Positions 1 through 64,000 of a stretch of DNA of 64,000 nucleotides are shown here, one piece after another; position 1 is the stretch's first letter, and every line of letters begins with the position of its first letter. The translations under genes and the position numbers were made by a program. The notes beneath the pieces were generated by a model that did not search any database, was not told where the DNA came from, and saw nothing but the letters and a program-made list of their open reading frames with translations. Source of the stretch: Bordetella genomosp. 10 (lineage in GTDB: Bacteria > Pseudomonadota > Gammaproteobacteria > Burkholderiales > Burkholderiaceae_B); contig NZ_NEVM01000005.1 of NCBI RefSeq assembly GCF_002261225.1, positions 1,550,001-1,614,000 on the forward strand, read 5' to 3'.

Positions 1-430
1 TGACGCCGATCTTCTTGCCCTTGAGGTCGGCCGGCGACTTGTAGTTCGCCAGGGTCTTGGTCGAGACGCCGAAGCCGATCAGCGGCGCGCGTCCCTGCAG
101 CACGAAGTTGCGGTAGAACTGGCCCTTGGACTGCAGGTTCAGCGAGTGCTCGAACGCGCCCGACACCACGTCGGCGCTGCCGCCCACCACGGCCTGCAAG
201 GCCTTGGCGCCGCCGGCGAAGTCGGGGATGGTGACCTCCAGGCCTTCGTCCTTGAAATAGCCGCGCACCTCGGCGATGGTCAGGGGCAGGTAATACACCA
301 GCGACTTGCCGCCGACGGCGATCGACACCTTGGATTTTTCGAGTGTTGCGGCCCGCGCGAAGGCGGGGGCCAGGCTCATGACGCCGGCCGAGCCGGCGAG
401 TTTGAGCAGTTCACGGCGAGTGACCGTCAT
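1..430 (-). CDS. ABC-type (NMT1/taurine-like) substrate-binding protein, partial
   Basis: This is the first 143 codons of a periplasmic solute-binding protein, cut off by the window edge. It begins MTVTRRELLKLAGSAG, a twin-arginine-like signal (TRREL) followed by a hydrophobic stretch ending near AFARA. Next come KVSIAVGGKSLVYYLPLTIA and EVRGYFKDEGLEV, typical of NMT1/SsuA-like proteins that deliver nitrate, sulfonate or thiamine precursors to an ABC transporter. A GGAG sits 9 nt before the ATG. It lies 158 nt after recR on the same strand, so it may be read through from the dnaX-ybaB-recR transcript. The substrate cannot be told from this fragment. Confidence 0.8.
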   Translation of the reverse strand, partial: MTVTRRELLKLAGSAGVMSLAPAFARAATLEKSKVSIAVGGKSLVYYLPLTIAEVRGYFKDEGLEVTIPDFAGGAKALQAVVGGSADVVSGAFEHSLNLQSKGQFYRNFVLQGRAPLIGFGVSTKTLANYKSPADLKGKKIGV

Positions 431-588
431 TTTTGCGTCTCCGATGTTAGCGCCGCGGCCCGTGGCAGGCGGATTTGTGTCGCGCCGGACCGGGCCAGCG
501 CCGCGATTGCTGCGGAATCATACTCCAGCGCCCGCGGGACTTCCCCGGCATGTTCACCGAGGCAGGGCCGGCCGGCGCGCCTTGGCGT

Positions 589-1197
589 TCAGGCCGACTT
601 GCGCTCCATCAAGGCCCAGGCGATGGTGCCGGCGTCGACGTACTCCAGCTCGCTGCCCGCGGGCACGCCGCGCGCCAGGCGCGTCACCGACAAGCCGCGT
701 TCGCGCAGCGCCTCGCCCAGGAAATGCGCGGTGGTCTCGCCCTCGGCCGTGAAATTGGTGGCCAGGATGACCTCCGTGACCACGCCGTCGCCGGCGCGCT
801 TGAGCACGCGCTCGAAGTCCAGCTCGCGCGGCCCCACGCCCTCCAGCGGCGCCACCCGGCCCATCAGCACGTAGTACAGGCCGCGATAGCCGTGGCTGGA
901 CTCGATCATGTTCTGGTCCGCCGGCGTCTCGACGATGCAGAGTTGCGAGGGATCGCGGCGCGGATTGGCGCAGGTCGCGCAGATCTCGTCTTCGGAAAAA
1001 CTGTTGCAGCGGACGCAATGGCGCAGGTTCTGCGTGGCGCCGGCCAGCGCGCGGCCCAGCAGCTCGGCCCCTTGCAGGTCGTGCTGCAAGAGGTGGTACG
1101 CCATGCGGCGCGCCGAGCGCACGCCGACGCCGGGCAGGCGGCGCAGCGCCTCGATCAGCGCCAGCAGCGGCTCGGGCTCGGGAAGCAGGGGCTCCAT
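589..1197 (-). CDS. recR: Recombination mediator protein RecR
   Basis: This is a 202-aa RecR of normal length. RecR acts with RecF and RecO to load RecA on gapped, SSB-coated DNA. Visible parts are an N-terminal helix-hairpin-helix region ([16 protein letters not shown]), a four-cysteine zinc finger (C61, C64, C73, C76) and a Toprim domain starting at [14 protein letters not shown]. It is 22 nt downstream of ybaB on the same strand, the usual dnaX-ybaB-recR arrangement. Nothing looks degraded. Confidence 0.97.
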
Positions 1198-1219
1198 GCG
1201 ATCCTATGGAATCAGTGAA

Positions 1220-1546
1220 TCAGAACGGAAACTTCATGCCGGGGGGCATGGGCATGCCGGCGGTCACCGCCGACATCTTTTCCTGGCTGGTGGCTTCGGC
1301 CTTGCGCAGCGCGTCGTTGAACGCCGCCGCGACCAGGTCTTCCAGCATGTCCTTGTCGTCGCCCAGCAGGCTGGGGTCGATGGCCACGCGCTTGACGTCG
1401 TGGCGGCAGGTCATGGTGACCTTGACCAGGCCGCCGCCGGAGGCGCCTTCCACCAGTATCTCGGCCAGCGCTTCCTGGGCCTTCTTCATGTTTTCCTGCA
1501 TTTGCTGCGCCTGGCGCATCAAACCGGCCAATTGTCCTTTCATCAT
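1220..1546 (-). CDS. ybaB: YbaB/EbfC family nucleoid-associated protein
   Basis: This small DNA-binding protein (108 aa) starts [20 protein letters not shown] and contains the family core [20 protein letters not shown] and [20 protein letters not shown]. YbaB homologues form dimers that bind DNA as a pincer and coat the nucleoid. The C-terminus is Met/Pro-rich ([18 protein letters not shown]), as in proteobacterial members. It lies between dnaX and recR on the same strand, the conserved context; 174 nt separate it from dnaX. Confidence 0.95.
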
Positions 1547-1720
1547 GATGGGATGTCCTTCTGGAAATGGGATGACTGGGTAAGGTCGCGCGGCGGGCGG
1601 CTCATGCGCCCCGGCGCGCGGCCGGATTCATGCCGGCGCAGGCGCCGGGCAAGACGGATTCGTATTCGCCCGGGCCGGGCGGGAGGATGCCTGTCGGCGC
1701 TCGGTGTCGGGCAGCACGCT

Positions 1721-4129
1721 TCATGCCGCGGCCGCCATGGGCGGTTCGATGGCCCGGATGGAGCCGGGCACGATCTTGCCACCGAAATTGTCGACCAATG
1801 CCTGCACGAAGGGATCGGCCACGGCCGCTTCCTCGGCGGCCTGCTGGCGCGCGGCACGCTCCTGCTGCGCGACGGCGTGGGCCGTGCCGTCGCCCGTGGC
1901 GCCGAACTCGACTTCCAGGCGGATGGCCTGGCCGAAGTGTTCGCACAGCACGGTTTGCAGCCGCTGCTTACTGGCGCTGTCGACCAGCGTGCGCACCGCC
2001 AGGCGCAGGCGCACCAGGTCGCCTTGCAGGCCGGCCCATTCGCTCTGGCGCGCCACTTCGGCGGCCAGGCCGGTGACCGGCAACTGGGCCGCCAGCGCGG
2101 GCCAGGAGGCCGCGTCCATGTCGGACAGGCGCGGACCGCGCGAAGCGCGAGACGCCGGGGCGCGGTTCACCACCGGCGCGCGGCGTGGGGGCTCGGGCAT
2201 CGCCATGCTGCCGCCGGCGCCGCCGCCGAGCGTCTCGAATTCGTCGTCGTCGGCCGGGGCGATGAAGCCGTCGTCGCTGCCGAAATACCCGTCGCCGCCG
2301 GCATAGCCTTCGGCATCGTCCGGAATGACCTCGTCCACCCAGGACGGCGGCCCGTCATCGGCGCGGGCGGCGGGGGCCTGTTGCTGTTGCGCGGCGGCGG
2401 CTTGTTGCGCCGCGGGCGCTTGCTGGGCGGCTGGCGTCCGGGCCGCGGCCGGCGCCGGGGGCGTCGCTGAAGCCTCAGGCGAGGCCTGTTGTGCCTCGGA
2501 CGGAGCCGGCGCCTGGCGCGCGGCCGCTGCCCGAGCCGCAGCCGGCGGCTGTTGGTCGGCCGCTGCCTGGGTCGTATCCGGCGCCTGTTGGGCAGCAGCC
2601 GATGCCCGCGGCGCGGAGGCCGCGGTGTCAGCTTGGTCCCAGGGAGGCGGCGCCTTATCGGCGGCCGGCGCATTCGCGCCAGCGCTTGCATCCGTCGGCG
2701 CGGACGGCATTGCCTGCCCGGCGACGGGCGCGACCGTAGCCGCTGGAGCAGCCGGGGCGGACGGAGCAGCTTGAGCAGCCGGCACTGCGGCGGCGGGAGC
2801 AGTCGCGGTCGCCGGAGCAGCAGTAGCAGTCTGGTCGGCCGGCGAAGCGATAGCGGCCGGTGCGGCCACGGCGGCGGGTGCCGCCGGGGCTGCTGCTTGG
2901 GCAGCCGCTTGCGCGCCGGCGCCAGCCGAGGCGGCAGGCGCGGAAGCAGCGGCATCCGTAGACGCCGGCGCGGACGCGGCGACCGCACTCCCCGTCGGTT
3001 CCTGGCTACCGCGCGTCGGCGGCGGCAAGGTCTGCGGCGGCCCCGCCTCGCCGCTCAAGGACAGCATCCGCAGGCACGCCATGACGAAACCGGCATACTC
3101 GTCCGGCGCCAGCGCCAGCTCCTGCCGGCTATGCACCGCCACGGAATAGAACAATTGCACCGCATCGCCGTGCAACGTGCCCGCCAGGCGCGCCACGTCC
3201 GCGGCCAGCGGGTCGTCGGCCGGCGTGGCCCCCCGCACCCGCTGCTCGATGGCCACCCGCGACAGCAGCACCGCCAGGTCGGCCAGCGCGCCGCCGTACG
3301 ACAACCCGCGCGTGGCCAGCTCGTCGGCCACCGCCAGCACCGCCAGCGCATCGCCGGCGGCCAGCGCATCGAGCAGCCGCACCAGATGCCGCTGGTCGAT
3401 GGTGCCGAGCATGCCGCGCACGGCTTCCTCGGTCAGGTTGCCGGCGCTATAGGCGATGGCCTGGTCGGTCAGCGACAGCGCGTCGCGCATCGAACCGGCC
3501 GCCGCCTGGGCGATCAGGCGCAGGGCCGGCACCTCGGCGGCCACCTGCTCCTCGCCCAGCACGTGGGTGAGATGGCCGACGATGGCGTCGGGCGGCATCT
3601 GCTTCAGGTTGAATTGCAGGCAGCGCGACAGCACCGTCACCGGAATCTTTTGCGGGTCGGTGGTCGCGATGATGAACTTGACGTGCGGCGGCGGCTCTTC
3701 CAGCGTCTTCAGCATGGCGTTGAAGGCATGGCCGGTCAGCATGTGCACTTCGTCGATCATGTAGACCTTGAAGCGCCCCGCGCCCGGCGCGTACACCGCC
3801 TGCTCCAGCAACTGGGTCATCTCGTCGACGCCGCGGTTGGACGCCGCGTCCAGTTCCAGGTAGTCGACGAAGCGGCCGGCATCGATCTCCGTGCAGGCCC
3901 GGCACACGCCACAGGGCTTGGACGTAATGCCGGTTTCGCAATTGAGCGATTTCGCCAGGATGCGCGACAGCGTGGTCTTGCCCACGCCCCGCGTACCGGT
4001 GAAAAGCCAGGCGTGATGCAGACGCTGCGTATCCAGTGCGTGCGTCAACGCGCGCACCACGTGGTCCTGCCCCACCAGGGTGTCGAAGGATCGGGGCCGC
4101 CACTTGCGAGCCAGTACGAGATAGGTCAT
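1721..4129 (-). CDS. dnaX: DNA polymerase III subunits gamma/tau
   Basis: DnaX is the clamp-loader ATPase and organiser of the replicative holoenzyme. The 802-aa product has Walker A GTRGVGKT (residues 45-52), a zinc site formed by C64, C73, C76 and C79, and the DEVH Walker B box (126-129). From about residue 370 to 630 runs a very long Ala/Pro/Gln-rich linker. A C-terminal tau-like domain follows (SWPALAAQLPVTGLAAEVAR), expected to bind the polymerase alpha subunit. It is longer than E. coli DnaX (643 aa) mainly because of the linker. I saw no A-rich slippery heptamer for the gamma frameshift. The SRP RNA lies just upstream on the same strand. Confidence 0.97.
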   Translation of the reverse strand: MTYLVLARKWRPRSFDTLVGQDHVVRALTHALDTQRLHHAWLFTGTRGVGKTTLSRILAKSLNCETGITSKPCGVCRACTEIDAGRFVDYLELDAASNRGVDEMTQLLEQAVYAPGAGRFKVYMIDEVHMLTGHAFNAMLKTLEEPPPHVKFIIATTDPQKIPVTVLSRCLQFNLKQMPPDAIVGHLTHVLGEEQVAAEVPALRLIAQAAAGSMRDALSLTDQAIAYSAGNLTEEAVRGMLGTIDQRHLVRLLDALAAGDALAVLAVADELATRGLSYGGALADLAVLLSRVAIEQRVRGATPADDPLAADVARLAGTLHGDAVQLFYSVAVHSRQELALAPDEYAGFVMACLRMLSLSGEAGPPQTLPPPTRGSQEPTGSAVAASAPASTDAAASAPAASAGAGAQAAAQAAAPAAPAAVAAPAAIASPADQTATAAPATATAPAAAVPAAQAAPSAPAAPAATVAPVAGQAMPSAPTDASAGANAPAADKAPPPWDQADTAASAPRASAAAQQAPDTTQAAADQQPPAAARAAAARQAPAPSEAQQASPEASATPPAPAAARTPAAQQAPAAQQAAAAQQQQAPAARADDGPPSWVDEVIPDDAEGYAGGDGYFGSDDGFIAPADDDEFETLGGGAGGSMAMPEPPRRAPVVNRAPASRASRGPRLSDMDAASWPALAAQLPVTGLAAEVARQSEWAGLQGDLVRLRLAVRTLVDSASKQRLQTVLCEHFGQAIRLEVEFGATGDGTAHAVAQQERAARQQAAEEAAVADPFVQALVDNFGGKIVPGSIRAIEPPMAAAA

Positions 4130-4237
4130 GGGCGGATTGTAGAGCCTGCCGGGCCTGAAAGACGAAAGGGACGGGCCACGACGAACACCGACGCTTCGAC
4201 ACGCGGTTCCGTCATGGCCCGTCCCTGGGGAATTTGG

Positions 4238-4336
4238 TTGACGAGCCTTACTCCGGCACTGATCCTAAACGACTATGGCTGCTTCGTTCCCGACCTGACC
4301 AGGTTCACCGCCGAACCATGCGAAGGGGCCCGTCAA
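4238..4336 (-). ncRNA. ffs: Small bacterial SRP RNA (4.5S type)
   Basis: On the minus strand the segment contains GGTGAACCTGGTCAGGTCGG followed by GAACGAAGCAGCC, the conserved SRP-RNA tip with its GGAA-type loop and the Ffh-binding internal loop. The ends pair: TTGACGGGCC at the 5' end against GGCTCGTCAA at the 3' end, giving one long hairpin of about 99 nt. The RNA joins Ffh to form the signal recognition particle. A TAGAAT box on the minus strand a few nucleotides before the 5' end may be the -10. The exact ends are inferred from pairing. Confidence 0.93.
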
Positions 4337-4438
4337 GGCGAATTCTAGCAGATCGGCGCGCCCGCCCCGCTCCCTCTCGATGCTAGAATCTCAATCCCTC
4401 CAGGCGCGGCCCTCGCCGCGCCCGCTGCTCATCAGCGA

Positions 4439-4513
4439 CTCGCCGTAGTTAAATGGATATAACCGGCCCCTCCTAAGGGTCAATTGGTGGTTCGATTCCA
4501 CCCGGCGAGGCCA
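4439..4513 (+). tRNA. tRNA-Arg (anticodon CCU)
   Basis: A complete cloverleaf can be folded by eye. The 7-bp acceptor stem pairs CTCGCCG with CGGCGAG, the discriminator is G, and CCA is encoded at 4511-4513. The D arm is GTTA...ATAAC. The anticodon stem GGCCC/GGGTC (one G-U) encloses loop CTCCTAA, so the anticodon is CCU. The T arm is GGTGG-TTCGATT-CCACC. The 3' half of this gene is the integration site of the downstream element, and the full gene is kept at the attL side. Confidence 0.96.
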
Positions 4514-4514
4514 A
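4488..4514. repeat. attL: left 27-bp direct repeat of the integrated element
   Basis: These 27 bases run from the T arm through the CCA end of tRNA-Arg(CCU) plus one base. They are repeated without mismatch at 20439-20465. Bases on each side differ (GG before and TCGGC after here; GC before and GTCCC after at the right copy), which defines the repeat limits. The tyrosine integrase gene begins 78 bp to the right. Tyrosine integrases commonly use the 3' half of a tRNA as attB, which fits attL. Confidence 0.93.
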
Positions 4515-4591
4515 TCGGCTTACACTACTGAAATCGCTAACTATCTGATAGCAAAGGGGTTTCCTCGGAGGCCCGCGCTTTCCCTCCCCGT

Positions 4592-6406
4592 ATGAAGGAC
4601 GTGTCGCGTCATAAAACCGTGTCAGTTGAGAGTGACACAGACATGCACCGACTACCTTCTGGCGTCTACCTTCGTGGCGCCGTTTATCAGATTCGAGTCC
4701 TGATTCCTATGGACTTGCAGGCCCAGTTCCCACGCACCAAGGGCGGGAAGCTCAGCACCGCCGCCTACCGGGCCAGCCTGGGGACTACAGACCCGGCCGA
4801 GGCCACCATACGCGCCCATCGCATCCTGGCTGAATGGCGTGCCCGTTTCGAGGGAATGCGTGCGCAAGCCCAGGCCCGTTATGTGGAGCCTGGGCCTGGC
4901 CTGATCGAGCACATAGCCGAACAGGCCCGCCACAGAGTCCTGGCGACAGACGACACCATACGGTCCAGCCCTAAAGCTGCTGCCATGTTGGCAGGCATAA
5001 ACCGGACGCCCGCCCCGTCCTTTTTTTCCCCGCACGACAAGACCCTGCGCCAAGTCTTGACCGGCGCAAGCGTCCGCGCAGCCGTATCTGCCGCTGAGGA
5101 TCACAGCTTCCTCACCCGTGCCCACGCTGAATCATTGGCCGACTGGTATTCCCGGGTCACAGCCGCTCTTAGGCAGGCAATGATCCAAGGGGACTACAGA
5201 GCCGCCCGGGATGAGGCCAAGCGGGTATGCGACTCCCTAGGCGTACCCGTGGACTGGGAATCGCCCAAGCGGGTGGGCGACCTCCAGCGCATCATGCGGA
5301 CCATCGTGAGCGCCTGGATGGACGCCAGCGCCCGAAGCCAGGGGGAGCCTATAGACACCCCAGAGGCCCCTGCATATGCCCAGGAATTCCCCGCGACTCA
5401 GCCAGACCACGCCGCAACGCTGGCCGATGCCCCTGCACCCGAGGCATCCCCCAAGCGGGTAGGCGACCTCCTACCGGATTGGATTCGCCTCAATAGCCCC
5501 AAGCCCGATGCCGTGAAACGCATCGACCGCCCACTTGCCCTATGGCGCGAGGCCACGGGGGACCCCGAGCTTTCCTCGATAACGAGGAAGACCGGCGCGA
5601 CCTTTATTGCCTACTTACTGGACACTGAGTCACGCGGATTCGGACGCAAATCAGCACACACCTACGCCGCCGGAATCAACGCGCTTTTGAATGTGGCCGA
5701 GAAGCAAGGGTACATCGAGCGCAATCCATGCTCATTGCTGGACTTCGATAAAACCCCGGGCGCCGGCAAGCGCACCCCTTGGACTGATGACCAGCTCGCC
5801 AAGATCTTCGGGGCGGCATTGTTCCGAGATATGGAGAATTCGCCTGAATGGCGTGGAGTGCCGAGTGAGGACGGGCGGGCACTCCTGTTGTTGCTGCTGC
5901 ATACCGGGGCTCGTATAGGCGAGGTTGCACAGGCAAGATGCCAGGATTTCGTAATCCGCTCCGGGCTTGAGTGCATCGAAATCAACGCCGAGGCCGGCAC
6001 GGTCAAGACCGATACCAGCGAGCGGGTCATTCCGATTGCCACACACCTCCTAAATGACCCGTGGTTCCGTCAGTGGCTAGATGCCGTCAAGGCAAGAGCA
6101 ACGGGACCTGCGATGCCAGGTTTCCACCGTGGCCCCAAGACTCCACCGGGTGAAGTCGCCATGGAATGGTTGCGAGAGTTCCGTGCACATAACGGGCTGC
6201 CCCCGGGGAAGCTCAATGGATCGCATAAATTCCGCCACTGGATCAGTACCGCCCTCGCCGAAGTCGGGATATCCCCGAGAATTTCGGACGCAGTCACGGG
6301 CCATTCTGCCCGGGGCTCGACGGGACAGAGGACCTATGTGACGGTCACTCTACCCATGATGGCTGATGCTCTGGGGACAATTCGGTGGCCTGCATTGCCG
6401 AGCTAG
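4592..6406 (+). CDS. Tyrosine-type site-specific integrase
   Basis: This 604-aa integrase of the tRNA-Arg element has a DUF6538-like N-terminal segment (HRLPSGVYLRGAVYQIRV), a long SAM-like core-binding region, and a C-terminal catalytic domain. The catalytic set is complete: R441 (TGARIGE), H545-K-F-R548, H571 (TGHSARG) and nucleophile Y582 (RTYVTV). An alternative start is the Met at MHRLPSGVYL, 17 codons in. The gene starts 78 bp from attL and reads away from it, the standard layout. It should catalyse integration at, and excision from, the tRNA 3' end. No excisionase gene is evident beside it. Confidence 0.95.
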   Translation: MKDVSRHKTVSVESDTDMHRLPSGVYLRGAVYQIRVLIPMDLQAQFPRTKGGKLSTAAYRASLGTTDPAEATIRAHRILAEWRARFEGMRAQAQARYVEPGPGLIEHIAEQARHRVLATDDTIRSSPKAAAMLAGINRTPAPSFFSPHDKTLRQVLTGASVRAAVSAAEDHSFLTRAHAESLADWYSRVTAALRQAMIQGDYRAARDEAKRVCDSLGVPVDWESPKRVGDLQRIMRTIVSAWMDASARSQGEPIDTPEAPAYAQEFPATQPDHAATLADAPAPEASPKRVGDLLPDWIRLNSPKPDAVKRIDRPLALWREATGDPELSSITRKTGATFIAYLLDTESRGFGRKSAHTYAAGINALLNVAEKQGYIERNPCSLLDFDKTPGAGKRTPWTDDQLAKIFGAALFRDMENSPEWRGVPSEDGRALLLLLLHTGARIGEVAQARCQDFVIRSGLECIEINAEAGTVKTDTSERVIPIATHLLNDPWFRQWLDAVKARATGPAMPGFHRGPKTPPGEVAMEWLREFRAHNGLPPGKLNGSHKFRHWISTALAEVGISPRISDAVTGHSARGSTGQRTYVTVTLPMMADALGTIRWPALPS

Positions 6407-6711
6407 GAACCCTCTAATCGTGTCCGCGACCAGACTGCCCCCTCAAGGCTCCATAAAACTTGAGCGGTCGTGCCTCACCTCCTGGATGAGCAATGGGGCC
6501 TCCCATACTGTTACGCCTCCTAGCGGCGAAGAATGTTTGGCCGTAAAGCGCGGCACAAAACTAATCATAAGTTAATGCAGAAGATACGGTGAGCCTTACA
6601 ACCGCATGGGCAAACTGGCTTTCCGTTAAATGAGTGCCCGCAAGATAGGTCGCTGCGATAACCTGAGAACCATCCTGGGCGGAGGTATTCTGAAAATGGG
6701 TTGCTGGTGAG
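6407..6711. other. Gene-free stretch between integrase and HEPN gene
   Basis: I find no convincing gene here. A 69-codon ORF overlaps the integrase 3' end in another frame, but it has no plausible ribosome-binding site and looks non-coding. The stretch is AT-richer than the chromosome and probably carries the promoter of the HEPN gene. No clear -35/-10 pair or hairpin terminator was seen. Confidence 0.5.
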
Positions 6712-8070
6712 ATGGGCCTGAGATGTAGACTTATTCAACACGCAATGCGGGCCTCAAAAAGCTACGGGACATCAATGGTTAAAATCACCGGGAAGCACCA
6801 GGAAACCATTAGGACATATGTTGAAAGCTTATCCTATGACGATCTCTCTACCTTCCAAACGACCAATCCTACGTTTCTTCCCCTCAAAAAGCTTATCATC
6901 AGCTTGGCGCCGAAAATGCTCGACGAGCGAGCCGCGATGCTTCTCTGTAGTTCCGCTATCGAAGAAGTATTGGGATTTTCAGAAGACCGCCTACGCTTTA
7001 GTCCGCCCTTCGGTGTAAGCGTCGATACCGCGAGACGTGCGCTGGAACAGCAAAGGCCAGAGCTGTACGCCAATATTCAACAACGCATCGAATCTCTGCC
7101 ACGCCGATATCAGGTTTGTCTTGAGCTGCCACGCATACGGTGGTTAGGACCTTTCCGCGAACCTATTTCGGAAGGGCTAAGTATTGTTGGCGGCTTGCCC
7201 GAAGAATTTGATGGTGAAAACGGCGGCGGCACTGCCAGGCAGCATTTATCCAAGAGGCTAGATGACCCGCAATACAGGCGCCAAAGGGAGACGGCATGGC
7301 TAGAAATTGAGCTGTTTGGTTATGCCGATGAGTCCCCAGAATCACTGCTCATCACGGAAGCGATATCTATTGCTAAGCAGTTGGCATTCGTCTTGGGGCA
7401 GTGCAAATTTCTGGGACTACAGACATCTGGAGCTCGGTACGGTTTCGCGCGAGGGAGCATTAACGACAAGGCGGCCTCTGACGTGCGACGGATCAGATTA
7501 CCCCAGGCCGCTGGGCGGGCCTTGTCCTGTTTGGTACTGTACACCGGTGACATGCTGCCAGAACGCGACACCGACCACCTCGGTAGACTGCTCTACTCTC
7601 AAGACCAGCTAGCGCATAGGCAAGCGCTGCGGCGCTCGATGCTATCAGACGGCTATTCTAAGGTTCGTGACTACTTCAAATGCAAATCTGATCCCGACTA
7701 CGGTCGGATAGCGACCGCAATCGAATGGTTGCTAGATGCCGAGACAGCCGATAACGAAACTCTCGCGTATCTTTCAAGCTGCATTGGACTAGAAGCGTTG
7801 ATAGGTGGCGGAGATGCCTCGGAGAATATCGCGGGCCAGCGCCTAGCCGACCGATATGCGTACACGCTCGGCAGAAATGCCGCAAGACGCAAAGCACTCC
7901 AAGCTCAATACCTGGACGTACTGCAAATTCGCGGCCGACTAGTCCACGGCCGCGTATCGAAGCTTTCTCCGGAAGATCGCCCGAAACTGGATATGGTGCG
8001 TTCCATGCTTGCTGATCTTCTCGTTCACGAAATTGACCTCATGTTCACCCGCAACTGTAACGATTCATGA
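6712..8070 (+). CDS. Apea-like HEPN-domain protein, putative defence RNase
   Basis: This 452-aa protein has a helical C-terminal domain with the HEPN signature R-x4-6-H: R407-GRLV-H412 in LQIRGRLVHGRVSKLS. An upstream helix, LSSCIGLEALIGGGD, resembles the first conserved helix of Apea-like HEPN proteins. HEPN domains with an intact RX4-6H motif are commonly metal-independent RNases in toxin or abortive-infection systems. The N-terminal 300 residues are not recognised; they include FLPLKKLIISLAPKM and a possible ligand- or target-sensing part. Starts at 6712, 6745 or 6775 are all possible, and none has a strong SD. Base composition is well below the chromosome, fitting transfer. The next genes on the opposite strand are a second putative defence pair. 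Confidence 0.7.
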   Translation: MGLRCRLIQHAMRASKSYGTSMVKITGKHQETIRTYVESLSYDDLSTFQTTNPTFLPLKKLIISLAPKMLDERAAMLLCSSAIEEVLGFSEDRLRFSPPFGVSVDTARRALEQQRPELYANIQQRIESLPRRYQVCLELPRIRWLGPFREPISEGLSIVGGLPEEFDGENGGGTARQHLSKRLDDPQYRRQRETAWLEIELFGYADESPESLLITEAISIAKQLAFVLGQCKFLGLQTSGARYGFARGSINDKAASDVRRIRLPQAAGRALSCLVLYTGDMLPERDTDHLGRLLYSQDQLAHRQALRRSMLSDGYSKVRDYFKCKSDPDYGRIATAIEWLLDAETADNETLAYLSSCIGLEALIGGGDASENIAGQRLADRYAYTLGRNAARRKALQAQYLDVLQIRGRLVHGRVSKLSPEDRPKLDMVRSMLADLLVHEIDLMFTRNCNDS

Positions 8071-8223
8071 GTTTCATCTGCGCGATTAGCATCTTAGCCT
8101 TCGCGCCGCGATGACCTATCGTGAATCAGCCCAGATACCTCAGAACACATAGAAAGCGCTACGCGGACCAACTCATATGTAGCAGGCATGCTCTTGCGAC
8201 TGCGAAACAAAGCAGACATCTAG

Positions 8224-8595
8224 TCAAAGGTAGCAAAAGGACTGCGGAGCTACGTTAGTAGGCAGCACGTTGCTCAATGCCAATGGCTTCTCGTACTTAC
8301 GGACCGCCTTTACCTCGATTGCGTACGCTGTGGTCCGCCCCCGAAAATATTGATTAAAAAATCGACGTGTTATCCCCGCAAAGTCACTCGTTTTTTTCCA
8401 CACATCGTGCGGCCTGGCAGACAAAATAGCGCCAATTTCGAACTCACCGACGACCTTACCAACAGGCATTGTTGCGTAAATAACAACCGTCGTAACATCC
8501 GGATTTTTAAAAACCGCTTTGCGAAATTCGAATTTCTTTTCGCCATCGAGTATTTTTTCAGCAAACTCCGGCTTAATGGACAATAAGACTCTCAT
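8224..8595 (-). CDS. ASCH-domain protein (PUA-fold, RNA-binding type)
   Basis: This 123-aa protein has the ASCH signature GxKxxExR near its N-terminus: G18-E-K20-K-F-E23-F-R25. A beta-strand with a conserved-looking glycine follows (VVIYATMPVGKVVGEFEIG), then an aromatic region (FFNQYFRGRTTAYAIEV). ASCH proteins have a PUA-like fold and bind or cleave RNA. The ATG at 8595 is preferred because AGGGGG lies 5 nt upstream; a TTG one codon earlier is also open. It overlaps the 3' end of the GNAT gene by 23 bp, so the two are almost certainly translated together. Confidence 0.8.
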   Translation of the reverse strand: MRVLLSIKPEFAEKILDGEKKFEFRKAVFKNPDVTTVVIYATMPVGKVVGEFEIGAILSARPHDVWKKTSDFAGITRRFFNQYFRGRTTAYAIEVKAVRKYEKPLALSNVLPTNVAPQSFCYL

Positions 8596-9628
8596 CAATT
8601 CCCCCTAACTGTGCAATACGGCATAACTGTGCATCTGAAATAGGCAATAGTGACCAGCGGGCGGCTCGGTCGATCCCAACCTCATCCGCTAGCTTCTGCC
8701 GCGTCACTCGGCGGTGAAGGGCAATATTATAGGTAAATCGCAGCACATGGGGATACTTTCTTTTCTCCCAAAACCCAATCAGTTCGGCATCAGTGAAGAC
8801 ACTGTAGGGAGCGCAATATCGCAAAAAACTGTCCAAATCAATAAATGAATTTATATGCCGATATTCTTCGATGACACAGAGCGACGTGGCCACAGAACGA
8901 TACTCGGCCGGACCTTTATTGTCCGAAGTGCGATAGATAACAATTGGATCACCAACACGCAGATTAGACATTCCAGGTATGGCGCCCAGATATACCTTGT
9001 GAATACTATTCGTGTGCGATACATCCTGGACGATACTTAAATTCTCGTTATTAAGTATAGAGTCCGGCAGAAGACGCGTATGCCACTCAGGGTACAACGC
9101 AAGAAGATACGGCTGCGCCCCATTGACGTTAACTAGCGGGTAGCTAGGCATCGGCCCGTCATATCCGTTTCTTATCTCCCGCAGGTATAAACCCTCGATC
9201 CCGTTGGGCGTTATTTTGTTCGCCACTTGCCGAAACCCGTACGTTTGGAATAGCTGAATGAGCGGGCCATGATGCTCAAAAATTGTCACGTAGAGCTGAG
9301 TCGCCCCTTGCTCCACCGCGTGGTCGAATATCTTCTTCATAAATCTCTCGCCCAGTCGGGTGCCATGGGCATTGATCTTGAATGTTCCTATCTTGATTCG
9401 CCGAGCTGGAGCCAGTGGGGGCACAACATCCAGCACCGCGTCGTCCTCCCGTTTCAGGTAGAGGAACCCGTCCAGCGCACCCTCGTCAGAATAGAAAACG
9501 TAGGCGCGTTCGCCGCCCCCAGCTTTGCGCTGATACCAATCAGAGAATTCGACGTAATCCCTCTTTAAGGAATCAAAGAAAGGATCCGCCAGGTTTGTTT
9601 CCCCGAACGTTTTGTATTCCATCCCCAT
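8573..9628 (-). CDS. GNAT acetyltransferase fused to a PUA/EVE-like domain
   Basis: The product is about 351 aa. Residues 1-165 look like a GNAT acetyltransferase (LGERFMKKIFDHAVEQGATQ, then FEHHGPLIQLFQTYGFRQV, the typical C-terminal GNAT strand-helix). Residues 195-320 resemble an EVE/PUA-like module (KVYLGAIPGMSNLRVGDPIV, then YRSVATSLCVIEEYRHI). The last part, TRQKLADEVGIDRAARWSLL, could be a small helical DNA/RNA-binding tail. I chose the ATG at 9628 because GGGGG lies 4-5 nt before it; ATG 9643 is an alternative. The gene overlaps the downstream ASCH gene. A two-gene GNAT/PUA plus ASCH unit suggests modification of tRNA, nucleotides or a translation factor. The function is inferred only. 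Confidence 0.7.
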   Translation of the reverse strand: MGMEYKTFGETNLADPFFDSLKRDYVEFSDWYQRKAGGGERAYVFYSDEGALDGFLYLKREDDAVLDVVPPLAPARRIKIGTFKINAHGTRLGERFMKKIFDHAVEQGATQLYVTIFEHHGPLIQLFQTYGFRQVANKITPNGIEGLYLREIRNGYDGPMPSYPLVNVNGAQPYLLALYPEWHTRLLPDSILNNENLSIVQDVSHTNSIHKVYLGAIPGMSNLRVGDPIVIYRTSDNKGPAEYRSVATSLCVIEEYRHINSFIDLDSFLRYCAPYSVFTDAELIGFWEKRKYPHVLRFTYNIALHRRVTRQKLADEVGIDRAARWSLLPISDAQLCRIAQLGGIDESLIVH

Positions 9629-9845
9629 ATAGCCCCCAGCCATTCGTCAGAAAATCCACGCGGACAAATTTGGAATAATGTGGTGTTACGCATTGTTAGC
9701 GTAACCGAACTTAACCCGGCAAACAACAGTGTCGTTACGTCCGCGATTTTCGAGGCCCCGTGTTTCGCAGCCGACCTGGCAGCTTAATGTGCTCGCCACC
9801 GCTCGCCAGTATTGCCTTGGGTGAATTCGAGGCAGCAGGCTGGAT

Positions 9846-9895
9846 TGATTGCCTGGACGGTGAGGGTCAGGATTATCTCTAAGATTCTTAAAGAG
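9846..9895 (+). repeat. Island direct repeat, copy A
   Basis: This copy begins TGATTGCCTGGACGGTGAGG and continues with a CAGG-ATTATCT segment and a TCTTAAAGAG tail. Copy C at 18412 shares both the first part and the CAGG/TTATCT/TAAGAG tail, an imperfect repeat of roughly 45-50 bp. Copy B at 10019 shares only the first 20-25 bp. It lies about 250 bp before the large phage-type gene. Confidence 0.7.
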
Positions 9896-10018
9896 TGGTT
9901 CGCACGAGCCACAGCATTGAGCAGGCCGCCCGTCTGCTGAATTAAATCCGCAGAGGATGACGAGGGTAGCGCTGCGAGGGGCGGATGATTTGACGGAGGG
10001 TGAGGCGATGCCCGGCAA

Positions 10019-10043
10019 TGATTGCCTGGAGGGTGAGGACCCC
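10019..10043 (+). repeat. Island direct repeat, copy B
   Basis: It reads TGATTGCCTGGAGGGTGAGG then ACCCC. The first 11 bases match copies A and C exactly; the next ten differ from A at one position. It sits 54 bp before the start codon of the 1431-aa gene, so it may belong to that gene's promoter or operator. Confidence 0.65.
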
Positions 10044-10096
10044 AGGCCGCTGCGGCGGCATCCCCCTACACCCACCTTCCAGGAAAGTGTCCACAT

Positions 10097-13000
10097 ATGG
10101 AAAGCTTCCCCTCCGGCGACACGCCACAGCCCAGTCACCCCGAAAGTGACACCATCCCCGTCATTACCGATTCGATTCCCGGCCAAGATATGCCGGCTGC
10201 TGCTCCCCTGGCGCCTGGAGTCATCCAGAAGGACCTGGAGTTCGCACACCTGAATCGCTCCGACGCGTCGGACGTGCTCGCTGCCTCATGGCGTCAGAAC
10301 ACTCTTGTAGGCCAGGCGTGGAACCAGCTGCAACACGCTGACCGCGATGCCCAGGCCGACCCCTCATTCAATCCCTACGCGTACCTCAAAGAGCACGAGA
10401 AGAACTACCCGGACATCATGCCGCTGGTAGCTAACGGCTCGGGCCTGTTCGATCACGTCTCGTCCAAGGAAGCATTCGACTCCTACGTGGCCGCTCAGCG
10501 ACAGAACATGCGGGACCGCGAGACCATTGCCAATGGCGATGGCTGGGGCACCGGACTGTCCCTGGTCGGCTCGATGCTCGACCTGACCTCCCTGGTTTCC
10601 GTGGGTGGCCTGGCGACCTCCGGCGCCCGCGCAAGCTCGCTCCTGGGCCGCGCCGCCCTTGGATCCGGGATGTTCGGCATCGACGCCGGGATCCAGGAAG
10701 CCGGCCTGCGCACCATGGACGACACGCGGTCCGCTGAAGAGTCATTCATGAACATCGGGACCGCGATGGCGTTTGGTGCTGCTCTGGGTCCGATCTTCTC
10801 ACACGCTCGTCCAAACAACCCGCTCAACCCCGGCCACCCCGACAATCCCCTGCACCCCGACAACTTCGACAAGGTGCAAGTGCAGGAGCACTATGTCGGC
10901 CAGGTGCCCGAGGAAGGCGACTCCATCGGTGCCATGCGAGCTACGCGCGGCAACGAAGGCAATGAGATTGCCGTGGGCCAGGGCAAAGTGGCGAAGGCCG
11001 TCGACTGGCTCCTGGCATCACGATTTACCCCGCTGGGGCGCCTGACGAACTACAAGTCGGCCGCCGCACGCGAAGGGCTGCTGTCCATGTATGACATGGG
11101 CGGGGTCCTGACCAAGGCAATGGCTGAAGGCACGGCTCGACCCGTGGAAGCCGAGACGATTAAGACCATCTTTGACCAGCGGGCTTCTGCCGTGAGGGAC
11201 GAGGTTGCGTCTATCTATCGTCAGGCGAACATGGATCTCGGACAGTCGGCTCGGGGCACAGACATTCGCGGCATCGTGAACACGATGACGTTGGGAGGCA
11301 AAGATGTAAATGTCGTCCCCCAGAATGTCTTCAACGAGGCGATCACACTGATCCAGCACGGCAGCAATGCCGGAGCCAAGAGTGCCGACATCAGCGCGGA
11401 CGTCATGAAGCACCTGACGGACGCAGGACTTACGCCGGAGGCGGCGAAAGCCGTCCACCAGCGCGTGTATCAGGCCGAGGCGGTCTACCACAAAGCCTAT
11501 GAGGACGTGTGGGACGAGGCTGTCCGTATTGGCCTGGCTGACCCCAAGCTCACGGGCGAGGGTCGCTACGGTATGCCCCAACTCTGGGACCGCGAAGCCA
11601 TCGACCGGAACGCTGAGCAGTACCGGGCGTTCATGCAGCAGCACTTGGGCACCAAGCCTCTGGATGACTGGCTGCGGGACGAAGGCTGGATCCGCGCCCC
11701 CAACAAGCCCGCTCAGCCCTCTGCGGCCGGCGTGGCCCCCGTCGAGTCGAAGTACGCCTCCTGGGACGACATCGTGAAGTCAGGTGATAGCACCTTGATG
11801 AACGACATCCTGCGCTCCTGGCGCGGCGAGGAACAGGCATTCCACAATGACATGCTCGACGCCCAGCTGGCCCAGGCCGAACAGCGGCAGCTCCGGGCTC
11901 AAGAGGATGCCTCCGACGTCCTGAAGCAACTCGGGAAGGCGGAGACCGAACACCGGAACTCCAAGCTCTCCGAGATGAAGGAAGCCGGCCGGCACGCTGA
12001 GCGCTACATGGCCGCCCAGTCTGTGGCGTCCGCCCAGCTCCGCGCCGAGAAGGCCGCTGAGAAGCTGCAGGCCGCCGTGGAGCGCACGCGTCACCTCGAC
12101 CCCGAGGACCTGGCGCAGGACCTGGCCGACGAACTCAAGGCGAATGGCCTGGCGATTGATCGTGCAGGTCCCCGGATCCCCGAAGCTAAGGCCGACGTGT
12201 CCGAGGCGGAGCAGCTGGTCGACTCGCTCAAAGGCCGTAAGGCCGAGAACGTCGAGGCCCGCCGCCCCCTTACCGAGGACACCAAGGAACGCCGCGCCCT
12301 GCGCCGTGAGTCCAAGGAGATCAATCAGCAGCTTCGCGCCGCGCTGGACAAGCACAAAGCCGCCCAGGCTGAGCTTGCTGTCGCAAACGCAGAGCTGGAC
12401 CAGCTCGCCAAGTCCCAACGCGACAGCCGCCGCTGGCTGGACGCAATCGCCAAGGACATCGACACCATGAAGTCGAACGAAGCCGAGGCGCTGCTGGATC
12501 CTGGCCTCAAGGCTGCACACGCTGGTATGGCGGATCGCCTGGCAGTTCTGAAGCAAACGCTGGAGGATGCCACCGCTGCCCGTAAGGCTGCGTTCGCGCT
12601 CCGCCGGCAGCTGGGCCAGGACGCCCGCAAGGCGGCCAAGGAGTCTGACCGTGCCGCCTCTAACCTGCGCAAGACCGCGTTCCGCGCCCGCAAGTACACC
12701 GCCGACACCTCACCTCTGGTGAAGTACGTCGACCAGCTGGTGAACAATCTGCGTGGCAACGAGCGTGCGCCGCGAGGCCTGCTGCTGGACGAGGCGCCGA
12801 CCTCGGGACGCCTGAAGGAACGTCAGTTCCAATTCGACAGCGACGAGTATCGCCAGCTGCGCGAGTCGGGCTTCCTGAAGTCCAACGCTGATGACGCGTT
12901 CATGAGCTACCACCAGGATCTCGGGGGTCACATTGCTATGCACCGTGCCATGGATGGCCGGAAGATGGACGACGTGATCCGCGAGGTCATGGATGACTAT

Positions 13001-14392
13001 GACCGCATGATCGGCTCCGAGCAGAACCCGAAGAAGAAGGAGCAGCTGGTCGCAGAGAAGAAGAACGCCACTGAGGATCTACGAGCTGCGGGAGACCGCA
13101 TCCTGGGCCGCTATTACCCCAAGGATCGCAACGGCCTAGTCTGGACTGCTGACATGCTTAAGAAGCTCGGCATAGTACGGTACATGGGAGGTTTCATTTT
13201 CTCGTCGGTCGCTGATATTGCTCAGGCCGCCTTCGCGGCGCCGCGGTCCCCACTGAAGGTTCTCGCTTTCCGTGGGGCCCGGGATTATCAGTACATCCTT
13301 CGGAAGGCCGCCGCTGGCGACGCTGACATGAAGGAGCTGGCGCGGATCATGGGCTCCTTCGAGACCGGGCTGCACATGAATATGAGCGATAAGGCTCTGG
13401 GTCGTGGCGCGGTCCGAGACCACGTTGGCTTCGGAACGGGGATGACTCGTGAAATCTCCAGCGGCGCAGAGAAACTCTTCGACCTCACGGCCGACGCAGG
13501 CAACAAGCTATCGGGCCTGAAGGCCTGGAGCGACAACATCCGCCGCACGGCCGGCCTGGTGCAGCTGGCGAATGTCCGCGATTGGGTGGGACGCTACGGC
13601 GCCCTGGATCTCAGCAAGCGGGCTCAGCTCGCCTCACTGGGCATCGGGGAGGCCGAGGCCAAACGCCTGAACGCCTTGTTCACCAAGTACGGCTCCGAGC
13701 AGCGCCAGGGTCTCTTCAGCCCAGGGATGTCCAAGTGGCTCGGAGAGCCCGATGGCGAAGAGATGAAGTACGTCCTGGAGTCTGCCCTGGTAAAGGCGCA
13801 GAAGCGGGCGTCCTACACCTCCGGCTTCGGCAACCAGCCGCTGCTCATGGACAAGTGGTACGGCAAGCTGTTCCTTCAGTTCCAGTCGCAAGCGTTCCAG
13901 TTCACCAACAACTTCCTTCGAGCTGGTTTCCAGCACGGGGCAGTCACGGGGGACCACATGCGCTTTGCGAGTGCGCTGGGGACCTCGATGGCCGCTGGCG
14001 TTCTCATGAATGTCATAGCTACCTTCCGCAAAGGCGAGGACATCAATAAGCAGCTAAGCAACCCGCCCGAGTTCGCCTACAACGTCATCCAGCGCTCCGG
14101 CATCCTGGGCTGGGCCGGCTCCTACGTGGACGCCGGAGTGAAGCTCACGGACCCCGTGCTGAAGCAGCAGTTCGGCTTCACGCTGGGTGGGGGCGCCTCC
14201 AAGTTCTCTCAGAACTCCTGGCTGGCAAACCTCATGGGGCCCTGGTGGGGTTCCATGGAATCACTTCAGCAGATCGGCGCCAACGCAGTAAACGGCGACC
14301 TCAACAAGGCCGGCGAGAAGGCTCTGCGGCTTCTGCCGCTGAACCAGCAGTTCTCCATCCTCGGCCGCATCGTATCAACCCTTCCGCACTAA
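10097..14392 (+). CDS. Large phage ejection / polyvalent-type protein (1431 aa)
   Basis: This is the largest gene of the element. Visible features: a Pro/Ala-rich start; a Gly/Ala/Leu hydrophobic segment at about 149-200 (GTGLSLVGSMLDLTSLVSVG); a charged coiled-coil block at about 600-880 (many K/E/A heptads); and a C-terminal part with GKLFLQFQSQAFQFTNNFLR near residue 1256 followed by a hydrophobic helix. This order resembles internal virion (ejection) proteins of podoviruses and the large polyvalent proteins that phages inject with their DNA. I see no transglycosylase motif. AGGAAA lies about 10 nt before the ATG. A strong terminator follows. It is the only virion-type gene in the element, which is unusual. 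The assignment rests on architecture, not on a search. Confidence 0.65.
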   Translation: MESFPSGDTPQPSHPESDTIPVITDSIPGQDMPAAAPLAPGVIQKDLEFAHLNRSDASDVLAASWRQNTLVGQAWNQLQHADRDAQADPSFNPYAYLKEHEKNYPDIMPLVANGSGLFDHVSSKEAFDSYVAAQRQNMRDRETIANGDGWGTGLSLVGSMLDLTSLVSVGGLATSGARASSLLGRAALGSGMFGIDAGIQEAGLRTMDDTRSAEESFMNIGTAMAFGAALGPIFSHARPNNPLNPGHPDNPLHPDNFDKVQVQEHYVGQVPEEGDSIGAMRATRGNEGNEIAVGQGKVAKAVDWLLASRFTPLGRLTNYKSAAAREGLLSMYDMGGVLTKAMAEGTARPVEAETIKTIFDQRASAVRDEVASIYRQANMDLGQSARGTDIRGIVNTMTLGGKDVNVVPQNVFNEAITLIQHGSNAGAKSADISADVMKHLTDAGLTPEAAKAVHQRVYQAEAVYHKAYEDVWDEAVRIGLADPKLTGEGRYGMPQLWDREAIDRNAEQYRAFMQQHLGTKPLDDWLRDEGWIRAPNKPAQPSAAGVAPVESKYASWDDIVKSGDSTLMNDILRSWRGEEQAFHNDMLDAQLAQAEQRQLRAQEDASDVLKQLGKAETEHRNSKLSEMKEAGRHAERYMAAQSVASAQLRAEKAAEKLQAAVERTRHLDPEDLAQDLADELKANGLAIDRAGPRIPEAKADVSEAEQLVDSLKGRKAENVEARRPLTEDTKERRALRRESKEINQQLRAALDKHKAAQAELAVANAELDQLAKSQRDSRRWLDAIAKDIDTMKSNEAEALLDPGLKAAHAGMADRLAVLKQTLEDATAARKAAFALRRQLGQDARKAAKESDRAASNLRKTAFRARKYTADTSPLVKYVDQLVNNLRGNERAPRGLLLDEAPTSGRLKERQFQFDSDEYRQLRESGFLKSNADDAFMSYHQDLGGHIAMHRAMDGRKMDDVIREVMDDYDRMIGSEQNPKKKEQLVAEKKNATEDLRAAGDRILGRYYPKDRNGLVWTADMLKKLGIVRYMGGFIFSSVADIAQAAFAAPRSPLKVLAFRGARDYQYILRKAAAGDADMKELARIMGSFETGLHMNMSDKALGRGAVRDHVGFGTGMTREISSGAEKLFDLTADAGNKLSGLKAWSDNIRRTAGLVQLANVRDWVGRYGALDLSKRAQLASLGIGEAEAKRLNALFTKYGSEQRQGLFSPGMSKWLGEPDGEEMKYVLESALVKAQKRASYTSGFGNQPLLMDKWYGKLFLQFQSQAFQFTNNFLRAGFQHGAVTGDHMRFASALGTSMAAGVLMNVIATFRKGEDINKQLSNPPEFAYNVIQRSGILGWAGSYVDAGVKLTDPVLKQQFGFTLGGGASKFSQNSWLANLMGPWWGSMESLQQIGANAVNGDLNKAGEKALRLLPLNQQFSILGRIVSTLPH

Positions 14393-14455
14393 TCCGCTTC
14401 GCATTTCACGCTTCAAATCGTGCTGCATAGCGTGTCCTTCCGTGTGTGTGGTTTT

Positions 14456-14489
14456 CGCCCCCGGTCGCAAGGCTGGGGGCGTTTGTTTT
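14456..14489 (+). terminator. Intrinsic terminator after the 1431-aa gene
   Basis: Stem CGCCCCC/GGGGGCG (7 bp, all G-C) with a 12-nt loop is followed by TTTGTTTT. It lies 64 bp after the stop codon, on the coding strand. Confidence 0.85.
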
Positions 14490-14586
14490 GCCGCCACGTG
14501 GAGGCCAATAGCATGCGCATAAACGCGGCGCATACGTCCGCATCCCGCCCATTCGCAAGGGCACACTAACCACGAAGCTATTCACC

Positions 14587-15222
14587 ATGCACATGTTCAA
14601 AATTGGATCCCAGTTAACCTGGAAAACTACAACAGAAATTCCCTGCGCAGACGCCACCCCTCAAGGCATTCGCGCTGGCATTGAGCGATATGCAAACGAG
14701 ACCAACTCAATTTCCTATATGGTCTTCGATCATATGAACCTAACGCAACTGCATCTACCGGATGGTTGCAATGCTGAGGGTGCCACCTTTCGCAACTGCA
14801 ACCTGGTCGGATTGGTAGCCAAAGGATGTACGTTCGACTATGCAGACTTATCCGGCGCTGACATATCCGGCGCGATAGTCGAAAACTCATCGTTCGGTTG
14901 CGCCAAAGCTGCCGGCTTGTTGGCGAGGGGACTTCGGGGAAAAGGCTCATTCTGGACTGGCTCGCGCATTCGGCAGGCCCGCTTTGATGATGCCGATCTG
15001 CGACTAACGCACTTTTCACATGCCCGCGCGGAAGGCGCTTCTTTTAAGAATGCCCAACTGTTACTCGCTCATCTATCGACCATGGCCGCTGACCTTTCAG
15101 CATTGCTCGAATGTTGCGAACCAGCGGAGGTTATTCAAGCCGCGCTTTTTTACGGCGAACCTCCCGCCGCGATCCTAGAACAACACGGACTCACCGAAGC
15201 GGCAAAGGAGGCCCGCGCATAA
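14587..15222 (+). CDS. Pentapeptide-repeat protein
   Basis: The product is 211 aa. From about residue 50 to 155 it shows the A(D/N)LXX periodicity of pentapeptide repeats (NLTQLHL, GATFRNCNLVGL, CTFDYADLSGADISGA, ARFDDADLRLTHF), which fold as a right-handed quadrilateral beta-helix. Some members mimic DNA and protect gyrase; many have no known role. Here the repeats are irregular and the flanking parts are not recognised. It is the first gene of a three-gene unit: its TAA overlaps the next ATG (TAATG). No strong SD precedes the first ATG. A second pentapeptide protein lies at the right end of the element. Confidence 0.75.
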   Translation: MHMFKIGSQLTWKTTTEIPCADATPQGIRAGIERYANETNSISYMVFDHMNLTQLHLPDGCNAEGATFRNCNLVGLVAKGCTFDYADLSGADISGAIVENSSFGCAKAAGLLARGLRGKGSFWTGSRIRQARFDDADLRLTHFSHARAEGASFKNAQLLLAHLSTMAADLSALLECCEPAEVIQAALFYGEPPAAILEQHGLTEAAKEARA

Positions 15223-15722
15223 TGGTCACAAAGGCAAAATCGGGCGCGAGTAACTCGGACAACGCGCCGCCCGTAAAGACCCGCAAGTTGACCGAAGAAC
15301 AGCGCCAAGCTGAAGTAACCCTCGCTTTCGTACGAAGGCTCGATGCCATTATCGACGACCGCCAAAGTTTGGAGGCGGACCGGGCAGCGGCATTGGCGTC
15401 GCTTGCTGACGATATGGCCCCACACGCCTATGGGACCCGCGCAGACACCTTGCGCTGGGCCGCCGTTCGTTTGTGCAGTGACCACCGTGGCGCGTATCAA
15501 GCCGCGCTGCGTGCGCTAGACGTTGTCTCAACTGAGTTGGAGCGAAGCGCTAGTGGAATTCTGTCCCGCAACGACATGACGGCGGATCATCCTGATGCCA
15601 TCCAACCGTATACGGCACCACCCCGAGACAACCCCTTCCGCACCTTTGAACGGGACTACAACCCGCGAGGCCGCAATGATGGTCGGCCGAGCTTCGGTCA
15701 CCCTATAGAGAGCATTCGATGA
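15222..15722 (+). CDS. Hypothetical protein, second gene of the pentapeptide operon
   Basis: The product is 166 aa, starting MVTKAKSGASNSDNAPP. I do not recognise a family. The middle is predicted helical and charged (LTEEQRQAEVTLAFVRRLDA, then ALRALDVVSTELERSASG). The C-terminal 40 residues are Pro/Arg/Asp-rich and probably unstructured. The start at 15222 is supported by AAAGGAGG 12 nt upstream and by the TAATG overlap with the preceding stop; a longer ORF that opens at 15111 would overlap the pentapeptide gene. Its stop overlaps the next start as ATGA. Confidence 0.65.
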   Translation: MVTKAKSGASNSDNAPPVKTRKLTEEQRQAEVTLAFVRRLDAIIDDRQSLEADRAAALASLADDMAPHAYGTRADTLRWAAVRLCSDHRGAYQAALRALDVVSTELERSASGILSRNDMTADHPDAIQPYTAPPRDNPFRTFERDYNPRGRNDGRPSFGHPIESIR

Positions 15723-15910
15723 AAGATTCTGTATTTCTCAAGCAACCCGACGGCACCTATGCCGAGTGCAACGGCTGGACCGGCGAGCCGATTCCAGGTG
15801 GCATGCGCAATCGGGGTTATAGGCCGCTTACTCCGGACCAGGCCAAGCAAGCATGGGACACATCCCCTGATCCCTTCGGGCCTATCACGTACTACCCGGG
15901 CTCACTCTGA
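15719..15910 (+). CDS. Small hypothetical protein, third gene of the pentapeptide operon
   Basis: The product is 63 aa (MKDSVFLKQPDGTYAECNGW...). It starts within the stop of the previous gene (ATGA), so translation is probably coupled. It has two short Gly/Pro turns and several aromatic residues, with no transmembrane segment or known motif. Overlapping start/stop codons on both sides of its neighbour argue that it is real. Function unknown. Confidence 0.6.
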   Translation: MKDSVFLKQPDGTYAECNGWTGEPIPGGMRNRGYRPLTPDQAKQAWDTSPDPFGPITYYPGSL

Positions 15911-15953
15911 CAACGCCCCAATATCGCCCCGCTCATCACTAAGCCGCACGCCT

Positions 15954-16160
15954 ATGTATCCTCAACTAGTTAAAGACGCAATTGCGTTGTCCGCCCTGGG
16001 CAACAGAAAGGTTAACGCCATCATCGCGCGTAGCCTCGTGCTATCTGCCGCGCTCACCGCCAAGTCCACATACGATTCAGAAATGAGTCGCGGTGCGATA
16101 GATCGCCCCATCATGTGCTCTGGTGGGCAAGTCATTGGGTATGAATCGACATCCCTGTAG
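15954..16160 (+). CDS. Small hypothetical protein before a terminator
   Basis: The product is 68 aa (MYPQLVKDAIALSALGNRKV...), with an Ala/Leu/Ser-rich helix in the middle (IIARSLVLSAALTAKS). The SD is weak. It ends 28 bp before a good terminator, which makes it a plausible last gene of the pentapeptide transcript. No family recognised. Confidence 0.4.
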   Translation: MYPQLVKDAIALSALGNRKVNAIIARSLVLSAALTAKSTYDSEMSRGAIDRPIMCSGGQVIGYESTSL

Positions 16161-16188
16161 TCACGCCCACACACTGAAGAAAACAAGG

Positions 16189-16211
16189 AGCCCGCCCATG
16201 CGGGCTTTTTC
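16189..16211 (+). terminator. Intrinsic terminator closing the pentapeptide operon
   Basis: Stem AGCCCGC/GCGGGCT (7 bp) with loop CCAT is followed by TTTT and CACGC. It stands 28 bp after the 68-aa ORF and before the zinc-ribbon gene. Confidence 0.8.
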
Positions 16212-16232
16212 ACGCACCTCATTACACCCCTT

Positions 16233-16424
16233 ATGCAGACTGACAACACAAAGCATTGCCACGCTTGCCTATTGCGTAGGCCCATTTTCCAATTTGGCCG
16301 CGACAACAGTCGCAAAGACAGACTCAACGTCCGTTGCCGGTCCTGCGATAACCGCCTGCGTTCCGAGCGCAAACGCACTGCGCGTACTCGGGCGACTGCC
16401 GTCCCCACCGCATTGGGGGCCTAG
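16233..16424 (+). CDS. Small zinc-ribbon / treble-clef protein
   Basis: The product is 63 aa. Two CxxC knuckles, KHCHACL and VRCRSCDN, are spaced by a segment with an aromatic FQFGRDNSRKDRL. This is the layout of the small zinc modules found in phage HNH/endonuclease VII-like proteins (CxxC...F...RKDGL...CxxC). A basic Arg/Lys tail follows. There is no catalytic His-Asn motif, so it is more likely a nucleic-acid-binding accessory than a nuclease. SD weak. Confidence 0.55.
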   Translation: MQTDNTKHCHACLLRRPIFQFGRDNSRKDRLNVRCRSCDNRLRSERKRTARTRATAVPTALGA

Positions 16425-16429
16425 ATATC

Positions 16430-16963
16430 ATGTCCAGCCAGAAGCCGGCACAGGCACCTCTAAATACCTCTGCGTTTTCACGGATATTTCGCAGTCCCAC
16501 GCGCGATCCGCTCCAGGTTCAGCGTAGCAAACGATTCGGGGTAGTACGGGTCCCCCTCGTGCCTCACGACTTGAAGTTAGTCCTCAACCACCCCCATGTT
16601 TATCTACGCTTGGCAGACTACCGCCGCCTGACCTATCAACACGGGGCAATGAGTAGTCGGTGGTGGCAAGAGGACAACGGGGATATCCGCGCCCTCGACT
16701 GGGATGACCCTGCCTATACCCTCAGCATCCCCGCGTTAGTAGTAGCCGCCCGAGATGGAGACAGGATTGAAGTGCCAACCAATGGAATCCTCATGCCTCA
16801 CGCAATACGGGTCCACCGACCGGGACGTGGAGTTATGAGCGGCTATACGTCGCTCCGGGAGTCCATTGGCGACCTTACTGACCAAGACGGCGAATATTGG
16901 CTTAAGAGGTTCAGGGCAAAAGGCACGCCGTGCCTGCCCCATGACTCCAGCGCCCGCGTATAA
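16430..16963 (+). CDS. Hypothetical protein (177 aa)
   Basis: I do not recognise a family. It begins MSSQKPAQAPLNTSAFSRIF and has a central region with many aromatics (HVYLRLADYRRLTYQHGAMS, then RWWQEDNGDIRALDWDD). It lies 5 bp after the zinc-ribbon gene and 24 bp before the BRO gene, all on the plus strand, so the three probably form one transcript. The spacing and coding-like composition support it as a gene. Confidence 0.5.
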   Translation: MSSQKPAQAPLNTSAFSRIFRSPTRDPLQVQRSKRFGVVRVPLVPHDLKLVLNHPHVYLRLADYRRLTYQHGAMSSRWWQEDNGDIRALDWDDPAYTLSIPALVVAARDGDRIEVPTNGILMPHAIRVHRPGRGVMSGYTSLRESIGDLTDQDGEYWLKRFRAKGTPCLPHDSSARV

Positions 16964-16987
16964 CAAAACAGTAAGAGCAAAAAAAAA

Positions 16988-17653
16988 ATGAACCACCTCC
17001 AGCAGTTCAACTTTCGGGCTCAGCGTGTTCGTGTTGTTGAGATCGACGGGAAACCATGGTTTCACGCTTCGGATGTATGCGCCGTCCTGGCAATTGCAAA
17101 CACCGCTAGCGCCGTTACTGCAATCCCGAGCCAACATAAATATCGGCAAAGCCTAGATTTGCCTGGCCGCGCTCCGTGGTTTCTATCGGAATCGGGTCTG
17201 TACCGCCTGATTATGAGATCGAACAGACCCGAGGCCGCGTCTTTTCAAGACTGGATCACCGATGAAGTTCTGCCGAGCATTCGCCAAACGGGTGCATACG
17301 GACCCGTCAATGCTGCGGCTCTGGCGGTCGTGCGGCATACGCTAGAGAAAGTGGACCGCACGGTGGAACATAGGACGCGCCACGACTTCTATCGGCAGAC
17401 GGAAAGAAGCCGTGAGCGTATTGCCTCGGTCGTTGCCGAGGAAGCCGACAAGAACGCGCTTCCTTCTACCGTGGTCGAGCGATTACGCAATGGCACCATC
17501 GACGCAGTCATGGCTGATTACTTTGGTGATGAGGATGCACGTCGGCGCATTGAGCGTGAACGCGAAAGCATCAGGCTGCAGTTTGAGCGGAGCCTAACGA
17601 CGAAGCCCCTCGTGCCGCGAAAGGTCAGCCACCATCGAGCCCTAAGGGACTAG
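16988..17653 (+). CDS. BRO-N (Bro family) phage antirepressor-like protein
   Basis: The product is 221 aa. The N-terminal 110 residues match the BRO-N pattern: FNFRAQRVRVVEIDGKPWF, then HASDVCAVLAIANTASAV, WFLSESGLYRLIMRSNRPEA and FQDWITDEVLPSIRQTGAYG. BRO-N domains bind DNA and occur in phage and virus antirepressors. The C-terminal half is charged and helical (ERERESIRLQFERSL). There is no KilA/ANT C-terminal domain that I recognise. An A9 run directly precedes the ATG, and no SD is obvious. In an element it could control lytic/excision genes, but its target repressor is not visible here. Confidence 0.85.
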   Translation: MNHLQQFNFRAQRVRVVEIDGKPWFHASDVCAVLAIANTASAVTAIPSQHKYRQSLDLPGRAPWFLSESGLYRLIMRSNRPEAASFQDWITDEVLPSIRQTGAYGPVNAAALAVVRHTLEKVDRTVEHRTRHDFYRQTERSRERIASVVAEEADKNALPSTVVERLRNGTIDAVMADYFGDEDARRRIERERESIRLQFERSLTTKPLVPRKVSHHRALRD

Positions 17654-17752
17654 CTTTCCCTCAGGGGTATCCCAATGGACCGCGCAAACGGCCTAGGAGC
17701 CCACGGGACCCACGGTGTAGCCGAGCGTATGGCCCACGCGTCCTGGGGCCGC

Positions 17753-17857
17753 CTATGGCCCTTTGCGGGGCTTCTGGCGGCCTCGGATCACGATGACGAA
17801 TGCCGGCACCGCCAGGGCCAGTCCGATAAGGATGCCGATGACGAGCCAGGTGGTCAT
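17753..17857 (-). CDS. Tiny single-pass membrane protein candidate (34 aa)
   Basis: The minus-strand ORF starts MTTWLVIGILIGLALAV, continues as one hydrophobic helix to about residue 24, and ends in a basic tail RGRQKPRKGP. An in-frame TGA lies six codons upstream, fixing the ATG. The hydrophobic helix plus positive tail is what a small membrane peptide (toxin-like, holin-like or regulatory) would look like. There is no clear SD, so it may be chance. Confidence 0.35.
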   Translation of the reverse strand: MTTWLVIGILIGLALAVPAFVIVIRGRQKPRKGP

Positions 17858-17900
17858 GGAGCGCTCAGGGAGTCACTGGGACGCCTATGCTACCCCGGGC

Positions 17901-18062
17901 TCATTTTTCTCCCGAAAATGCGTGCATAGGTGTTCCGGCCCGCGCGAGGCGGATTCCCCCCATGGGGCGGCCGGCGGCGCCAGGCTGGAAACCGAGGCTC
18001 CCAGGGGGTGCGGGGACGGGGTAGCTGGTCGTGTTGCTTCGGTGCTGGCTTAGTCGCTCCAT
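17901..18062 (-). CDS. Possible small ORF (53 aa)
   Basis: The minus-strand ORF starts MERLSQHRSNTTSYPVPAP and ends HAFSGEK. Its ATG lies inside the 3' end of a 12-codon ORF (MSYAMVSRLWSD) that has a good SD (GGGGAG) before it. The two could be coupled, as leader and main ORF. The 34-aa membrane ORF follows 43 bp downstream. Composition is Pro/Gly/Arg-rich, and the region is otherwise empty on both strands. Weak case. Confidence 0.25.
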   Translation of the reverse strand: MERLSQHRSNTTSYPVPAPPGSLGFQPGAAGRPMGGIRLARAGTPMHAFSGEK

Positions 18063-18252
18063 AGCCGTGACACCATCGCGTAGCTCATGCGACTCCCCAA
18101 ATGCCCCTGCAAGCCCCGCAAAGGGCCCTAGAGGGCGCCAGGACTGACGGGCGGCACAACTCCCATCTTTGAGGGATCCAGGCCCCTAGCTGCCCCAATG
18201 CGCCCTCCCCAAGCGCGAGACGCTAATCCTTGCCTCCGGTTACAGCACGTTG

Positions 18253-18414
18253 ATGCGGGCGAAGACCATTGCACGTTGGATGGAGCTGAAAGCAAAAAGA
18301 GGCAGCCCAGCGCTGGCGCGAAACCTTGCGGAAGCGCTACGCCTCGCAGCGGGCCAGGCGGAGCAAATTGCTGCTCTAGCCGCGCAGTTGGAGGCCCAAG
18401 CGTGTCCTGAATGA
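18253..18414 (+). CDS. Small helical protein (53 aa)
   Basis: The product starts MRAKTIARWMELKAKRGSPA and continues ALARNLAEALRLAAGQAEQI to a heptad-like end IAALAAQLEAQ. It looks like a short amphipathic coiled coil. Its TGA is the first TGA of island repeat copy C (TGATTGCC...), so the repeat begins exactly at the gene end. No clear SD; the regular helix pattern is the main support. Confidence 0.45.
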   Translation: MRAKTIARWMELKAKRGSPALARNLAEALRLAAGQAEQIAALAAQLEAQACPE

Positions 18415-18462
18415 TTGCCTGGAAGGTAGAGTCCCAGGGTTATCTATAGGTTATCTAAGAGA
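18412..18462 (+). repeat. Island direct repeat, copy C
   Basis: It begins TGATTGCCTGGAAGGTAGAG, then CCCAGG, TTATCT twice and a TAAGAG tail. It matches copy A at 9846 over a longer stretch than copy B does. An internal inverted repeat CTAAG-AGATAG-CTTAG starts near its end. Copies A and C lie 8.57 kb apart in the same orientation and bracket the phage-like genes. Confidence 0.65.
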
Positions 18463-18625
18463 TAGCTTAGAGAGTCTTTGAGACTTCGTAAGAGATGCCG
18501 CCACCTGCCCACCCACACCACTCGGTCTAAGCCAGGTGATGACATCTCAGAACACCAGGACCTCCCTCCGCGTCGATGTGTTAGCCGCAGCGTGGTTGAA
18601 AGCACAGCGGGACTACTTTGCCTCT

Positions 18626-18739
18626 GGCTCATAACTTGTAAGTAGTGGACTCCCATCTCGGCTAACTTATTCACTAGGCTCAGAACATGCTTGACTCTAT
18701 GTTTTGAGCCATATAGTATTGAGCCCTGTGTTATGAGCC
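18626..18739. promoter_or_regulatory. Iterated GGCTCANAAC motifs upstream of the serine recombinase (putative res/operator)
   Basis: Five copies of a 10-bp motif lie within 115 bp: GGCTCATAAC at 18626, GGCTCAGAAC at 18677, and in the opposite orientation GTTTTGAGCC at 18701, GTATTGAGCC at 18716 and GTTATGAGCC at 18730. The copies at 18677 and 18701 form a 34-bp dyad (10-14-10). The last three are spaced 14-15 bp. This is the layout of a resolvase/invertase binding region or an autoregulatory operator. The recombinase ATG follows 15 bp after the last copy. Confidence 0.65.
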
Positions 18740-18754
18740 AACCGAGACAGGGAC

Positions 18755-19351
18755 ATGAGCAATCTCGCCTACTACCGCGTAAGCACTCAAGGACAAGCAA
18801 TTGATTCACAGCGGAGCGCCTTCAGAGGCGTCTCCGACATGAAAGAGTTCATCGACATAGGGATCAGCGGCAAGACCCTAATGCGGGAGCGCCCACAGGC
18901 GGCGGCAATGCTTGCATATATCCGCGAAGGAGACCTACTGCACGTCTATGCACTGGACCGACTCGGCAGGGATTCAATCGACGTACAGACAACCGTGAGG
19001 GACCTGCTAGAGCGTGGCGTTCGGCTGTACGTTCACGGCATAGGCGAGATAGCCCCAGGGCCTACTGGGGCGCTCGTGGTCGCGTTGCTGGCCCAGGTCG
19101 CAGACATGGAACGCGCACGGATCAACGAACGTACCAGCGACGGCAAACGCATAGCTAAAGAATCCTTCGACCGCACCGGTAAGACGCATCATGGCAAGGC
19201 CAGCCTAGGTGGTCGCCCAGCTACCCATGACCTTCCGGCGATTGCCGCCTGGCGTAAAGAGCAGGGGGCTTCCCTGGCTGCCACGGCGCAGCATTTCGGG
19301 GCAAGCATCGCCACAGTGAAGCGGGCGTGCAGCACGGACATTAAAGAGTGA
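18755..19351 (+). CDS. Serine recombinase (resolvase/invertase family)
   Basis: The product is 198 aa. The N-terminal catalytic domain has YYRVSTQGQ with R8 and nucleophile S10, and ALDRLGRDS with R69 and R72. The E helix region (ALLAQVADMERARINERTS) is typical of small resolvases. The C-terminus holds a GGRPATH linker and a helix-turn-helix (SLAATAQHFGASIATVKRA). The family catalyses resolution or inversion at short dyad sites; an iterated motif block lies directly upstream. The element therefore carries two recombinases of different mechanism. Confidence 0.92.
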   Translation: MSNLAYYRVSTQGQAIDSQRSAFRGVSDMKEFIDIGISGKTLMRERPQAAAMLAYIREGDLLHVYALDRLGRDSIDVQTTVRDLLERGVRLYVHGIGEIAPGPTGALVVALLAQVADMERARINERTSDGKRIAKESFDRTGKTHHGKASLGGRPATHDLPAIAAWRKEQGASLAATAQHFGASIATVKRACSTDIKE

Positions 19352-19426
19352 GCACATTTGCTCGCATCTGTTTTTTTGCCCACGTCGGCCGGGCATGAGG
19401 CCGACACTTCAAAGATGGTGACACCC

Positions 19427-19867
19427 ATGCGTGAAGACACTGTGATCAAGTCCGTTTCCATCCCGACTATCGCAGGCGTCCGGCGCCCGCGCGTAGCTTT
19501 TCCTACGGGAATTTTCTATGAAGCGGATGCGATTGGATGCGGGCTAGAAATTCTTGCCGCGAAAGGTACAAAGCTGGTCGGCCTGGACTTGCATGACCAA
19601 GACCTTGCCAGCTTGGAGCTGGACGGCATACGGCTCCAGGGCGCGTCCCTGGTGGGTGCCAACCTTGCAGGAGCACGTCTACGGAAGGCAACTTTCAAAC
19701 ACTGCGACCTCCGGGGCGTCACACTGACCGCTTCGGACATGCACGGAGCTCATTTTGAGGATTGCGACCTCACCGCAGCGAATCTCCCTGATGACGCAGA
19801 AACAGTCGCTGAATTCGTTCGCTGCAATATTGACGGCGTAAGCGAGCACGCCAGCCAGGTCCAATAG
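19427..19867 (+). CDS. Second pentapeptide-repeat protein
   Basis: The product is 146 aa. It has a clear right-handed beta-helix repeat from about residue 53 to 116: LVGLDLHDQDLASLELDGIR, LQGASLVGANLAGARLRKAT, FKHCDLRGVTLTASDMHGAH. It lies about 75 bp after the recombinase. Starts at 19358, 19415 and 19427 are open in frame; I chose 19427 because GGTG precedes it, with low certainty. The function may be DNA mimicry or none known. It has little sequence in common with the pentapeptide protein at 14587 beyond the repeat, so it is not a recent duplicate. Confidence 0.8.
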   Translation: MREDTVIKSVSIPTIAGVRRPRVAFPTGIFYEADAIGCGLEILAAKGTKLVGLDLHDQDLASLELDGIRLQGASLVGANLAGARLRKATFKHCDLRGVTLTASDMHGAHFEDCDLTAANLPDDAETVAEFVRCNIDGVSEHASQVQ

Positions 19868-19965
19868 AGCAAGTACCGTCCTACGATGGATTGGCGACGC
19901 GCCTAAAAGGACTAAAGGTGCGTCGCCGGAATCCCCCTAATGGGCTTCAGCTCAAAGGGTGGCCT

Positions 19966-20298
19966 CTAGGCGGATATCTCTCGAAAATGAGTCTTCAGCT
20001 CGGTAAAGCTTCCTGCGATGGGTTCCGCGCTATCGGCATCCATACCGATCATAGGCATGAGAAACACGGCTCCACTCTCATCGAAAACATACAGCTCATC
20101 TCCGCCGTCACCCGCGAAGGCAACGTAGCCTGGCGCGAACGTGTCGATTTGCATTCCGTCGTTGGACTCCACGATTTCTGCCATCGACCAGAAAACAATG
20201 GCTAAGCAACTGTCCTGCGAAGGTATCCAGCAGTCCAACTCCCCTAAACCGTGCTTGGCGATGTACTCCTCATACTCAGGCGGTATCGGCGGGCGCAT
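19966..20298 (-). CDS. SUKH (SMI1/KNR4) family protein, possible immunity protein
   Basis: The product is 110 aa. It begins PPIPPEYEEYIAKHGLGEL and contains the family core LAIVFWSMAEIVESNDGM and YVAFAGDGGDELYVFD, then a hydrophobic strand VFLMPMIGMD. SUKH-1 proteins are mostly immunity partners of polymorphic toxins. No toxin gene lies next to it, so it may be an orphan immunity gene or serve another role. It is the last gene before attR and points inward from that end. Confidence 0.8.
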   Translation of the reverse strand: MRPPIPPEYEEYIAKHGLGELDCWIPSQDSCLAIVFWSMAEIVESNDGMQIDTFAPGYVAFAGDGGDELYVFDESGAVFLMPMIGMDADSAEPIAGSFTELKTHFREISA

Positions 20299-20347
20299 AT
20301 GGTCTCCGTGGCAGGACGTGGTGGTCTGGGCGCCACTGCGAGGTTAT

Positions 20348-20430
20348 CGCGAGCGCTCGCGCATGATACCCTCCCGACTGTGTCACTTCGTGGCATAAAT
20401 CGCCCGTGACACGCCCCTCTGCACAGAGGG
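20348..20430. promoter_or_regulatory. Palindromes next to attR (putative integrase arm or terminator sites)
   Basis: Between the SUKH gene and attR are a perfect 14-bp palindrome CGCGAGCGCTCGCG (20348-20361), an inverted repeat GTGTCAC/GTGACAC (20380-20386, 20406-20412) and a hairpin CCCTCT-GCAC-AGAGGG (20415-20430). Dense symmetric sites beside an att core are expected for accessory factor binding. A terminator role is possible for the last hairpin, although no T run follows. Confidence 0.4.
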
Positions 20431-20438
20431 AAAGCGGC

Positions 20439-20465
20439 TGGTTCGATTCCACCCGGCGAGGCCAA
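20439..20465. repeat. attR: right 27-bp direct repeat
   Basis: A perfect copy of 4488-4514, namely the T arm, acceptor 3' strand and CCA of tRNA-Arg(CCU) plus one base. There is no 5' half of a tRNA to its left, so it is a duplicated attachment site and not a second tRNA gene. The chromosomal lysR gene ends 48 bp to its right. Confidence 0.93.
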
Positions 20466-20512
20466 GTCCCCTATCCCTGTATTCCCCCCATTCCGTGGCA
20501 AACCGGCGAGCC

Positions 20513-21448
20513 TTATCCATGGCCCGGCCCGCCCCTGCCCTGCGCCGTCGACCATGCATGCCGCACCGCTTCCCGCCAAGCCTGCTGCGGACGGTCGTCG
20601 GATTCGACCTGGCGGGTGACGACGCCGAGTTCGAAGACGGGGCCGCCTTTCGGCAGGGGCCGCACATCGACGGGATAGATGCCGGTCCAGCCGCGATCGA
20701 TCAGTTGCAGCACCGAAAAACCCAATCCGGCGCTGACCATGGCGACGATGGCGGCGGCGCTGCCGAGTTCGACCAGGCTGCGCTTGCCGGGCGCGAGTTG
20801 CTGCACATAGCGGGTTGCCATGGCGCCGGTGGTGGTGGCCCTGTCGTAGCGGATCCAGTCCATGGCGCGCATGCGGCTCCTGAGTTCGGCGGACGTCAGC
20901 GGCCGAGCGGCGGTATCGCGCGCGCCGTCCCGATTGGTGGGCGGCGCGACGAAGACCAGGGCCTGCGACGCCAGCGGCGACCAATGCAGCCCGGTCCGCA
21001 GGCCGCGCTGGGGCCGCGCCACGATGGCGGCGTCCAGGCCGCCCGCCTTGACCTCGTCGGTCAGCGACATGCTGGTGCCGCGCTGCGGCGCGATCGTCAG
21101 GCGCGGGTGATATTCACGCAGATAGAGCATGGCGGCCGGCAGCAGTATGGGCTGCAGGGCCTCGATGATGCCCACCCGCAAATGCCCCTCGACCACGATG
21201 CCGGGGCGCCGGCGCAAGGTTTCCAGCATGCTCAGCGCGGGCTGCATGGTGCCCACCAGTTCGAGCGCCGCCGCCCGCGGCCGCACGTGCTGGCCGGAGC
21301 GGTCGAACAGCGGCTTTCCCACATACTGTTCGAGCTGCTTCATCTGCATGCTCACGGCGCTGGGCGTCATATGCCGGATATGGGCCGCCGCGGCGAAACT
21401 GCCTTCGGCGACGACGGCGGCCAGGGTCTGAAAGGCTTCCAGTTTCAT
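20513..21448 (-). CDS. LysR-family transcriptional regulator
   Basis: The product is 311 aa, of standard length. The N-terminal winged helix reads FQTLAAVVAEGSFAAAAHIR, then MTPSAVSMQMKQLEQYVGKP and LFDRSGQHV. An effector-binding domain follows (GHLRVGIIEALQPILLPAA; SAAAIVAMVSAGLGFSVLQL). It is divergent from a Bug receptor gene 111 bp away, with a LysR-type box between them, so it probably controls that receptor and itself. The effector is unknown; an organic acid bound by the receptor is a fair guess. Confidence 0.93.
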   Translation of the reverse strand: MKLEAFQTLAAVVAEGSFAAAAHIRHMTPSAVSMQMKQLEQYVGKPLFDRSGQHVRPRAAALELVGTMQPALSMLETLRRRPGIVVEGHLRVGIIEALQPILLPAAMLYLREYHPRLTIAPQRGTSMSLTDEVKAGGLDAAIVARPQRGLRTGLHWSPLASQALVFVAPPTNRDGARDTAARPLTSAELRSRMRAMDWIRYDRATTTGAMATRYVQQLAPGKRSLVELGSAAAIVAMVSAGLGFSVLQLIDRGWTGIYPVDVRPLPKGGPVFELGVVTRQVESDDRPQQAWREAVRHAWSTAQGRGGPGHG

Positions 21449-21453
21449 CAGGA

Positions 21454-21476
21454 AATTTGATCTTTATAAGCAAATT
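21454..21476. promoter_or_regulatory. LysR-type box between the lysR and Bug receptor genes
   Basis: AATTTG-N11-CAAATT is a perfect 6-bp inverted repeat with an 11-bp spacer and contains the T-N11-A core of LysR binding sites. It lies 6 bp before the regulator's start codon and 84 bp before the receptor start. That suits autorepression and activation of the divergent gene. Confidence 0.75.
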
Positions 21477-21559
21477 AAGTCACTTTTTATGCTAGTCGAC
21501 AAAACCTAGACTGCCCAGGAGGAAAGAAGAAAAAACCCCATCATTCCAGGAGACAACGA

Positions 21560-22531
21560 ATGAACCGCCGAGGATTCCTGTCCGCCACCCTGCCCGCGGC
21601 CTGGGCCTGTACATCGCTGCCGGGCCTGGCCCGCGCGGCGGACCTGGCATCCACCCTGCGCCTGGAAGTCGGCGCGCCGCCCGGCGGCGGCACCGACTTC
21701 GTGGCCCGGGCGCTGGCCATGGGCATGACCGCCGAACTCAAGCGCAACATCGTGGTGGAGAACAAGCCCGGCGCCGGCGGGAACATCGCCGCCAACGCGG
21801 TCGCCCAGGCGCGCGGCGACGCCAGCACGCTGCTGGTGGCGTACACCAGCTTCGCCATCAATCCCAGCATCCAGGACGACCTGCCCTACGACCCCTTGCA
21901 CAGCTTCACGCCCATCAGCCTGGCCGCCACGTCGCCGCTCATCCTGGTCTGCCATCCCGACCTGCCGGTGAAGAACACGGCCGAGCTGCTGGACTACGCT
22001 CGCAAGCATCCCAAGACGTTGAGCATCGCCGGCGCCGGGCTGGGCAGCGCCAGCCAGATGGCCGGCGAGATGTTCAAGGTGCAGGCCAAGCTGGATATCG
22101 TCAGCGTGCCCTACAAGGGCGCGGCGCCGGCGGTGCAGGACATCCTCGGCCGCCAGGTCCATCTGCTGATGTCGGACATGGCGACCGTCCAGCCGCTGTT
22201 GCGCAGCGGCAAGCTCAAGCCGCTGGGCGTCAGCACGCCCGAGCCGCTGGCGGCCTATCCCGACGTCCAACCCATCTCCCAGGTGCTGCCGGGTTTCAAC
22301 TATCGCACCTGGTACGGCTTGTTCGCGCCCGGCGGCATAGCCGAGGACCTGGCGAACGCGCTGGAGAAGGCCGCCAGCGCCAGCGTGAAGGATCCGAAGA
22401 TCGAACAGCGATTGAAGACGGAAGGATTGGATCCCGTCGGCAGCAACCGCGAGGAATTCACGGCGTTCATCAATGCGGAGATGAAGCGGTGGCAGGCCGT
22501 GGCCGCCGCCACGGGCATGCGCATGAGTTGA
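21560..22531 (+). CDS. Tripartite tricarboxylate transporter receptor (Bug family)
   Basis: A 323-aa periplasmic substrate-binding protein. The signal is MNRRGFLSATLPAAWACTSL to about LARA (an NRRGF twin-arginine-like start). The mature part has VGAPPGGGTDFVARALAMGM, IVVENKPGAGGNIAANAVAQ and VPYKGAAPAVQDILGRQVH, all Bug hallmarks. Such receptors bind carboxylates or amides through backbone and water contacts. No TctA/TctB membrane genes are near, as is usual for the many orphan Bug genes of Bordetella-type genomes. It is divergent from lysR, which probably regulates it. Confidence 0.93.
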   Translation: MNRRGFLSATLPAAWACTSLPGLARAADLASTLRLEVGAPPGGGTDFVARALAMGMTAELKRNIVVENKPGAGGNIAANAVAQARGDASTLLVAYTSFAINPSIQDDLPYDPLHSFTPISLAATSPLILVCHPDLPVKNTAELLDYARKHPKTLSIAGAGLGSASQMAGEMFKVQAKLDIVSVPYKGAAPAVQDILGRQVHLLMSDMATVQPLLRSGKLKPLGVSTPEPLAAYPDVQPISQVLPGFNYRTWYGLFAPGGIAEDLANALEKAASASVKDPKIEQRLKTEGLDPVGSNREEFTAFINAEMKRWQAVAAATGMRMS

Positions 22532-22975
22532 GCGCCCTGCCGGCGGCGAGCCGGGAATGACCGGACGCCCGTCCGGCAAGGCCCGGCCGCCCGAACGACG
22601 CGCCGAACGATAGGCGCGTACCGGACGATGGCGTACCGGATGGCAACGTTCCGGACCATGACGCATGACGCGCCGGACATGACACGCTCGCCATGGCGCC
22701 GGGCATAGCGCACCGGACCAAGGCGCTCGAAAGCGTCCCTCCGGCCGCTGGCGCCCGCGCCGCGCCGGCGTTACAACCCCGATTGAACCAAAGCGTCCTT
22801 TCACGGACGAATATCGCCATCCTCATCGCGCTTGCATGCCGCCTGCCCGGCGGTTGTCCGGCCCGGGCCAGGCTTTCTTGTTCCGTCCCTTATTGATATC
22901 TCAGGGATTACCCCCGCTGGTGCATTTCCTTCGGGACGCCAGGATTACGTTTTTATATACTCACCCCTCAAAAGA
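22532..22975. other. Long intergenic region after the Bug receptor
   Basis: No gene found. Just after the stop is a hairpin CCGGACG-CC-CGTCCGG (22561-22576) without a T run, possibly a factor-assisted terminator. A duplicated GCGTACCGGA (22616, 22631) and many scattered CCGGA words follow. The right part becomes AT-rich and leads into the pbpG promoter. Confidence 0.5.
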
Positions 22976-23005
22976 TTGTTTAAATTGTTCGCCTAACCCT
23001 ATAAT
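22976..23005 (+). promoter_or_regulatory. Sigma-70-type promoter of the D,D-endopeptidase gene
   Basis: -35 TTGTTT (22976-22981) and -10 TATAAT (23000-23005) are separated by 18 bp in an unusually AT-rich stretch. The start codon is 69 bp further on, giving a leader of about 60 nt. Confidence 0.7.
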
Positions 23006-23074
23006 TCAAATCAATTTTTCGCCGCGGTCAGTACCGAAATATCTCTTCACAACCTGACAAGTCACGTTTTACTT

Positions 23075-24271
23075 ATGGCGCACTCCTGGAAACGATCGGT
23101 CTACGCAGCGGCGATGCCGCTGCTGTTCGCGCTATCGACCCTATATTCCCCTCTCACGCACGCCGCTGCCGACCCCTGCAAGGTGAACGCCAAATCGGCG
23201 GCCTGCAAGGCCGAGCAGGCCAAGGCCGCGAAGAAGGCGCCGGCCAAGACGGGCGCCAAAGCCCCCGCCGCCAAGACCGCGGCGAAGCAAGCCCCCGCCA
23301 AGACGGCGGCCAAGAGCACCTCGAAACACACCGCCAAGGCCGCATCGGCCAGGAAGACCGTCGCCACGACCAGGACCGTGGCCGGCCGCAAGGAAACCGT
23401 GATCAGGACCGCGGCCGGCAAGCCCGCCACGGTCACCACCCGCACCCTGACGCCGGTGCGCACCACCGCCACGGCCGATGCCGGCCAGGCCGTGGCGCGC
23501 CTGTCCACGCCGTCCTCGCAGGCGGCCGCGCTGCGTTCCAGCGTGGCCTACGTGCAGGACCTGGCGACCTCGACGGTCCTGTTCTCCAAGAACGAAGACA
23601 CGGTGCGTCCCATCGCGTCGATATCCAAGCTGATGACGGCGCTGGTGGTGGTCGACGCCAACCAGCCCATGGATGAAATGCTGGAGGTCTCCGACGACGA
23701 TATCGACCGCCTGCGCCATGCCGCGTCGCGCCTGCCGGTGGGCACCCGCCTGAGCCGCGCCGACATGCTGCACGTGGCCCTGATGTCCTCGGAAAACCGC
23801 GCGGCCCATGCGCTGGGCCGCTACTATCCGGGCGGCATGCCGGCCTTCGTCCGCGCCATGAATGAAAAGGCGCGCGAACTGGGCATGCTGGACACGCACT
23901 TCGTGGAACCCACCGGCCTGTCGAGCGAAAACGTCTCGTCGCCGCGCGACCTGGTGCGCCTGCTGCGCGCCGCGTCCCAGCGGCCGCTGATCCACCGCTA
24001 CACCACGGACACCGAGTACGACGTGGAAATGCGCAAGGGCCGCACGCAGACCTTCCACAACACCAATGCGCTGGTGCGCAACGCCGACTGGGACATCAAG
24101 GTGTCCAAGACCGGCTACATCAACGAAGCCGGCGAATGCCTGGTCATGCTGGCGCGCATCAACGGCCGCGACCTGGCCATCGTGCTGCTCGACTCGCAAG
24201 GCAAGTATTCGCGCGTGGCCGATGCGGTGCGGATCCGCAAGTTCGTGCAGAACGAAGTGGCGATGCTGTAG
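23075..24271 (+). CDS. pbpG: D-alanyl-D-alanine endopeptidase, PBP7 type
   Basis: The product is 398 aa: signal peptide, then a Lys/Ala/Thr-rich region at about 40-140 (repeats such as KTAAK and APAKT), then a class C-like serine peptidase domain. Active-site motifs: S182-I-S-K185 (SxxK), S239-E-N241 (SxN) and K345-T-G347 (KTG). PbpG cleaves the D-Ala-mDAP cross-links of peptidoglycan in the periplasm. The basic low-complexity region is not part of the E. coli enzyme and may bind the wall or polyanions. It has its own AT-rich promoter and shares a terminator hairpin with ybaK. Confidence 0.92.
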   Translation: MAHSWKRSVYAAAMPLLFALSTLYSPLTHAAADPCKVNAKSAACKAEQAKAAKKAPAKTGAKAPAAKTAAKQAPAKTAAKSTSKHTAKAASARKTVATTRTVAGRKETVIRTAAGKPATVTTRTLTPVRTTATADAGQAVARLSTPSSQAAALRSSVAYVQDLATSTVLFSKNEDTVRPIASISKLMTALVVVDANQPMDEMLEVSDDDIDRLRHAASRLPVGTRLSRADMLHVALMSSENRAAHALGRYYPGGMPAFVRAMNEKARELGMLDTHFVEPTGLSSENVSSPRDLVRLLRAASQRPLIHRYTTDTEYDVEMRKGRTQTFHNTNALVRNADWDIKVSKTGYINEAGECLVMLARINGRDLAIVLLDSQGKYSRVADAVRIRKFVQNEVAML

Positions 24272-24294
24272 GCCGGACCGTCACCGGAATGGCC

Positions 24295-24327
24295 GCCGAA
24301 GACGCCGCGGGCAGCGGCGTCTTCGGC
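24295..24327. terminator. Shared hairpin terminator between pbpG and ybaK
   Basis: A 13-bp perfect stem GCCGAAGACGCCG/CGGCGTCTTCGGC with a 7-nt loop lies between the two convergent stop codons. No strong T run follows on either strand, so it may act in both directions with modest efficiency. Confidence 0.65.
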
Positions 24328-24328
24328 C

Positions 24329-24820
24329 TCAATCTTCCAATGCCGCGTTGACCGGCTTCGCGCCGAGCAGATCCACCAGCACTCGCGGCGCGATGCCCAC
24401 CAGGTAGCCGCGCCGTCCGCCATTGATGTACACCACGGGAATGTCCAGCACGGTCGCTTCGACCCAGACCGGCATGCGCTTGCGCGTTCCGAAGGGCGAA
24501 GTGCCGCCGACCTGATAGCCCGAATGGCGCTGCGCCGTTTCCGGATGACAGGGGGCGATTTTCTTCGCGCCGGTCTGGCGGGCCAGGTTCTTGGTGGAGA
24601 CCTCGCGGTCGCCGTGCATCAGCACCACCAGCGGCCGCGCGGCCTCGTCCTCCATGATCAGGGTCTTGACCACCACGTGCGAGTCCAGCCCCAGTTGCCG
24701 CGCCGATTCGCGCGCGCCGCCGTGGTCGACGTAGTCATAGGGATGTTCGGTGAAGGCCACCTTGTGTTGCCGGAGGAACTGGGTGGCGGGCGTTTCGGAA
24801 ACGTGGCGTGTTTTGCTCAT
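24329..24820 (-). CDS. ybaK: Cys-tRNA(Pro)/Cys-tRNA(Cys) deacylase YbaK
   Basis: A 163-aa editing enzyme of the YbaK/EbsC family that hydrolyses Cys mischarged on tRNA-Pro. Family features: TPATQFLRQHKVAFTEHPYD, the SRQLGLDSHVVVKTLIMED region with the conserved lysine, LVVLMHGDREVSTKNLARQ and the GYQVGGTSPFGTRKRMPVW loop. Length is normal. Convergent with pbpG; 29 bp downstream of the Bug receptor's terminator hairpin. Confidence 0.95.
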   Translation of the reverse strand: MSKTRHVSETPATQFLRQHKVAFTEHPYDYVDHGGARESARQLGLDSHVVVKTLIMEDEAARPLVVLMHGDREVSTKNLARQTGAKKIAPCHPETAQRHSGYQVGGTSPFGTRKRMPVWVEATVLDIPVVYINGGRRGYLVGIAPRVLVDLLGAKPVNAALED

Positions 24821-24851
24821 GGTTCGCCGATTCTATGACAGCGGACGCAAA

Positions 24852-24883
24852 AACGCCCCGCCGGACGTCGCCGGCGGGGCGTT
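24852..24883 (-). terminator. Intrinsic terminator after the second Bug receptor
   Basis: A 13-bp stem AACGCCCCGCCGG/CCGGCGGGGCGTT with a 6-nt loop is followed on the minus strand by TTTGCG (five T residues counting the stem end). It lies 40 bp downstream of the receptor stop. Confidence 0.8.
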
Positions 24884-24922
24884 CAAGAGGAGCCGCGCTC
24901 CGCGCGGTTGGGGGGGGGACCT

Positions 24923-25900
24923 CTACTCTAGCTTTATGTTCTGCTTCTTCACGACGTCCTTCGCCCAGTCGTACTGCTGCTGGATTTCCTTGGCGAATTC
25001 TTCCGGCGTATTGCCCGAGGGCGACGAACCCTGTTCGTCCAGGGCCTTGATCACCTTGGGATCCTTCAACGCGATGACGGCGGCGTCGCGCAGCTTGTTG
25101 ACGATCTCCATCGGGGTATTCTTGGGCGCCAGCAAGCCGTACCACACCGGCTGGTTGAGCACCGGGTAGCCCACTTCCGCGAACGTCGGCACGTCCTTCA
25201 TGTTCGGGATGCGCGTCGGCCACGCCACGGCCATGGCCTTCAGCTTGCCGGCCTGGATCTGGGGCATGGACGAAGGCAGGTTGTCGAACAGGATTTCGAC
25301 CTGGCCGCCGACGGCATCGGCCAGCGCCGGGCCCGAACCCTTGTAGGGCACGTGCACGATCTTCGTGCCGGTCGCCATCTTGAACGATTCGCCCATCAGG
25401 TGCAGCACGCCGCACGTGCCCGAGCTGCCGTACGAGTACTTGTCCGGATTCTGCTTCAGGACCTCGACGAATTCCTTGAAATCCTTGGCCGGAAATTTCG
25501 GATTGATCGACACCACGTTGGCGGTGTTGGCGAAGTTCGTGACCGGCTGGAAATCCTTGATCGGGTCGTAGGGAAGATCGTTGGGACGGCAAGCCGGGTT
25601 GACGGCCATCGTCGACACGGTGGCGATCGACAGCACATAACCGTCCGGCGCGGCCCTGGCGCCTTCGGCCGCGCCGATAGCGCCGCCCGCGCCGCCCTTG
25701 TTCTCGATCACCATGGGCTGGCCGAGCTCCTGGCTCATGCGCTGCGTGACGAGACGGGCGATGATGTCCGTCGAGCCGCCAGGCGCGAAAGGAACGATCA
25801 GGCGGATGGCATGGTCGGGATAGCCCGCGGCATGCGCGCCCGTGGCGGCAAAAGAGAGTCCCAGTGCGATGGCCGCGGCCAACGTGTGCTTCTTCATCAT
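24923..25900 (-). CDS. Tripartite tricarboxylate transporter receptor (Bug family)
   Basis: The product is 325 aa. The signal peptide is MMKKHTLAAAIALGLSFAAT to AHA, then YPDHAIRLIVPFAPGGSTD, MVIENKGGAGGAIGAAEGAR and IVHVPYKGSGPALADAVGG. The start at 25900 is chosen because AGGAGG stands 10 nt upstream; longer readings into 26020 would lose the signal peptide. It is an orphan receptor with no TctAB genes near. The mature domain is only moderately similar to the receptor at 21560, so the ligands probably differ. fumC lies upstream on the same strand, separated by a terminator, so it is not one operon. Confidence 0.93.
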   Translation of the reverse strand: MMKKHTLAAAIALGLSFAATGAHAAGYPDHAIRLIVPFAPGGSTDIIARLVTQRMSQELGQPMVIENKGGAGGAIGAAEGARAAPDGYVLSIATVSTMAVNPACRPNDLPYDPIKDFQPVTNFANTANVVSINPKFPAKDFKEFVEVLKQNPDKYSYGSSGTCGVLHLMGESFKMATGTKIVHVPYKGSGPALADAVGGQVEILFDNLPSSMPQIQAGKLKAMAVAWPTRIPNMKDVPTFAEVGYPVLNQPVWYGLLAPKNTPMEIVNKLRDAAVIALKDPKVIKALDEQGSSPSGNTPEEFAKEIQQQYDWAKDVVKKQNIKLE

Positions 25901-26075
25901 TATGGAAAATCCTCCTAAGTCTCCAACCCGCCCGTTTGCGGGCTGATCTGTTTCCGGATGCGGTAATAAAAATTGCTTGTGGCAGGCGCGATCCTTCACA
26001 AACACGAAGAATAGCAGCATTTTTTTACATCAGATATCAAGGAAAGCCCGCGCTGTTCAGGCGCCGGCAAAGAAA

Positions 26076-26097
26076 AAGCCGCCTCGAAAGGCGGCTT
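26076..26097 (-). terminator. Intrinsic terminator of fumC
   Basis: Stem AAGCCGCC/GGCGGCTT (8 bp) with loop TTTCGA (minus strand) is followed by TTTCTT. It lies 47 bp after the fumC stop codon. Confidence 0.85.
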
Positions 26098-26143
26098 CCG
26101 CCCCTTCGTCAGGAAGGGGCCGCGCGTCACGCGAAGATTTCCC

Positions 26144-27535
<1,392 letters not shown>

Positions 27536-27694
27536 GTCGGTACAGCTCCGTTCTGGTGCCGCGGGCATGCCGGGTCGGCACACGGCGGCAGGGTTGGTAA
27601 TCGACCGGGCAAGGGGCGGACGGGCGCGCCGGGACGGCGGGCGCGATCCAGCCCCTACCTATAATCCCCATGTTTTTACCACTCGCCCGCCACC

Positions 27695-28216
27695 ATGTCC
27701 GCCCCCCGAAGCCTGACTGTCCACCTGCCCGACGAGCACGCCACCGAAAACCTGGCGCGCCGGCTCGCTCCCCTGGTCGACGGCCGGACGGCGGGCGTGC
27801 CGGCCGGGGGACGCATCCACCTTTCGGGCGAGCTGGGCGCCGGCAAAACCGCCTTCACCCGCGCCCTGTTGCGTGAATGCGGCATACAGGGCCGGATCAA
27901 AAGTCCCAGCTATGCACTGCTTGAAAGCTATAAAGTTTTTAACTTATACTTCTATCACTTTGATTTCTATAGATTTAGCGATCCGCGCGAGTGGTTGGAC
28001 GCAGGTTTTCGCGATTTGTTGCGGGACGACGCGGTCGTTCTGATCGAATGGCCGGAAAAGGCGGAGGGCCTGCTCTCCCCTCCCGATCTGCAAATTTCCC
28101 TGGCATATGCAGGCCAGGGACGCGATGCCACGTTGACCGCTTACACCGCTAGAGGGCAACTATGGCTGAACGCGATCGTCCCGAACCCGGCGCCCCCGTC
28201 TCCCGCGGCGCCATGA
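27695..28216 (+). CDS. tsaE: tRNA t6A biosynthesis ATPase TsaE
   Basis: A 173-aa ATPase of the TsaBDE complex, which installs threonylcarbamoyl-adenosine at A37 of ANN-decoding tRNAs. Walker A is GELGAGKTAFTRALL; the conserved IKSPSYALLE and FYHFDFYRFSDPREW follow, then a Walker B-like VLIEWPEKAEGLL. Its last 55 bp overlap the start of amiC in another frame, so the two are co-transcribed, the common tsaE-amiC-mutL arrangement. Confidence 0.95.
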   Translation: MSAPRSLTVHLPDEHATENLARRLAPLVDGRTAGVPAGGRIHLSGELGAGKTAFTRALLRECGIQGRIKSPSYALLESYKVFNLYFYHFDFYRFSDPREWLDAGFRDLLRDDAVVLIEWPEKAEGLLSPPDLQISLAYAGQGRDATLTAYTARGQLWLNAIVPNPAPPSPAAP

Positions 28217-29553
28217 CTCGTCGCCGCCTCATCGGCGCGGCGGCAACCCTCATCGTCCTTCCGGTCATCCCCCGCCTGGCCCACGCCGCCACCTTGCTGG
28301 CCGTGCGCACCTGGCCGGCCGATGAATACACGCGGGTCACGCTGGAGCTGGACAGCGAGCTCAAGGCCGAACAGTTCACCCTGGAGAATCCGGACCGCCT
28401 GGTCGTGGACATCGAGGGCCTGTCCATGAGCCAGGCGCTGAACGAGCTGGCCGGCCGCATCCGCAAGGACGACCCGTACATCCGCTCGCTGCGCATCGCG
28501 CAGAACCGCCCCAACGTGCTGCGCCTGGTGTTCGACCTGAAGCAGGCGGTGGCGCCGCAGGTCTTCACCCTGAAGCCGGTCGCCGACTACCAGTACCGCC
28601 TGGTGCTGGACCTGTATCCCAAGGTGGCGCAGGATCCGCTGCTGGCCATCCTGAAGAACCAGCCCGCCGGCCCGGACGTCGACGATCCCCTGGCGCGCAT
28701 CCTCAACGACATTTCCCGCAACCCGCCCGGCCCGGATACGCAGACCGCGTCCATCCCCAAGCCGGCGCCGCTGCCCAATCCGTCGCAGCCCCTGCCGCCG
28801 CCCGTCGTGGAAACGCCGTCGGGCAAGCTGGCCGGCCGCAAGCGCATGCTGACCATCGCGCTGGACCCCGGCCATGGCGGCGAGGACCCCGGCGCCAGCG
28901 GCTCCACGGGCCTGCGCGAGAAAGAAGTCGTGCTGCGCATCGCGCATCGCCTGAAGGCGCTGATCGACGCCCAGCCCAATATGCGCGCCTACCTGACGCG
29001 CGACGACGATTATTTCGTGCCGCTGCACGTGCGCGTGCAGAAGGCGCGGCGCGTGCGCGCCGACCTGTTCGTGTCCATCCACGCCGATGCCTGGATCAAG
29101 CCCAGCGCCAGCGGCTCGTCGGTCTTCGCGCTGTCGCAGCGCGGCGCCAGCAGCGCGGCCGCGCGGTGGATGGCGAATAAGGAAAACTCCGCGGACCTGA
29201 TCGGCGGCGTCAACCTGGGATCGCATGACGAGCAGGTCGCCAAGGTGCTGCTGGACCTGTCCACCACCGCGCAGATCAACGATTCGCTCAAGCTCGGCTC
29301 GGTCTTCCTGCAGGAAATCAAGAAGGTCAACCATCTCCACAAGGACAGCGTGGAACAGGCCGGCTTCGCGGTCCTGAAAGCGCCGGACATCCCGTCCATC
29401 CTGGTGGAAACGGCCTTCATCAGCAATCCGAACGAAGAGTCCCTGCTGAAGTCCCCGCAGCACCAGGACAAGCTGGCGATGGCCATGTTCACGGGCATCC
29501 AGCGCTACCTGACGACGAATCCGCCGCTGGCCCGCGTGGGCGACGCCACCTAG
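28162..29553 (+). CDS. amiC: N-acetylmuramoyl-L-alanine amidase AmiC type
   Basis: The product is 463 aa. A twin-arginine-like signal (MTRRRLIGAAATLIVLPV) stands 17 residues in. An AMIN domain at about 45-150 targets septal peptidoglycan, a Pro-rich linker follows, and the Amidase_3 zinc domain begins about residue 230. Zinc and catalytic residues: H238 (DPGHGG), E253 (REKEVV), H307 (SIHADA) and E416 (VETAFI). It splits daughter cells by cleaving the glycan-stem peptide bond. The first Met is 28162; the signal could start at the internal Met 18. It overlaps tsaE. Confidence 0.95.
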   Translation: MAERDRPEPGAPVSRGAMTRRRLIGAAATLIVLPVIPRLAHAATLLAVRTWPADEYTRVTLELDSELKAEQFTLENPDRLVVDIEGLSMSQALNELAGRIRKDDPYIRSLRIAQNRPNVLRLVFDLKQAVAPQVFTLKPVADYQYRLVLDLYPKVAQDPLLAILKNQPAGPDVDDPLARILNDISRNPPGPDTQTASIPKPAPLPNPSQPLPPPVVETPSGKLAGRKRMLTIALDPGHGGEDPGASGSTGLREKEVVLRIAHRLKALIDAQPNMRAYLTRDDDYFVPLHVRVQKARRVRADLFVSIHADAWIKPSASGSSVFALSQRGASSAAARWMANKENSADLIGGVNLGSHDEQVAKVLLDLSTTAQINDSLKLGSVFLQEIKKVNHLHKDSVEQAGFAVLKAPDIPSILVETAFISNPNEESLLKSPQHQDKLAMAMFTGIQRYLTTNPPLARVGDAT

Positions 29554-29567
29554 GCAGGCAAAAGGCG

Positions 29568-29660
29568 CCGCGGCGCTCCGCGCGCCGCGGTGTGCGCGGC
29601 CGCTTCATTGCACCCTTGGCACACATAGGCACACATAGGCACGCTCTGGCGTGCCTATGT
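29568..29660. terminator. Two hairpins between convergent amiC and dedA
   Basis: The first is CCGCGGCGC/GCGCCGCGG (9-bp stem, 29568-29590), 15 bp after the amiC stop. The second is ACATAGGCACGC/GCGTGCCTATGT (12-bp stem, loop TCTG, 29633-29660). It is preceded by a tandem CACACATAGG, so that the left arm is partly duplicated. Neither has a long T run. They probably end both convergent transcripts. Confidence 0.55.
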
Positions 29661-29670
29661 TCATGTCCGC

Positions 29671-30324
29671 TTATGCGCGGTGCGGCGGCGCCGCTTTGCG
29701 CCGGCGGACGATCTTCCAGATGCCGGCCAGGATCAGCGGCGCGATGGCCGCGCCCAGGCCGATGAGCACGATCAGGTTCAGGTGCTCCTTGACCAGCGGA
29801 ATATTGCCGAAGAAATAGCCCGCGGCCACCAGGCTCACGACCCACAGCAAACCGCCGGTGATGTTGAAGAGCTGGAAGCGCGCCACGCTCATTTCCGCGA
29901 CGCCGGCCACGAAGGGCGCGAAGGTGCGCACCAGCGGGATGAAGCGCGACATGACGATGGTCTTGCCGCCGTGCTTCTCGTAAAAGGCATGCGTGCGCAT
30001 CAATGCGTCGCGATCCAGGAAACGCAGGTTGGTGGAAAAGACCTTCGGCCCGATGGCCCGTCCTATCACGTAGTTCAGGGTATTACCCGTCACCGCCGCG
30101 ATGACCAGCAGCACCGCCAGCAGAACGGGATCGATATGGCCCGAGGCGCCGAACGCGCCCGCGATGAACAGCAGCGAATCGCCCGGCAGGAAAGGCAGGA
30201 CCACGAAGCCGGTTTCCGCGAAAACGATCAGGAACAGAACGAGATACACCCACGCCCCATACTTCGCGACCCAGATCCCGAAGGTCTGGTCGATATGCAG
30301 CACCATATTCAGTAAATCGAGCAT
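29671..30324 (-). CDS. DedA family membrane protein
   Basis: The product is 217 aa, with several hydrophobic helices. Family motifs: VFAETGFVVLPFLPGDSLLF (the E and P-x-PGD box) and MSRFIPLVRTFAPFVAGVAE (the R-x3-R motif). DedA/DedA-like proteins are inner-membrane transporters linked to undecaprenyl-phosphate or lipid flipping and to proton-motive-force maintenance. The start at MLDLLNMVLHIDQTF is chosen; the longer reading begins in the mutL upstream region. Convergent with amiC and divergent from mutL. Confidence 0.93.
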   Translation of the reverse strand: MLDLLNMVLHIDQTFGIWVAKYGAWVYLVLFLIVFAETGFVVLPFLPGDSLLFIAGAFGASGHIDPVLLAVLLVIAAVTGNTLNYVIGRAIGPKVFSTNLRFLDRDALMRTHAFYEKHGGKTIVMSRFIPLVRTFAPFVAGVAEMSVARFQLFNITGGLLWVVSLVAAGYFFGNIPLVKEHLNLIVLIGLGAAIAPLILAGIWKIVRRRKAAPPHRA

Positions 30325-30488
30325 GTGATCGGCTTCAGCAAAAACATTGAGAGTGACCCGGGAATATAGCCGACTGCGGCATACAGCTAAAATCATTCGC
30401 AAAGCGGGTGTTGCGGCGATACGCCGCCCCCCCTCCCCCCGACCTCCCGCGGCTGGCGCCGGCCAGCCCAAGCCGTCCAAGCCTGCCC

Positions 30489-32714
30489 ATGTCCGATCGC
30501 CGTCCCATTGCCGCGCTGCCCGACCTCCTGATCAGCCAGATTGCCGCTGGCGAGGTGATCGAGCGCCCCGCGTCGGTGCTGAAGGAGCTACTGGAGAACG
30601 CCATCGACGCCGGCGCCCGCGCCATCGAGGTCCGGCTGGAAGGCGGCGGCATCCGCCGGATCGCCGTCACCGACGACGGCAGCGGCATTCCGCCCGGGGA
30701 GCTGCCGCTGGCGCTGATGCGCCACGCCACCAGCAAGATCGCCAATCTGCACGAACTGGAGTCGGTGGCGTCGATGGGTTTCCGCGGCGAAGCCCTGGCT
30801 TCGATCGCCTCCGTGGCGCGCCTGACCATCACCTCGCGCACCCGCGACAGCCAGAACGCCTGGCAGATCCAGGGCGGCAGCGCGGAGGCGACGCCGGCGG
30901 CCGGGCCGGTGGGCACCACCGTCGACGTGCGCCAATTGTTCGACGCGGTGCCCGCCCGCCGCAAGTTCCTGCGCGCCGAAGCCACCGAGTTCGGCCATTG
31001 CCTGGACGCGATGGAACGCATCGCCCTGGCCTATCCCGGCATTGCCTTCCGGCTGTTCAACCAGGACCGCGCGCATCGCCAATGGCTGCCCACCGACCCC
31101 TTCCGCCGCATCCGCGACGTGCTGGGCGCGGAGTTCTCCGAACACGGGCTGCCGCTGTCGCAGGAAGTCGGGCCGGTCTCGCTGACCGGCATGGTCACGC
31201 GCCCCACGGCCGCGCGCGCCCGGGCCGATCGCCAGTACCTGTACGTCAACGGGCGCTTCGTGCGCGACCGCACCGTCAGCCATGCCCTGCGCGCCGCCTA
31301 TGCGGACGTGCTGCACGGCGACCGCCAGCCGGCCTATGTGTTGTTCCTGGAGATCGATCCGGCGGCGGTCGACGTCAACGTGCACCCGGCCAAGAGCGAG
31401 GTGCGCTTCCGGGAAAGCGGCGCCGTCCACCGCTTCGTCACGCAGGCGGTCAGCCAGGTGCTGGCGCAGACCGGCGGACATGGCGGCGTGGCCGCCGGGC
31501 AGGCGGCGACGGGCGCGGAGACGGCTCCCATCGCCCCGGGGGCCCCGGCCACTTCGCCCACCTCACCCGCCGCCGGACCAAGGACGGGCGGCGCGCAGGG
31601 GGGCGGCCACGTCCAGCGCCCGCATACGCAAGTCCCCTTCCGCCTGCATACGCAGGCCGGCGGCGGCGACTGGCAGGCGCTTTATCGCCCGCTGGGCGAC
31701 GAGAATGCAACCGCGGCAAGAAACGGCGGCGGCATGCCCGCCGATGGCGACGGCGCGGCGCGGCCGGCGCCTGGAACGGGCGATCCGGCTCGTGCGGGCG
31801 ATCCGGATACGGCGCCGGACGCGCGGGACGCACGGAATGATGGCGGCTTGGGCGAAGGGGACCGCAGGAACGGCGGCGCGCCGGCCGGATACGCGCCCTA
31901 CGGCGCGCCCGGCGCCGGGCATGTGCTCAGCGAACCCGGCCATCCGCGCCCCTCGGCCAACGACGGCCTTGGCGCGGCCGGCACCCCGCCCCTGGACGGC
32001 GTAGACGCGGGCGTGGGCGCACCCGCGCCCGCATTCAGCTACCCATCCCCGGCCGCGGCCTTCGCCGCCGCCCAGCCGCTGCAAACGGCCGAACCGCCGC
32101 CCGGCCGCCCCGCCCTGCCCACCGACGACGAACAGCCGCTGGGCATGGCGCTGGGCCAGTTGCACGGCATCTACATCCTCGCCCAGAACCGGCGCGGCCT
32201 GGTGCTGGTGGACATGCACGCGGCGCACGAACGGGTGGTCTACGAACAGCTCAAGCGCGCGCTCGACCAGCGCGAGCTGCCGCGCCAGGACCTGCTGGTG
32301 CCGGTGGTGTTCAACGCCCAGGAAAAAGACGTTGCCCTGGTGGAGGAATACCGCGACGAGCTGATCGAGCTGGGCTTCGAGCTGCGTCCCGCCGGCCCCA
32401 CCGCCATCGCGGTGCGTTCGGTGCCCGCGCTGCTGGCGCGCGGCGACGTCGAAACGCTGGCGCGCGCGGTGCTGCGCGATCTCGGCGCGGTGGGCGTGTC
32501 CCGCCTGCTGACCGAGCAACGCAATGAATTGCTGTCCACCATGGCCTGCCATGGCTCGGTGCGCGCCAACCGCCGCCTCACCCTCGACGAAATGAACGCG
32601 CTGCTGCGCCAGATGGAGGCCACCGAACGCGCCGACCAGTGCAACCATGGCCGGCCGACCTGGGTCCAATGGACGGTGTCCGACCTGGACAAGCTCTTTC
32701 TGCGGGGGCAATGA
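30489..32714 (+). CDS. mutL: DNA mismatch repair protein MutL
   Basis: The product is 741 aa. The GHKL ATPase half contains [23 protein letters not shown] and [10 protein letters not shown]. The C-terminal dimerisation part starts near residue 546 ([18 protein letters not shown]) and ends with the conserved CNHGRPTW. Between lies a linker of about 200 residues, Gly/Ala/Pro/Asp-rich, longer than in E. coli MutL (615 aa). No DQHA(x)2E(x)4E endonuclease motif: the sequence has [13 protein letters not shown], as expected if it works with MutH-independent or MutH-like nicking by others. The start at [11 protein letters not shown] is chosen. Its TGA overlaps a possible ATG of a longer miaA reading. 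Confidence 0.96.
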
Positions 32715-32791
32715 GACCGTCCCGCGGCCTGTCCGTACCCCTGCATACCCGTCCCGCCGGTTCCCGTTCCGCCAGCCCCTCGCCCCCTCGC

Positions 32792-33751
32792 ATGGCCCAC
32801 CTGCCCATCATCTGCCTCACCGGCCCCACCGCGGCCGGCAAAAGCGCCGCCACCCTGGCCCTGGCGCAGCGCTGGCCGCTGGAAATCGTCAACGTCGATT
32901 CCGCCACCATCTATCGCGGCATGGATATCGGCACCGCCAAGCCGACGCCCGACGAGCGCAGACAGGCGCCGCAGCACCTGCTCGACATCCGCGACCCGGC
33001 CCAGTCCTATTCCGCGGCGGAATTCCGCGCCGACGCCCTGGGCCTGATCGCGGACATCCATGCGCGCGGCCGCATACCCTTGCTGGCCGGGGGCACCATG
33101 CTCTACTACAAGGCCCTGCGCGAGGGCCTGGACGACCTGCCGCGGGCCGATCCCGCCCTGCGCGCCGACCTGGAGACGCGCGCCGCCCAGGCGGGCTGGC
33201 CGGCCCTGCACGCCGAACTGGCGCGGCTGGACCCCGCCACCGCCGCGCGCCTGGCGCCCAACGACAGCCAACGCATCCAGCGCGCCCTGGAAATCTGCCT
33301 GCTCAGCGGCCAGCCGATGTCGGCCCTGCTGGGCAAGGCGGGCGGCCGCGCCGCGGATGAGGAGGCGGCCTACCGCTACGTCACGATCAGCCTGGAGCCC
33401 TCGGACCGCCTGCGCCTGCACGAGCGCATCGCGTGGCGTTTCGACGCGATGCTGGCGCAGGGACTGGTGGAGGAAGTGCGCGCGCTGCGGGCGCGCGGCG
33501 ATCTGCATCCCGGCCTGCCCTCGGTGCGCTGCGTGGGCTACCGGCAGTTCTGGGATTACCTGGAGGGCGAGACCGACCTGGCCGAGGCGCGCGAGCGCGG
33601 CATCGCCGCCACGCGGCAACTGGCCAAGCGGCAGATCACCTGGCTGCGGGCGCAGCCCGGGCGCACCATCGTGGACTGCCTGGCCGGCGACGCGGTCGCG
33701 CGGGTGATCGACGCCTGCGCGCCGCTGCTGGAGACGCGATCGGCCGGTTGA
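32792..33751 (+). CDS. miaA: tRNA dimethylallyltransferase MiaA
   Basis: The product is 319 aa. It adds the dimethylallyl group to N6 of A37 in UNN-decoding tRNAs. Walker A-like P loop [14 protein letters not shown], then [19 protein letters not shown], the family's [18 protein letters not shown] and [17 protein letters not shown]. The start at [13 protein letters not shown] is chosen by family length; an ATG at 32711, overlapping the mutL stop, would add 27 low-complexity residues. mutL-miaA adjacency is conserved in proteobacteria. Confidence 0.96.
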
Positions 33752-33763
33752 ACCGGCCGATCG
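33737..33763. terminator. Inverted repeat across the miaA stop codon
   Basis: CGATCGGCCGGTT/AACCGGCCGATCG is a perfect 13-bp inverted repeat with one base between arms. Its centre is the miaA TGA. No T run follows. It could be a transcript 3' hairpin for miaA. Confidence 0.5.
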
Positions 33764-33766
33764 CGG

Positions 33767-33834
33767 AAGCGGCGTTATCGAAACGGCCTTGTCGAAAGGC
33801 CTTATCGAAGCGGTTTATTGAAGCAGCGCTATCG
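33767..33834. repeat. Tandem array of a 13-14 bp unit between miaA and purM
   Basis: There are five imperfect units in a row: AAGCGGCGTTATCG, AAACGGCCTTGTCG, AAAGGCCTTATCG, AAGCGGTTTATTG and AAGCAGCGCTATCG. The array fills the space between the two convergent genes and ends 6 bp before the purM stop codon. Confidence 0.75.
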
Positions 33835-33840
33835 GCCCGC

Positions 33841-34890
<1,050 letters not shown>

Positions 34891-35048
34891 GAGAAAAACC
34901 GTCGGGTGTGTGACAATTGCAGGATTTTTTGGGTAAACCATCAGGATTTTACGATGAAGCCGCCGCTTGCACGCCGGCCGCCCCGCGCCGCCGGTGACGC
35001 GGGCCCGTCCCGGCCCCCGTTCGCGGCCGGCTTCGCCAGTCAACCGCC

Positions 35049-35753
35049 ATGAACCGCCAGTTGCTGCTATCCGTCCTCCCCGAGTCAGCGCCCACGCTGG
35101 CCAACTTCGTGCCTGGTCCGAACCAGGCGGCGTTGGCGGCCGTGCGCACGCTGGCGCCGGGACGGGCCCTGTATCTCTGGGGCGCGGCCGGTTGCGGGCG
35201 CAGCCACCTGTTGCGCGCCCTGGCGGCCGCCCCCGGCGCGCGTTACATCACCGCGGGCATGGAAGCCCGCGCCGCGCTGCCCGCCCTGGCCCAGAGCGAC
35301 GCCCAGGCCGCCATGCCGGCGGTGATCGCGGTCGACGACATCCATCTCATGGACGACGCCGGGCAGGCCGCCCTGTTTGCCTTGTACAATCGCTGGCGCG
35401 AATCCGCCGCGACCGGGCGCGCCTTCGCCCTGGCCGTCGCGGGCGACCGCGCGCCGCTGGCCATGCCGTTGCGCGAGGACTTGCGCACCCGGCTGGGCTG
35501 GGATCTCGTCTACGGGCTGGCCCAGTTGTCCGACGCCGACAAGCTGGAAGCGCTGGCCAAGCAGGCCGCCGAACGGGGGCTGCAACTGAGCCCGGAAGTG
35601 CTCAACTGGATGCTGACCCACTACGATCGCGACATGCGGCGTCTCGCGACCCTGCTGGACGCGCTCGACCGCTACTCGCTGGCTACCCGCCGGCCCATCA
35701 ACATTTCCCTGCTGCGCACCATGCTGGCAGATCAGGACATACATACGAAATGA
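35049..35753 (+). CDS. hda: DnaA regulatory inactivator Hda-like protein
   Basis: A 234-aa DnaA-paralogue AAA+ protein without the DnaA DNA-binding domain. The P loop is variant ([18 protein letters not shown], with R in place of the Walker A K). A Walker B-type [19 protein letters not shown] and the arginine-rich sensor region [13 protein letters not shown] then [12 protein letters not shown] follow. Hda with the sliding clamp promotes ATP hydrolysis by DnaA and prevents re-initiation. Its stop overlaps the next gene start (ATGA), so the two genes are coupled. Confidence 0.92.
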
Positions 35754-36451
35754 GTGCTGCCCGCCGCCTGGCCCTGTTCGACCTGGACCACACCCTGCTT
35801 CCGCTGGACAGCGACTACCAATGGGCCGATTTCCTGGCGCGCACGGGCCGCGCCGGCGATCCCATCGAGGCGCGCGCGCGCAACGAAGACCTGATGGACC
35901 GCTACAACCGCGGCGAGCTGACCGCCGAACAGTCGGCCGAGTTCATGCTGGGCCTGCTGGCGGCGCACACGCCGTTCGACCTGGCGGCCTGGCATGAAGA
36001 ATTCATGGCGCTGGTCATCCGGCCCGCCATTTCCCTGCCGGCCATGCGCCTGGTGCAATCGCACCTGGAAGCCGGCGACCTGTGCGCGGTGGTCACCGCC
36101 ACCAACCGCTTCGTCACCGCGCCCATCGCCCGCGCCTTCGGCGTGCCGCACCTGATCGCCACGGAAGCCGAATACGTCGCCGGCCGCTACACCGGCCGCA
36201 TCGAAGGCGTGCCCAGCTTCAAGGAAGGCAAGGTCTTGCGGGTCAACGACTGGCTGGCCGGCATGGGGCTGGCGCTTGCGGATTTTTCCGAAACGTTCTT
36301 TTATAGCGATTCGGTCAACGACGTTCCGCTGCTCGAAGTCGTCAACCGCCCGGTCGCGGCCAATCCCAGTCCGGCGCTGCGCGAGATCGCGCAGGCGCGC
36401 GGCTGGAAGGTGCTGGACCTGTTCGCGCACATGGAAGATGCCAAATCCTGA
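35750..36451 (+). CDS. HAD-superfamily phosphatase (SerB-like, subfamily IB)
   Basis: The product is 233 aa. HAD motif I is ALFDLDHTLLPLDSDYQW (D-x-D), motif II is AVVTATNRF, and motif III/IV is KVLRVNDWL...FYSDSVNDVPLLEVV. The helical cap follows motif I (IEARARNEDLMDRYNRGEL). The subfamily includes phosphoserine phosphatase-like enzymes and histidinol phosphatases; the substrate cannot be fixed here. The ATG overlaps the hda stop. pcnB starts 6 bp after its stop. Confidence 0.9.
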   Translation: MSAARRLALFDLDHTLLPLDSDYQWADFLARTGRAGDPIEARARNEDLMDRYNRGELTAEQSAEFMLGLLAAHTPFDLAAWHEEFMALVIRPAISLPAMRLVQSHLEAGDLCAVVTATNRFVTAPIARAFGVPHLIATEAEYVAGRYTGRIEGVPSFKEGKVLRVNDWLAGMGLALADFSETFFYSDSVNDVPLLEVVNRPVAANPSPALREIAQARGWKVLDLFAHMEDAKS

Positions 36452-36457
36452 AAATCG

Positions 36458-37819
36458 ATGATCACTGAAACCATAAGAAAATTCGTCGGCCGGCTGTTTC
36501 CGGCACGCGGTCCCCTGCGCATATCGCGCGACAAGCACGGGATCGATCGCCGCAACGTTTCGCGGCACGCCATCAAGGTCTGCGAGGTGCTGCGCGAGCA
36601 CGGCTACGAGGCCTACATCGTCGGCGGCGCGGTGCGCGACCTGATCGTCGGCATCGAGCCCAAGGACTTCGACGTCGCCACCAACGCCACGCCCGAGGAA
36701 ATCCGCCCCCTGTTCCGCCGCGCCCGCATCATCGGCCGGCGCTTCCAGTTGGTGCACGTGGTCTTCGGCCAGGAGATCATCGAGACCTCCACCTTCCGCG
36801 CCCCGGCCTCGGAAGACCAGGAGACCGACGAGCATGGACGCATCCTGCGCGACAACGTCTTCGGCTCGCAGGCGGAAGACGCGGCGCGGCGCGATTTCAC
36901 GCTGAACGCGCTGTACTACGACCCGCTGACCGAAGAGGTCATCGACTATCACAACGGCGTCGCCGACCTGAAGAAGCGCGTCGTGCGCATGATCGGCGAT
37001 CCCAACAAGCGCTATCGCGAAGACCCCGTGCGCATGCTGCGCGCGGTGCGTTTCGCGGCCAAGCTCAACGGCAGCATCGATCCGGCCACGCGCGATCCCA
37101 TCCGCACCATGGCCGAGCTGATCGAAAACGTCCCGGCCTCGCGGCTGTTCGACGAAATGCTCAAGCTGCTGACCTGCGGCCACGCGATGGACTGCCTGCG
37201 CCAGTTGCGCGCCCAGGGCCTGCACCATGGCGTGCTGCCGCTGCTGGACGTGGTGCTGGAGCAGCCCGGCGGCGAGCGCTTCGTCGAGCTGGCGCTGGAA
37301 CGCACCGATGCCCGCGTGCGCGCCGGCAAGAGCATCAGCCCCAGTTTCCTGTTTGCCGCGCTGTTGTGGCAGTTGGTGGAAGCGCGCTGGCACCAGTTGT
37401 CCAAGGGCGGCGAGCACACCATCCCGGCGTTGATCCAGGCGGCCGATTCGGTGCTGGACGAACAGACCGAGAAGCTGGCCATCCAGCGCCGCTTCTCTTC
37501 CGACATGCGCGAGATCTGGTTCATGCAGCCGCGCTTCGAGCGCCGCGTCGGCAAGAACGTGTTCCGCATGCTGGAGCAGCCGCGCTTCCGCGCCGCCTGC
37601 GACTTCCTGCAACTGCGCGCGGCCGCCGGCGAATTCGACAGCGTGCTGGCGCAATGGTGGATGGACCTGGCCAACGGCGACGACATCACCCGGGCGCAGA
37701 TGCTGGACGAGGCCTCGCGCGCGCCGCGCGGCCGCGACGAGGAACCGGCGCCGCGCCGCCGCCGCCGTCCGCGCCGCAAGCCCAATACCGGCGCGGCGCC
37801 GCAGGACGCCGGCGCATGA
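36458..37819 (+). CDS. pcnB: Poly(A) polymerase I
   Basis: A 453-aa class II nucleotidyltransferase that adds poly(A) tails to RNA and promotes decay. The catalytic head is YIVGGAVRDLIVGIEPKDFD with the D-x-D pair, then the RRFQLVHVVFGQEIIETSTF segment, RRDFTLNALYYDPLTEEVID and the RYREDPVRMLRAVRFAAKL signature. The C-terminal tail is very basic (RRRRRPRRKP), as in PcnB and unlike CCA-adding enzymes. The folK start overlaps its stop (ATGA). Confidence 0.95.
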   Translation: MITETIRKFVGRLFPARGPLRISRDKHGIDRRNVSRHAIKVCEVLREHGYEAYIVGGAVRDLIVGIEPKDFDVATNATPEEIRPLFRRARIIGRRFQLVHVVFGQEIIETSTFRAPASEDQETDEHGRILRDNVFGSQAEDAARRDFTLNALYYDPLTEEVIDYHNGVADLKKRVVRMIGDPNKRYREDPVRMLRAVRFAAKLNGSIDPATRDPIRTMAELIENVPASRLFDEMLKLLTCGHAMDCLRQLRAQGLHHGVLPLLDVVLEQPGGERFVELALERTDARVRAGKSISPSFLFAALLWQLVEARWHQLSKGGEHTIPALIQAADSVLDEQTEKLAIQRRFSSDMREIWFMQPRFERRVGKNVFRMLEQPRFRAACDFLQLRAAAGEFDSVLAQWWMDLANGDDITRAQMLDEASRAPRGRDEEPAPRRRRRPRRKPNTGAAPQDAGA

Positions 37820-38316
37820 CGGACGACGGCGCCCCGGCGGCGGTCACCGCCTACATCGGGCTGGGCGCCAACCTGGGCGATGCCGGCGCGACCTTGCGCC
37901 AGGCTCTGCGGGAACTGGCCGCCAGCAAGGGCATCACGGCCTGCGAGGCCTCTCCGTTCTACCGTTCGGCGCCGGTCGACGCCGGCGGCCCCGATTTCGT
38001 GAATGCCGTGGCGCGCCTGCGCACCACCCTGGCGCCGCTGGCTCTGCTGGACCTGTTGCAAGCGCTGGAGCGCCGCCATGGCCGCGAGCGTCCCTACCGG
38101 AACGCCCCGCGCACGCTGGACCTGGACCTGCTCCTGTACGGCGACGTGACCATGGACGAACCGCGCCTGACCCTGCCGCACCCACGCATGCACGAACGCG
38201 CCTTCGTGCTGCGCCCCCTACTCGACCTGGCGCCGGCCCTGACCCTGCCGCAAGGCCGCGCAACCGACCTGCTGGCCGCAATCGACGACCAACCGATCCA
38301 ACGGATTGCCCCTTAA
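37816..38316 (+). CDS. folK: 6-hydroxymethyl-7,8-dihydropterin pyrophosphokinase
   Basis: The product is 166 aa. HPPK transfers pyrophosphate from ATP to the pterin in folate synthesis. Motifs: AYIGLGANLGDAGATLRQAL, then FYRSAPVDAGGPDFVNAVAR, the signature RNAPRTLDLDLLLYGD and LPHPRMHERAFVLRPLLDL. Length is normal. pcnB-folK adjacency is common in beta- and gammaproteobacteria. The first unit of a duplicated 14-bp sequence spans its stop codon. Confidence 0.96.
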   Translation: MTDDGAPAAVTAYIGLGANLGDAGATLRQALRELAASKGITACEASPFYRSAPVDAGGPDFVNAVARLRTTLAPLALLDLLQALERRHGRERPYRNAPRTLDLDLLLYGDVTMDEPRLTLPHPRMHERAFVLRPLLDLAPALTLPQGRATDLLAAIDDQPIQRIAP

Positions 38317-38410
38317 GGGATTGCCCCTTAACAGATCCCAATCAAGAACCCACGATTCCACAAGAATCCACGATCCCACTTAAGAACCGACGATCCCACT
38401 TAAGAACCTA
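38303..38410. repeat. Tandem repeats after folK
   Basis: GGATTGCCCCTTAA occurs at 38303-38316 (across the folK stop) and 38318-38331. Then four ~20-bp units follow: AGATCCCAATCAAGAACCCA, CGATTCCACAAGAATCCA, CGATCCCACTTAAGAACCGA and CGATCCCACTTAAGAACCTA (38333-38410). The last two units are almost identical. No coding potential. Confidence 0.8.
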
Positions 38411-38420
38411 TCGAGAAAGC

Positions 38421-38492
38421 CGCGGAGCCGGCTTTGCCGGTCCGCTGGCTTTGCCCCCCTGGGGGGGGCCCGCGTAAGCGGGTAGGGGGGGG
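38421..38492 (-). repeat. Interspersed intergenic repeat, copy 1 (downstream of class I fumarase)
   Basis: It starts CGCGGAGCCGGCTTTGCCGG then TCCGC, and after a short variable part has a G-run with CCCGC-TAAG-CGGGT. Copy 2 at 60661 shares these blocks in the same order and orientation. It contains CCGG-CTTTG-CCGG-like and CCCGC/GCGGG hairpins and lies directly after the stop of a minus-strand gene, so it may double as a terminator. Confidence 0.75.
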
Positions 38493-40013
38493 TCACACCA
38501 CTACTGGGATCTTGCCGATGCGCGCCTGCCACTCCTTCGGGCCGGTGGCGTGCACCGAGGTGCCCTGGGCGTCCACCGCCACCGTCACCGGCATGTCCTT
38601 GACGTCGAACTCGTAGATCGCTTCCATGCCGAGGTCGGCGAAGCCCAGCACCTTGGCGGAGCGGATCGCCTTGGACACCAGGTAGGCGGCGCCGCCCACC
38701 GCCATCAGGTAGGCCGAGCCGTGCTTGCGGATGGCCTCGATCGCCACCGGACCGCGCTCGGACTTGCCGATCATGGCGATCAGGCCGGTCTTGTCCAGCA
38801 TCATGTCGGTGAACTTGTCCATGCGCGTGGACGTGGTGGGGCCCGCCGGACCGACCACCTCGTCGCGGACCGGATCGACCGGGCCGACGTAGTAGATGAC
38901 GCGGTTGGCGAAATCCACCGGCAGCGGCTCGCCCTTGGCCAGCATGTCCTGGATGCGCTTGTGCGCGGCGTCGCGGCCGGTCAGCATCTTGCCCGACAAC
39001 AGCAGGGTCTGGCCCGGCTTCCAGCTCGCCACTTCCTCGCGCGTCAGCGTGTTCAGGTCGACCTGCTTGGACTTGTTGTAGTCGGGCGCCCAGTGCACCT
39101 CGGGCCATTCGGACAGCGACGGCGGCGTCAGGTGCGCCGGGCCCGAGCCGTCCAGCTCGAAATGCGCGTGGCGCGTGGCCGCACAGTTGGGGATCATGGC
39201 CACGGGCAGCGAGGCCGCGTGGGTCGGGAAGGTGGCGATCTTGACGTCCAGCACCGTGGTCAGGCCGCCCAGGCCCTGGGCGCCGATGCCCAGCGCATTG
39301 ACCTTTTCGTACAGCTCGATGCGCAGTTCCTCCAGCTTGGTCCGGGGGCCGCGTTCGAGCAGCTCGTACATGTCGATGTCTTCCATCAGCGACTGCTTGG
39401 CCAGCAGCGCCGCCTTCTCGGCCGTGCCGCCGACGCCGATGCCCAGCATGCCCGGAGGACACCAGCCCGCGCCCATGGTGGGCACCGTCTTCAGCACCCA
39501 GTCGACCAGCGAATCGCTGGGATTGAGCATGACGAACTTGGACTTGTTTTCCGAACCGCCGCCCTTGGAGGCGATCTGCACGTCGACCTTGTCCCCGGGG
39601 ACCAGCTCGACGTTGACGATACAGGGCGTGTTGTCCTTGGTGTTGCGGCGGGAGAACAGCGGATCTTCCAGCACCGAGGCGCGCAGCGGGTTGTCGGGAT
39701 TGGTGTAGCCGCGCCGCACGCCCTCGTCACAGAGTTCCTGAAGGCTGCGCTGCGTGTCGAAACGCACGTTCATGCCGACCTTGAGGAAGACGTTCACGAT
39801 GCCCGTGTCCTGGCACAGCGGACGCTTGCCCTCGGCGCACATGCGCGAGTTGGTCAGGATCTGCGCGATGGCGTCGCGCGCGGCCGGGCTTTCCTCGCGC
39901 TCGTAGGCGCGCGCCAGGTGGCGGATGTAGTCGACCGGATGGTAGTAGCTGATGAACTGGATTCCATCGGCGATCGACTGGATGAAATCCTCTTCCTTGA
40001 TGGTGACGGTCAT
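38493..40013 (-). CDS. Fumarate hydratase class I (iron-sulfur)
   Basis: A 506-aa [4Fe-4S] fumarase of the single-chain type. The N-terminal half has KRPLCQDTGIVNVFLKVGM and GAGWCPPGMLGIGVGGTAEK (iron-sulfur cysteines); the C-terminal half has GRDAAHKRIQDMLAKGEPLP and GPAGPTTSTRMDKFTDMML. Length matches E. coli FumA/B. The start at MTVTIKEEDFIQSIADG is chosen; longer readings run through the promoter. It is oxygen- and iron-sensitive, unlike FumC at 26144. The enoyl-CoA hydratase gene lies 120 bp upstream, same strand. Confidence 0.95.
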   Translation of the reverse strand: MTVTIKEEDFIQSIADGIQFISYYHPVDYIRHLARAYEREESPAARDAIAQILTNSRMCAEGKRPLCQDTGIVNVFLKVGMNVRFDTQRSLQELCDEGVRRGYTNPDNPLRASVLEDPLFSRRNTKDNTPCIVNVELVPGDKVDVQIASKGGGSENKSKFVMLNPSDSLVDWVLKTVPTMGAGWCPPGMLGIGVGGTAEKAALLAKQSLMEDIDMYELLERGPRTKLEELRIELYEKVNALGIGAQGLGGLTTVLDVKIATFPTHAASLPVAMIPNCAATRHAHFELDGSGPAHLTPPSLSEWPEVHWAPDYNKSKQVDLNTLTREEVASWKPGQTLLLSGKMLTGRDAAHKRIQDMLAKGEPLPVDFANRVIYYVGPVDPVRDEVVGPAGPTTSTRMDKFTDMMLDKTGLIAMIGKSERGPVAIEAIRKHGSAYLMAVGGAAYLVSKAIRSAKVLGFADLGMEAIYEFDVKDMPVTVAVDAQGTSVHATGPKEWQARIGKIPVVV

Positions 40014-40133
40014 GGCGGGAAACGGGCAGAAGTGGGTAAACGAAACGAAATAGCGCGCGGCCACGGACGAGCAACGCCGGGCCGGCACGCATGCCGGTCC
40101 GGATTGTACGACCACGCCGGGCCGGCCCGCGGC

Positions 40134-40901
40134 CTACTTGCCCTGCCAGACCGGCTTGCGCTTCTCGGCGAAGGCGGTGGCGCCTTCCTTGGCGTCGGCG
40201 GAGGTGAAAATGTGGGCGATCAGCGGGCGCTGGCGGTCGAACATGCCCTCCTGGTCCCAATCGCCGGACTGCGACACGATGCTCTTGGCGGTCTGCACGG
40301 CCAGGGGGCCGTTTTCGACGATGGCGCGGGCCAGCGCCAGCGCGCCTTCCAGCGCCTGTCCCGGCTCGGTCAGGCGGTTGACCAGGCCGTAGGCGTGAGC
40401 GCGTTCGGCGGAGAGCATGTCGCCGGTCAGCACGATTTCCATGGCGATGTGATACGGCAGGCGGCGCGGCAGGCGCAGCATGCCGCCCGAGCCCGCCACC
40501 AGGCCGCGCTTGACCTCCGGCAGGCCGAAATTCGCGTTGCGCGCGGCCACGATGAGGTCGCAGGCCAGGGCCATTTCGCAGCCGCCGGCCAGCGCGTAGC
40601 CTTCCACGGCCGCGATCAGGGGCTTCTTGGGGGGGCGTTCGTTCAGCCCGGCGAAGCCGCGGCCGGCGACCAGCGGGCGCTCCCCGCCCTGGGCGAAGGC
40701 CTTCAGGTCCATGCCCGAGGAAAACGTATTGCCGGCGCCGGTCAGGATGCCGATGCGCACGTCCGGCCGGCTGTCCAGCTCGTCCAGGGCGGCCGCCATC
40801 GCCTGGGCGGCGGGCAGGTTGATGGCGTTGCGGGCGTCGGGGCGGTTGACGGTGATGATCTGGATGCCGTCGGCGACTTCCACCTTGATCAGGTCGGACA
40901 T
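40134..40901 (-). CDS. Enoyl-CoA hydratase/isomerase family protein
   Basis: A 255-aa crotonase. Family features: IITVNRPDARNAINLPAAQA, the oxyanion-hole segment FSSGMDLKAF, then PLIAAVEGYALAGGCEMALA with the glycine that binds the thioester and an acidic residue in FGLPEVKRGLVAGSGG at the usual catalytic position. The acyl substrate is not set by sequence; names such as crotonyl- or enoyl-CoA hydratase fit. Minus strand, upstream of the class I fumarase. Confidence 0.9.
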   Translation of the reverse strand: MSDLIKVEVADGIQIITVNRPDARNAINLPAAQAMAAALDELDSRPDVRIGILTGAGNTFSSGMDLKAFAQGGERPLVAGRGFAGLNERPPKKPLIAAVEGYALAGGCEMALACDLIVAARNANFGLPEVKRGLVAGSGGMLRLPRRLPYHIAMEIVLTGDMLSAERAHAYGLVNRLTEPGQALEGALALARAIVENGPLAVQTAKSIVSQSGDWDQEGMFDRQRPLIAHIFTSADAKEGATAFAEKRKPVWQGK

Positions 40902-41064
40902 GGGTGTAGCTCCTCGTTGTAGATGATCGTGCGGACGGACGGCGCCGCCCGGCGGGCGAACGGTCGGGCCGGGCGCCCTGGATTACGCATAATACGTCCC
41001 CCGGCCGCTCCAGTTAAAATGCCGGGTTTGTCATCGACAGCCGGCGCCCGACGCGCCACGCCCT

Positions 41065-41973
41065 ATGCTCACTTTTCAGCAAATCATCCTCAAACTCCAG
41101 GAATACTGGGACAAGCAGGGCTGCGCGCTGCTGCAACCCTACGACATGGAAGTGGGCGCGGGCACGTCGCACACCGCCACCTTCCTGCGGGCCATCGGGC
41201 CGGAGCCCTGGCGCGCGGCCTACGTGCAGCCGTCGCGCCGCCCGAAGGACGGCCGCTATGGCGAAAACCCGAACCGGATGCAGCACTACTACCAGTACCA
41301 GGTCGTCCTGAAGCCGGCGCCGCCGGAAATCCTCGACCTGTACATCGGCTCGCTGGAAGCGCTGGGCATCGACCCGCGCCAGCACGACATCCGCTTCGTC
41401 GAGGACGACTGGGAAAACCCCACGCTGGGCGCCTGGGGCCTGGGCTGGGAAGTCTGGCTCAACGGCATGGAAGTGACCCAGTTCACCTACTTCCAGCAGG
41501 TCGGCGGCCTGAACTGCACGCCCACCACCGGCGAGATCACCTATGGCCTGGAGCGCCTGGCCATGTACCTGCAGGACGTGCAGAGCGTCTATGACCTGGT
41601 CTGGACCCAGGGCGTCAACGGACGTCCCGTGTACTACCGCGACGTGTTCCACCAGAACGAAGTGGAGCAGTCGACCTACAACTTCGAGCACTCCTCGGCA
41701 GACATGCTGTTCGCGCACTTCAACGACTACGAGTCCGAGGCCAAGCGCCTGATGGACGTGCCGCTGGCCCTGCCGGCCTACGAGGCGGTGCTCAAGGCGG
41801 CCCACACCTTCAACCTGCTGGATGCGCGCGGCGCCATCAGCGTGACCGAACGCGCCGCCTACATCGGCCGCATCCGCAACCTCTCGCGCGCCATCGCGCA
41901 ATCCTATTACGAATCGCGCGAACGGCTGGGCTTCCCCATGCTGGCGACGGCCCCGAAGACGGAGGCCGCGTAA
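41065..41973 (+). CDS. glyQ: Glycyl-tRNA synthetase alpha subunit
   Basis: A 302-aa class II synthetase subunit of the alpha2beta2 bacterial enzyme. It starts [20 protein letters not shown] and has [20 protein letters not shown], the [20 protein letters not shown] box and [20 protein letters not shown]. Its final TAA overlaps the glyS start (TAATG), so the subunits are coupled. A long co-directional block of genes begins here. Confidence 0.97.
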
Positions 41974-44135
41974 TGTCCCAAACGATGAATGCATCCACCC
42001 GCCCCCTGCTGGTCGAACTGCTGACCGAGGAACTCCCGCCCAAGGCCTTGCGCAAGCTGGGCCTGTCCTTCGCCGAAGGCGTGCGCGCCACGCTGGCCGC
42101 GCGCGGCCTGCTGGCCGAGGGCTGCGCGGTCCAGCCCTACGCGACGCCGCGCCGCCTGGCCGTGCGCCTGTCGGCCGTGCTGGCGCAGGCGCCCGACCAG
42201 GAATACGCCGAAAAGCTGATGCCGGTGAAGATCGGCCTGGACGCCGACGGCAAGCCCACCCCCGCCCTGCTCAAGAAGCTGGCCGCCAAGGGCCTGGAAC
42301 ACGTCGACGCCGCCACCCTGGCGCGCGAATCGGACGGCAAGCAGGACGTGCTGGTGGCGCGCGGCAAGGCGCCCGGCGCGGCGCTGGCCGCCGGCCTGCA
42401 GGAAGCCATCGATGCCGCCATCGCCGGCCTGCCCATTCCCAAGGTCATGAGCTACCAACTGGCCGACGGCCAGACCACGGTGAAGTTCGTGCGCCCCGCC
42501 CATCGCCTGGTGGCGCTGTTCGGCGCCGACATCGTGCCGGTCGCCACGCTGGGCCTGATCGCCGGCCGCAAGACGCTGGGCCACCGCTTCATGAGCCAGG
42601 GCGACATCGCCATCGCCGACGCCGACAGCTACGCCACGCAATTGCTGGAGCAGGGCCACGTCATCGCCGCCTTCGACGACCGGCGCGCCGACATCCAGCG
42701 CCAGCTCGACGCGCATGCCGCCCGCCTGGGCGCCACGCTGGGCGACGACCCCGAAGTCACGGCCTTGCTGGACGAGGTCACCGCGCTGGTCGAGCATCCC
42801 ACGGTCTACGAGGGCGAGTTCGAAGAGCAGTTCCTCGACGTGCCGCAGGAATGCCTGATCCTGACCATGCGGCTGAACCAGAAGTACTTCCCCCTGTTCT
42901 CGCCCGCGACCGGCAAGCTGACCCATCGCTTCCTGATCGTCAGCAACATGCAGGTGGCGAACCCGGTCAACATCGTCGAGGGCAACCAGCGCGTGGTGCG
43001 CCCCCGCCTGGCCGACGCGCAGTTCTTCTTCGACACCGACCGCAAGACGCCGCTGGCCGCGCGCGTCGAGCAATTGGGCAGCATCGTCTACCACAACAAG
43101 CTGGGCAGCCAGTTGCAGCGCGTCGAGCGCGTGCGCGCCATCGCCCGCGGCATCGCCGCCGCGCTGGGCGCGGACGCGCAACGCGCCGACCGCGCCGCCA
43201 TGCTGGCCAAGGCCGACCTGGGCACCAACATGGTCGGCGAATTCCCCGAGCTGCAAGGCATCATGGGCGCCTACTACGCCCAGGCCGACGGCGAGCCGGA
43301 GGACGTGGTGACGGCCCTGCGCGGGCAGTACCGCAACCGCATGGACGCCCCGGTCGACGCCGCCGGCCTGACCGCCGCCATCCTGTTCATCGCCGAGCGC
43401 GCCGAGACGCTGGTCGGCATCTGGGGCATCGGCCTGGCGCCCACCGGCGAACGCGATCCCTACGGCTTGCGCCGCGCCGCCCTGGGCCTGATCAGCGCCT
43501 TCGAGCAACTGGCCGCCGGCGGCCTGCTCAAGATCAGCGAGAACGGCCCCCTGACGCTGGCCGGCGTGCTGGACCTGGCCGCCGCCACCTTCGACGCCGG
43601 CCAGATCACGCCGGCCGAGCTCAAGAGCGCGGTCGCCGAGGTCAGCGCCTTCATCTACGAACGCTATCGCAACCAGTTGGCCGCCGACTTCGACCGCGCC
43701 GCGGTGGATGCCGTCATCGCCCTGACGCCGCCGCTGCACCAGGTGTCGGCGCGCGTGCGCGCGGTCACCGCCTTCAGCGCGCTGCCGGAGGCCGCCAGCC
43801 TGGCCGCCGCCAACAAGCGCGTCGGCAACCTGCTGAAGAAGGCCGAGGACGGCATCGCCGCGCTCGACCCGGCGCGCCTGACCGAGCCGGCCGAGCAGGC
43901 GCTGGCCAAGGCCATCGCCGACCTCAGCCCGCGCGCCCAGGCGCAGTTCGACGCCGGCGACTTCGCCGCCAGCCTGAGCACCCTGGCCCAGGCGCGCGAG
44001 CCGGTGGACGCCTTCTTCGCCGACGTCATGGTCATGGCCGACGATCCGGCCGTGCGCGCCAACCGGCTGGCCCTGCTGGCCCAGTTGCATGGCTTGATGA
44101 ACAAGGTAGCGGACATTTCCAGGCTGGCCCAGTGA
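41973..44135 (+). CDS. glyS: Glycyl-tRNA synthetase beta subunit
   Basis: The product is 720 aa. It carries tRNA-binding and editing-type domains of the heterotetramer. Features: LLVELLTEELPPKALRKLGL, AVQPYATPRRLAVRLS, ECLILTMRLNQKYFPLF and the HD-like RADRAAMLAKADLGTNMVGE segment, then the C-terminal anticodon-binding region. Its stop overlaps the gmhB GTG start. Confidence 0.97.
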   Translation: MSQTMNASTRPLLVELLTEELPPKALRKLGLSFAEGVRATLAARGLLAEGCAVQPYATPRRLAVRLSAVLAQAPDQEYAEKLMPVKIGLDADGKPTPALLKKLAAKGLEHVDAATLARESDGKQDVLVARGKAPGAALAAGLQEAIDAAIAGLPIPKVMSYQLADGQTTVKFVRPAHRLVALFGADIVPVATLGLIAGRKTLGHRFMSQGDIAIADADSYATQLLEQGHVIAAFDDRRADIQRQLDAHAARLGATLGDDPEVTALLDEVTALVEHPTVYEGEFEEQFLDVPQECLILTMRLNQKYFPLFSPATGKLTHRFLIVSNMQVANPVNIVEGNQRVVRPRLADAQFFFDTDRKTPLAARVEQLGSIVYHNKLGSQLQRVERVRAIARGIAAALGADAQRADRAAMLAKADLGTNMVGEFPELQGIMGAYYAQADGEPEDVVTALRGQYRNRMDAPVDAAGLTAAILFIAERAETLVGIWGIGLAPTGERDPYGLRRAALGLISAFEQLAAGGLLKISENGPLTLAGVLDLAAATFDAGQITPAELKSAVAEVSAFIYERYRNQLAADFDRAAVDAVIALTPPLHQVSARVRAVTAFSALPEAASLAAANKRVGNLLKKAEDGIAALDPARLTEPAEQALAKAIADLSPRAQAQFDAGDFAASLSTLAQAREPVDAFFADVMVMADDPAVRANRLALLAQLHGLMNKVADISRLAQ

Positions 44136-44671
44136 AACTGATCATTCTCGACCGCGACGGCGTCATCAATCAGGACAGCGACGCCTTCGTCAAATCGCCC
44201 GACGAGTGGATCGCGCTGCCCGGTTCGCTGCAGGCCATCGCGCGCCTGCGCGAGGCGGACTGGACCGTGGTCGTGGCTTCCAACCAGTCCGGCCTGGGGC
44301 GCGGCCTGTTCGACATGGCCACCCTCAACGCCATCCACGCCAAGATGCGGCGCGAGGTGGTGGTGGCCGGCGGCGCCATCGACGCCATTTTCATCTGCCC
44401 GCACTTGCCGGACGAGGGCTGCGATTGCCGCAAGCCCCTGCCCGGCATGTACCGGCAGATCGCCGCGCGCTACGACGTCGACCTGGCCGGCGTGCCGGCG
44501 ATCGGCGATTCGCTGCGCGACCTTCAGGCCAGCGCCGCGGTGGGCTGCGCGCCCTGGCTGGTGAAGACCGGCAACGGCATCAAGACCATGGCCAAGGGCG
44601 GCATGCCGGAAGGCACGCGCGTGGCCGACGACCTCGCCGCCGCGGTCGACACCCTGCTCGGGGAGGCTTGA
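44132..44671 (+). CDS. gmhB: D-glycero-beta-D-manno-heptose-1,7-bisphosphate 7-phosphatase
   Basis: A 179-aa HAD phosphatase of the LPS core heptose pathway. It starts with GTG inside the glyS stop. Motif I is KLIILDRDGVINQDSDAF, motif II VVVASNQSGLGRG, and motif IV AIGDSLRDLQASAAVG. The zinc-binding loop typical of GmhB is present: CPHLPDEGCDCRKP (three cysteines plus His). It is followed 3 bp later by plsC. Confidence 0.94.
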   Translation: MKLIILDRDGVINQDSDAFVKSPDEWIALPGSLQAIARLREADWTVVVASNQSGLGRGLFDMATLNAIHAKMRREVVVAGGAIDAIFICPHLPDEGCDCRKPLPGMYRQIAARYDVDLAGVPAIGDSLRDLQASAAVGCAPWLVKTGNGIKTMAKGGMPEGTRVADDLAAAVDTLLGEA

Positions 44672-44674
44672 ACC

Positions 44675-45403
44675 TTGGCCTTCCTGCGCTCCCTCGTCTA
44701 CCTGCTGTTCCTGTCCATCACCGTCATTCCCTATGCCCTGGCCTGCATCCTGTGGGCGCCGCTGCCCCAGCACTGGCGCTACCGGCTGACGGTCGGCTGG
44801 CCGCGCCTGGCGGTGTGGGGCGCGCGCGTAATCTGCGGCATCCGCTGGCGCGTGGAGGGCTGGGACAACCTGCCCGACGGACCCGCCATTCTCCTGTCCA
44901 AGCACCAGTCGGCATGGGAGACGCTGTTTTTCCCCGCCTACATGCCGCGCGAAGTCTGCTTCGTCTACAAGCGCTCGCTGCACTGGGTCCCCTGCTTCGG
45001 CTGGGGGCTGGCCCTGCTGCGCATGATCGCGATCGATCGCAGCAAGGGGCGCGACGCCTTCGAACAGGTGGTGCGCCAGGGGCGCCTGCGGCTGGACGAA
45101 GGCCGCTGGCCGCTGCTGTTCCCCGAGGGCACGCGGGTAGCGCCGGGCAAGACCACGCGCTTCAAGATGGGCGGCGCGCTGCTGGCCTCGCGCACCGGCG
45201 CGCCGGTCGTGCCCATCGCCCTGAATGCCGGCGAATGCTGGCGGCGCAATGCCTTCATCAAGCGGGCGGGCCTGATCACGGTCAGCATCGGACCCGCGAT
45301 AGAATCGCAAGGCAAGACCCCTGACGAACTGAATCGCCAGGTCCAGGCATGGATAGAAGGCGAGATGCGTCGCCTCAACCCCGAAAGGTATGGCGCGGAA
45401 TAA
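44675..45403 (+). CDS. plsC: 1-acyl-sn-glycerol-3-phosphate acyltransferase
   Basis: A 242-aa membrane-associated enzyme making phosphatidic acid. An N-terminal hydrophobic segment (LVYLLFLSITVIPYALACIL) is followed by the acyltransferase blocks: SKHQSAWETLFF (HX4E in place of the textbook HX4D), then FPEGTRVAPG and a GAPVVPIALNAGE stretch. The HX4E form is seen in many betaproteobacterial relatives, by my recollection. TTG is the likely start, 3 bp after gmhB. It overlaps ygjP by 14 bp. Confidence 0.93.
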   Translation: MAFLRSLVYLLFLSITVIPYALACILWAPLPQHWRYRLTVGWPRLAVWGARVICGIRWRVEGWDNLPDGPAILLSKHQSAWETLFFPAYMPREVCFVYKRSLHWVPCFGWGLALLRMIAIDRSKGRDAFEQVVRQGRLRLDEGRWPLLFPEGTRVAPGKTTRFKMGGALLASRTGAPVVPIALNAGECWRRNAFIKRAGLITVSIGPAIESQGKTPDELNRQVQAWIEGEMRRLNPERYGAE

Positions 45404-46358
45404 CCAGCTCGAATTGTTGTTCACCGCGCCGGCGCCGGATGCCGGCGACGGCGCCGAGCGCTTGCCTGCCGTAAGCGCCGCGCCCCCGCCCCCGGCGGCC
45501 CCGGCAAATCCCCCCGCGCCGACGACCAGCGGCAACCCCGCCCCGGGCTTCTCCCTGGCGCCGTCCAGCCCCCTGCTGCAAGTCCCCACGCCCTGCCCCC
45601 CCACCCTGCCCGACGGCGCCCGCTGGCGCGTGGTGCAGGCGCCGCAGCAGGCCATCGGCTTCATCCTGCAACGCTCGCGCCGCCGCAGCATCGGCTTCGT
45701 CATCACCGACGACGGCCTGCGGGTGACCGCGCCGAATTGGGTGACGCTGAAGCAGATCGACGAAGCAGTGCTGGAGAAATCGCGCTGGATCGTCACCAAG
45801 CTGCGGGCCTGGCACGACCGCAAGGAACAGTTGGCGCTGTCGCAGACGCGCTGGCAGCCGGGCGGCGCGCTGCCCTACCTGGGCAAGCGCATCGTCATCG
45901 CCCTGGGTTCGCATGACCGCCACGCGGCGCTGGCCGGCGACGCCGACCAGCCGCGCGACGGCGATCTCCTGCGCCTGGCGCTGCCGGCCGATGCAGACGG
46001 CCCGCGCATCCGCGACGCCGCCCAGGCCTGGCTGCAACAACGCGCGGGCGTCTGGTTCGGCGCCCGGCTGGGCTATTTCCTGCAGGCCAGCGGCCTGAAG
46101 ATCAAGCGCTGGCGGCTGTCTTCCGCCGCCACGCGGTGGGGGTCGTGCACCAGCGACGGGCACATCATGCTGAACTGGCGCCTCATCCATTTCTCGCCGG
46201 CCATCATCGACTACGTCATCGCCCATGAGCTGGCGCATCTGCGCGAGATGAACCACAGCAGCAATTTCTGGGCGGAAGTGGGCCACATCCTGCCCGGTTA
46301 CGAACAGGCGCGCGACATCCTGCGCCGCCACGATCCGGCGTCCCTGCCGACGTTTTGA
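45390..46358 (+). CDS. SprT-like/YgjP-type zinc metalloprotease
   Basis: The product is 322 aa. The N-terminal 80 residues are Pro/Ala-rich; the M48-like DUF45 domain follows. It contains RRRSIGFVITDDGLRVTAPN, a KIKRWRLSSAATRWGSCTSDG block and the zinc motif VIAHELAHLREMNHSSNFW (HExxH). YgjP-type proteins are UPF0758-distinct peptidases of unknown physiological substrate. The long Pro/Ala N-terminus is unusual. It overlaps plsC by 14 bp. Confidence 0.88.
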   Translation: MARNNQLELLFTAPAPDAGDGAERLPAVSAAPPPPAAPANPPAPTTSGNPAPGFSLAPSSPLLQVPTPCPPTLPDGARWRVVQAPQQAIGFILQRSRRRSIGFVITDDGLRVTAPNWVTLKQIDEAVLEKSRWIVTKLRAWHDRKEQLALSQTRWQPGGALPYLGKRIVIALGSHDRHAALAGDADQPRDGDLLRLALPADADGPRIRDAAQAWLQQRAGVWFGARLGYFLQASGLKIKRWRLSSAATRWGSCTSDGHIMLNWRLIHFSPAIIDYVIAHELAHLREMNHSSNFWAEVGHILPGYEQARDILRRHDPASLPTF

Positions 46359-46462
46359 GCCGGGTTCCCAGGCAGCGGCCGCCTGGTACGGGGAGGAAGG
46401 GCCGGCCTGGGTTTATCATCAGCTACTTCTACAATATCGCTTTGCACTAGGAGTCCTCCCCC

Positions 46463-46858
46463 ATGCGTATCCTTCACACCATGCTGCGCGTCGGCGACCT
46501 GGAAAAGTCGATCGAGTTCTACACCCACGTACTGGGCATGCGCCTGCTGCGCAAGCGGGACTATCCGGACGGCAAGTTCACGCTGGCCTTCGTCGGCTAC
46601 CAGGACGAAGCCGACGGCGCCGTGCTCGAACTGACGCACAACTGGGATACCTCCAGCTACGACCTGGGCAACGGCTACGGCCATATCGCCCTGGAAGTCC
46701 CCAATGCCTACGAAGCCTGTGACAAGGTCCGCGAGCGCGGCGGCAAGGTGACGCGCGAGGCCGGCCCGATGAAGCACGGCACCACCGTCATCGCCTTCGT
46801 CGAGGATCCGGACGGCTACAAGATCGAATTCATCCAGCGCGGCAGCCAGGCCGACTGA
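46463..46858 (+). CDS. gloA: Lactoylglutathione lyase (glyoxalase I)
   Basis: The product is 131 aa. It isomerises the methylglyoxal-glutathione hemithioacetal. It begins [20 protein letters not shown] with metal ligand H5, and has [20 protein letters not shown] with the Glu and His ligands and [20 protein letters not shown] for the last Glu. Length is standard. A GGAGTCC SD precedes the ATG. def follows one base after its stop. Confidence 0.97.
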
Positions 46859-46859
46859 C

Positions 46860-47393
46860 ATGATTCGCCAGATCCTGAAAATGGGCGATCCGCGCCTGCT
46901 GCGCGTGGCCCAGCCGGTGCAGGCCTTCGGCACGCCCGAACTGCAAGCGCTGATCGAAGACATGTTCGAGACCATGGCGGCCGCCGGCGGCGTCGGCTTG
47001 GCCGCGCCGCAGATCGGCGTCGACCTGCAACTGGTCATCTTCGGTTTCGATCGCAGCGAACGCTACCCGGACGCGCCGGCCGTGCCGCGCACCATCCTGT
47101 GCAACCCCGTCATCACGCCCATCGGCGACGAGATGGAGGAAGGCTGGGAAGGCTGCCTGTCGGTGCCCGGCCTGCGCGGGCTGGTGCCGCGCTACCGCCA
47201 CATCCGCTATTCGGGGGTCGATCCGGCGGGCGCGCCCATCGAGCGCGAGGCCGAGGGTTTCCACGCGCGCGTGGTGCAGCACGAATGCGACCACCTGATC
47301 GGCCGCCTCTATCCGACCCGCATGACCGACCTGACCAAGCTCGGCTATACGGAAGTCCTGTTCCCGCATCTCGATCCCAAGAGCGACGACTGA
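46860..47393 (+). CDS. def: Peptide deformylase
   Basis: A 177-aa metalloenzyme that removes the N-formyl group from nascent proteins. Motif 1 is [13 protein letters not shown], motif 2 EGCLSVPG (Cys ligand) and motif 3 QHECDHLIG (HExxH with two His ligands). Length is normal. It starts one base after gloA. This is the second-type context (with gloA), not the def-fmt context, so another deformylase may exist elsewhere in the genome. Confidence 0.96.
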
Positions 47394-47397
47394 GCAC

Positions 47398-48624
47398 ATG
47401 CTGAACCGGCTCTGGCTGGCCTTCTTCGTCGCGGCGGCGGGCGCCGCGCTGGTGCGCTGGCTGGGCGGAGAGCCGCAGGTCTTCGCCGCCATGGTCGACG
47501 CCCTGTTCGACATGGCGCGGCTGTCGGTGGAGATCATGGTGCTGCTGTTCGGCACGCTGACCCTCTGGCTGGGCTTCCTGCGCATCGCCGAGCAGGCCGG
47601 GCTGGTGGAGCGCCTGGCGCGCCTGCTGGGCCCGCTGTTCGCCCGCCTGATGCCGGAAGTCCCGCGCGGCCATCCCGCCATCGGCCTGATCACCTTGAAC
47701 TTCGCCGCCAACGGGCTGGGGCTGGACAACGCCGCCACGCCCATCGGCCTGCGCGCGATGCGCGAACTGCAAACGCTCAATCCCACGCCGGAGCGGGCGA
47801 GCAACGCGCAGATTCTTTTCCTGGTGCTGAACGCGTCCTCGCTGACGGTGCTGCCGGTGACGATTTTCATGTACCGCGCCCAGCAGGGCGCCAGCGATCC
47901 GACGCTGGTATTCCTGCCCATCCTGCTGGCCACCTGCGCCTCCACCCTGACGGGCCTGCTGGCCGTCGCCTGCTGCCAGCGGCTGCGCCTGCACGATCCG
48001 GTGGTGCTGCTGTGGCTGGGCGGCGCTGCGCTGGTGCTGGGCGGCTTCGGCGGCCTGCTGGCGGGGCTGTCCTCGGCAGCCATCAACGCGCTTTCGTCCC
48101 TGATGGGCAACCTGGCGCTGTTCGGCATCATCATGGCCTTCCTGCTGATCGGCGCGTGGAAGAAAGTGCCGCTCTACGAAAGCTTCATCGACGGCGCGCG
48201 CCAGGGCTTCGACATCGCCCGCGACCTGCTGCCCTATCTCGTGGCCATGCTGTGCGCCGTGGGCGTGCTGCGGGCGTCGGGCGCGCTGGACTTCCTGCTG
48301 AACGGCATCCGCTGGCTGGCCCACGCCGGCGGCCTGGACGCCCGTTTCGTCGACGCCCTGCCCACGGCGCTGGTCAAGCCCTTCTCCGGCAGCGCCGCGC
48401 GCGCCATGATGCTGGACACCATGTCGCACTTCGGCGTGGACAGCTTCCCCGCCCTGCTCGCCGCCACCATGCAGGGCAGCACCGAAACCACCTTCTACGT
48501 CCTCGCCGTGTACTTCGGCGCCGTCGGCATCCGCCGCGCGCGGCACGCGGTCGGGTGCGCGCTGCTGGCGGACCTGGCAGGCGTGCTGGCGTCGATCGGG
48601 GTTTGCTACTGGTTCTTCGGGTAG
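47398..48624 (+). CDS. Nucleoside-recognition (SpmA-SpmB fusion) membrane protein
   Basis: The product is 408 aa, with about eight hydrophobic helices. The N-terminal half resembles SpmA (ITLNFAANGLGLDNAATPIG) and the C-terminal half SpmB (VGVLRASGALDFLLNGIR; TALVKPFSGSAARAMMLD; FGVDSFPALLAATMQGSTET). Both are nucleoside-recognition (Gate) domains, first named in sporulating bacteria. A single-chain fusion occurs in many non-sporulating Gram-negatives. The transported or sensed molecule is not known. It starts 4 bp after def. Confidence 0.9.
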   Translation: MLNRLWLAFFVAAAGAALVRWLGGEPQVFAAMVDALFDMARLSVEIMVLLFGTLTLWLGFLRIAEQAGLVERLARLLGPLFARLMPEVPRGHPAIGLITLNFAANGLGLDNAATPIGLRAMRELQTLNPTPERASNAQILFLVLNASSLTVLPVTIFMYRAQQGASDPTLVFLPILLATCASTLTGLLAVACCQRLRLHDPVVLLWLGGAALVLGGFGGLLAGLSSAAINALSSLMGNLALFGIIMAFLLIGAWKKVPLYESFIDGARQGFDIARDLLPYLVAMLCAVGVLRASGALDFLLNGIRWLAHAGGLDARFVDALPTALVKPFSGSAARAMMLDTMSHFGVDSFPALLAATMQGSTETTFYVLAVYFGAVGIRRARHAVGCALLADLAGVLASIGVCYWFFG

Positions 48625-48704
48625 GCGCGACTTCTATTCGCCTGAAGTCATCGGCCCGGGTTGCCGGCGGTTAAGATGCGTGCTCATCCCAAGAGATTCT
48701 TCCC

Positions 48705-49268
48705 ATGACCACGTTGAACGATCGCCCCAACACTGCATTAATCGTCATCGATCTTCAAAACGGCGTCGTCGCGAGCGCATACCGGCGCCAGGAAGTGCTC
48801 GACGCGGTCAACGTGCTCGTCGAACGGGCGCGTAGCGCGCAAGCACCTGTTATCTGGGTCCGGCACACGGACGAAGAGCTCGAGACGAATAGCGAGGCGT
48901 GGCGGATCGTCGACGAGCTTGCGCCGGCGCCGGGAGAGGCGATCGTCGAAAAAAAGTATCGTGACGCGTTTGAAGATACCGATCTCCAACAGGTGCTTGC
49001 CAGGCTACGCGTCGGCAAGCTCGTCGTGACCGGCGCCCAGACGGACATGTGCGTGCGATCGACGCTGCACGGCGCATTGGTTCGCGGCTATGACGCGACA
49101 TTGGTCGGCGACGCCCATACGACCATAGACCTGACGCAAAGAGGCGCGCCGCCGCCGGAAGCGGTCATCAGCCATACGAATATGTACTGGCGCAATCAAA
49201 AGGCGCCCGGTCGCGCCGGCGGCGTCGTCCAGAGCAAGGACGTCGACTTCGCGCCCGCCAACTCCTGA
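48705..49268 (+). CDS. Isochorismatase-family cysteine hydrolase
   Basis: The product is 187 aa. Catalytic Asp in ALIVIDLQNGVV, Lys in IVEKKYRDAFEDTDL and Cys in LVVTGAQTDMCVRSTLHGAL make the triad. The family includes nicotinamidases, biuret/urea-type amidohydrolases and isochorismatases. DATLVGDAHTTIDL follows. The substrate is unknown. Codon use has more CGT/GCG/ATA-type choices and less third-position C than its neighbours, so recent acquisition is possible. Confidence 0.88.
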   Translation: MTTLNDRPNTALIVIDLQNGVVASAYRRQEVLDAVNVLVERARSAQAPVIWVRHTDEELETNSEAWRIVDELAPAPGEAIVEKKYRDAFEDTDLQQVLARLRVGKLVVTGAQTDMCVRSTLHGALVRGYDATLVGDAHTTIDLTQRGAPPPEAVISHTNMYWRNQKAPGRAGGVVQSKDVDFAPANS

Positions 49269-49273
49269 AGCAG

Positions 49274-49318
49274 GCGAGGCGATGGGGCGATGGCTACCGG
49301 CCCCATGACACGCCTCGC
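49274..49318. terminator. Double-step hairpin between convergent isochorismatase and pyk genes
   Basis: Outer arms GCGAGGCG/CGCCTCGC and inner arms ATGGGGC/GCCCCAT form one interrupted stem. It is located between the two stop codons with no T run. It likely serves both directions. Confidence 0.6.
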
Positions 49319-49329
49319 ATCGCACGCCC

Positions 49330-50772
49330 CTACTCCACCGCCAGCAGCTTCATCCCGTTGGTCCCGCCGCTGTCGCGATAGAAATCGCCCTTGGTCAGGA
49401 TGACCCAGTCGCCCGTCTCGACGCGGCCGCGGCGCTTCAGTTCGCCGATGGCGGCATTGCTGAGGTCGGCGGGATCGTAGGCCGAGGGATCGAAGGGTAC
49501 GGTCGACACGCCGCGGAACATCGCCACGCGGTTCTGCGTGATGCCATGCGGGCTGTAGCAATAGATGGGCACGCCGGATCGGATGCGCGACATGATCAGC
49601 GGCGTGTGGCCGCTTTCGGTCAGGGCGATGATGGCCTTGATGCCGGGAAAATGGTTGGCCGCGTACATGGCCGCCAGCGCGATGGTTTCGTCGCAGCGGC
49701 TGAAGGTTTCGCCCAGGCGGTGATGCGAATGGGTGGTGGTCGGATGCTTTTCCGCGCCCAGGCAGACGCGCGCCATGGCCTCCACCGCTTCCACCGGATA
49801 TTCGCCGGAAGCGCTCTCCGCCGACAGCATCACCGCGTCGGTGTAATCCAGCACCGCGTTCGCCACGTCCGACACTTCGGCGCGCGTGGGCACCGGGTTG
49901 CTGATCATCGACTCCATCATCTGCGTCGCCGTGATGACCACCTTGTTCAAGGTGCGCGCGTGCTGGATGATGCGCTTCTGGATGCCCACCAGTTCCGCGT
50001 CGCCCACCTCCACGCCCAGGTCGCCGCGCGCCACCATGACGCCGTCGCTGGCGCGGATCAGCGCGTCCAGCGCCTCGTCGTCGGCCACCGCCTCGGCCCG
50101 TTCGATCTTGGCGATGATCCAGGCCTGGCTGCCCGCCGCGCGCACCAGCGCGCGCGCCTCATCGATGTCGGAGCCATAGCGCGGAAAAGACACCGCGATG
50201 TAGTCCAGCTTCAACTCCGCCGCCACCTTGATGTCGGCGCGATCCTTGTCGGTCAGGCTGGGCGCGGACAGGCCGCCGCCGCGCCGGTTGATGCCCTTGT
50301 TGTTCGACAACGGTCCGCCCACCATCACGGTGGTGTACACTGAATCGACATCCACGCTGTCCACCCGCAGCACCACGCGGCCGTCGTCGAGCAGCAGTTC
50401 GTCGCCCGGCCGGCAGTCCTGCACCAGTTCCGGATAATCGATGCCGACGATGTTCTCGTCGCCATCCTCATAGGGATGGCTGTTCGACAGCGTGAACGCC
50501 GCGCCCACGCGCAGCGTCACCTTGCGGTCCTTGAAGCGCGCGATGCGGATCTTCGGTCCTTGCAGATCGCCCATCAGGGCGACGAAGCGCCCCTGCTTCT
50601 CCGCGGCCTCGCGCACCAGTTGCGCGCGCCGGCGGTGGTCGTCCGCTTCGCCATGCGAGAAATTCAGGCGCGCCACGTCCATGCCGGCACGCACCAGCGC
50701 TTCGATGCGCTCGGAACTGGAGGTGGCGGGCCCAAGGGTGGCAACGATTTTGGTGCGGCGCAGCACTGCCAT
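49330..50772 (-). CDS. pyk: Pyruvate kinase
   Basis: A 480-aa glycolytic enzyme making pyruvate and ATP from PEP. It begins MAVLRRTKIVATLGPATSSS and has MDVARLNFSHGEADDH, the catalytic MVARGDLGVEVG region and the EKHPTTTHSHHRLG segment at the C-domain junction. Length and order are standard for type II pyruvate kinase. It is divergent from glycerate kinase 126 bp away; together they link glycerate to pyruvate. Confidence 0.96.
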   Translation of the reverse strand: MAVLRRTKIVATLGPATSSSERIEALVRAGMDVARLNFSHGEADDHRRRAQLVREAAEKQGRFVALMGDLQGPKIRIARFKDRKVTLRVGAAFTLSNSHPYEDGDENIVGIDYPELVQDCRPGDELLLDDGRVVLRVDSVDVDSVYTTVMVGGPLSNNKGINRRGGGLSAPSLTDKDRADIKVAAELKLDYIAVSFPRYGSDIDEARALVRAAGSQAWIIAKIERAEAVADDEALDALIRASDGVMVARGDLGVEVGDAELVGIQKRIIQHARTLNKVVITATQMMESMISNPVPTRAEVSDVANAVLDYTDAVMLSAESASGEYPVEAVEAMARVCLGAEKHPTTTHSHHRLGETFSRCDETIALAAMYAANHFPGIKAIIALTESGHTPLIMSRIRSGVPIYCYSPHGITQNRVAMFRGVSTVPFDPSAYDPADLSNAAIGELKRRGRVETGDWVILTKGDFYRDSGGTNGMKLLAVE

Positions 50773-50898
50773 GACGAATCCTCTTGTGATTGGGCAAGCG
50801 TCATATGGTACGCCTACCGGCCCACGGGCTCTATGACCGCGCGCGGGTATGATGGCGCGGCAAGAAAAATTTCATCCTCCCGCGCAACGAGGCCGCAC

Positions 50899-52038
50899 GT
50901 GAAAATCGTCATCGCTCCCGACTCCTTCAAAGAAAGCCTGTCCGCGCCCGACACCGCCGCCGCGATCGCGCGCGGCGTGCGCGAGGCCTGCCCCGACGCC
51001 GAGATCGTCTGCGTGCCGATGGCGGACGGCGGCGAAGGCACGGTCGACGCGGTCTTGCAGGCGACCGGCGGGCAATGGCGCCGCACGCGCGTGCGGGACG
51101 CGCTGGGCGAGACGGTCGAAGCCGCCTGGGGCTGGATCGAGCCGCATACCGCGGTGATCGAAATGGCGGCGGCCGCGGGCCTGGAACAAGTGCCGCCGGC
51201 GCGCCGCGATCCCATGCGCGCGACCAGCCACGGCGTGGGCGAGCTGCTGCGCGCCGCCCTGGACGCCGGCGCGCAACGCATCATCCTGGGACTGGGCGGG
51301 TCGGCCACCAACGACGCCGGCGCGGGACTGTTGAGCGCCCTGGGCCTGCGCATCCTGGACGCCGACGGCGGCCTGCTGGCGCCCGGCGGCGGCGCGCTGG
51401 CGCATGCCGCCCGGCTGGACACCCGCGAGCTGGATCCCAGGCTGGGGCGGATACGCATCGAAGTGGCCTGCGACGTCGACAACCCCTTGTGCGGCCCTAA
51501 AGGCGCCTCGGCGGTATTCGGTCCGCAGAAAGGAGCGACGCCGGCCCAGGTGGCCGAACTGGATGCCGCCCTGGCGGTCTTCGCCGATCTTTGCGCGCGG
51601 ACCCTGGGCCGCGACGAGCGCGATGCGCCGGGCGCCGGCGCGGCCGGCGGCCTGGGTTTCGCCGCGCATGCCTTCCTGGGCGCGCGCTTCCGGCCCGGCG
51701 TGGAACTAGTCGCGGAACTGGGCGGCCTGGCCGCCGCCATGCAGGGCGCGGACCTGGCCTTCACCGGCGAGGGCCGGATGGACGAACAGACGCTGCACGG
51801 CAAGACGCCGGCCGGCGTGGCCCGCATCGGCAAGGCCGCCGGCGTGCCGGTCGTGGCCCTGGCCGGATCGCTGGGCGCGGGCTATGAGCGGTTGAACGAG
51901 GCCGGCATCGTCGCCGCCTTCAGCCTGGCGCCCGGGCCGATCACGCTGGAGCAGGCATGCGCCCGCGCGGCGGAACTGCTGGCAGACCGCGCGCGCGACG
52001 CGACGCGCTTGTTCCTGGCGGGACGGCAGGCAGGCTGA
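50899..52038 (+). CDS. Glycerate 2-kinase
   Basis: A 379-aa GarK/GlxK-type kinase that phosphorylates D-glycerate at position 2 in the glyoxylate/tartronate pathway. It starts with GTG (VKIVIAPDSFKESLSAPDTA) and contains PMADGGEGTVDAV, LGLGGSATNDAGAGLLSALG and AFTGEGRMDEQTLHGKTPAG. Length is typical (about 380). The longer reading from 50476 lies in the pyk promoter and coding region and is rejected. It lies divergent from pyk. Confidence 0.95.
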   Translation: MKIVIAPDSFKESLSAPDTAAAIARGVREACPDAEIVCVPMADGGEGTVDAVLQATGGQWRRTRVRDALGETVEAAWGWIEPHTAVIEMAAAAGLEQVPPARRDPMRATSHGVGELLRAALDAGAQRIILGLGGSATNDAGAGLLSALGLRILDADGGLLAPGGGALAHAARLDTRELDPRLGRIRIEVACDVDNPLCGPKGASAVFGPQKGATPAQVAELDAALAVFADLCARTLGRDERDAPGAGAAGGLGFAAHAFLGARFRPGVELVAELGGLAAAMQGADLAFTGEGRMDEQTLHGKTPAGVARIGKAAGVPVVALAGSLGAGYERLNEAGIVAAFSLAPGPITLEQACARAAELLADRARDATRLFLAGRQAG

Positions 52039-52120
52039 AAAAAAGCGGAAAACGCGGCAGGAGATACGGCAGGAAAGACGGCGGAAAACGGCAAAAGGCC
52101 GCCGTGGCGACCGTCAGTCG

Positions 52121-52939
52121 TCAGCCGTCCAGCTCGGCGCTATGCGGGCGCGACGGACCGACCAGGCCGGCATCCTGCAGCGCATCGGCCAGCGCGATGA
52201 AGCGCTCGACCGGCACTTCCTCCGCGCGCGCGGTCGGCGCGATGCCCAGGTCATCCCACGGCACCACGGCCGCCCAATCCCCCAGCGCGCGGCGCAACAT
52301 CTTGCGGCGCTGCGCGAAGGCCTTGGCCACCACCTGTTCCAGCGCCGCCTCGCTGCGTGGACGCGGACGCTCGGCCGGCAAGGGCACCATGCGCACCACG
52401 GCCGACACCACGCGCGGCGGCGGATCGAATGCCTCCGGCGGGACGTCGAACAGTTTTTCCATGCGATAGCGCGATTGCAGCATCACCGACAGGCGGCCGT
52501 AATCGGCCGACGACGGCTGCGCCACCATGCGGTCGATGACCTCGCGCTGCAGCATGAAATGCTGGTCGCGCACCTGGTCCGCGCACGTCATCAGGTGAAA
52601 GAGCAAAGGGCTGGAGATGTTGTAGGGCAGATTGCCCACCACGCGCAGCCCATCGCCGAAAGCCGCGAAATCGACCGTCAGCGCGTCGGCCTCGACCACG
52701 GTCAGCCGATCGGCCGGATACTGGCCGCGCAGGCGCTGCGCCAGGTCCCGATCGATTTCAACCGCCGTCAAGCGCGCCGCCTGCCGCAGCAAGGGCGCGG
52801 TAAGCGCGGACAGGCCGGGGCCGATCTCCACCAGCCGGTCCTCGCGCGCGGGCGCGATGGCCCGCACGATCGCATCCACCACGCTTTCATCGACCAGGAA
52901 ATGCTGGCCGAAGCGCTTGCGAGCCTGATGCCGGGTCAT
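52121..52939 (-). CDS. rsmA: 16S rRNA dimethyladenosine methyltransferase
   Basis: A 272-aa enzyme dimethylating A1518 and A1519 of 16S rRNA. SAM motif [19 protein letters not shown], then the catalytic [15 protein letters not shown] (NLPY) and [18 protein letters not shown]. Length is normal. It lies 19 bp after surA. The pdxA gene found between surA and rsmA in many Gram-negatives is absent. Confidence 0.97.
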
Positions 52940-52958
52940 GAACCGCTTCCCTGCCCGA

Positions 52959-54554
52959 TCAATGGTCGGCCTGCTCGCGCTGGGCCTGCTTTTCGAGACG
53001 ATTGTCGATGTAGGCCTGATCGTGCAACTGATCCAGGTAATCCTCGAAGGCCGGCTCGGCGCGGCGCTCGAACAGGATGCGGCGCGCCTGCATGCGCTGC
53101 ATTTCGTCGGCCACGTCCTTCTCGCGCCGCTCCAGCACCTGGATCAGGTGCCAGCCGAACGGCGACTGGATGGGTTCGCTGACTTCGCCGACCTTCAGGG
53201 CGTTCATCGCCGCCTCGAACGGCGGCACGGTTTCGCCCGGGCTCAACCAGCCCAGGTCGCCGCCTTGCGGCGCGCTGGCGTCCTGGGAATTCTGCTTGGC
53301 CAGGGTGGCGAAGTCCTCGCCGCCCGACACGATGCGCTGGCGCAGCAGTTCCAGGCGCTGGCGCGCCTGCGCGTCATTGACCACCGCGGACGTCTTGATC
53401 AAGATGTGGCGCGCGTGCGTCTGCGTCACCTGCATCGGACCTTGCGGGGCGCCGAGGCCGCGCGGCTGCTGCGGCATGGCCTGCGGCGCCGGCGCGGGCG
53501 CCGGGGCCGGTGCGGGCGCGGCACCGCTGGCGCGGTCCAGCACCTTCAGGATATGGAAGCCGTTGCCGCTCTGGATGATGCCGGATATCTGGCCCCGGGA
53601 CAGATTGGCGATGGCGCGCACGAACAGGTCGGGCCAGCCGTCCAGCGGACGCACGCCCATGGCGCCGCCCTGCAAGGCCTCGGGACCGTCCGACGCGGCC
53701 GCCGCCACGCTGGCGAAATCGCTGCCGCTCTTGACGCGGGCCAGCAGGTCCTCGGCTTTCTTGCGCAGCGCGGCCACCTGGTCGGGCGTGGAACCGTCCG
53801 GCACGCGCACCAGGATCTGCGCCAGGGCCACGCGGTCGGCGGCGGCGGGCGCGGCGGCAACCGGCTCGGGCGCCACCGGCTGCTGCGGCTGCATCGGCGC
53901 CGGCGCGCCGCCGCGGCGGCGCTGCTGTTCCTTCAGGTAGGCGTCGACTTCCGCGTCGGAAATGATGATGTTCGCATCCACGGTGCGGGCGCGCAGCCGG
54001 TCGGACAACACTTCGTCGGAAATGTTGCGCCGGTACTGCTCCCACGTGATGCCGCTCTTCTCGACTTCCTGGCGCAACTGATCCACCGAAAGCTTGTTGC
54101 GCGCGGCCACGGTGCCGATGGCCTGGTCGACCGTCGCCTTGTCGACCTTGATGTTCATGCGGTCGGCTTCCTGGCGCTGCAGGCGCTGCATGATCAGGCG
54201 TTGCAGCACCTGGCGCTGCAGGACGTCCTGCGGCGGCAGTTGAATCTTCTGGCGCGTCAGTTCGGCGGCGGCGACCTGGGTCGCTTCCCGCACTTCACGC
54301 AAGGTGATCACGTCCTTGTTGACGATCGCCGCGATGCCGTCGGCGAATTGCTCGGCCGGCGGCGCGGGCGTGGCGGCTGCCGGCGCGGGCGCCGCGGCCT
54401 TGCCGTGCGACGAGGCGGCGGACTTCCTGGCCGCGCCCTTGGCGGGCGTGTCCGCCGACCAGGCGGGCGACGGCGTCGCGGCATAGATGGCCAACAGGGC
54501 GGCGGACAGGACACCGCGCCAGGCGGCTTTGGGGACAAACACACGACGCATCAT
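52959..54554 (-). CDS. surA: Periplasmic chaperone/peptidyl-prolyl isomerase SurA
   Basis: The product is 531 aa with a signal peptide. An Ala/Pro-rich segment follows (longer than E. coli SurA, 428 aa), then the N-domain ([20 protein letters not shown]) and two parvulin domains ([39 protein letters not shown]) with an Ala/Pro linker between. It guides outer-membrane proteins to the BAM complex. Start at 54554 or one codon later (54551). ATGA overlap with the lptD stop means co-translation. Confidence 0.95.
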
Positions 54555-57031
54555 TCGTACCTTTCAAAACTCGTTCCGGGCTGCACGGGAGGATTCACCA
54601 TCTCGTACCCGGGGATGTTCTTCTTCATCAGCTTCAGCGGATCGGTGCCGAGAGAGCCCAGGCCGGTCAGTTCGAGCTGGAAGAAGAAAGCATTGTTCAC
54701 ATCGGTTGACGACACAGCATAGCGCTGGAACACGAAACGTCCGGTCCAGCAGCAATCGCCTTTGTACTCCACGCCGGCGATGGCCTGCGTCACGCGCCGC
54801 TGCGCGGGCTGGCCGGTATAGGGGTCGACGACCCCGTCCCCGCCACGCATCGAATAGTCGATGCGGCCGACGCCGGACCAGCGGCTGGAGAAGGGCCACT
54901 GGAAAGCCAGGCTGACCTGGTTCTGGCCCGCCGGCTGGTAATTGGTGTAACCGGCCACGGTCTGCGGATCGCGCTGGTAGCGATAGGACAGCGACACCGA
55001 CGTCGCCCGCTGGGGCGTCCAGCGCGCGGAAATCAGGCCGCGCGCCCAGCGCGAATCGTACGGATTCCACTGTCCCTCGACCGAGGTCGACAAGGTGTCG
55101 GTCAGCGCGGCGCTGGCGGCGACCAGGTAGGCCGAACGCACGTCGGTGCGCGGCTGCTCGCCGGGCAGCGTCACCTTCTGGTCTTCGAAGTAGAACTGCT
55201 GGCCGGCCGACAGCGACAGGCGCTCGAAACCGGTATCGGCGTCCAGCCAGCGCGTGGTCAAGGCCGCGGTAAGCTGGTTGGCGTTGGCGATACGGTCCCA
55301 GCCGCCGGAATAGATGTTTTCCTCGAAGGCCTGCGAGAAGCTGAAGTCCGCCAGCGAGGTATCGTAGACCGGCATGCGCGACTGGTCCCGGTACGGCACG
55401 CGCAGGTAGAACAGGCGCGGCTCCAGGGTCTGCGTGGACGCCTTGCCGAACAGGGTCGTATCGCGCTCGAAGGTCATGCCCGCATCGAGCGACATGATGG
55501 GCAGGGTCCGGGAGGCGCTGCGCGGATAATCGTAGGCGCCGCTGCCGAAGCCGGCGTTATCGTCCGGATACCACTTGGTGTTCTGGTACTGCGTGAAGTT
55601 CAGCCCGACCTTGGGCGTGATGTACCAGCCCGGCCGCACGATCGGATACGAGATCGTCGGATACATCATCAGGCGATCGCCATCGGGACCGTAGTGCGTA
55701 TCCTCGAAGAGCGGCCGCGAAAAACGGGTCGCCGTGCTGGTGAACTCCAGGTCGAAGCCATTCAGGTCATAGCGCTGGCCGTTCAACGAGAGCTCGGGCT
55801 CCTTGTTGTACGGCGGCACGATGGGCGCGTCCGGATCCTGCAGGGTCTGGTACTTGTAGACCTGCACATAGGTCTGCCAATAGCGGTTGTTCCAGCCGAC
55901 CATGCCCTGCCGCGGCAGATAGGTCTGGGACGAATCGTTCAAGCCGATCGACGTGAAGTCGCGGAAATAATCGCCGTCGGAAACCCCGGACACGTTCCAG
56001 CTCGTGTAGAAGCCATTGCCCAGGTTCTGGTAATGCTTGGTGCTGTACATATACCGGCTCTGGCCGGTCTGCGCGTCGTTCGACAGATAGGTTCCCATCA
56101 GGGAGCCGCTATACGTCGGGCCGAGATAACGGAACTCGCCGCCGATCTGCGGGCCGCGCTTGCTCAGGTAGCGCGGCGTCAGCGTCAGGTCGTAGTTGGG
56201 CGCGAGATTGAAGTAGTACGGAACCTGGAGGTCGAAACCGCTGCGGCTGCTCGATCCATAGGTCGGCAGCAGGAAACCCGACTTGCGCTCTTTCTTGACC
56301 GGGAAGGTCATGTATGGCCACGTCAGGATGGGCGTGTCCTTGAAATACAGCACGCCGTCGCGCGCCATGCCCTCGTTTTCATCGAAGTCCAGGTCGATCG
56401 AATCGGCCTTGATGTACCACGCCGGGTTCTCGCAGGAGCAGGCGGTGTAGGTGACCTGGTTCAGGCGCATGGTCGAGCGGCTGAAAATATCCGCATGGTC
56501 CGCCTGCGCGCGGCCGCCGGTCGCGCCGAGCCAGAAATCGGGCTTGTCCAGGGCGCCGGTATTCGTGTCGACGTTGTAGCTCATGGCCGGGCCGATGGCC
56601 AGCGAGCCATCGCGCAGCAGGCGGGCGTGGCCTTCGCTGGTGGCCACGCCGTCGACGCGGCGGTAGTTGATCTTGTCGCCCTTGATGATGGTGTCCATGC
56701 GGCGCACCTGGGCGTTGCCCGTCAGCGTCACGTTGGAGTCGGGATCGCCGTCGATCTGGTCGGCTTCCATGTAGCCGGCCAGGTTATCGCCGTCGACCCG
56801 GTGCACCCGCAAGCCGGTGGAGCTGCGCAAGCCCGTGCCTTCGTCTTTCAACCCCATGACCTGCACCGAGTTCGGCGCGGGCGTCGCCGGCTTCGCCTTG
56901 GTCTTGGCGTTCTGCTTGGCCATGTTCTTGGACGCCGTCTTGTTCCAATTGTCGACGGACGAGTCCGCTGGGACTTGCGCCTGAGCGGCCGCGGCCGCGC
57001 CAGCAAGGAATAGGATCAACCACCGGACCAT
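54551..57031 (-). CDS. lptD: LPS-assembly protein LptD
   Basis: An 826-aa outer-membrane beta-barrel that inserts LPS with LptE. The signal is MVRWLILFLAGAAAAAQAQV. An OstA-like jellyroll domain follows (DNLAGYMEADQIDGDPDSNV, VTLTGNAQVRRMDTIIKGDK), then the barrel with CSCENPAWYIKADSIDLDFD. A C-terminal cysteine pair near ECCW-type KGDCCWTGRFVF is the expected disulfide-forming site. The start at MVRWLILF is chosen by the signal peptide. It is translated with surA, an ordering found in many Gram-negatives. LPS insertion fits the gmhB/plsC envelope genes nearby. Confidence 0.96.
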   Translation of the reverse strand: MVRWLILFLAGAAAAAQAQVPADSSVDNWNKTASKNMAKQNAKTKAKPATPAPNSVQVMGLKDEGTGLRSSTGLRVHRVDGDNLAGYMEADQIDGDPDSNVTLTGNAQVRRMDTIIKGDKINYRRVDGVATSEGHARLLRDGSLAIGPAMSYNVDTNTGALDKPDFWLGATGGRAQADHADIFSRSTMRLNQVTYTACSCENPAWYIKADSIDLDFDENEGMARDGVLYFKDTPILTWPYMTFPVKKERKSGFLLPTYGSSSRSGFDLQVPYYFNLAPNYDLTLTPRYLSKRGPQIGGEFRYLGPTYSGSLMGTYLSNDAQTGQSRYMYSTKHYQNLGNGFYTSWNVSGVSDGDYFRDFTSIGLNDSSQTYLPRQGMVGWNNRYWQTYVQVYKYQTLQDPDAPIVPPYNKEPELSLNGQRYDLNGFDLEFTSTATRFSRPLFEDTHYGPDGDRLMMYPTISYPIVRPGWYITPKVGLNFTQYQNTKWYPDDNAGFGSGAYDYPRSASRTLPIMSLDAGMTFERDTTLFGKASTQTLEPRLFYLRVPYRDQSRMPVYDTSLADFSFSQAFEENIYSGGWDRIANANQLTAALTTRWLDADTGFERLSLSAGQQFYFEDQKVTLPGEQPRTDVRSAYLVAASAALTDTLSTSVEGQWNPYDSRWARGLISARWTPQRATSVSLSYRYQRDPQTVAGYTNYQPAGQNQVSLAFQWPFSSRWSGVGRIDYSMRGGDGVVDPYTGQPAQRRVTQAIAGVEYKGDCCWTGRFVFQRYAVSSTDVNNAFFFQLELTGLGSLGTDPLKLMKKNIPGYEMVNPPVQPGTSFERYE

Positions 57032-57211
57032 GCGCACGTATGAAGAAACCTGAAAAAAAGGAGATGACAGCAGGCGCGGAACGGACAAACGGGTTCCTTC
57101 GCCCACCGCGGCGAGCCGGTATTATAGAGAAGCCGCGTGGCGGCGTATCCCGCCCTTAAAATGGACGGGATACGCGATTAAAACAGCATTTTTCCTCCAG
57201 GTCGCCCCCTC

Positions 57212-58252
57212 TTGAACTCCACACCCGATCTCCGCCAGGACCAGATCCGTCACTGGCTGCGCAGCCTGCCCGCCGATCTCGGCCTGGACGTCGCCACCCT
57301 GGCGCCGGCCTCCAGCGACGCCAGTTTCCGCCGTTACTTCCGCCTGGACGCCGGCGCCGGCAGCCTCATCGTCATGGACGCGCCGCCCGCGCACGAGGAC
57401 TGCCGCCCCTTCATCCACGTCGCCGGCCTGCTGGACGACGCCGGCCTGAATGTCCCCCGCGTCCTTGCCCAGGACCTGGCGCAAGGCATGCTGCTGCTGA
57501 CCGACCTCGGCCGCGAAACGTACTACCAGCGCATCCAGGCCGGCCTGGCCGACGCGGAACTGCAGACGCTGTACCGCCAGGCGCTGGCGGCCCTGGTCCG
57601 CATGCAGCAGGCGGCGACCACCGGCCTGCCGGCCTACGACACCGCCCGCCTGGCCGCCGAACTGGAACTGTTCCCGGAGTGGTACGTGGGCCGCCATCAC
57701 GGCGCGGAACTCGACGACAAGAGCCGCCAGGACCTGGACCGGGTGTTCGCCCTGCTGTCGGCCAGCAACGGCGCGCAGCCCTCGGTGCTGGTGCACCGGG
57801 ACTTCCACTCTCCCAACCTGATGGTCTGCGACGAGGACCGCTATGGCCCGAACCCGGGCATCATCGACTTCCAGGACGCGCTCGCCGGCCCGCTCACATA
57901 TGACGTGGCCTCCCTGGTCATGGACGCCCGCACCACCTGGGAAGAGCCCCAGCAACTGGACTGGGCCATCCGCTACTGGGAAATGGCGCGCGCCGCCGGC
58001 CTGCCGGTGGACGCCGATTTCGCCGACTTCCACCGCGCCTATGAATGGATGGGCCTGCAACGCAACCTGCGCATCCTGGGCGTCTTCGCCCGGCTGCATC
58101 ACCGCGACGGCAAGGCCGGTTACCTGGCCCACATCCCGCGAGTGAACGCTTACGTCCGCCAGGTCGCCGCCCGCTACGGCGTCTTCGCGCCGCTGCTGCG
58201 CCTACTGGACAAGCTGGACGACCGCCAGCCCGGCGTGGGCTACACCTTCTGA
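57212..58252 (+). CDS. amgK: Aminoglycoside-phosphotransferase-fold sugar kinase (AmgK-like)
   Basis: A 346-aa kinase of the APH fold. It has ASSDASFRRYFRLDAGAGSL, MDAPPAHEDCRPFIHVAGLL, LLLTDLGRETYYQRI, and the catalytic loop VLVHRDFHSPNLMV followed by IIDFQDALAGPLTYD. AmgK phosphorylates the anomeric position of MurNAc/GlcNAc recovered from the wall. A TTG is the likely start. Its stop overlaps the murU start (TGATG); the pair is the AmgK-MurU recycling bypass described in Pseudomonas putida. It is divergent from lptD. Confidence 0.9.
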   Translation: MNSTPDLRQDQIRHWLRSLPADLGLDVATLAPASSDASFRRYFRLDAGAGSLIVMDAPPAHEDCRPFIHVAGLLDDAGLNVPRVLAQDLAQGMLLLTDLGRETYYQRIQAGLADAELQTLYRQALAALVRMQQAATTGLPAYDTARLAAELELFPEWYVGRHHGAELDDKSRQDLDRVFALLSASNGAQPSVLVHRDFHSPNLMVCDEDRYGPNPGIIDFQDALAGPLTYDVASLVMDARTTWEEPQQLDWAIRYWEMARAAGLPVDADFADFHRAYEWMGLQRNLRILGVFARLHHRDGKAGYLAHIPRVNAYVRQVAARYGVFAPLLRLLDKLDDRQPGVGYTF

Positions 58253-59007
58253 TGGGGCGGACCCACGTGCGCGCCATGATCCTGGCGGCGGGCCGCGGCG
58301 AACGCATGCGCCCCCTGACCGATACCCTGCCCAAGCCGCTGCTGCGCGTCGGCGGCCAACCGCTGATCGTCTGGCACATCCGCCGCCTGGTCGCGGCCGG
58401 CATCGCCGACATCGTGATCAACCATGCCTGGCTGGGCGAACGCATCGAGGCCGCCCTGGGCGACGGCGCCGCCTTCGGCGCGCGCTTGCGCTATTCGCCG
58501 GAACCGCGGGCCCTGGAAACCGCGGGCGGCATCGCGCAGGCGTTGCCGCAACTGGGCGACGCGCCCTTCCTGGTAGTCAACGGCGACGTCTGGTGCGACT
58601 GGGACCCGGCGCAGGCATACGCCCAGGCCGGCGCGCTCGACGCGGCGCGCGGCCAGGCCTGGCTGCTGATGGTGGACAACCCCGAACATCACCCGCAAGG
58701 CGACTTCCACCTGCTGGAAAACGGCGTCCTGGCCGCCACGGGCGGGCGTCGTTTGACCTATGCCGGGATCGGCGTCTACCATCCCAGCCTGTTCGCCGGG
58801 GTACAGCCCGGCACGCCGGCCCGGCTCGCTCCCCTGCTGGTCGAGGCCATCGCGCGCGGCACGGCGCGAGGGTCGCGGCACGACGGGCGCTGGGTCGACG
58901 TCGGCACGCCGCAGCGGCTGGCCGAACTGGATGCCATGCTGGCTGGCGGGACGATCGGCGCGACGGGGCCTGGGGAAAGCGCGGGGCGAAATACTTCGGA
59001 ATCCTGA
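58252..59007 (+). CDS. murU: N-acetylmuramate-1-phosphate uridylyltransferase (MurU-like)
   Basis: A 251-aa nucleotidyltransferase. Signature AMILAAGRGERMRPLTDTLP and KPLLRVGGQPLIVWHIRRL; VNGDVWCDWDP is the metal-binding motif. It makes UDP-MurNAc from MurNAc-1-P and UTP, which bypasses de novo MurA/MurB synthesis and its fosfomycin target. It is coupled to amgK by TGATG. An alternative call is a generic sugar nucleotidyltransferase; the neighbour decides. Confidence 0.9.
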   Translation: MGRTHVRAMILAAGRGERMRPLTDTLPKPLLRVGGQPLIVWHIRRLVAAGIADIVINHAWLGERIEAALGDGAAFGARLRYSPEPRALETAGGIAQALPQLGDAPFLVVNGDVWCDWDPAQAYAQAGALDAARGQAWLLMVDNPEHHPQGDFHLLENGVLAATGGRRLTYAGIGVYHPSLFAGVQPGTPARLAPLLVEAIARGTARGSRHDGRWVDVGTPQRLAELDAMLAGGTIGATGPGESAGRNTSES

Positions 59008-59157
59008 ATATTTCACAATATCAATGAGCGCAACGAGGCTTGTCGAAGCGCCTATGCCCAGCCCGTAGCGGGTATCCTGTAGCGCCTCACGCGGGCGCGC
59101 CCGGGGCATGCCGCGCGCGCACGTTGCACAAAACACAGTATTTTTTGGACGGATGGG

Positions 59158-59859
59158 ATGTTCGGACGGTCGCAGCGCTCTGTTTTTAAACCCTCGGTAT
59201 ATCAGCCCGGCAAGCGCTCCCGGCGCATGCCGCGCTGGCTGGTGCTGTTGCTGGTGGGCATCGTCCTGGGAGCGGGCGGCGTGCTGTTCCTGCAAACCAA
59301 CTATGGCCCGCAACGCCTGACCGTCGAACAATCCGAGCAATTGCACAGCGAACTCAGCGCCGCCAACCTGGACCGCCAGCGCCTGCAAGGGCAGTTGGAA
59401 GAAGCCACCCAGCAGCGCGACGCCGCGCGCAGCACGCACGGCAAGCTGACCACCGACCTGGCGCAGGCGCAACAGCAGATCGCCACCTTGAACAAGGATC
59501 TCCAGTTGTTCGAGGAAGCCATTCCGCCCGATCCCCGCGGCAGCAACATCGGCGTGCGCTCGGCCTTGCTGACCCGCGAGCCCGGCCAGTTGGGCTACCA
59601 GGTCCTGATCATGCGCGACAACGCGAAGGCGGGCGCGCCTTTCAAGGGCACCGTGCAGTTCGCCATCGAGGGCCGCTACCCGAACGGGCGCACCGACACC
59701 ATCGCGCCCGACGCCGTGCCGCTGGACCTGGACCGCTACCAGCACATGAGCGGCACCCTGACGCTGCCGGACGGTTTCGTCGCCCGCACCGTCACCATCA
59801 AGGTGCTGGACGGCGCGCAGCGGCAGCAGGCCATGCGCGTCTACTACGTGCGCGGCTGA
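59158..59859 (+). CDS. DUF6776-like single-pass membrane protein
   Basis: The product is 233 aa. A basic N-terminus (GKRSRRMPR), one transmembrane helix at about 25-44 (RWLVLLLVGIVLGAGGVLF) and a coiled coil of about 60 residues (QLHSELSAANLDRQRLQGQL) are followed by a beta-rich periplasmic domain (GYQVLIMRDNAKAGAPFKGT) in type II topology. It is like the DUF6776 proteins of beta-/gammaproteobacteria; role unknown. It starts at 59158, after a weak GGACGG. Confidence 0.8.
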   Translation: MFGRSQRSVFKPSVYQPGKRSRRMPRWLVLLLVGIVLGAGGVLFLQTNYGPQRLTVEQSEQLHSELSAANLDRQRLQGQLEEATQQRDAARSTHGKLTTDLAQAQQQIATLNKDLQLFEEAIPPDPRGSNIGVRSALLTREPGQLGYQVLIMRDNAKAGAPFKGTVQFAIEGRYPNGRTDTIAPDAVPLDLDRYQHMSGTLTLPDGFVARTVTIKVLDGAQRQQAMRVYYVRG

Positions 59860-59892
59860 CCGGGCGCCGGCCAGCCGGCCGGCCGACCCGCC

Positions 59893-60450
59893 TTACAGCA
59901 TCTTGCGCAAGGTGCCGTCGCGCCGGATGAATTGATGCCACAGCGCGGCCAGCGCGTGCAGGCCGATCAGGTAGTAAAGGGCGTTGCCGATGAACAGGTG
60001 CGCGGCCCGGACATTGGGCCGCAGTTCCGGATGCGCGCCAACCAGCGAGAAGGACCAGTCGGTCCCCATCAGGCTCACCGGCCGCCCCGCCATATTGGTC
60101 ATCAGGATACCCAGCAGCGGCTGCGCGATCAGCACGACGTAGAACAACCAATGCATCGCGCGGGCACAGGCGGCCACGAAGCCGCCGCCCGCCTCGGCCG
60201 CCGGCACGCCGTGCACCAGCCGCCAGGCCAGGCGGATCGCCATCAACACCAGCACCGTACAGCCGGCCCAGATATGGATGCCCGTCCACAGCGTGCGGGA
60301 ATCGCTGCCGCGCGGCCCGCGTATCTCGATCGCGAACAAGGCCAGGGCGACCAGCAGGAAAACGAGCCAATGCAGAATGATGGCGGGCCGGCTGTAGCGT
60401 GTGTAGTGGACTCCGGACGGCGTGGTCCGGTCGAGCGTTTCTACCTGCAT
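59893..60450 (-). CDS. Cytochrome b561-type membrane protein
   Basis: A 185-aa four-helix cytochrome b561. Helix starts: PAIILHWLVFLLVALALFAI, WTGIHIWAGCTVLVLMAIRL, MHWLFYVVLIAQPLLGILMT and AHLFIGNALYYLIGLHALAA, with His residues in each pair at the heme-ligand spacing. It probably passes electrons from the quinone pool to a periplasmic or superoxide acceptor, as CybB does. SD GGAGTCTCCC precedes the ATG at 60450. Confidence 0.92.
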   Translation of the reverse strand: MQVETLDRTTPSGVHYTRYSRPAIILHWLVFLLVALALFAIEIRGPRGSDSRTLWTGIHIWAGCTVLVLMAIRLAWRLVHGVPAAEAGGGFVAACARAMHWLFYVVLIAQPLLGILMTNMAGRPVSLMGTDWSFSLVGAHPELRPNVRAAHLFIGNALYYLIGLHALAALWHQFIRRDGTLRKML

Positions 60451-60660
60451 GGGAGACTCCTGACAGGGATGACGGAAATCGCACGGGCGGCTGGACGGCC
60501 CGCAACGACGCGGGCGGTCAGGACTTACCGGCTTACGGGCTTGGGGCTTACATACAAAACCGCCGCGCGCCTCAGCTTCAGAGTATGGAATGTATAGCAG
60601 GTTCCCTTCGGGGCAGCGAATCCCAGGCAGGGCGCAAGCCTCGGCACCCATCCAGGGCGT
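60451..60660. other. Intergenic region upstream of cytochrome b561
   Basis: No gene found. It holds the cytochrome b561 leader on the minus strand and adjoins repeat copy 2 on its right. I saw no clear promoter or hairpin within it. Confidence 0.4.
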
Positions 60661-60733
60661 CGCGGAGCCGGCTTTGCCGGTCCGCCAACGCCCCCCCTTG
60701 AGGGGGCCCGCGAAGCGGGTAGGGGGTGGGCCC
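60661..60733 (-). repeat. Interspersed intergenic repeat, copy 2 (downstream of dnaJ)
   Basis: The same block structure as 38421-38492: CGCGGAGCCGGCTTTGCCGG, TCCGC, a C/G run, then CCCGCGAAGCGGGT. It sits 20 bp after the dnaJ stop on the minus strand, again directly downstream of a gene. Confidence 0.75.
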
Positions 60734-60752
60734 CCCTTGCCATCCGGAAGGA

Positions 60753-61880
60753 TCAGCTAAAGAACTCCTTCACCCGATCCGTCCAGGACTTGCTTTGCGG
60801 CGAATGGCGGTCGCCGCCATCGTTGAGCGACGCTTCGAATTGACGCAGGATCGTCTTCTGTTCGTCGCTCAGGCGCACCGGCGTTTCCACGACGACATGG
60901 CAATACAGGTCGCCCGGGTAGTTGCCCCGCACGCCCCGTATCCCCTTGCCGCGCAGACGGAAGGTCTTGCCCGACTGCGTGCCTTCGGGAATGGAAATCT
61001 CCGCCTTGCCGCCCAGCGTCGGCACTTGCAGCTCGCCGCCCAGCGCGGCGGTGGTGAAGGGGATGGTCAGCTCGCAGTGCAGGTCGTCGCCGTCGCGCTG
61101 GAAAATCCGGTGCGGCTTGATGTGGATTTCCACGTACAGGTCGCCGGACGGCCCGCCATTGACGCCCGGCTCGCCGTTGCCGCTGGAGCGGATGCGCATG
61201 CCGTCGTCGATGCCGGCCGGAATCTTGACTTGCAGGGTCTTGTTGCGGCGAATGCGGCCGACGCCGTCGCAGGCGACGCAGGGATCGGTGATCTCCTTGC
61301 CGGTGCCATGGCAGGTCGGGCAAGTCTGCTGCACGCTGAAGAAACCCTGCTGCATGCGCACCGCGCCCGAGCCGCCGCAGGTGTGGCAGGTCTTGGGCGA
61401 CGTGCCCGGCTTGGCGCCGGTACCGTGGCAGGTATCGCACTTCTCCCAGCTCGGCACGCGGATTTCGGTGTCGAAGCCGTTGGCCGCCTGTTCCAGCGTG
61501 ATTTCCAGCGAATACTTGAGATCGGCGCCGCGATATACCTGCGGGCCGCCGCGGCGGCCGCCGGCGGCGCCACCGAAAATCTCGCCGAAAATGTCGCCGA
61601 AGGCGTCGGCGAAACCGCCGCCCATGCCACCGCCCATGCCGCCGGCCGCATTGGGGTCGACGCCGGCATGGCCGTAGCGGTCATAGGCGCCGCGCTTCTG
61701 GTCGTCGGTCAGGACTTCATACGCTTCCTTGACCTCCTTGAATTTCTCTTCCGCCTCTTTGTTGTCCGGGTTGCGGTCCGGGTGATGCTTCATGGCCAGT
61801 TTGCGGTAGGCCTTCTTTATTTCATCGTCCGTGGCGTTCTTGGCGACGCCCAGAATCTCGTAGTAGTCACGTTTTGCCAT
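60753..61880 (-). CDS. dnaJ: Chaperone protein DnaJ
   Basis: A 375-aa type I Hsp40. J domain with HPD ([20 protein letters not shown]) at about residues 1-70, a Gly/Phe-rich linker ([20 protein letters not shown]), four CxxCxGxG repeats ([32 protein letters not shown]) that bind two zincs, and the substrate-binding C-terminal domains. It presents clients to DnaK. The start at [15 protein letters not shown]. It lies 145 bp after dnaK. Confidence 0.98.
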
Positions 61881-61969
61881 GATCTTCCAGAAGCTGGATT
61901 CGACGGGCGCCGCCCCGGTTGGCCCGGCTACCCGCCGGGCGGCCCGCAAGCCCGCCGCTTATACGACCG

Positions 61970-62000
61970 CGCCCGACACCGGAATGATCCGGGCCGGGCG
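61970..62000 (-). promoter_or_regulatory. Imperfect hairpin between dnaK and dnaJ
   Basis: Outer arms CGCCCG/CGGGCG and inner arms CCGG/CCGG form an interrupted stem 26 bp after the dnaK stop. It lacks a T run. It could reduce read-through to dnaJ or stabilise the dnaK message. Confidence 0.3.
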
Positions 62001-62025
62001 TCTCTACTCACTTACATAACAACCA

Positions 62026-63951
<1,926 letters not shown>

Positions 63952-64000
63952 GATGGATTACCTTGAAAAATTATGTTCTGAAAAATGGAAAGGAAAAATT

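Follow-up and report, generated by a model that had tools for sequence, protein, structure and literature searches.

Structure and gene content of the element

The window (the whole stretch of DNA analysed, 64,000 nucleotides) contains an element of 15,951 bp, which lies in a tRNA-Arg (CCU) gene and is bounded by exact 27-bp direct repeats (Table 1). The tRNA gene, the perfect end repeats, an integrase with the full R-HxxR-H-Y set and the presence of two kinds of recombinase, tyrosine and serine, had all been noted in a preliminary description of the sequence, and all were confirmed. R441, H545xxR548, H571 and Y582 of the integrase are invariant in an alignment of four integrases; R441, H545, R548, H571 and Y582 are presumably the catalytic residues. 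The G+C content per kb is 0.47–0.66 across 5001–20000, compared to 0.61–0.77 in the rest of the window, and a close-match search with the window DNA found no plasmid or known-phage relative at the DNA level. The preliminary description had proposed a search for an empty tRNA-Arg site in related genomes. In all six congeners compared (about 20 kb per genome) att is present as one unoccupied copy, which contradicts the possibility that every strain has the insert, though these are other species.

Table 1. Features of the tRNA-Arg element, with positions in the window.
Feature	Position	Strand	Basis
tRNA-Arg (CCU), integration target	4439..4513	+	ARAGORN; Rfam tRNA
attL, exact 27-bp repeat within tRNA 3' end	4488..4514	+	Repeat comparison
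Tyrosine integrase, DUF6538 N-terminus	4592..6406	+	41% (L016), 40% (L017) and 45% (L056) identity to integrases
HEPN-like protein, 452 aa, RGxLVHG motif, cargo	6712..8070	+	No family match
ASCH protein, PDC-M11B / GevA-like antitoxin	8224..8598	-	PADLOC E 2.5e-51; 57% to annotated GevA
GNAT-type protein, PDC-M11A / GevT-like toxin	8573..9643	-	PADLOC E 1.1e-131; 48% to annotated GevT
T7 gp16-type ejection (internal virion) protein, 1431 aa, intact	10097..14392	+	PHROG 342 E 1.6e-39
Pentapeptide-repeat protein	14587..15222	+	Pfam
167-aa protein	15219..15722	+	39% homologue in L056 satellite
63-aa ORF, no family match (Pfam, PHROGs)	15719..15910	+	ORF list
63-aa protein resembling endonuclease VII zinc end	16233..16424	+	PHROGs
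177-aa ORF	16430..16963	+	No family match: Pfam, PHROGs, PADLOC, NCBIfam
BRO-N / anti-repressor-like protein	16988..17653	+	Domain match
Putative packaging-type site, apparently non-coding, common to helper-type phages	17868..18040	+	Sequence comparison
Serine recombinase (resolvase/invertase type)	18755..19351	+	Pfam Resolvase E 1.5e-27; 29-32% to L016, L017, L056
Pentapeptide-repeat protein	19358..19867	+	Domain match
SUKH (SMI1/KNR4) protein	19966..20298	-	Domain match
attR, exact 27-bp repeat	20439..20465	+	Repeat comparison

The defence-like cargo noted earlier is also present, and includes PDC-M11A and PDC-M11B matches in PADLOC, BRO-N and SUKH. The GNAT and ASCH genes overlap; they correspond to M11A and M11B, which lie side by side in the candidate defence system PDC-M11. 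The same two overlapping genes occur as GevT and GevA in Escherichia phage PhiR47_2 (48% and 57% identical), where they lie beside cI in a lambda-like phage rather than in a satellite; a search under the names GevA, GevT and GevAT found nothing relevant in the literature covered. The 452-aa HEPN-like protein, with its RGxLVHG motif, has no family match in Pfam, PHROGs, PADLOC or NCBIfam. Its database entry has a later start and is 431 aa long, and the motif is kept in the sole other homologue among the matches listed (32% identical).

No match to capsid, portal, terminase or replication families was found among the ORFs searched (19 against Pfam, 18 against PHROGs and 10 against NCBIfam). The earlier statement that the element has no structural or replication genes therefore stands for replication, but not for structure, because one gene encodes a gp16-type ejection protein. 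The preliminary description had missed both the packaging-type site and the implication of a lone ejection gene.

Related elements

Four other loci have the same build, and are called satellites here for reasons given below. In L016, L017, L126 and L056, the last from a metagenome, att is present either as repeats or as a joined attP, and is accompanied by a homologous integrase and serine recombinase. Each contains one helper ejection gene, which is gp16 in L016, L017 and L056, and gp15 in L126. The first three were discovered via gp16, and so the presence of gp16 in them reflects how they were chosen. No capsid or terminase gene was found in any of the four, and none of eight other virion or packaging proteins of the full podophage L001 was found in L016 or L017 (24 kb each). 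The same genes together with capsid or terminase genes at the tRNA, an arrangement that the preliminary description took as the mark of a decayed prophage, were looked for and not found. The endonuclease VII-like gene of L126 is longer than that of the window, and is 96% identical to one in L016. The recombinase is oriented differently in L016 than in L017 and L056, yet a search for inverted repeats on its flanks gave nothing convincing, and an invertible cassette around it was rejected.

L056 contains the attP predicted by joining the ends of L017. Its unit of 15,745 bp is about one third of the near-identical phage L057, which closes at 46,820 bp.

An integrase search of 144 genomes of the genus of L017 gave 13 matches at E <= 1e-100, L017 included. 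Eight of the 12 others were examined: the damaged L100 has the site (see below) and the recombinase, L105 the recombinase with no site detected, and six the integrase alone. Neither L100 nor L105 has gp15 or gp16, and the ejection gene is therefore not universal in the wider group. In IMG/VR, no further satellite was found via the L017 gp16 alone or the window integrase alone. Alignment of L017-type gp16 returned L056, L057, one known record and L059 (24%); that of the integrase returned L056 only; and that of the recombinase returned L056 and L087, the latter otherwise having just a weak integrase-like match.

Known or candidate defence genes differ among the four two-ended chromosomal elements: PDC-M11 in the window, DRT8 in L016, PDC-M55C in L126, and weak matches to PDC-M36A and PDC-S32 in L017.

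The ejection proteins

The 1431-aa protein of the window is a virion protein, namely an intact T7 gp16-type ejection protein. It is 75–76% identical to gp16 of L001, where the gene order is internal virion protein, gp15-like, lysozyme, gp16; in the window no other virion gene adjoins it. It retains 117 of the 118 residues invariant in phage gp16, with dN/dS of 0.21. For gp15, dN/dS is 0.095 between two satellite genes, and 0.135–0.151 between satellite and phage genes. These values and the retained residues point to purifying selection. The three satellite gp16 proteins pair with different relatives: that of the window with L001 (76%), L016 with L006 (95%), and L017 with the protein P0017 (80%). 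Of 14 IMG/VR loci with gp16, 13 also contain a capsid gene, and the other (L007) is cut and contains gp15, lysozyme and terL; L018–L020 are prophages with capsid and terL.

The proteins resemble gp15 and gp16 of the T7 DNA ejectosome (PMC8954989), gp16 by PHROG 342 and gp15 by structure. A model of satellite gp15 matched only two PDB entries below 0.001, 7k5c (4.5e-5) and 6yt5 (4.5e-4), both being T7 ejectosome gp15, with low global TM-scores of 0.17–0.23. Neither phage nor satellite copies of gp15 have a match in PHROGs, and gp15 has none in the PDB by sequence. The gp16 profile matched just coiled-coil-type and other unrelated chains among PDB sequences, and not T7 gp16; the structure model of its C-terminal part is poor (pLDDT 47). 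Unlike the T7 system, the satellites encode one partner only, and L001 has a separate lysozyme gene.

A site shared with phages

A short site of the element (Table 1) is shared with the helper-type phages, in which it lies about 150–780 bp after terL. An HMM trained on seven phages and two satellites found untrained sites just after terL in five of nine phage loci, and in the satellites L056 (3e-17), L100 (3e-13), L124, L126 and L127. The best of 20 shuffled controls scored 0.24, and none of six host loci matched. The signal is weak in L017 (0.0037, or 0.0013 in a smaller search), where the exact pattern is not matched. Among phage loci it is marginal in L002, at chance level in L010 and absent from L007 and L020. 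The exact pattern occurs in ten IMG/VR contigs, all ten of which have terL. In 65 Burkholderia genomes, the pattern alone gave five matches, and its reversed control none. The five are a prophage (G044), a known satellite (G001) and three new satellites, with full-length gp15 in G025 and G031 and a remnant in G063.

From its position and conservation, we infer that the site acts in packaging by the helper terminase. The TerL of L001 matched 2558 phage records, each at less than 60% identity. The L016 site is closest to that of L004 (97%) and its gp16 to that of L006, so that site and gp16 need not follow one helper. Two other identities were rejected. As a known RNA, Rfam gives tRNA alone at gathering thresholds; as a target of the serine recombinase, the site is also present in phages, and the three phages searched have no recombinase homologue.

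Interpretation as a probable phage satellite

The sequence comparisons suggest, with a probability of about 0.72, that we are dealing with an integrative satellite that exploits temperate T7-like podophages and belongs to a new family supplying half of the DNA ejectosome. The preliminary description had offered two options, a phage satellite or a defence island of phage origin; the first is supported by the relatives of the same build, the site after terL, the attP form of L056 and the unoccupied att sites. All that the satellites have in common with the phages compared is gp15 or gp16, the site and no more than two genes of low identity.

The integrase would excise the element at the tRNA-Arg repeats, as is seen from attP for L056. 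Helper functions would then amplify the DNA, and the helper terminase would package it from the common site. Judging by size, some three head-to-tail copies would probably fill a capsid of normal size. The satellite gp16 (gp15 in relatives) would join the core of the particle, replacing or mixing with the helper's own protein, and would take part in DNA delivery as a component of the ejectosome. The most likely gain would be an ejectosome unlike that of the helper, for example for entry into cells whose prophage blocks the helper ejection proteins. We give even odds to a wider suggestion: with gp15 or gp16 contributed by each satellite, particles made by the helper would have a chimeric injection machine, which would favour satellite entry or handicap the helper. 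The PDC-M11 pair and the HEPN-like protein may, from their families, guard the host from other phages.

A different role, which we consider unlikely, is that the satellite protein is a weapon: built into the particles of the helper, it would be a poor fit for its partner, and DNA delivery would fail. Each satellite does have just one of the two partners. P22 with gp16 or gp20 alone swapped to the Sf6 form gave <10^4 versus 5x10^10 PFU/mL, and Sf6 gp16 did enter the P22 particles (PMC10883804). Against this, gp16 of L016 and gp15 of L125 and L126 are 90–95% identical to a phage copy, and satellite gp16 proteins retain nearly all invariant residues, which makes compatibility look likely; moreover, a satellite that poisoned the particles would stop its own transfer too. 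Less probable still is that ejection protein made in the lysogen stops related incoming phages at DNA entry. An entry block that acts on ejection proteins is known, namely SieA of P22 (PMC10883804), and the satellites carry defence-type genes, but a decoy needs less than a full-length virion protein of 859–1431 aa with nearly all invariant residues.

It is somewhat more doubtful again that the gene serves as a homologous segment at which satellite and helper recombine, the cointegrates being packaged together. In L056 the satellite is joined to phage inside gp16, and the satellite gp16, seen in parts only, is 92–100% identical to the phage beside the join and 73–88% towards both ends. However, this join may be an assembly product, the protein is under purifying selection, and DNA identity between the window and L001 is only 74%. 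An ordinary prophage that lost by chance everything except one late gene would explain why gp15 or gp16 and the site are common to satellites and phages, but it is very improbable and was rejected: the genes are intact and under selection, the small gene set is met repeatedly, with gp15 in some cases and gp16 in others, and in a comparison with three phages (the L001 record, in which gp16 and the site region alone matched, and 55–60 kb around two prophages) the integrase and recombinase were unmatched and the only other matches were of EndoVII type (29%) and BRO domain (49%).

Comparison with known satellites

The preliminary description could name no satellite family for the element, and this is upheld. 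P4-like satellites integrate at tRNA genes, are about one third of helper size and carry defence cargo, as here, together with a P4-type primase and capsid or transcription control genes. Their helper type differs, and searches of the element's ORFs against Pfam, PHROGs and NCBIfam gave neither a P4-type primase nor a control gene. PICI have AlpA/Stl, rep and terS, and capsid-forming PICI their own capsid and terminase. Both groups are likewise integrative and helper-dependent, and some members carry virion genes, but the lone virion gene here is an ejection protein, and no capsid, terminase, AlpA or Stl match was found in the element with the same three databases. Both PICI groups are named in PMC11389934.

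The PICMI of Vibrio are also small integrative satellites with no capsid-remodelling genes. They excise, protect the host from other phages and are packaged as a helper-size concatemer; for the present satellites excision, seen as attP for L056, host protection and concatemer packaging are predicted. They use a fis site, PICMI115 is 6.1 kb, and their model comprises integrase, AlpA, a DUF3987/DUF5906 primase and Fis (PMC10803314). The present satellites differ in using tRNA sites, in their size of 14–16 kb, and in gene content, with a serine recombinase as well as an ejection gene of helper type; of the PICMI model the element has the integrase only, with no AlpA or primase match. No satellite bearing an ejection gene was found in the literature searched.

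Significance

In the usual description, satellites redirect capsid size, packaging or late transcription. Members of the present family keep a full-length ejection protein of helper type, which is gp15 in some and gp16 in others, and which is under purifying selection. The four two-ended chromosomal elements have different known or candidate defence genes, and the family therefore also moves anti-phage systems. The site provides a marker for satellites and helpers that is independent of the ejection gene. If the ejection protein works in particles, then satellites also take over DNA injection. This would be piracy at the DNA delivery step, beyond capsid size or packaging, and would provide natural chimeras for the study of gp15/gp16 pairing, ejectosome assembly and exclusion.

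Ends and gene content of the island

The island is an element whose att core consists of the final 26 bases of the tRNA gene and one further base, and an exact second copy of this core lies at the other end (see table). The catalytic residues of the integrase (R441, H545, R548, H571, Y582) are the same in all four aligned sequences. The ASCH and GNAT proteins are 57% and 48% identical, respectively, to a pair annotated as GevA antitoxin and GevT toxin in Escherichia phage PhiR47_2. Family searches of the element ORFs tested matched no capsid, portal, terminase, primase or replication family.

Features of the island (window coordinates)
Feature	Position	Details
Element, att to att	4488–20465	15,951 bp
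tRNA-Arg(CCU)	4439–4513	
Integrase	4592–6406	DUF6538, Phage_integrase; directly after tRNA/attL
HEPN-like gene		after integrase; RGxLVHG motif conserved
ASCH gene and GNAT gene		opposite strand, after HEPN-like gene; match PADLOC PDC-M11B and PDC-M11A
Ejection protein (gp16)		after GNAT; 1431 aa
Pentapeptide protein, small genes, BRO/anti-repressor protein		in this order after gp16
Apparently non-coding stretch, serine recombinase, second pentapeptide protein, SUKH gene		in this order after BRO
Site shared with phages	17868–18040	
34-nt inverted repeat (88%)	17740–17773 / 18111–18144	flanks packaging-type site
GATTGCCTGGAnGGT	9847, 10020, 18413	three copies, two immediately upstream of gp16
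Second att copy	20439–20465	exact

The repeated sequence in the table was absent, at up to one mismatch, from the 14 IMG/VR loci scanned.

In the six genomes of the closest genus (84–92% identity at the tRNA flank), tRNA-Arg(CCU) is accompanied by a single att copy within about 20 kb, in one case with one mismatch, and by no integrase homologue. Sequence resembling the right flank of the window returns 0.2–0.3 kb past the tRNA in two of the six, without the two window genes adjoining attR; in the other four, 4–12 kb of other DNA lies between tRNA and right flank, and a second att copy is absent.

The ejection gene and its phage relatives

For the 1431-aa protein, PHROG 342 (internal virion protein) gave a match at 1.6e-39. 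Its nearest relative (75% identity) is in the IMG/VR phage record L001 (51,281 bp). There, the genes ahead of gp16 are those for scaffold, major head and two tail proteins, then one for an internal virion protein (PHROG 805), a gp15-like gene without a PHROG match and an endolysin-domain gene. Downstream of gp16, on the same strand, come more large ORFs, whose position suggests tail-fibre genes, and a terminase of T7 type. DNA similarity between the element and this 24-kb locus is confined to the gp16 gene (10178–14382); the L001 record also holds a match to the shared site, further along.

Sixteen phage gp16 proteins have 118 invariant residues in common. Of these, 117 are kept in the window protein, 117 in that of satellite L016 and 114 in that of satellite L017 (both described below); omitted phages keep 85.5–100% in a leave-one-out control. 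Between window and L001 gp16, dN is 0.192 and dS 0.913. L016 gp16 is 95% identical to that of phage L006 (dN 0.028, dS 0.264), and with L005 as outgroup the satellite branch has 121 synonymous and 57 non-synonymous changes, and the phage branch 91 and 28.

Relatives with the same build

A gp16 scan of species genomes gave five loci. Three (L018–L020) are prophages with capsid and terminase (terL) genes, and two, L016 from Burkholderia anthina and L017 from Burkholderia sp. Ax-1724, have no other virion genes. Both start with tRNA-Pro(GGG) and have exact att repeats (28 bp, spaced 14,286 bp, and 29 bp, spaced 14,313 bp), a serine recombinase, and an integrase with 41% (L016) and 40% (L017) identity to that of the window. 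They share a gene of about 200 aa (51% identity) that was not found in the window. The cargo of L016 is DUF4062 and a DRT8 reverse transcriptase, and that of L017 gives weak PDC-M36A and PDC-S32 matches. The recombinase gene of L016 (7200–7820) is opposite in orientation to those of L017 (8771–9394) and the metagenomic satellite L056 (8337–8942), in otherwise similar elements; no convincing inverted repeat flanks it.

Searches for gp16 found it in 4 of 65 genomes in the genus of L016 (two full length, in a satellite and a prophage, and two C-terminal remnants), 1 of 144 in that of L017, none of the six congeners of the window, and 5 of 398 in a family sample, made up of three of the L016-genus finds and two prophages. 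The remnants (67 residues; L047 and L048, from G009 and G065) lie about 1.5 kb from sequence resembling the attR region of L016, with no att core in the stretches examined, and are likely to be dead satellites.

Two further loci were seen. L100 (genome G472, 7913–18300) is a satellite with a stop in its integrase, site and recombinase present and no ejection gene; its candidate defence cargo is 76% identical to that of L017. L105 (genome G488, 1241–11112) is a 9.9-kb att-bounded tRNA-Pro element with a related integrase and recombinase; one of its genes matches UvrD/GajB types weakly. Neither site nor ejection gene was detected in L105, which is perhaps a satellite of a different helper.

A site shared with phages

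The site contains a stretch about 79–83% identical to Burkholderia-type phages over 70–92 bp. Thirteen phage records have it about 148–779 bp downstream of terL (terL ends placed manually from BLAST), in the zone that contains the genome end of T7-type phages. All ten IMG/VR contigs with an exact match to a sequence pattern for the site also carry a phage terL.

An HMM trained on seven phage and two satellite sites gave clear matches after terL in five of the nine untrained phage loci having enough sequence there: L013 (2e-10), L012 (3e-7), L019 (7e-7), L056 and L057. At the same place, L002 (0.39) and L010 (1.1) were marginal or at chance level; there was no match in L007 or L020. Shuffling nine loci 20 times in triplet blocks gave E values no lower than 0.24, compared to which L002 (0.14 in that search) was hardly better. 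Satellite loci matched at 3e-17 (L056), 3e-13 (L100), 7e-36 (L126), 1e-29 (L124) and 1e-24 (L127), and weakly in L017 (0.0037, or 0.0013 in a smaller search). Neither six host loci nor the remainder of the 64-kb window gave a match up to E 10.

By score, the window site is nearest to that of L001, the phage with the nearest gp16, and an upstream block is common to both in the alignment. Such agreement on one phage is not general, because the L016 site is nearest L004 but its gp16 is nearest L006. The searched stretches of L001, L003 and L016 contain no inverted-repeat pair comparable to that flanking the window site. An EndoVII-type gene directly upstream of terL in L058 (20309–20716; same record as L002), 29% identical to that of L016, may process DNA for packaging.

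Satellites found by the site alone

With up to one mismatch, the pattern occurs in 5 of 65 Burkholderia genomes, and the reversed pattern in none. The five comprise a prophage (G044), L016, and three loci (G025, G031, G063) assigned as satellites from their recombinase (95–97% identity to that of L016), small genes and site. None of these three has a gp16 match. G025 and G031 have instead a complete gp15 of 859 aa, 90–91% identical to Burkholderia-type phage gp15, and G063 has only a C-terminal gp15 remnant. The two complete gp15 genes are 95.5% identical (dN/dS 0.095); dN/dS is 0.135–0.151 for satellites versus phages and 0.084 for one phage pair. For the G025 gp15 model (pLDDT 72), just two PDB entries match below 0.001, and both are of the T7 ejectosome tunnel: 7k5c (4.5e-5) and 6yt5 (4.5e-4). 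The low global TM-scores (0.17–0.23) mean that the match runs along the chain and is not a superposition. The viral matches listed number 50; 14 of them carry the name internal virion protein, and most of the rest have no functional name.

G031 is complete, at tRNA-Pro, with att copies 15,190 bp apart and PDC-M55C cargo. G025 carries DRT8. In G025 and G063 the attR core is present, and integrase and attL were not found in the stretches examined. The 144 genomes of the L017 genus gave three one-mismatch pattern matches, unlike the site in appearance; the pattern missed L017 and L100.

Where the site is accompanied by both ends or by circular closure, as in the window element, L016, L017, L126 (from G031) and L056, there is one ejection gene in every case (five of five); it was seen intact in four of them and in parts in L056. 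Of the three damaged elements, G025 keeps an intact ejection gene, G063 keeps a remnant, and L100 has none.

An excised form and a possible cointegrate

The metagenomic record L056 (60,898 bp) begins at the 3′ end of a satellite gp16; small genes, attP, integrase, site and recombinase follow, and gp16 is then reached again. Beyond it is a phage with terL and capsid, and the record ends in the phage gp16. The attP has the attR flank of L017 on its left, a 27-bp tRNA-Pro core, and the attL flank of L017 on its right, and no tRNA gene was found there. Phage L057, from a different metagenome, shares 99% identity with the phage part across 12 kb; its two ends overlap by 127 bp, so that it closes at 46,820 bp. 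Three copies of the satellite unit (15,745 bp) come to 47,235 bp. The two gp16 genes are 92–100% identical beside the join, falling to about 73–90% toward both ends; residues ~300–1056 are present in one copy, assignable to neither satellite nor phage. Either the two genes recombined recently and the assembler connected them, or the contig is a true cointegrate.

Comparison with known satellites and proposed working

The window element is most likely a phage satellite, outside the satellite families tested. A 2024 review lists P4-like, PICI, cfPICI, PLE, PICMI, VEIME, tycheposon and a soil group of satellites, and a term search of it returned no word starting "ejection" (PMC11389934). In PMC6893505 the search term occurs in the title of a reference. 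Literature searches of open-licence papers turned up, in titles and the first lines of abstracts, no phage satellite that encodes an ejection protein.

The sequences show att repeats, a relative in excised form, ejection genes that stand alone, intact and under selection, a site shared with phages, and no other virion genes. We suggest that the window element excises, that a helper would drive its amplification, that packaging would start from the site, as about three copies, and that the satellite gp16 would be built into the particle core. In PICMI, concatemers of helper size are described as packaged in normal capsids (PMC10803314).

T7 gp14, gp15 and gp16 are described as essential for morphogenesis and genome delivery, with gp15:gp16 forming a periplasmic tunnel (PMC8954989). 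In P22, ejection-protein changes are reported to overcome the SieA entry block, particles incorporate foreign ejection proteins, and infectivity is lost when gp16 or gp20 alone is replaced by its Sf6 form (PMC10883804). On these facts, a satellite with one partner could aid its own entry or spoil that of its helper. The entry role is our first choice, because the high identity of several satellite copies to phage ones favours compatibility: the satellite ejection gene would then be compatible with the helper and serve entry.
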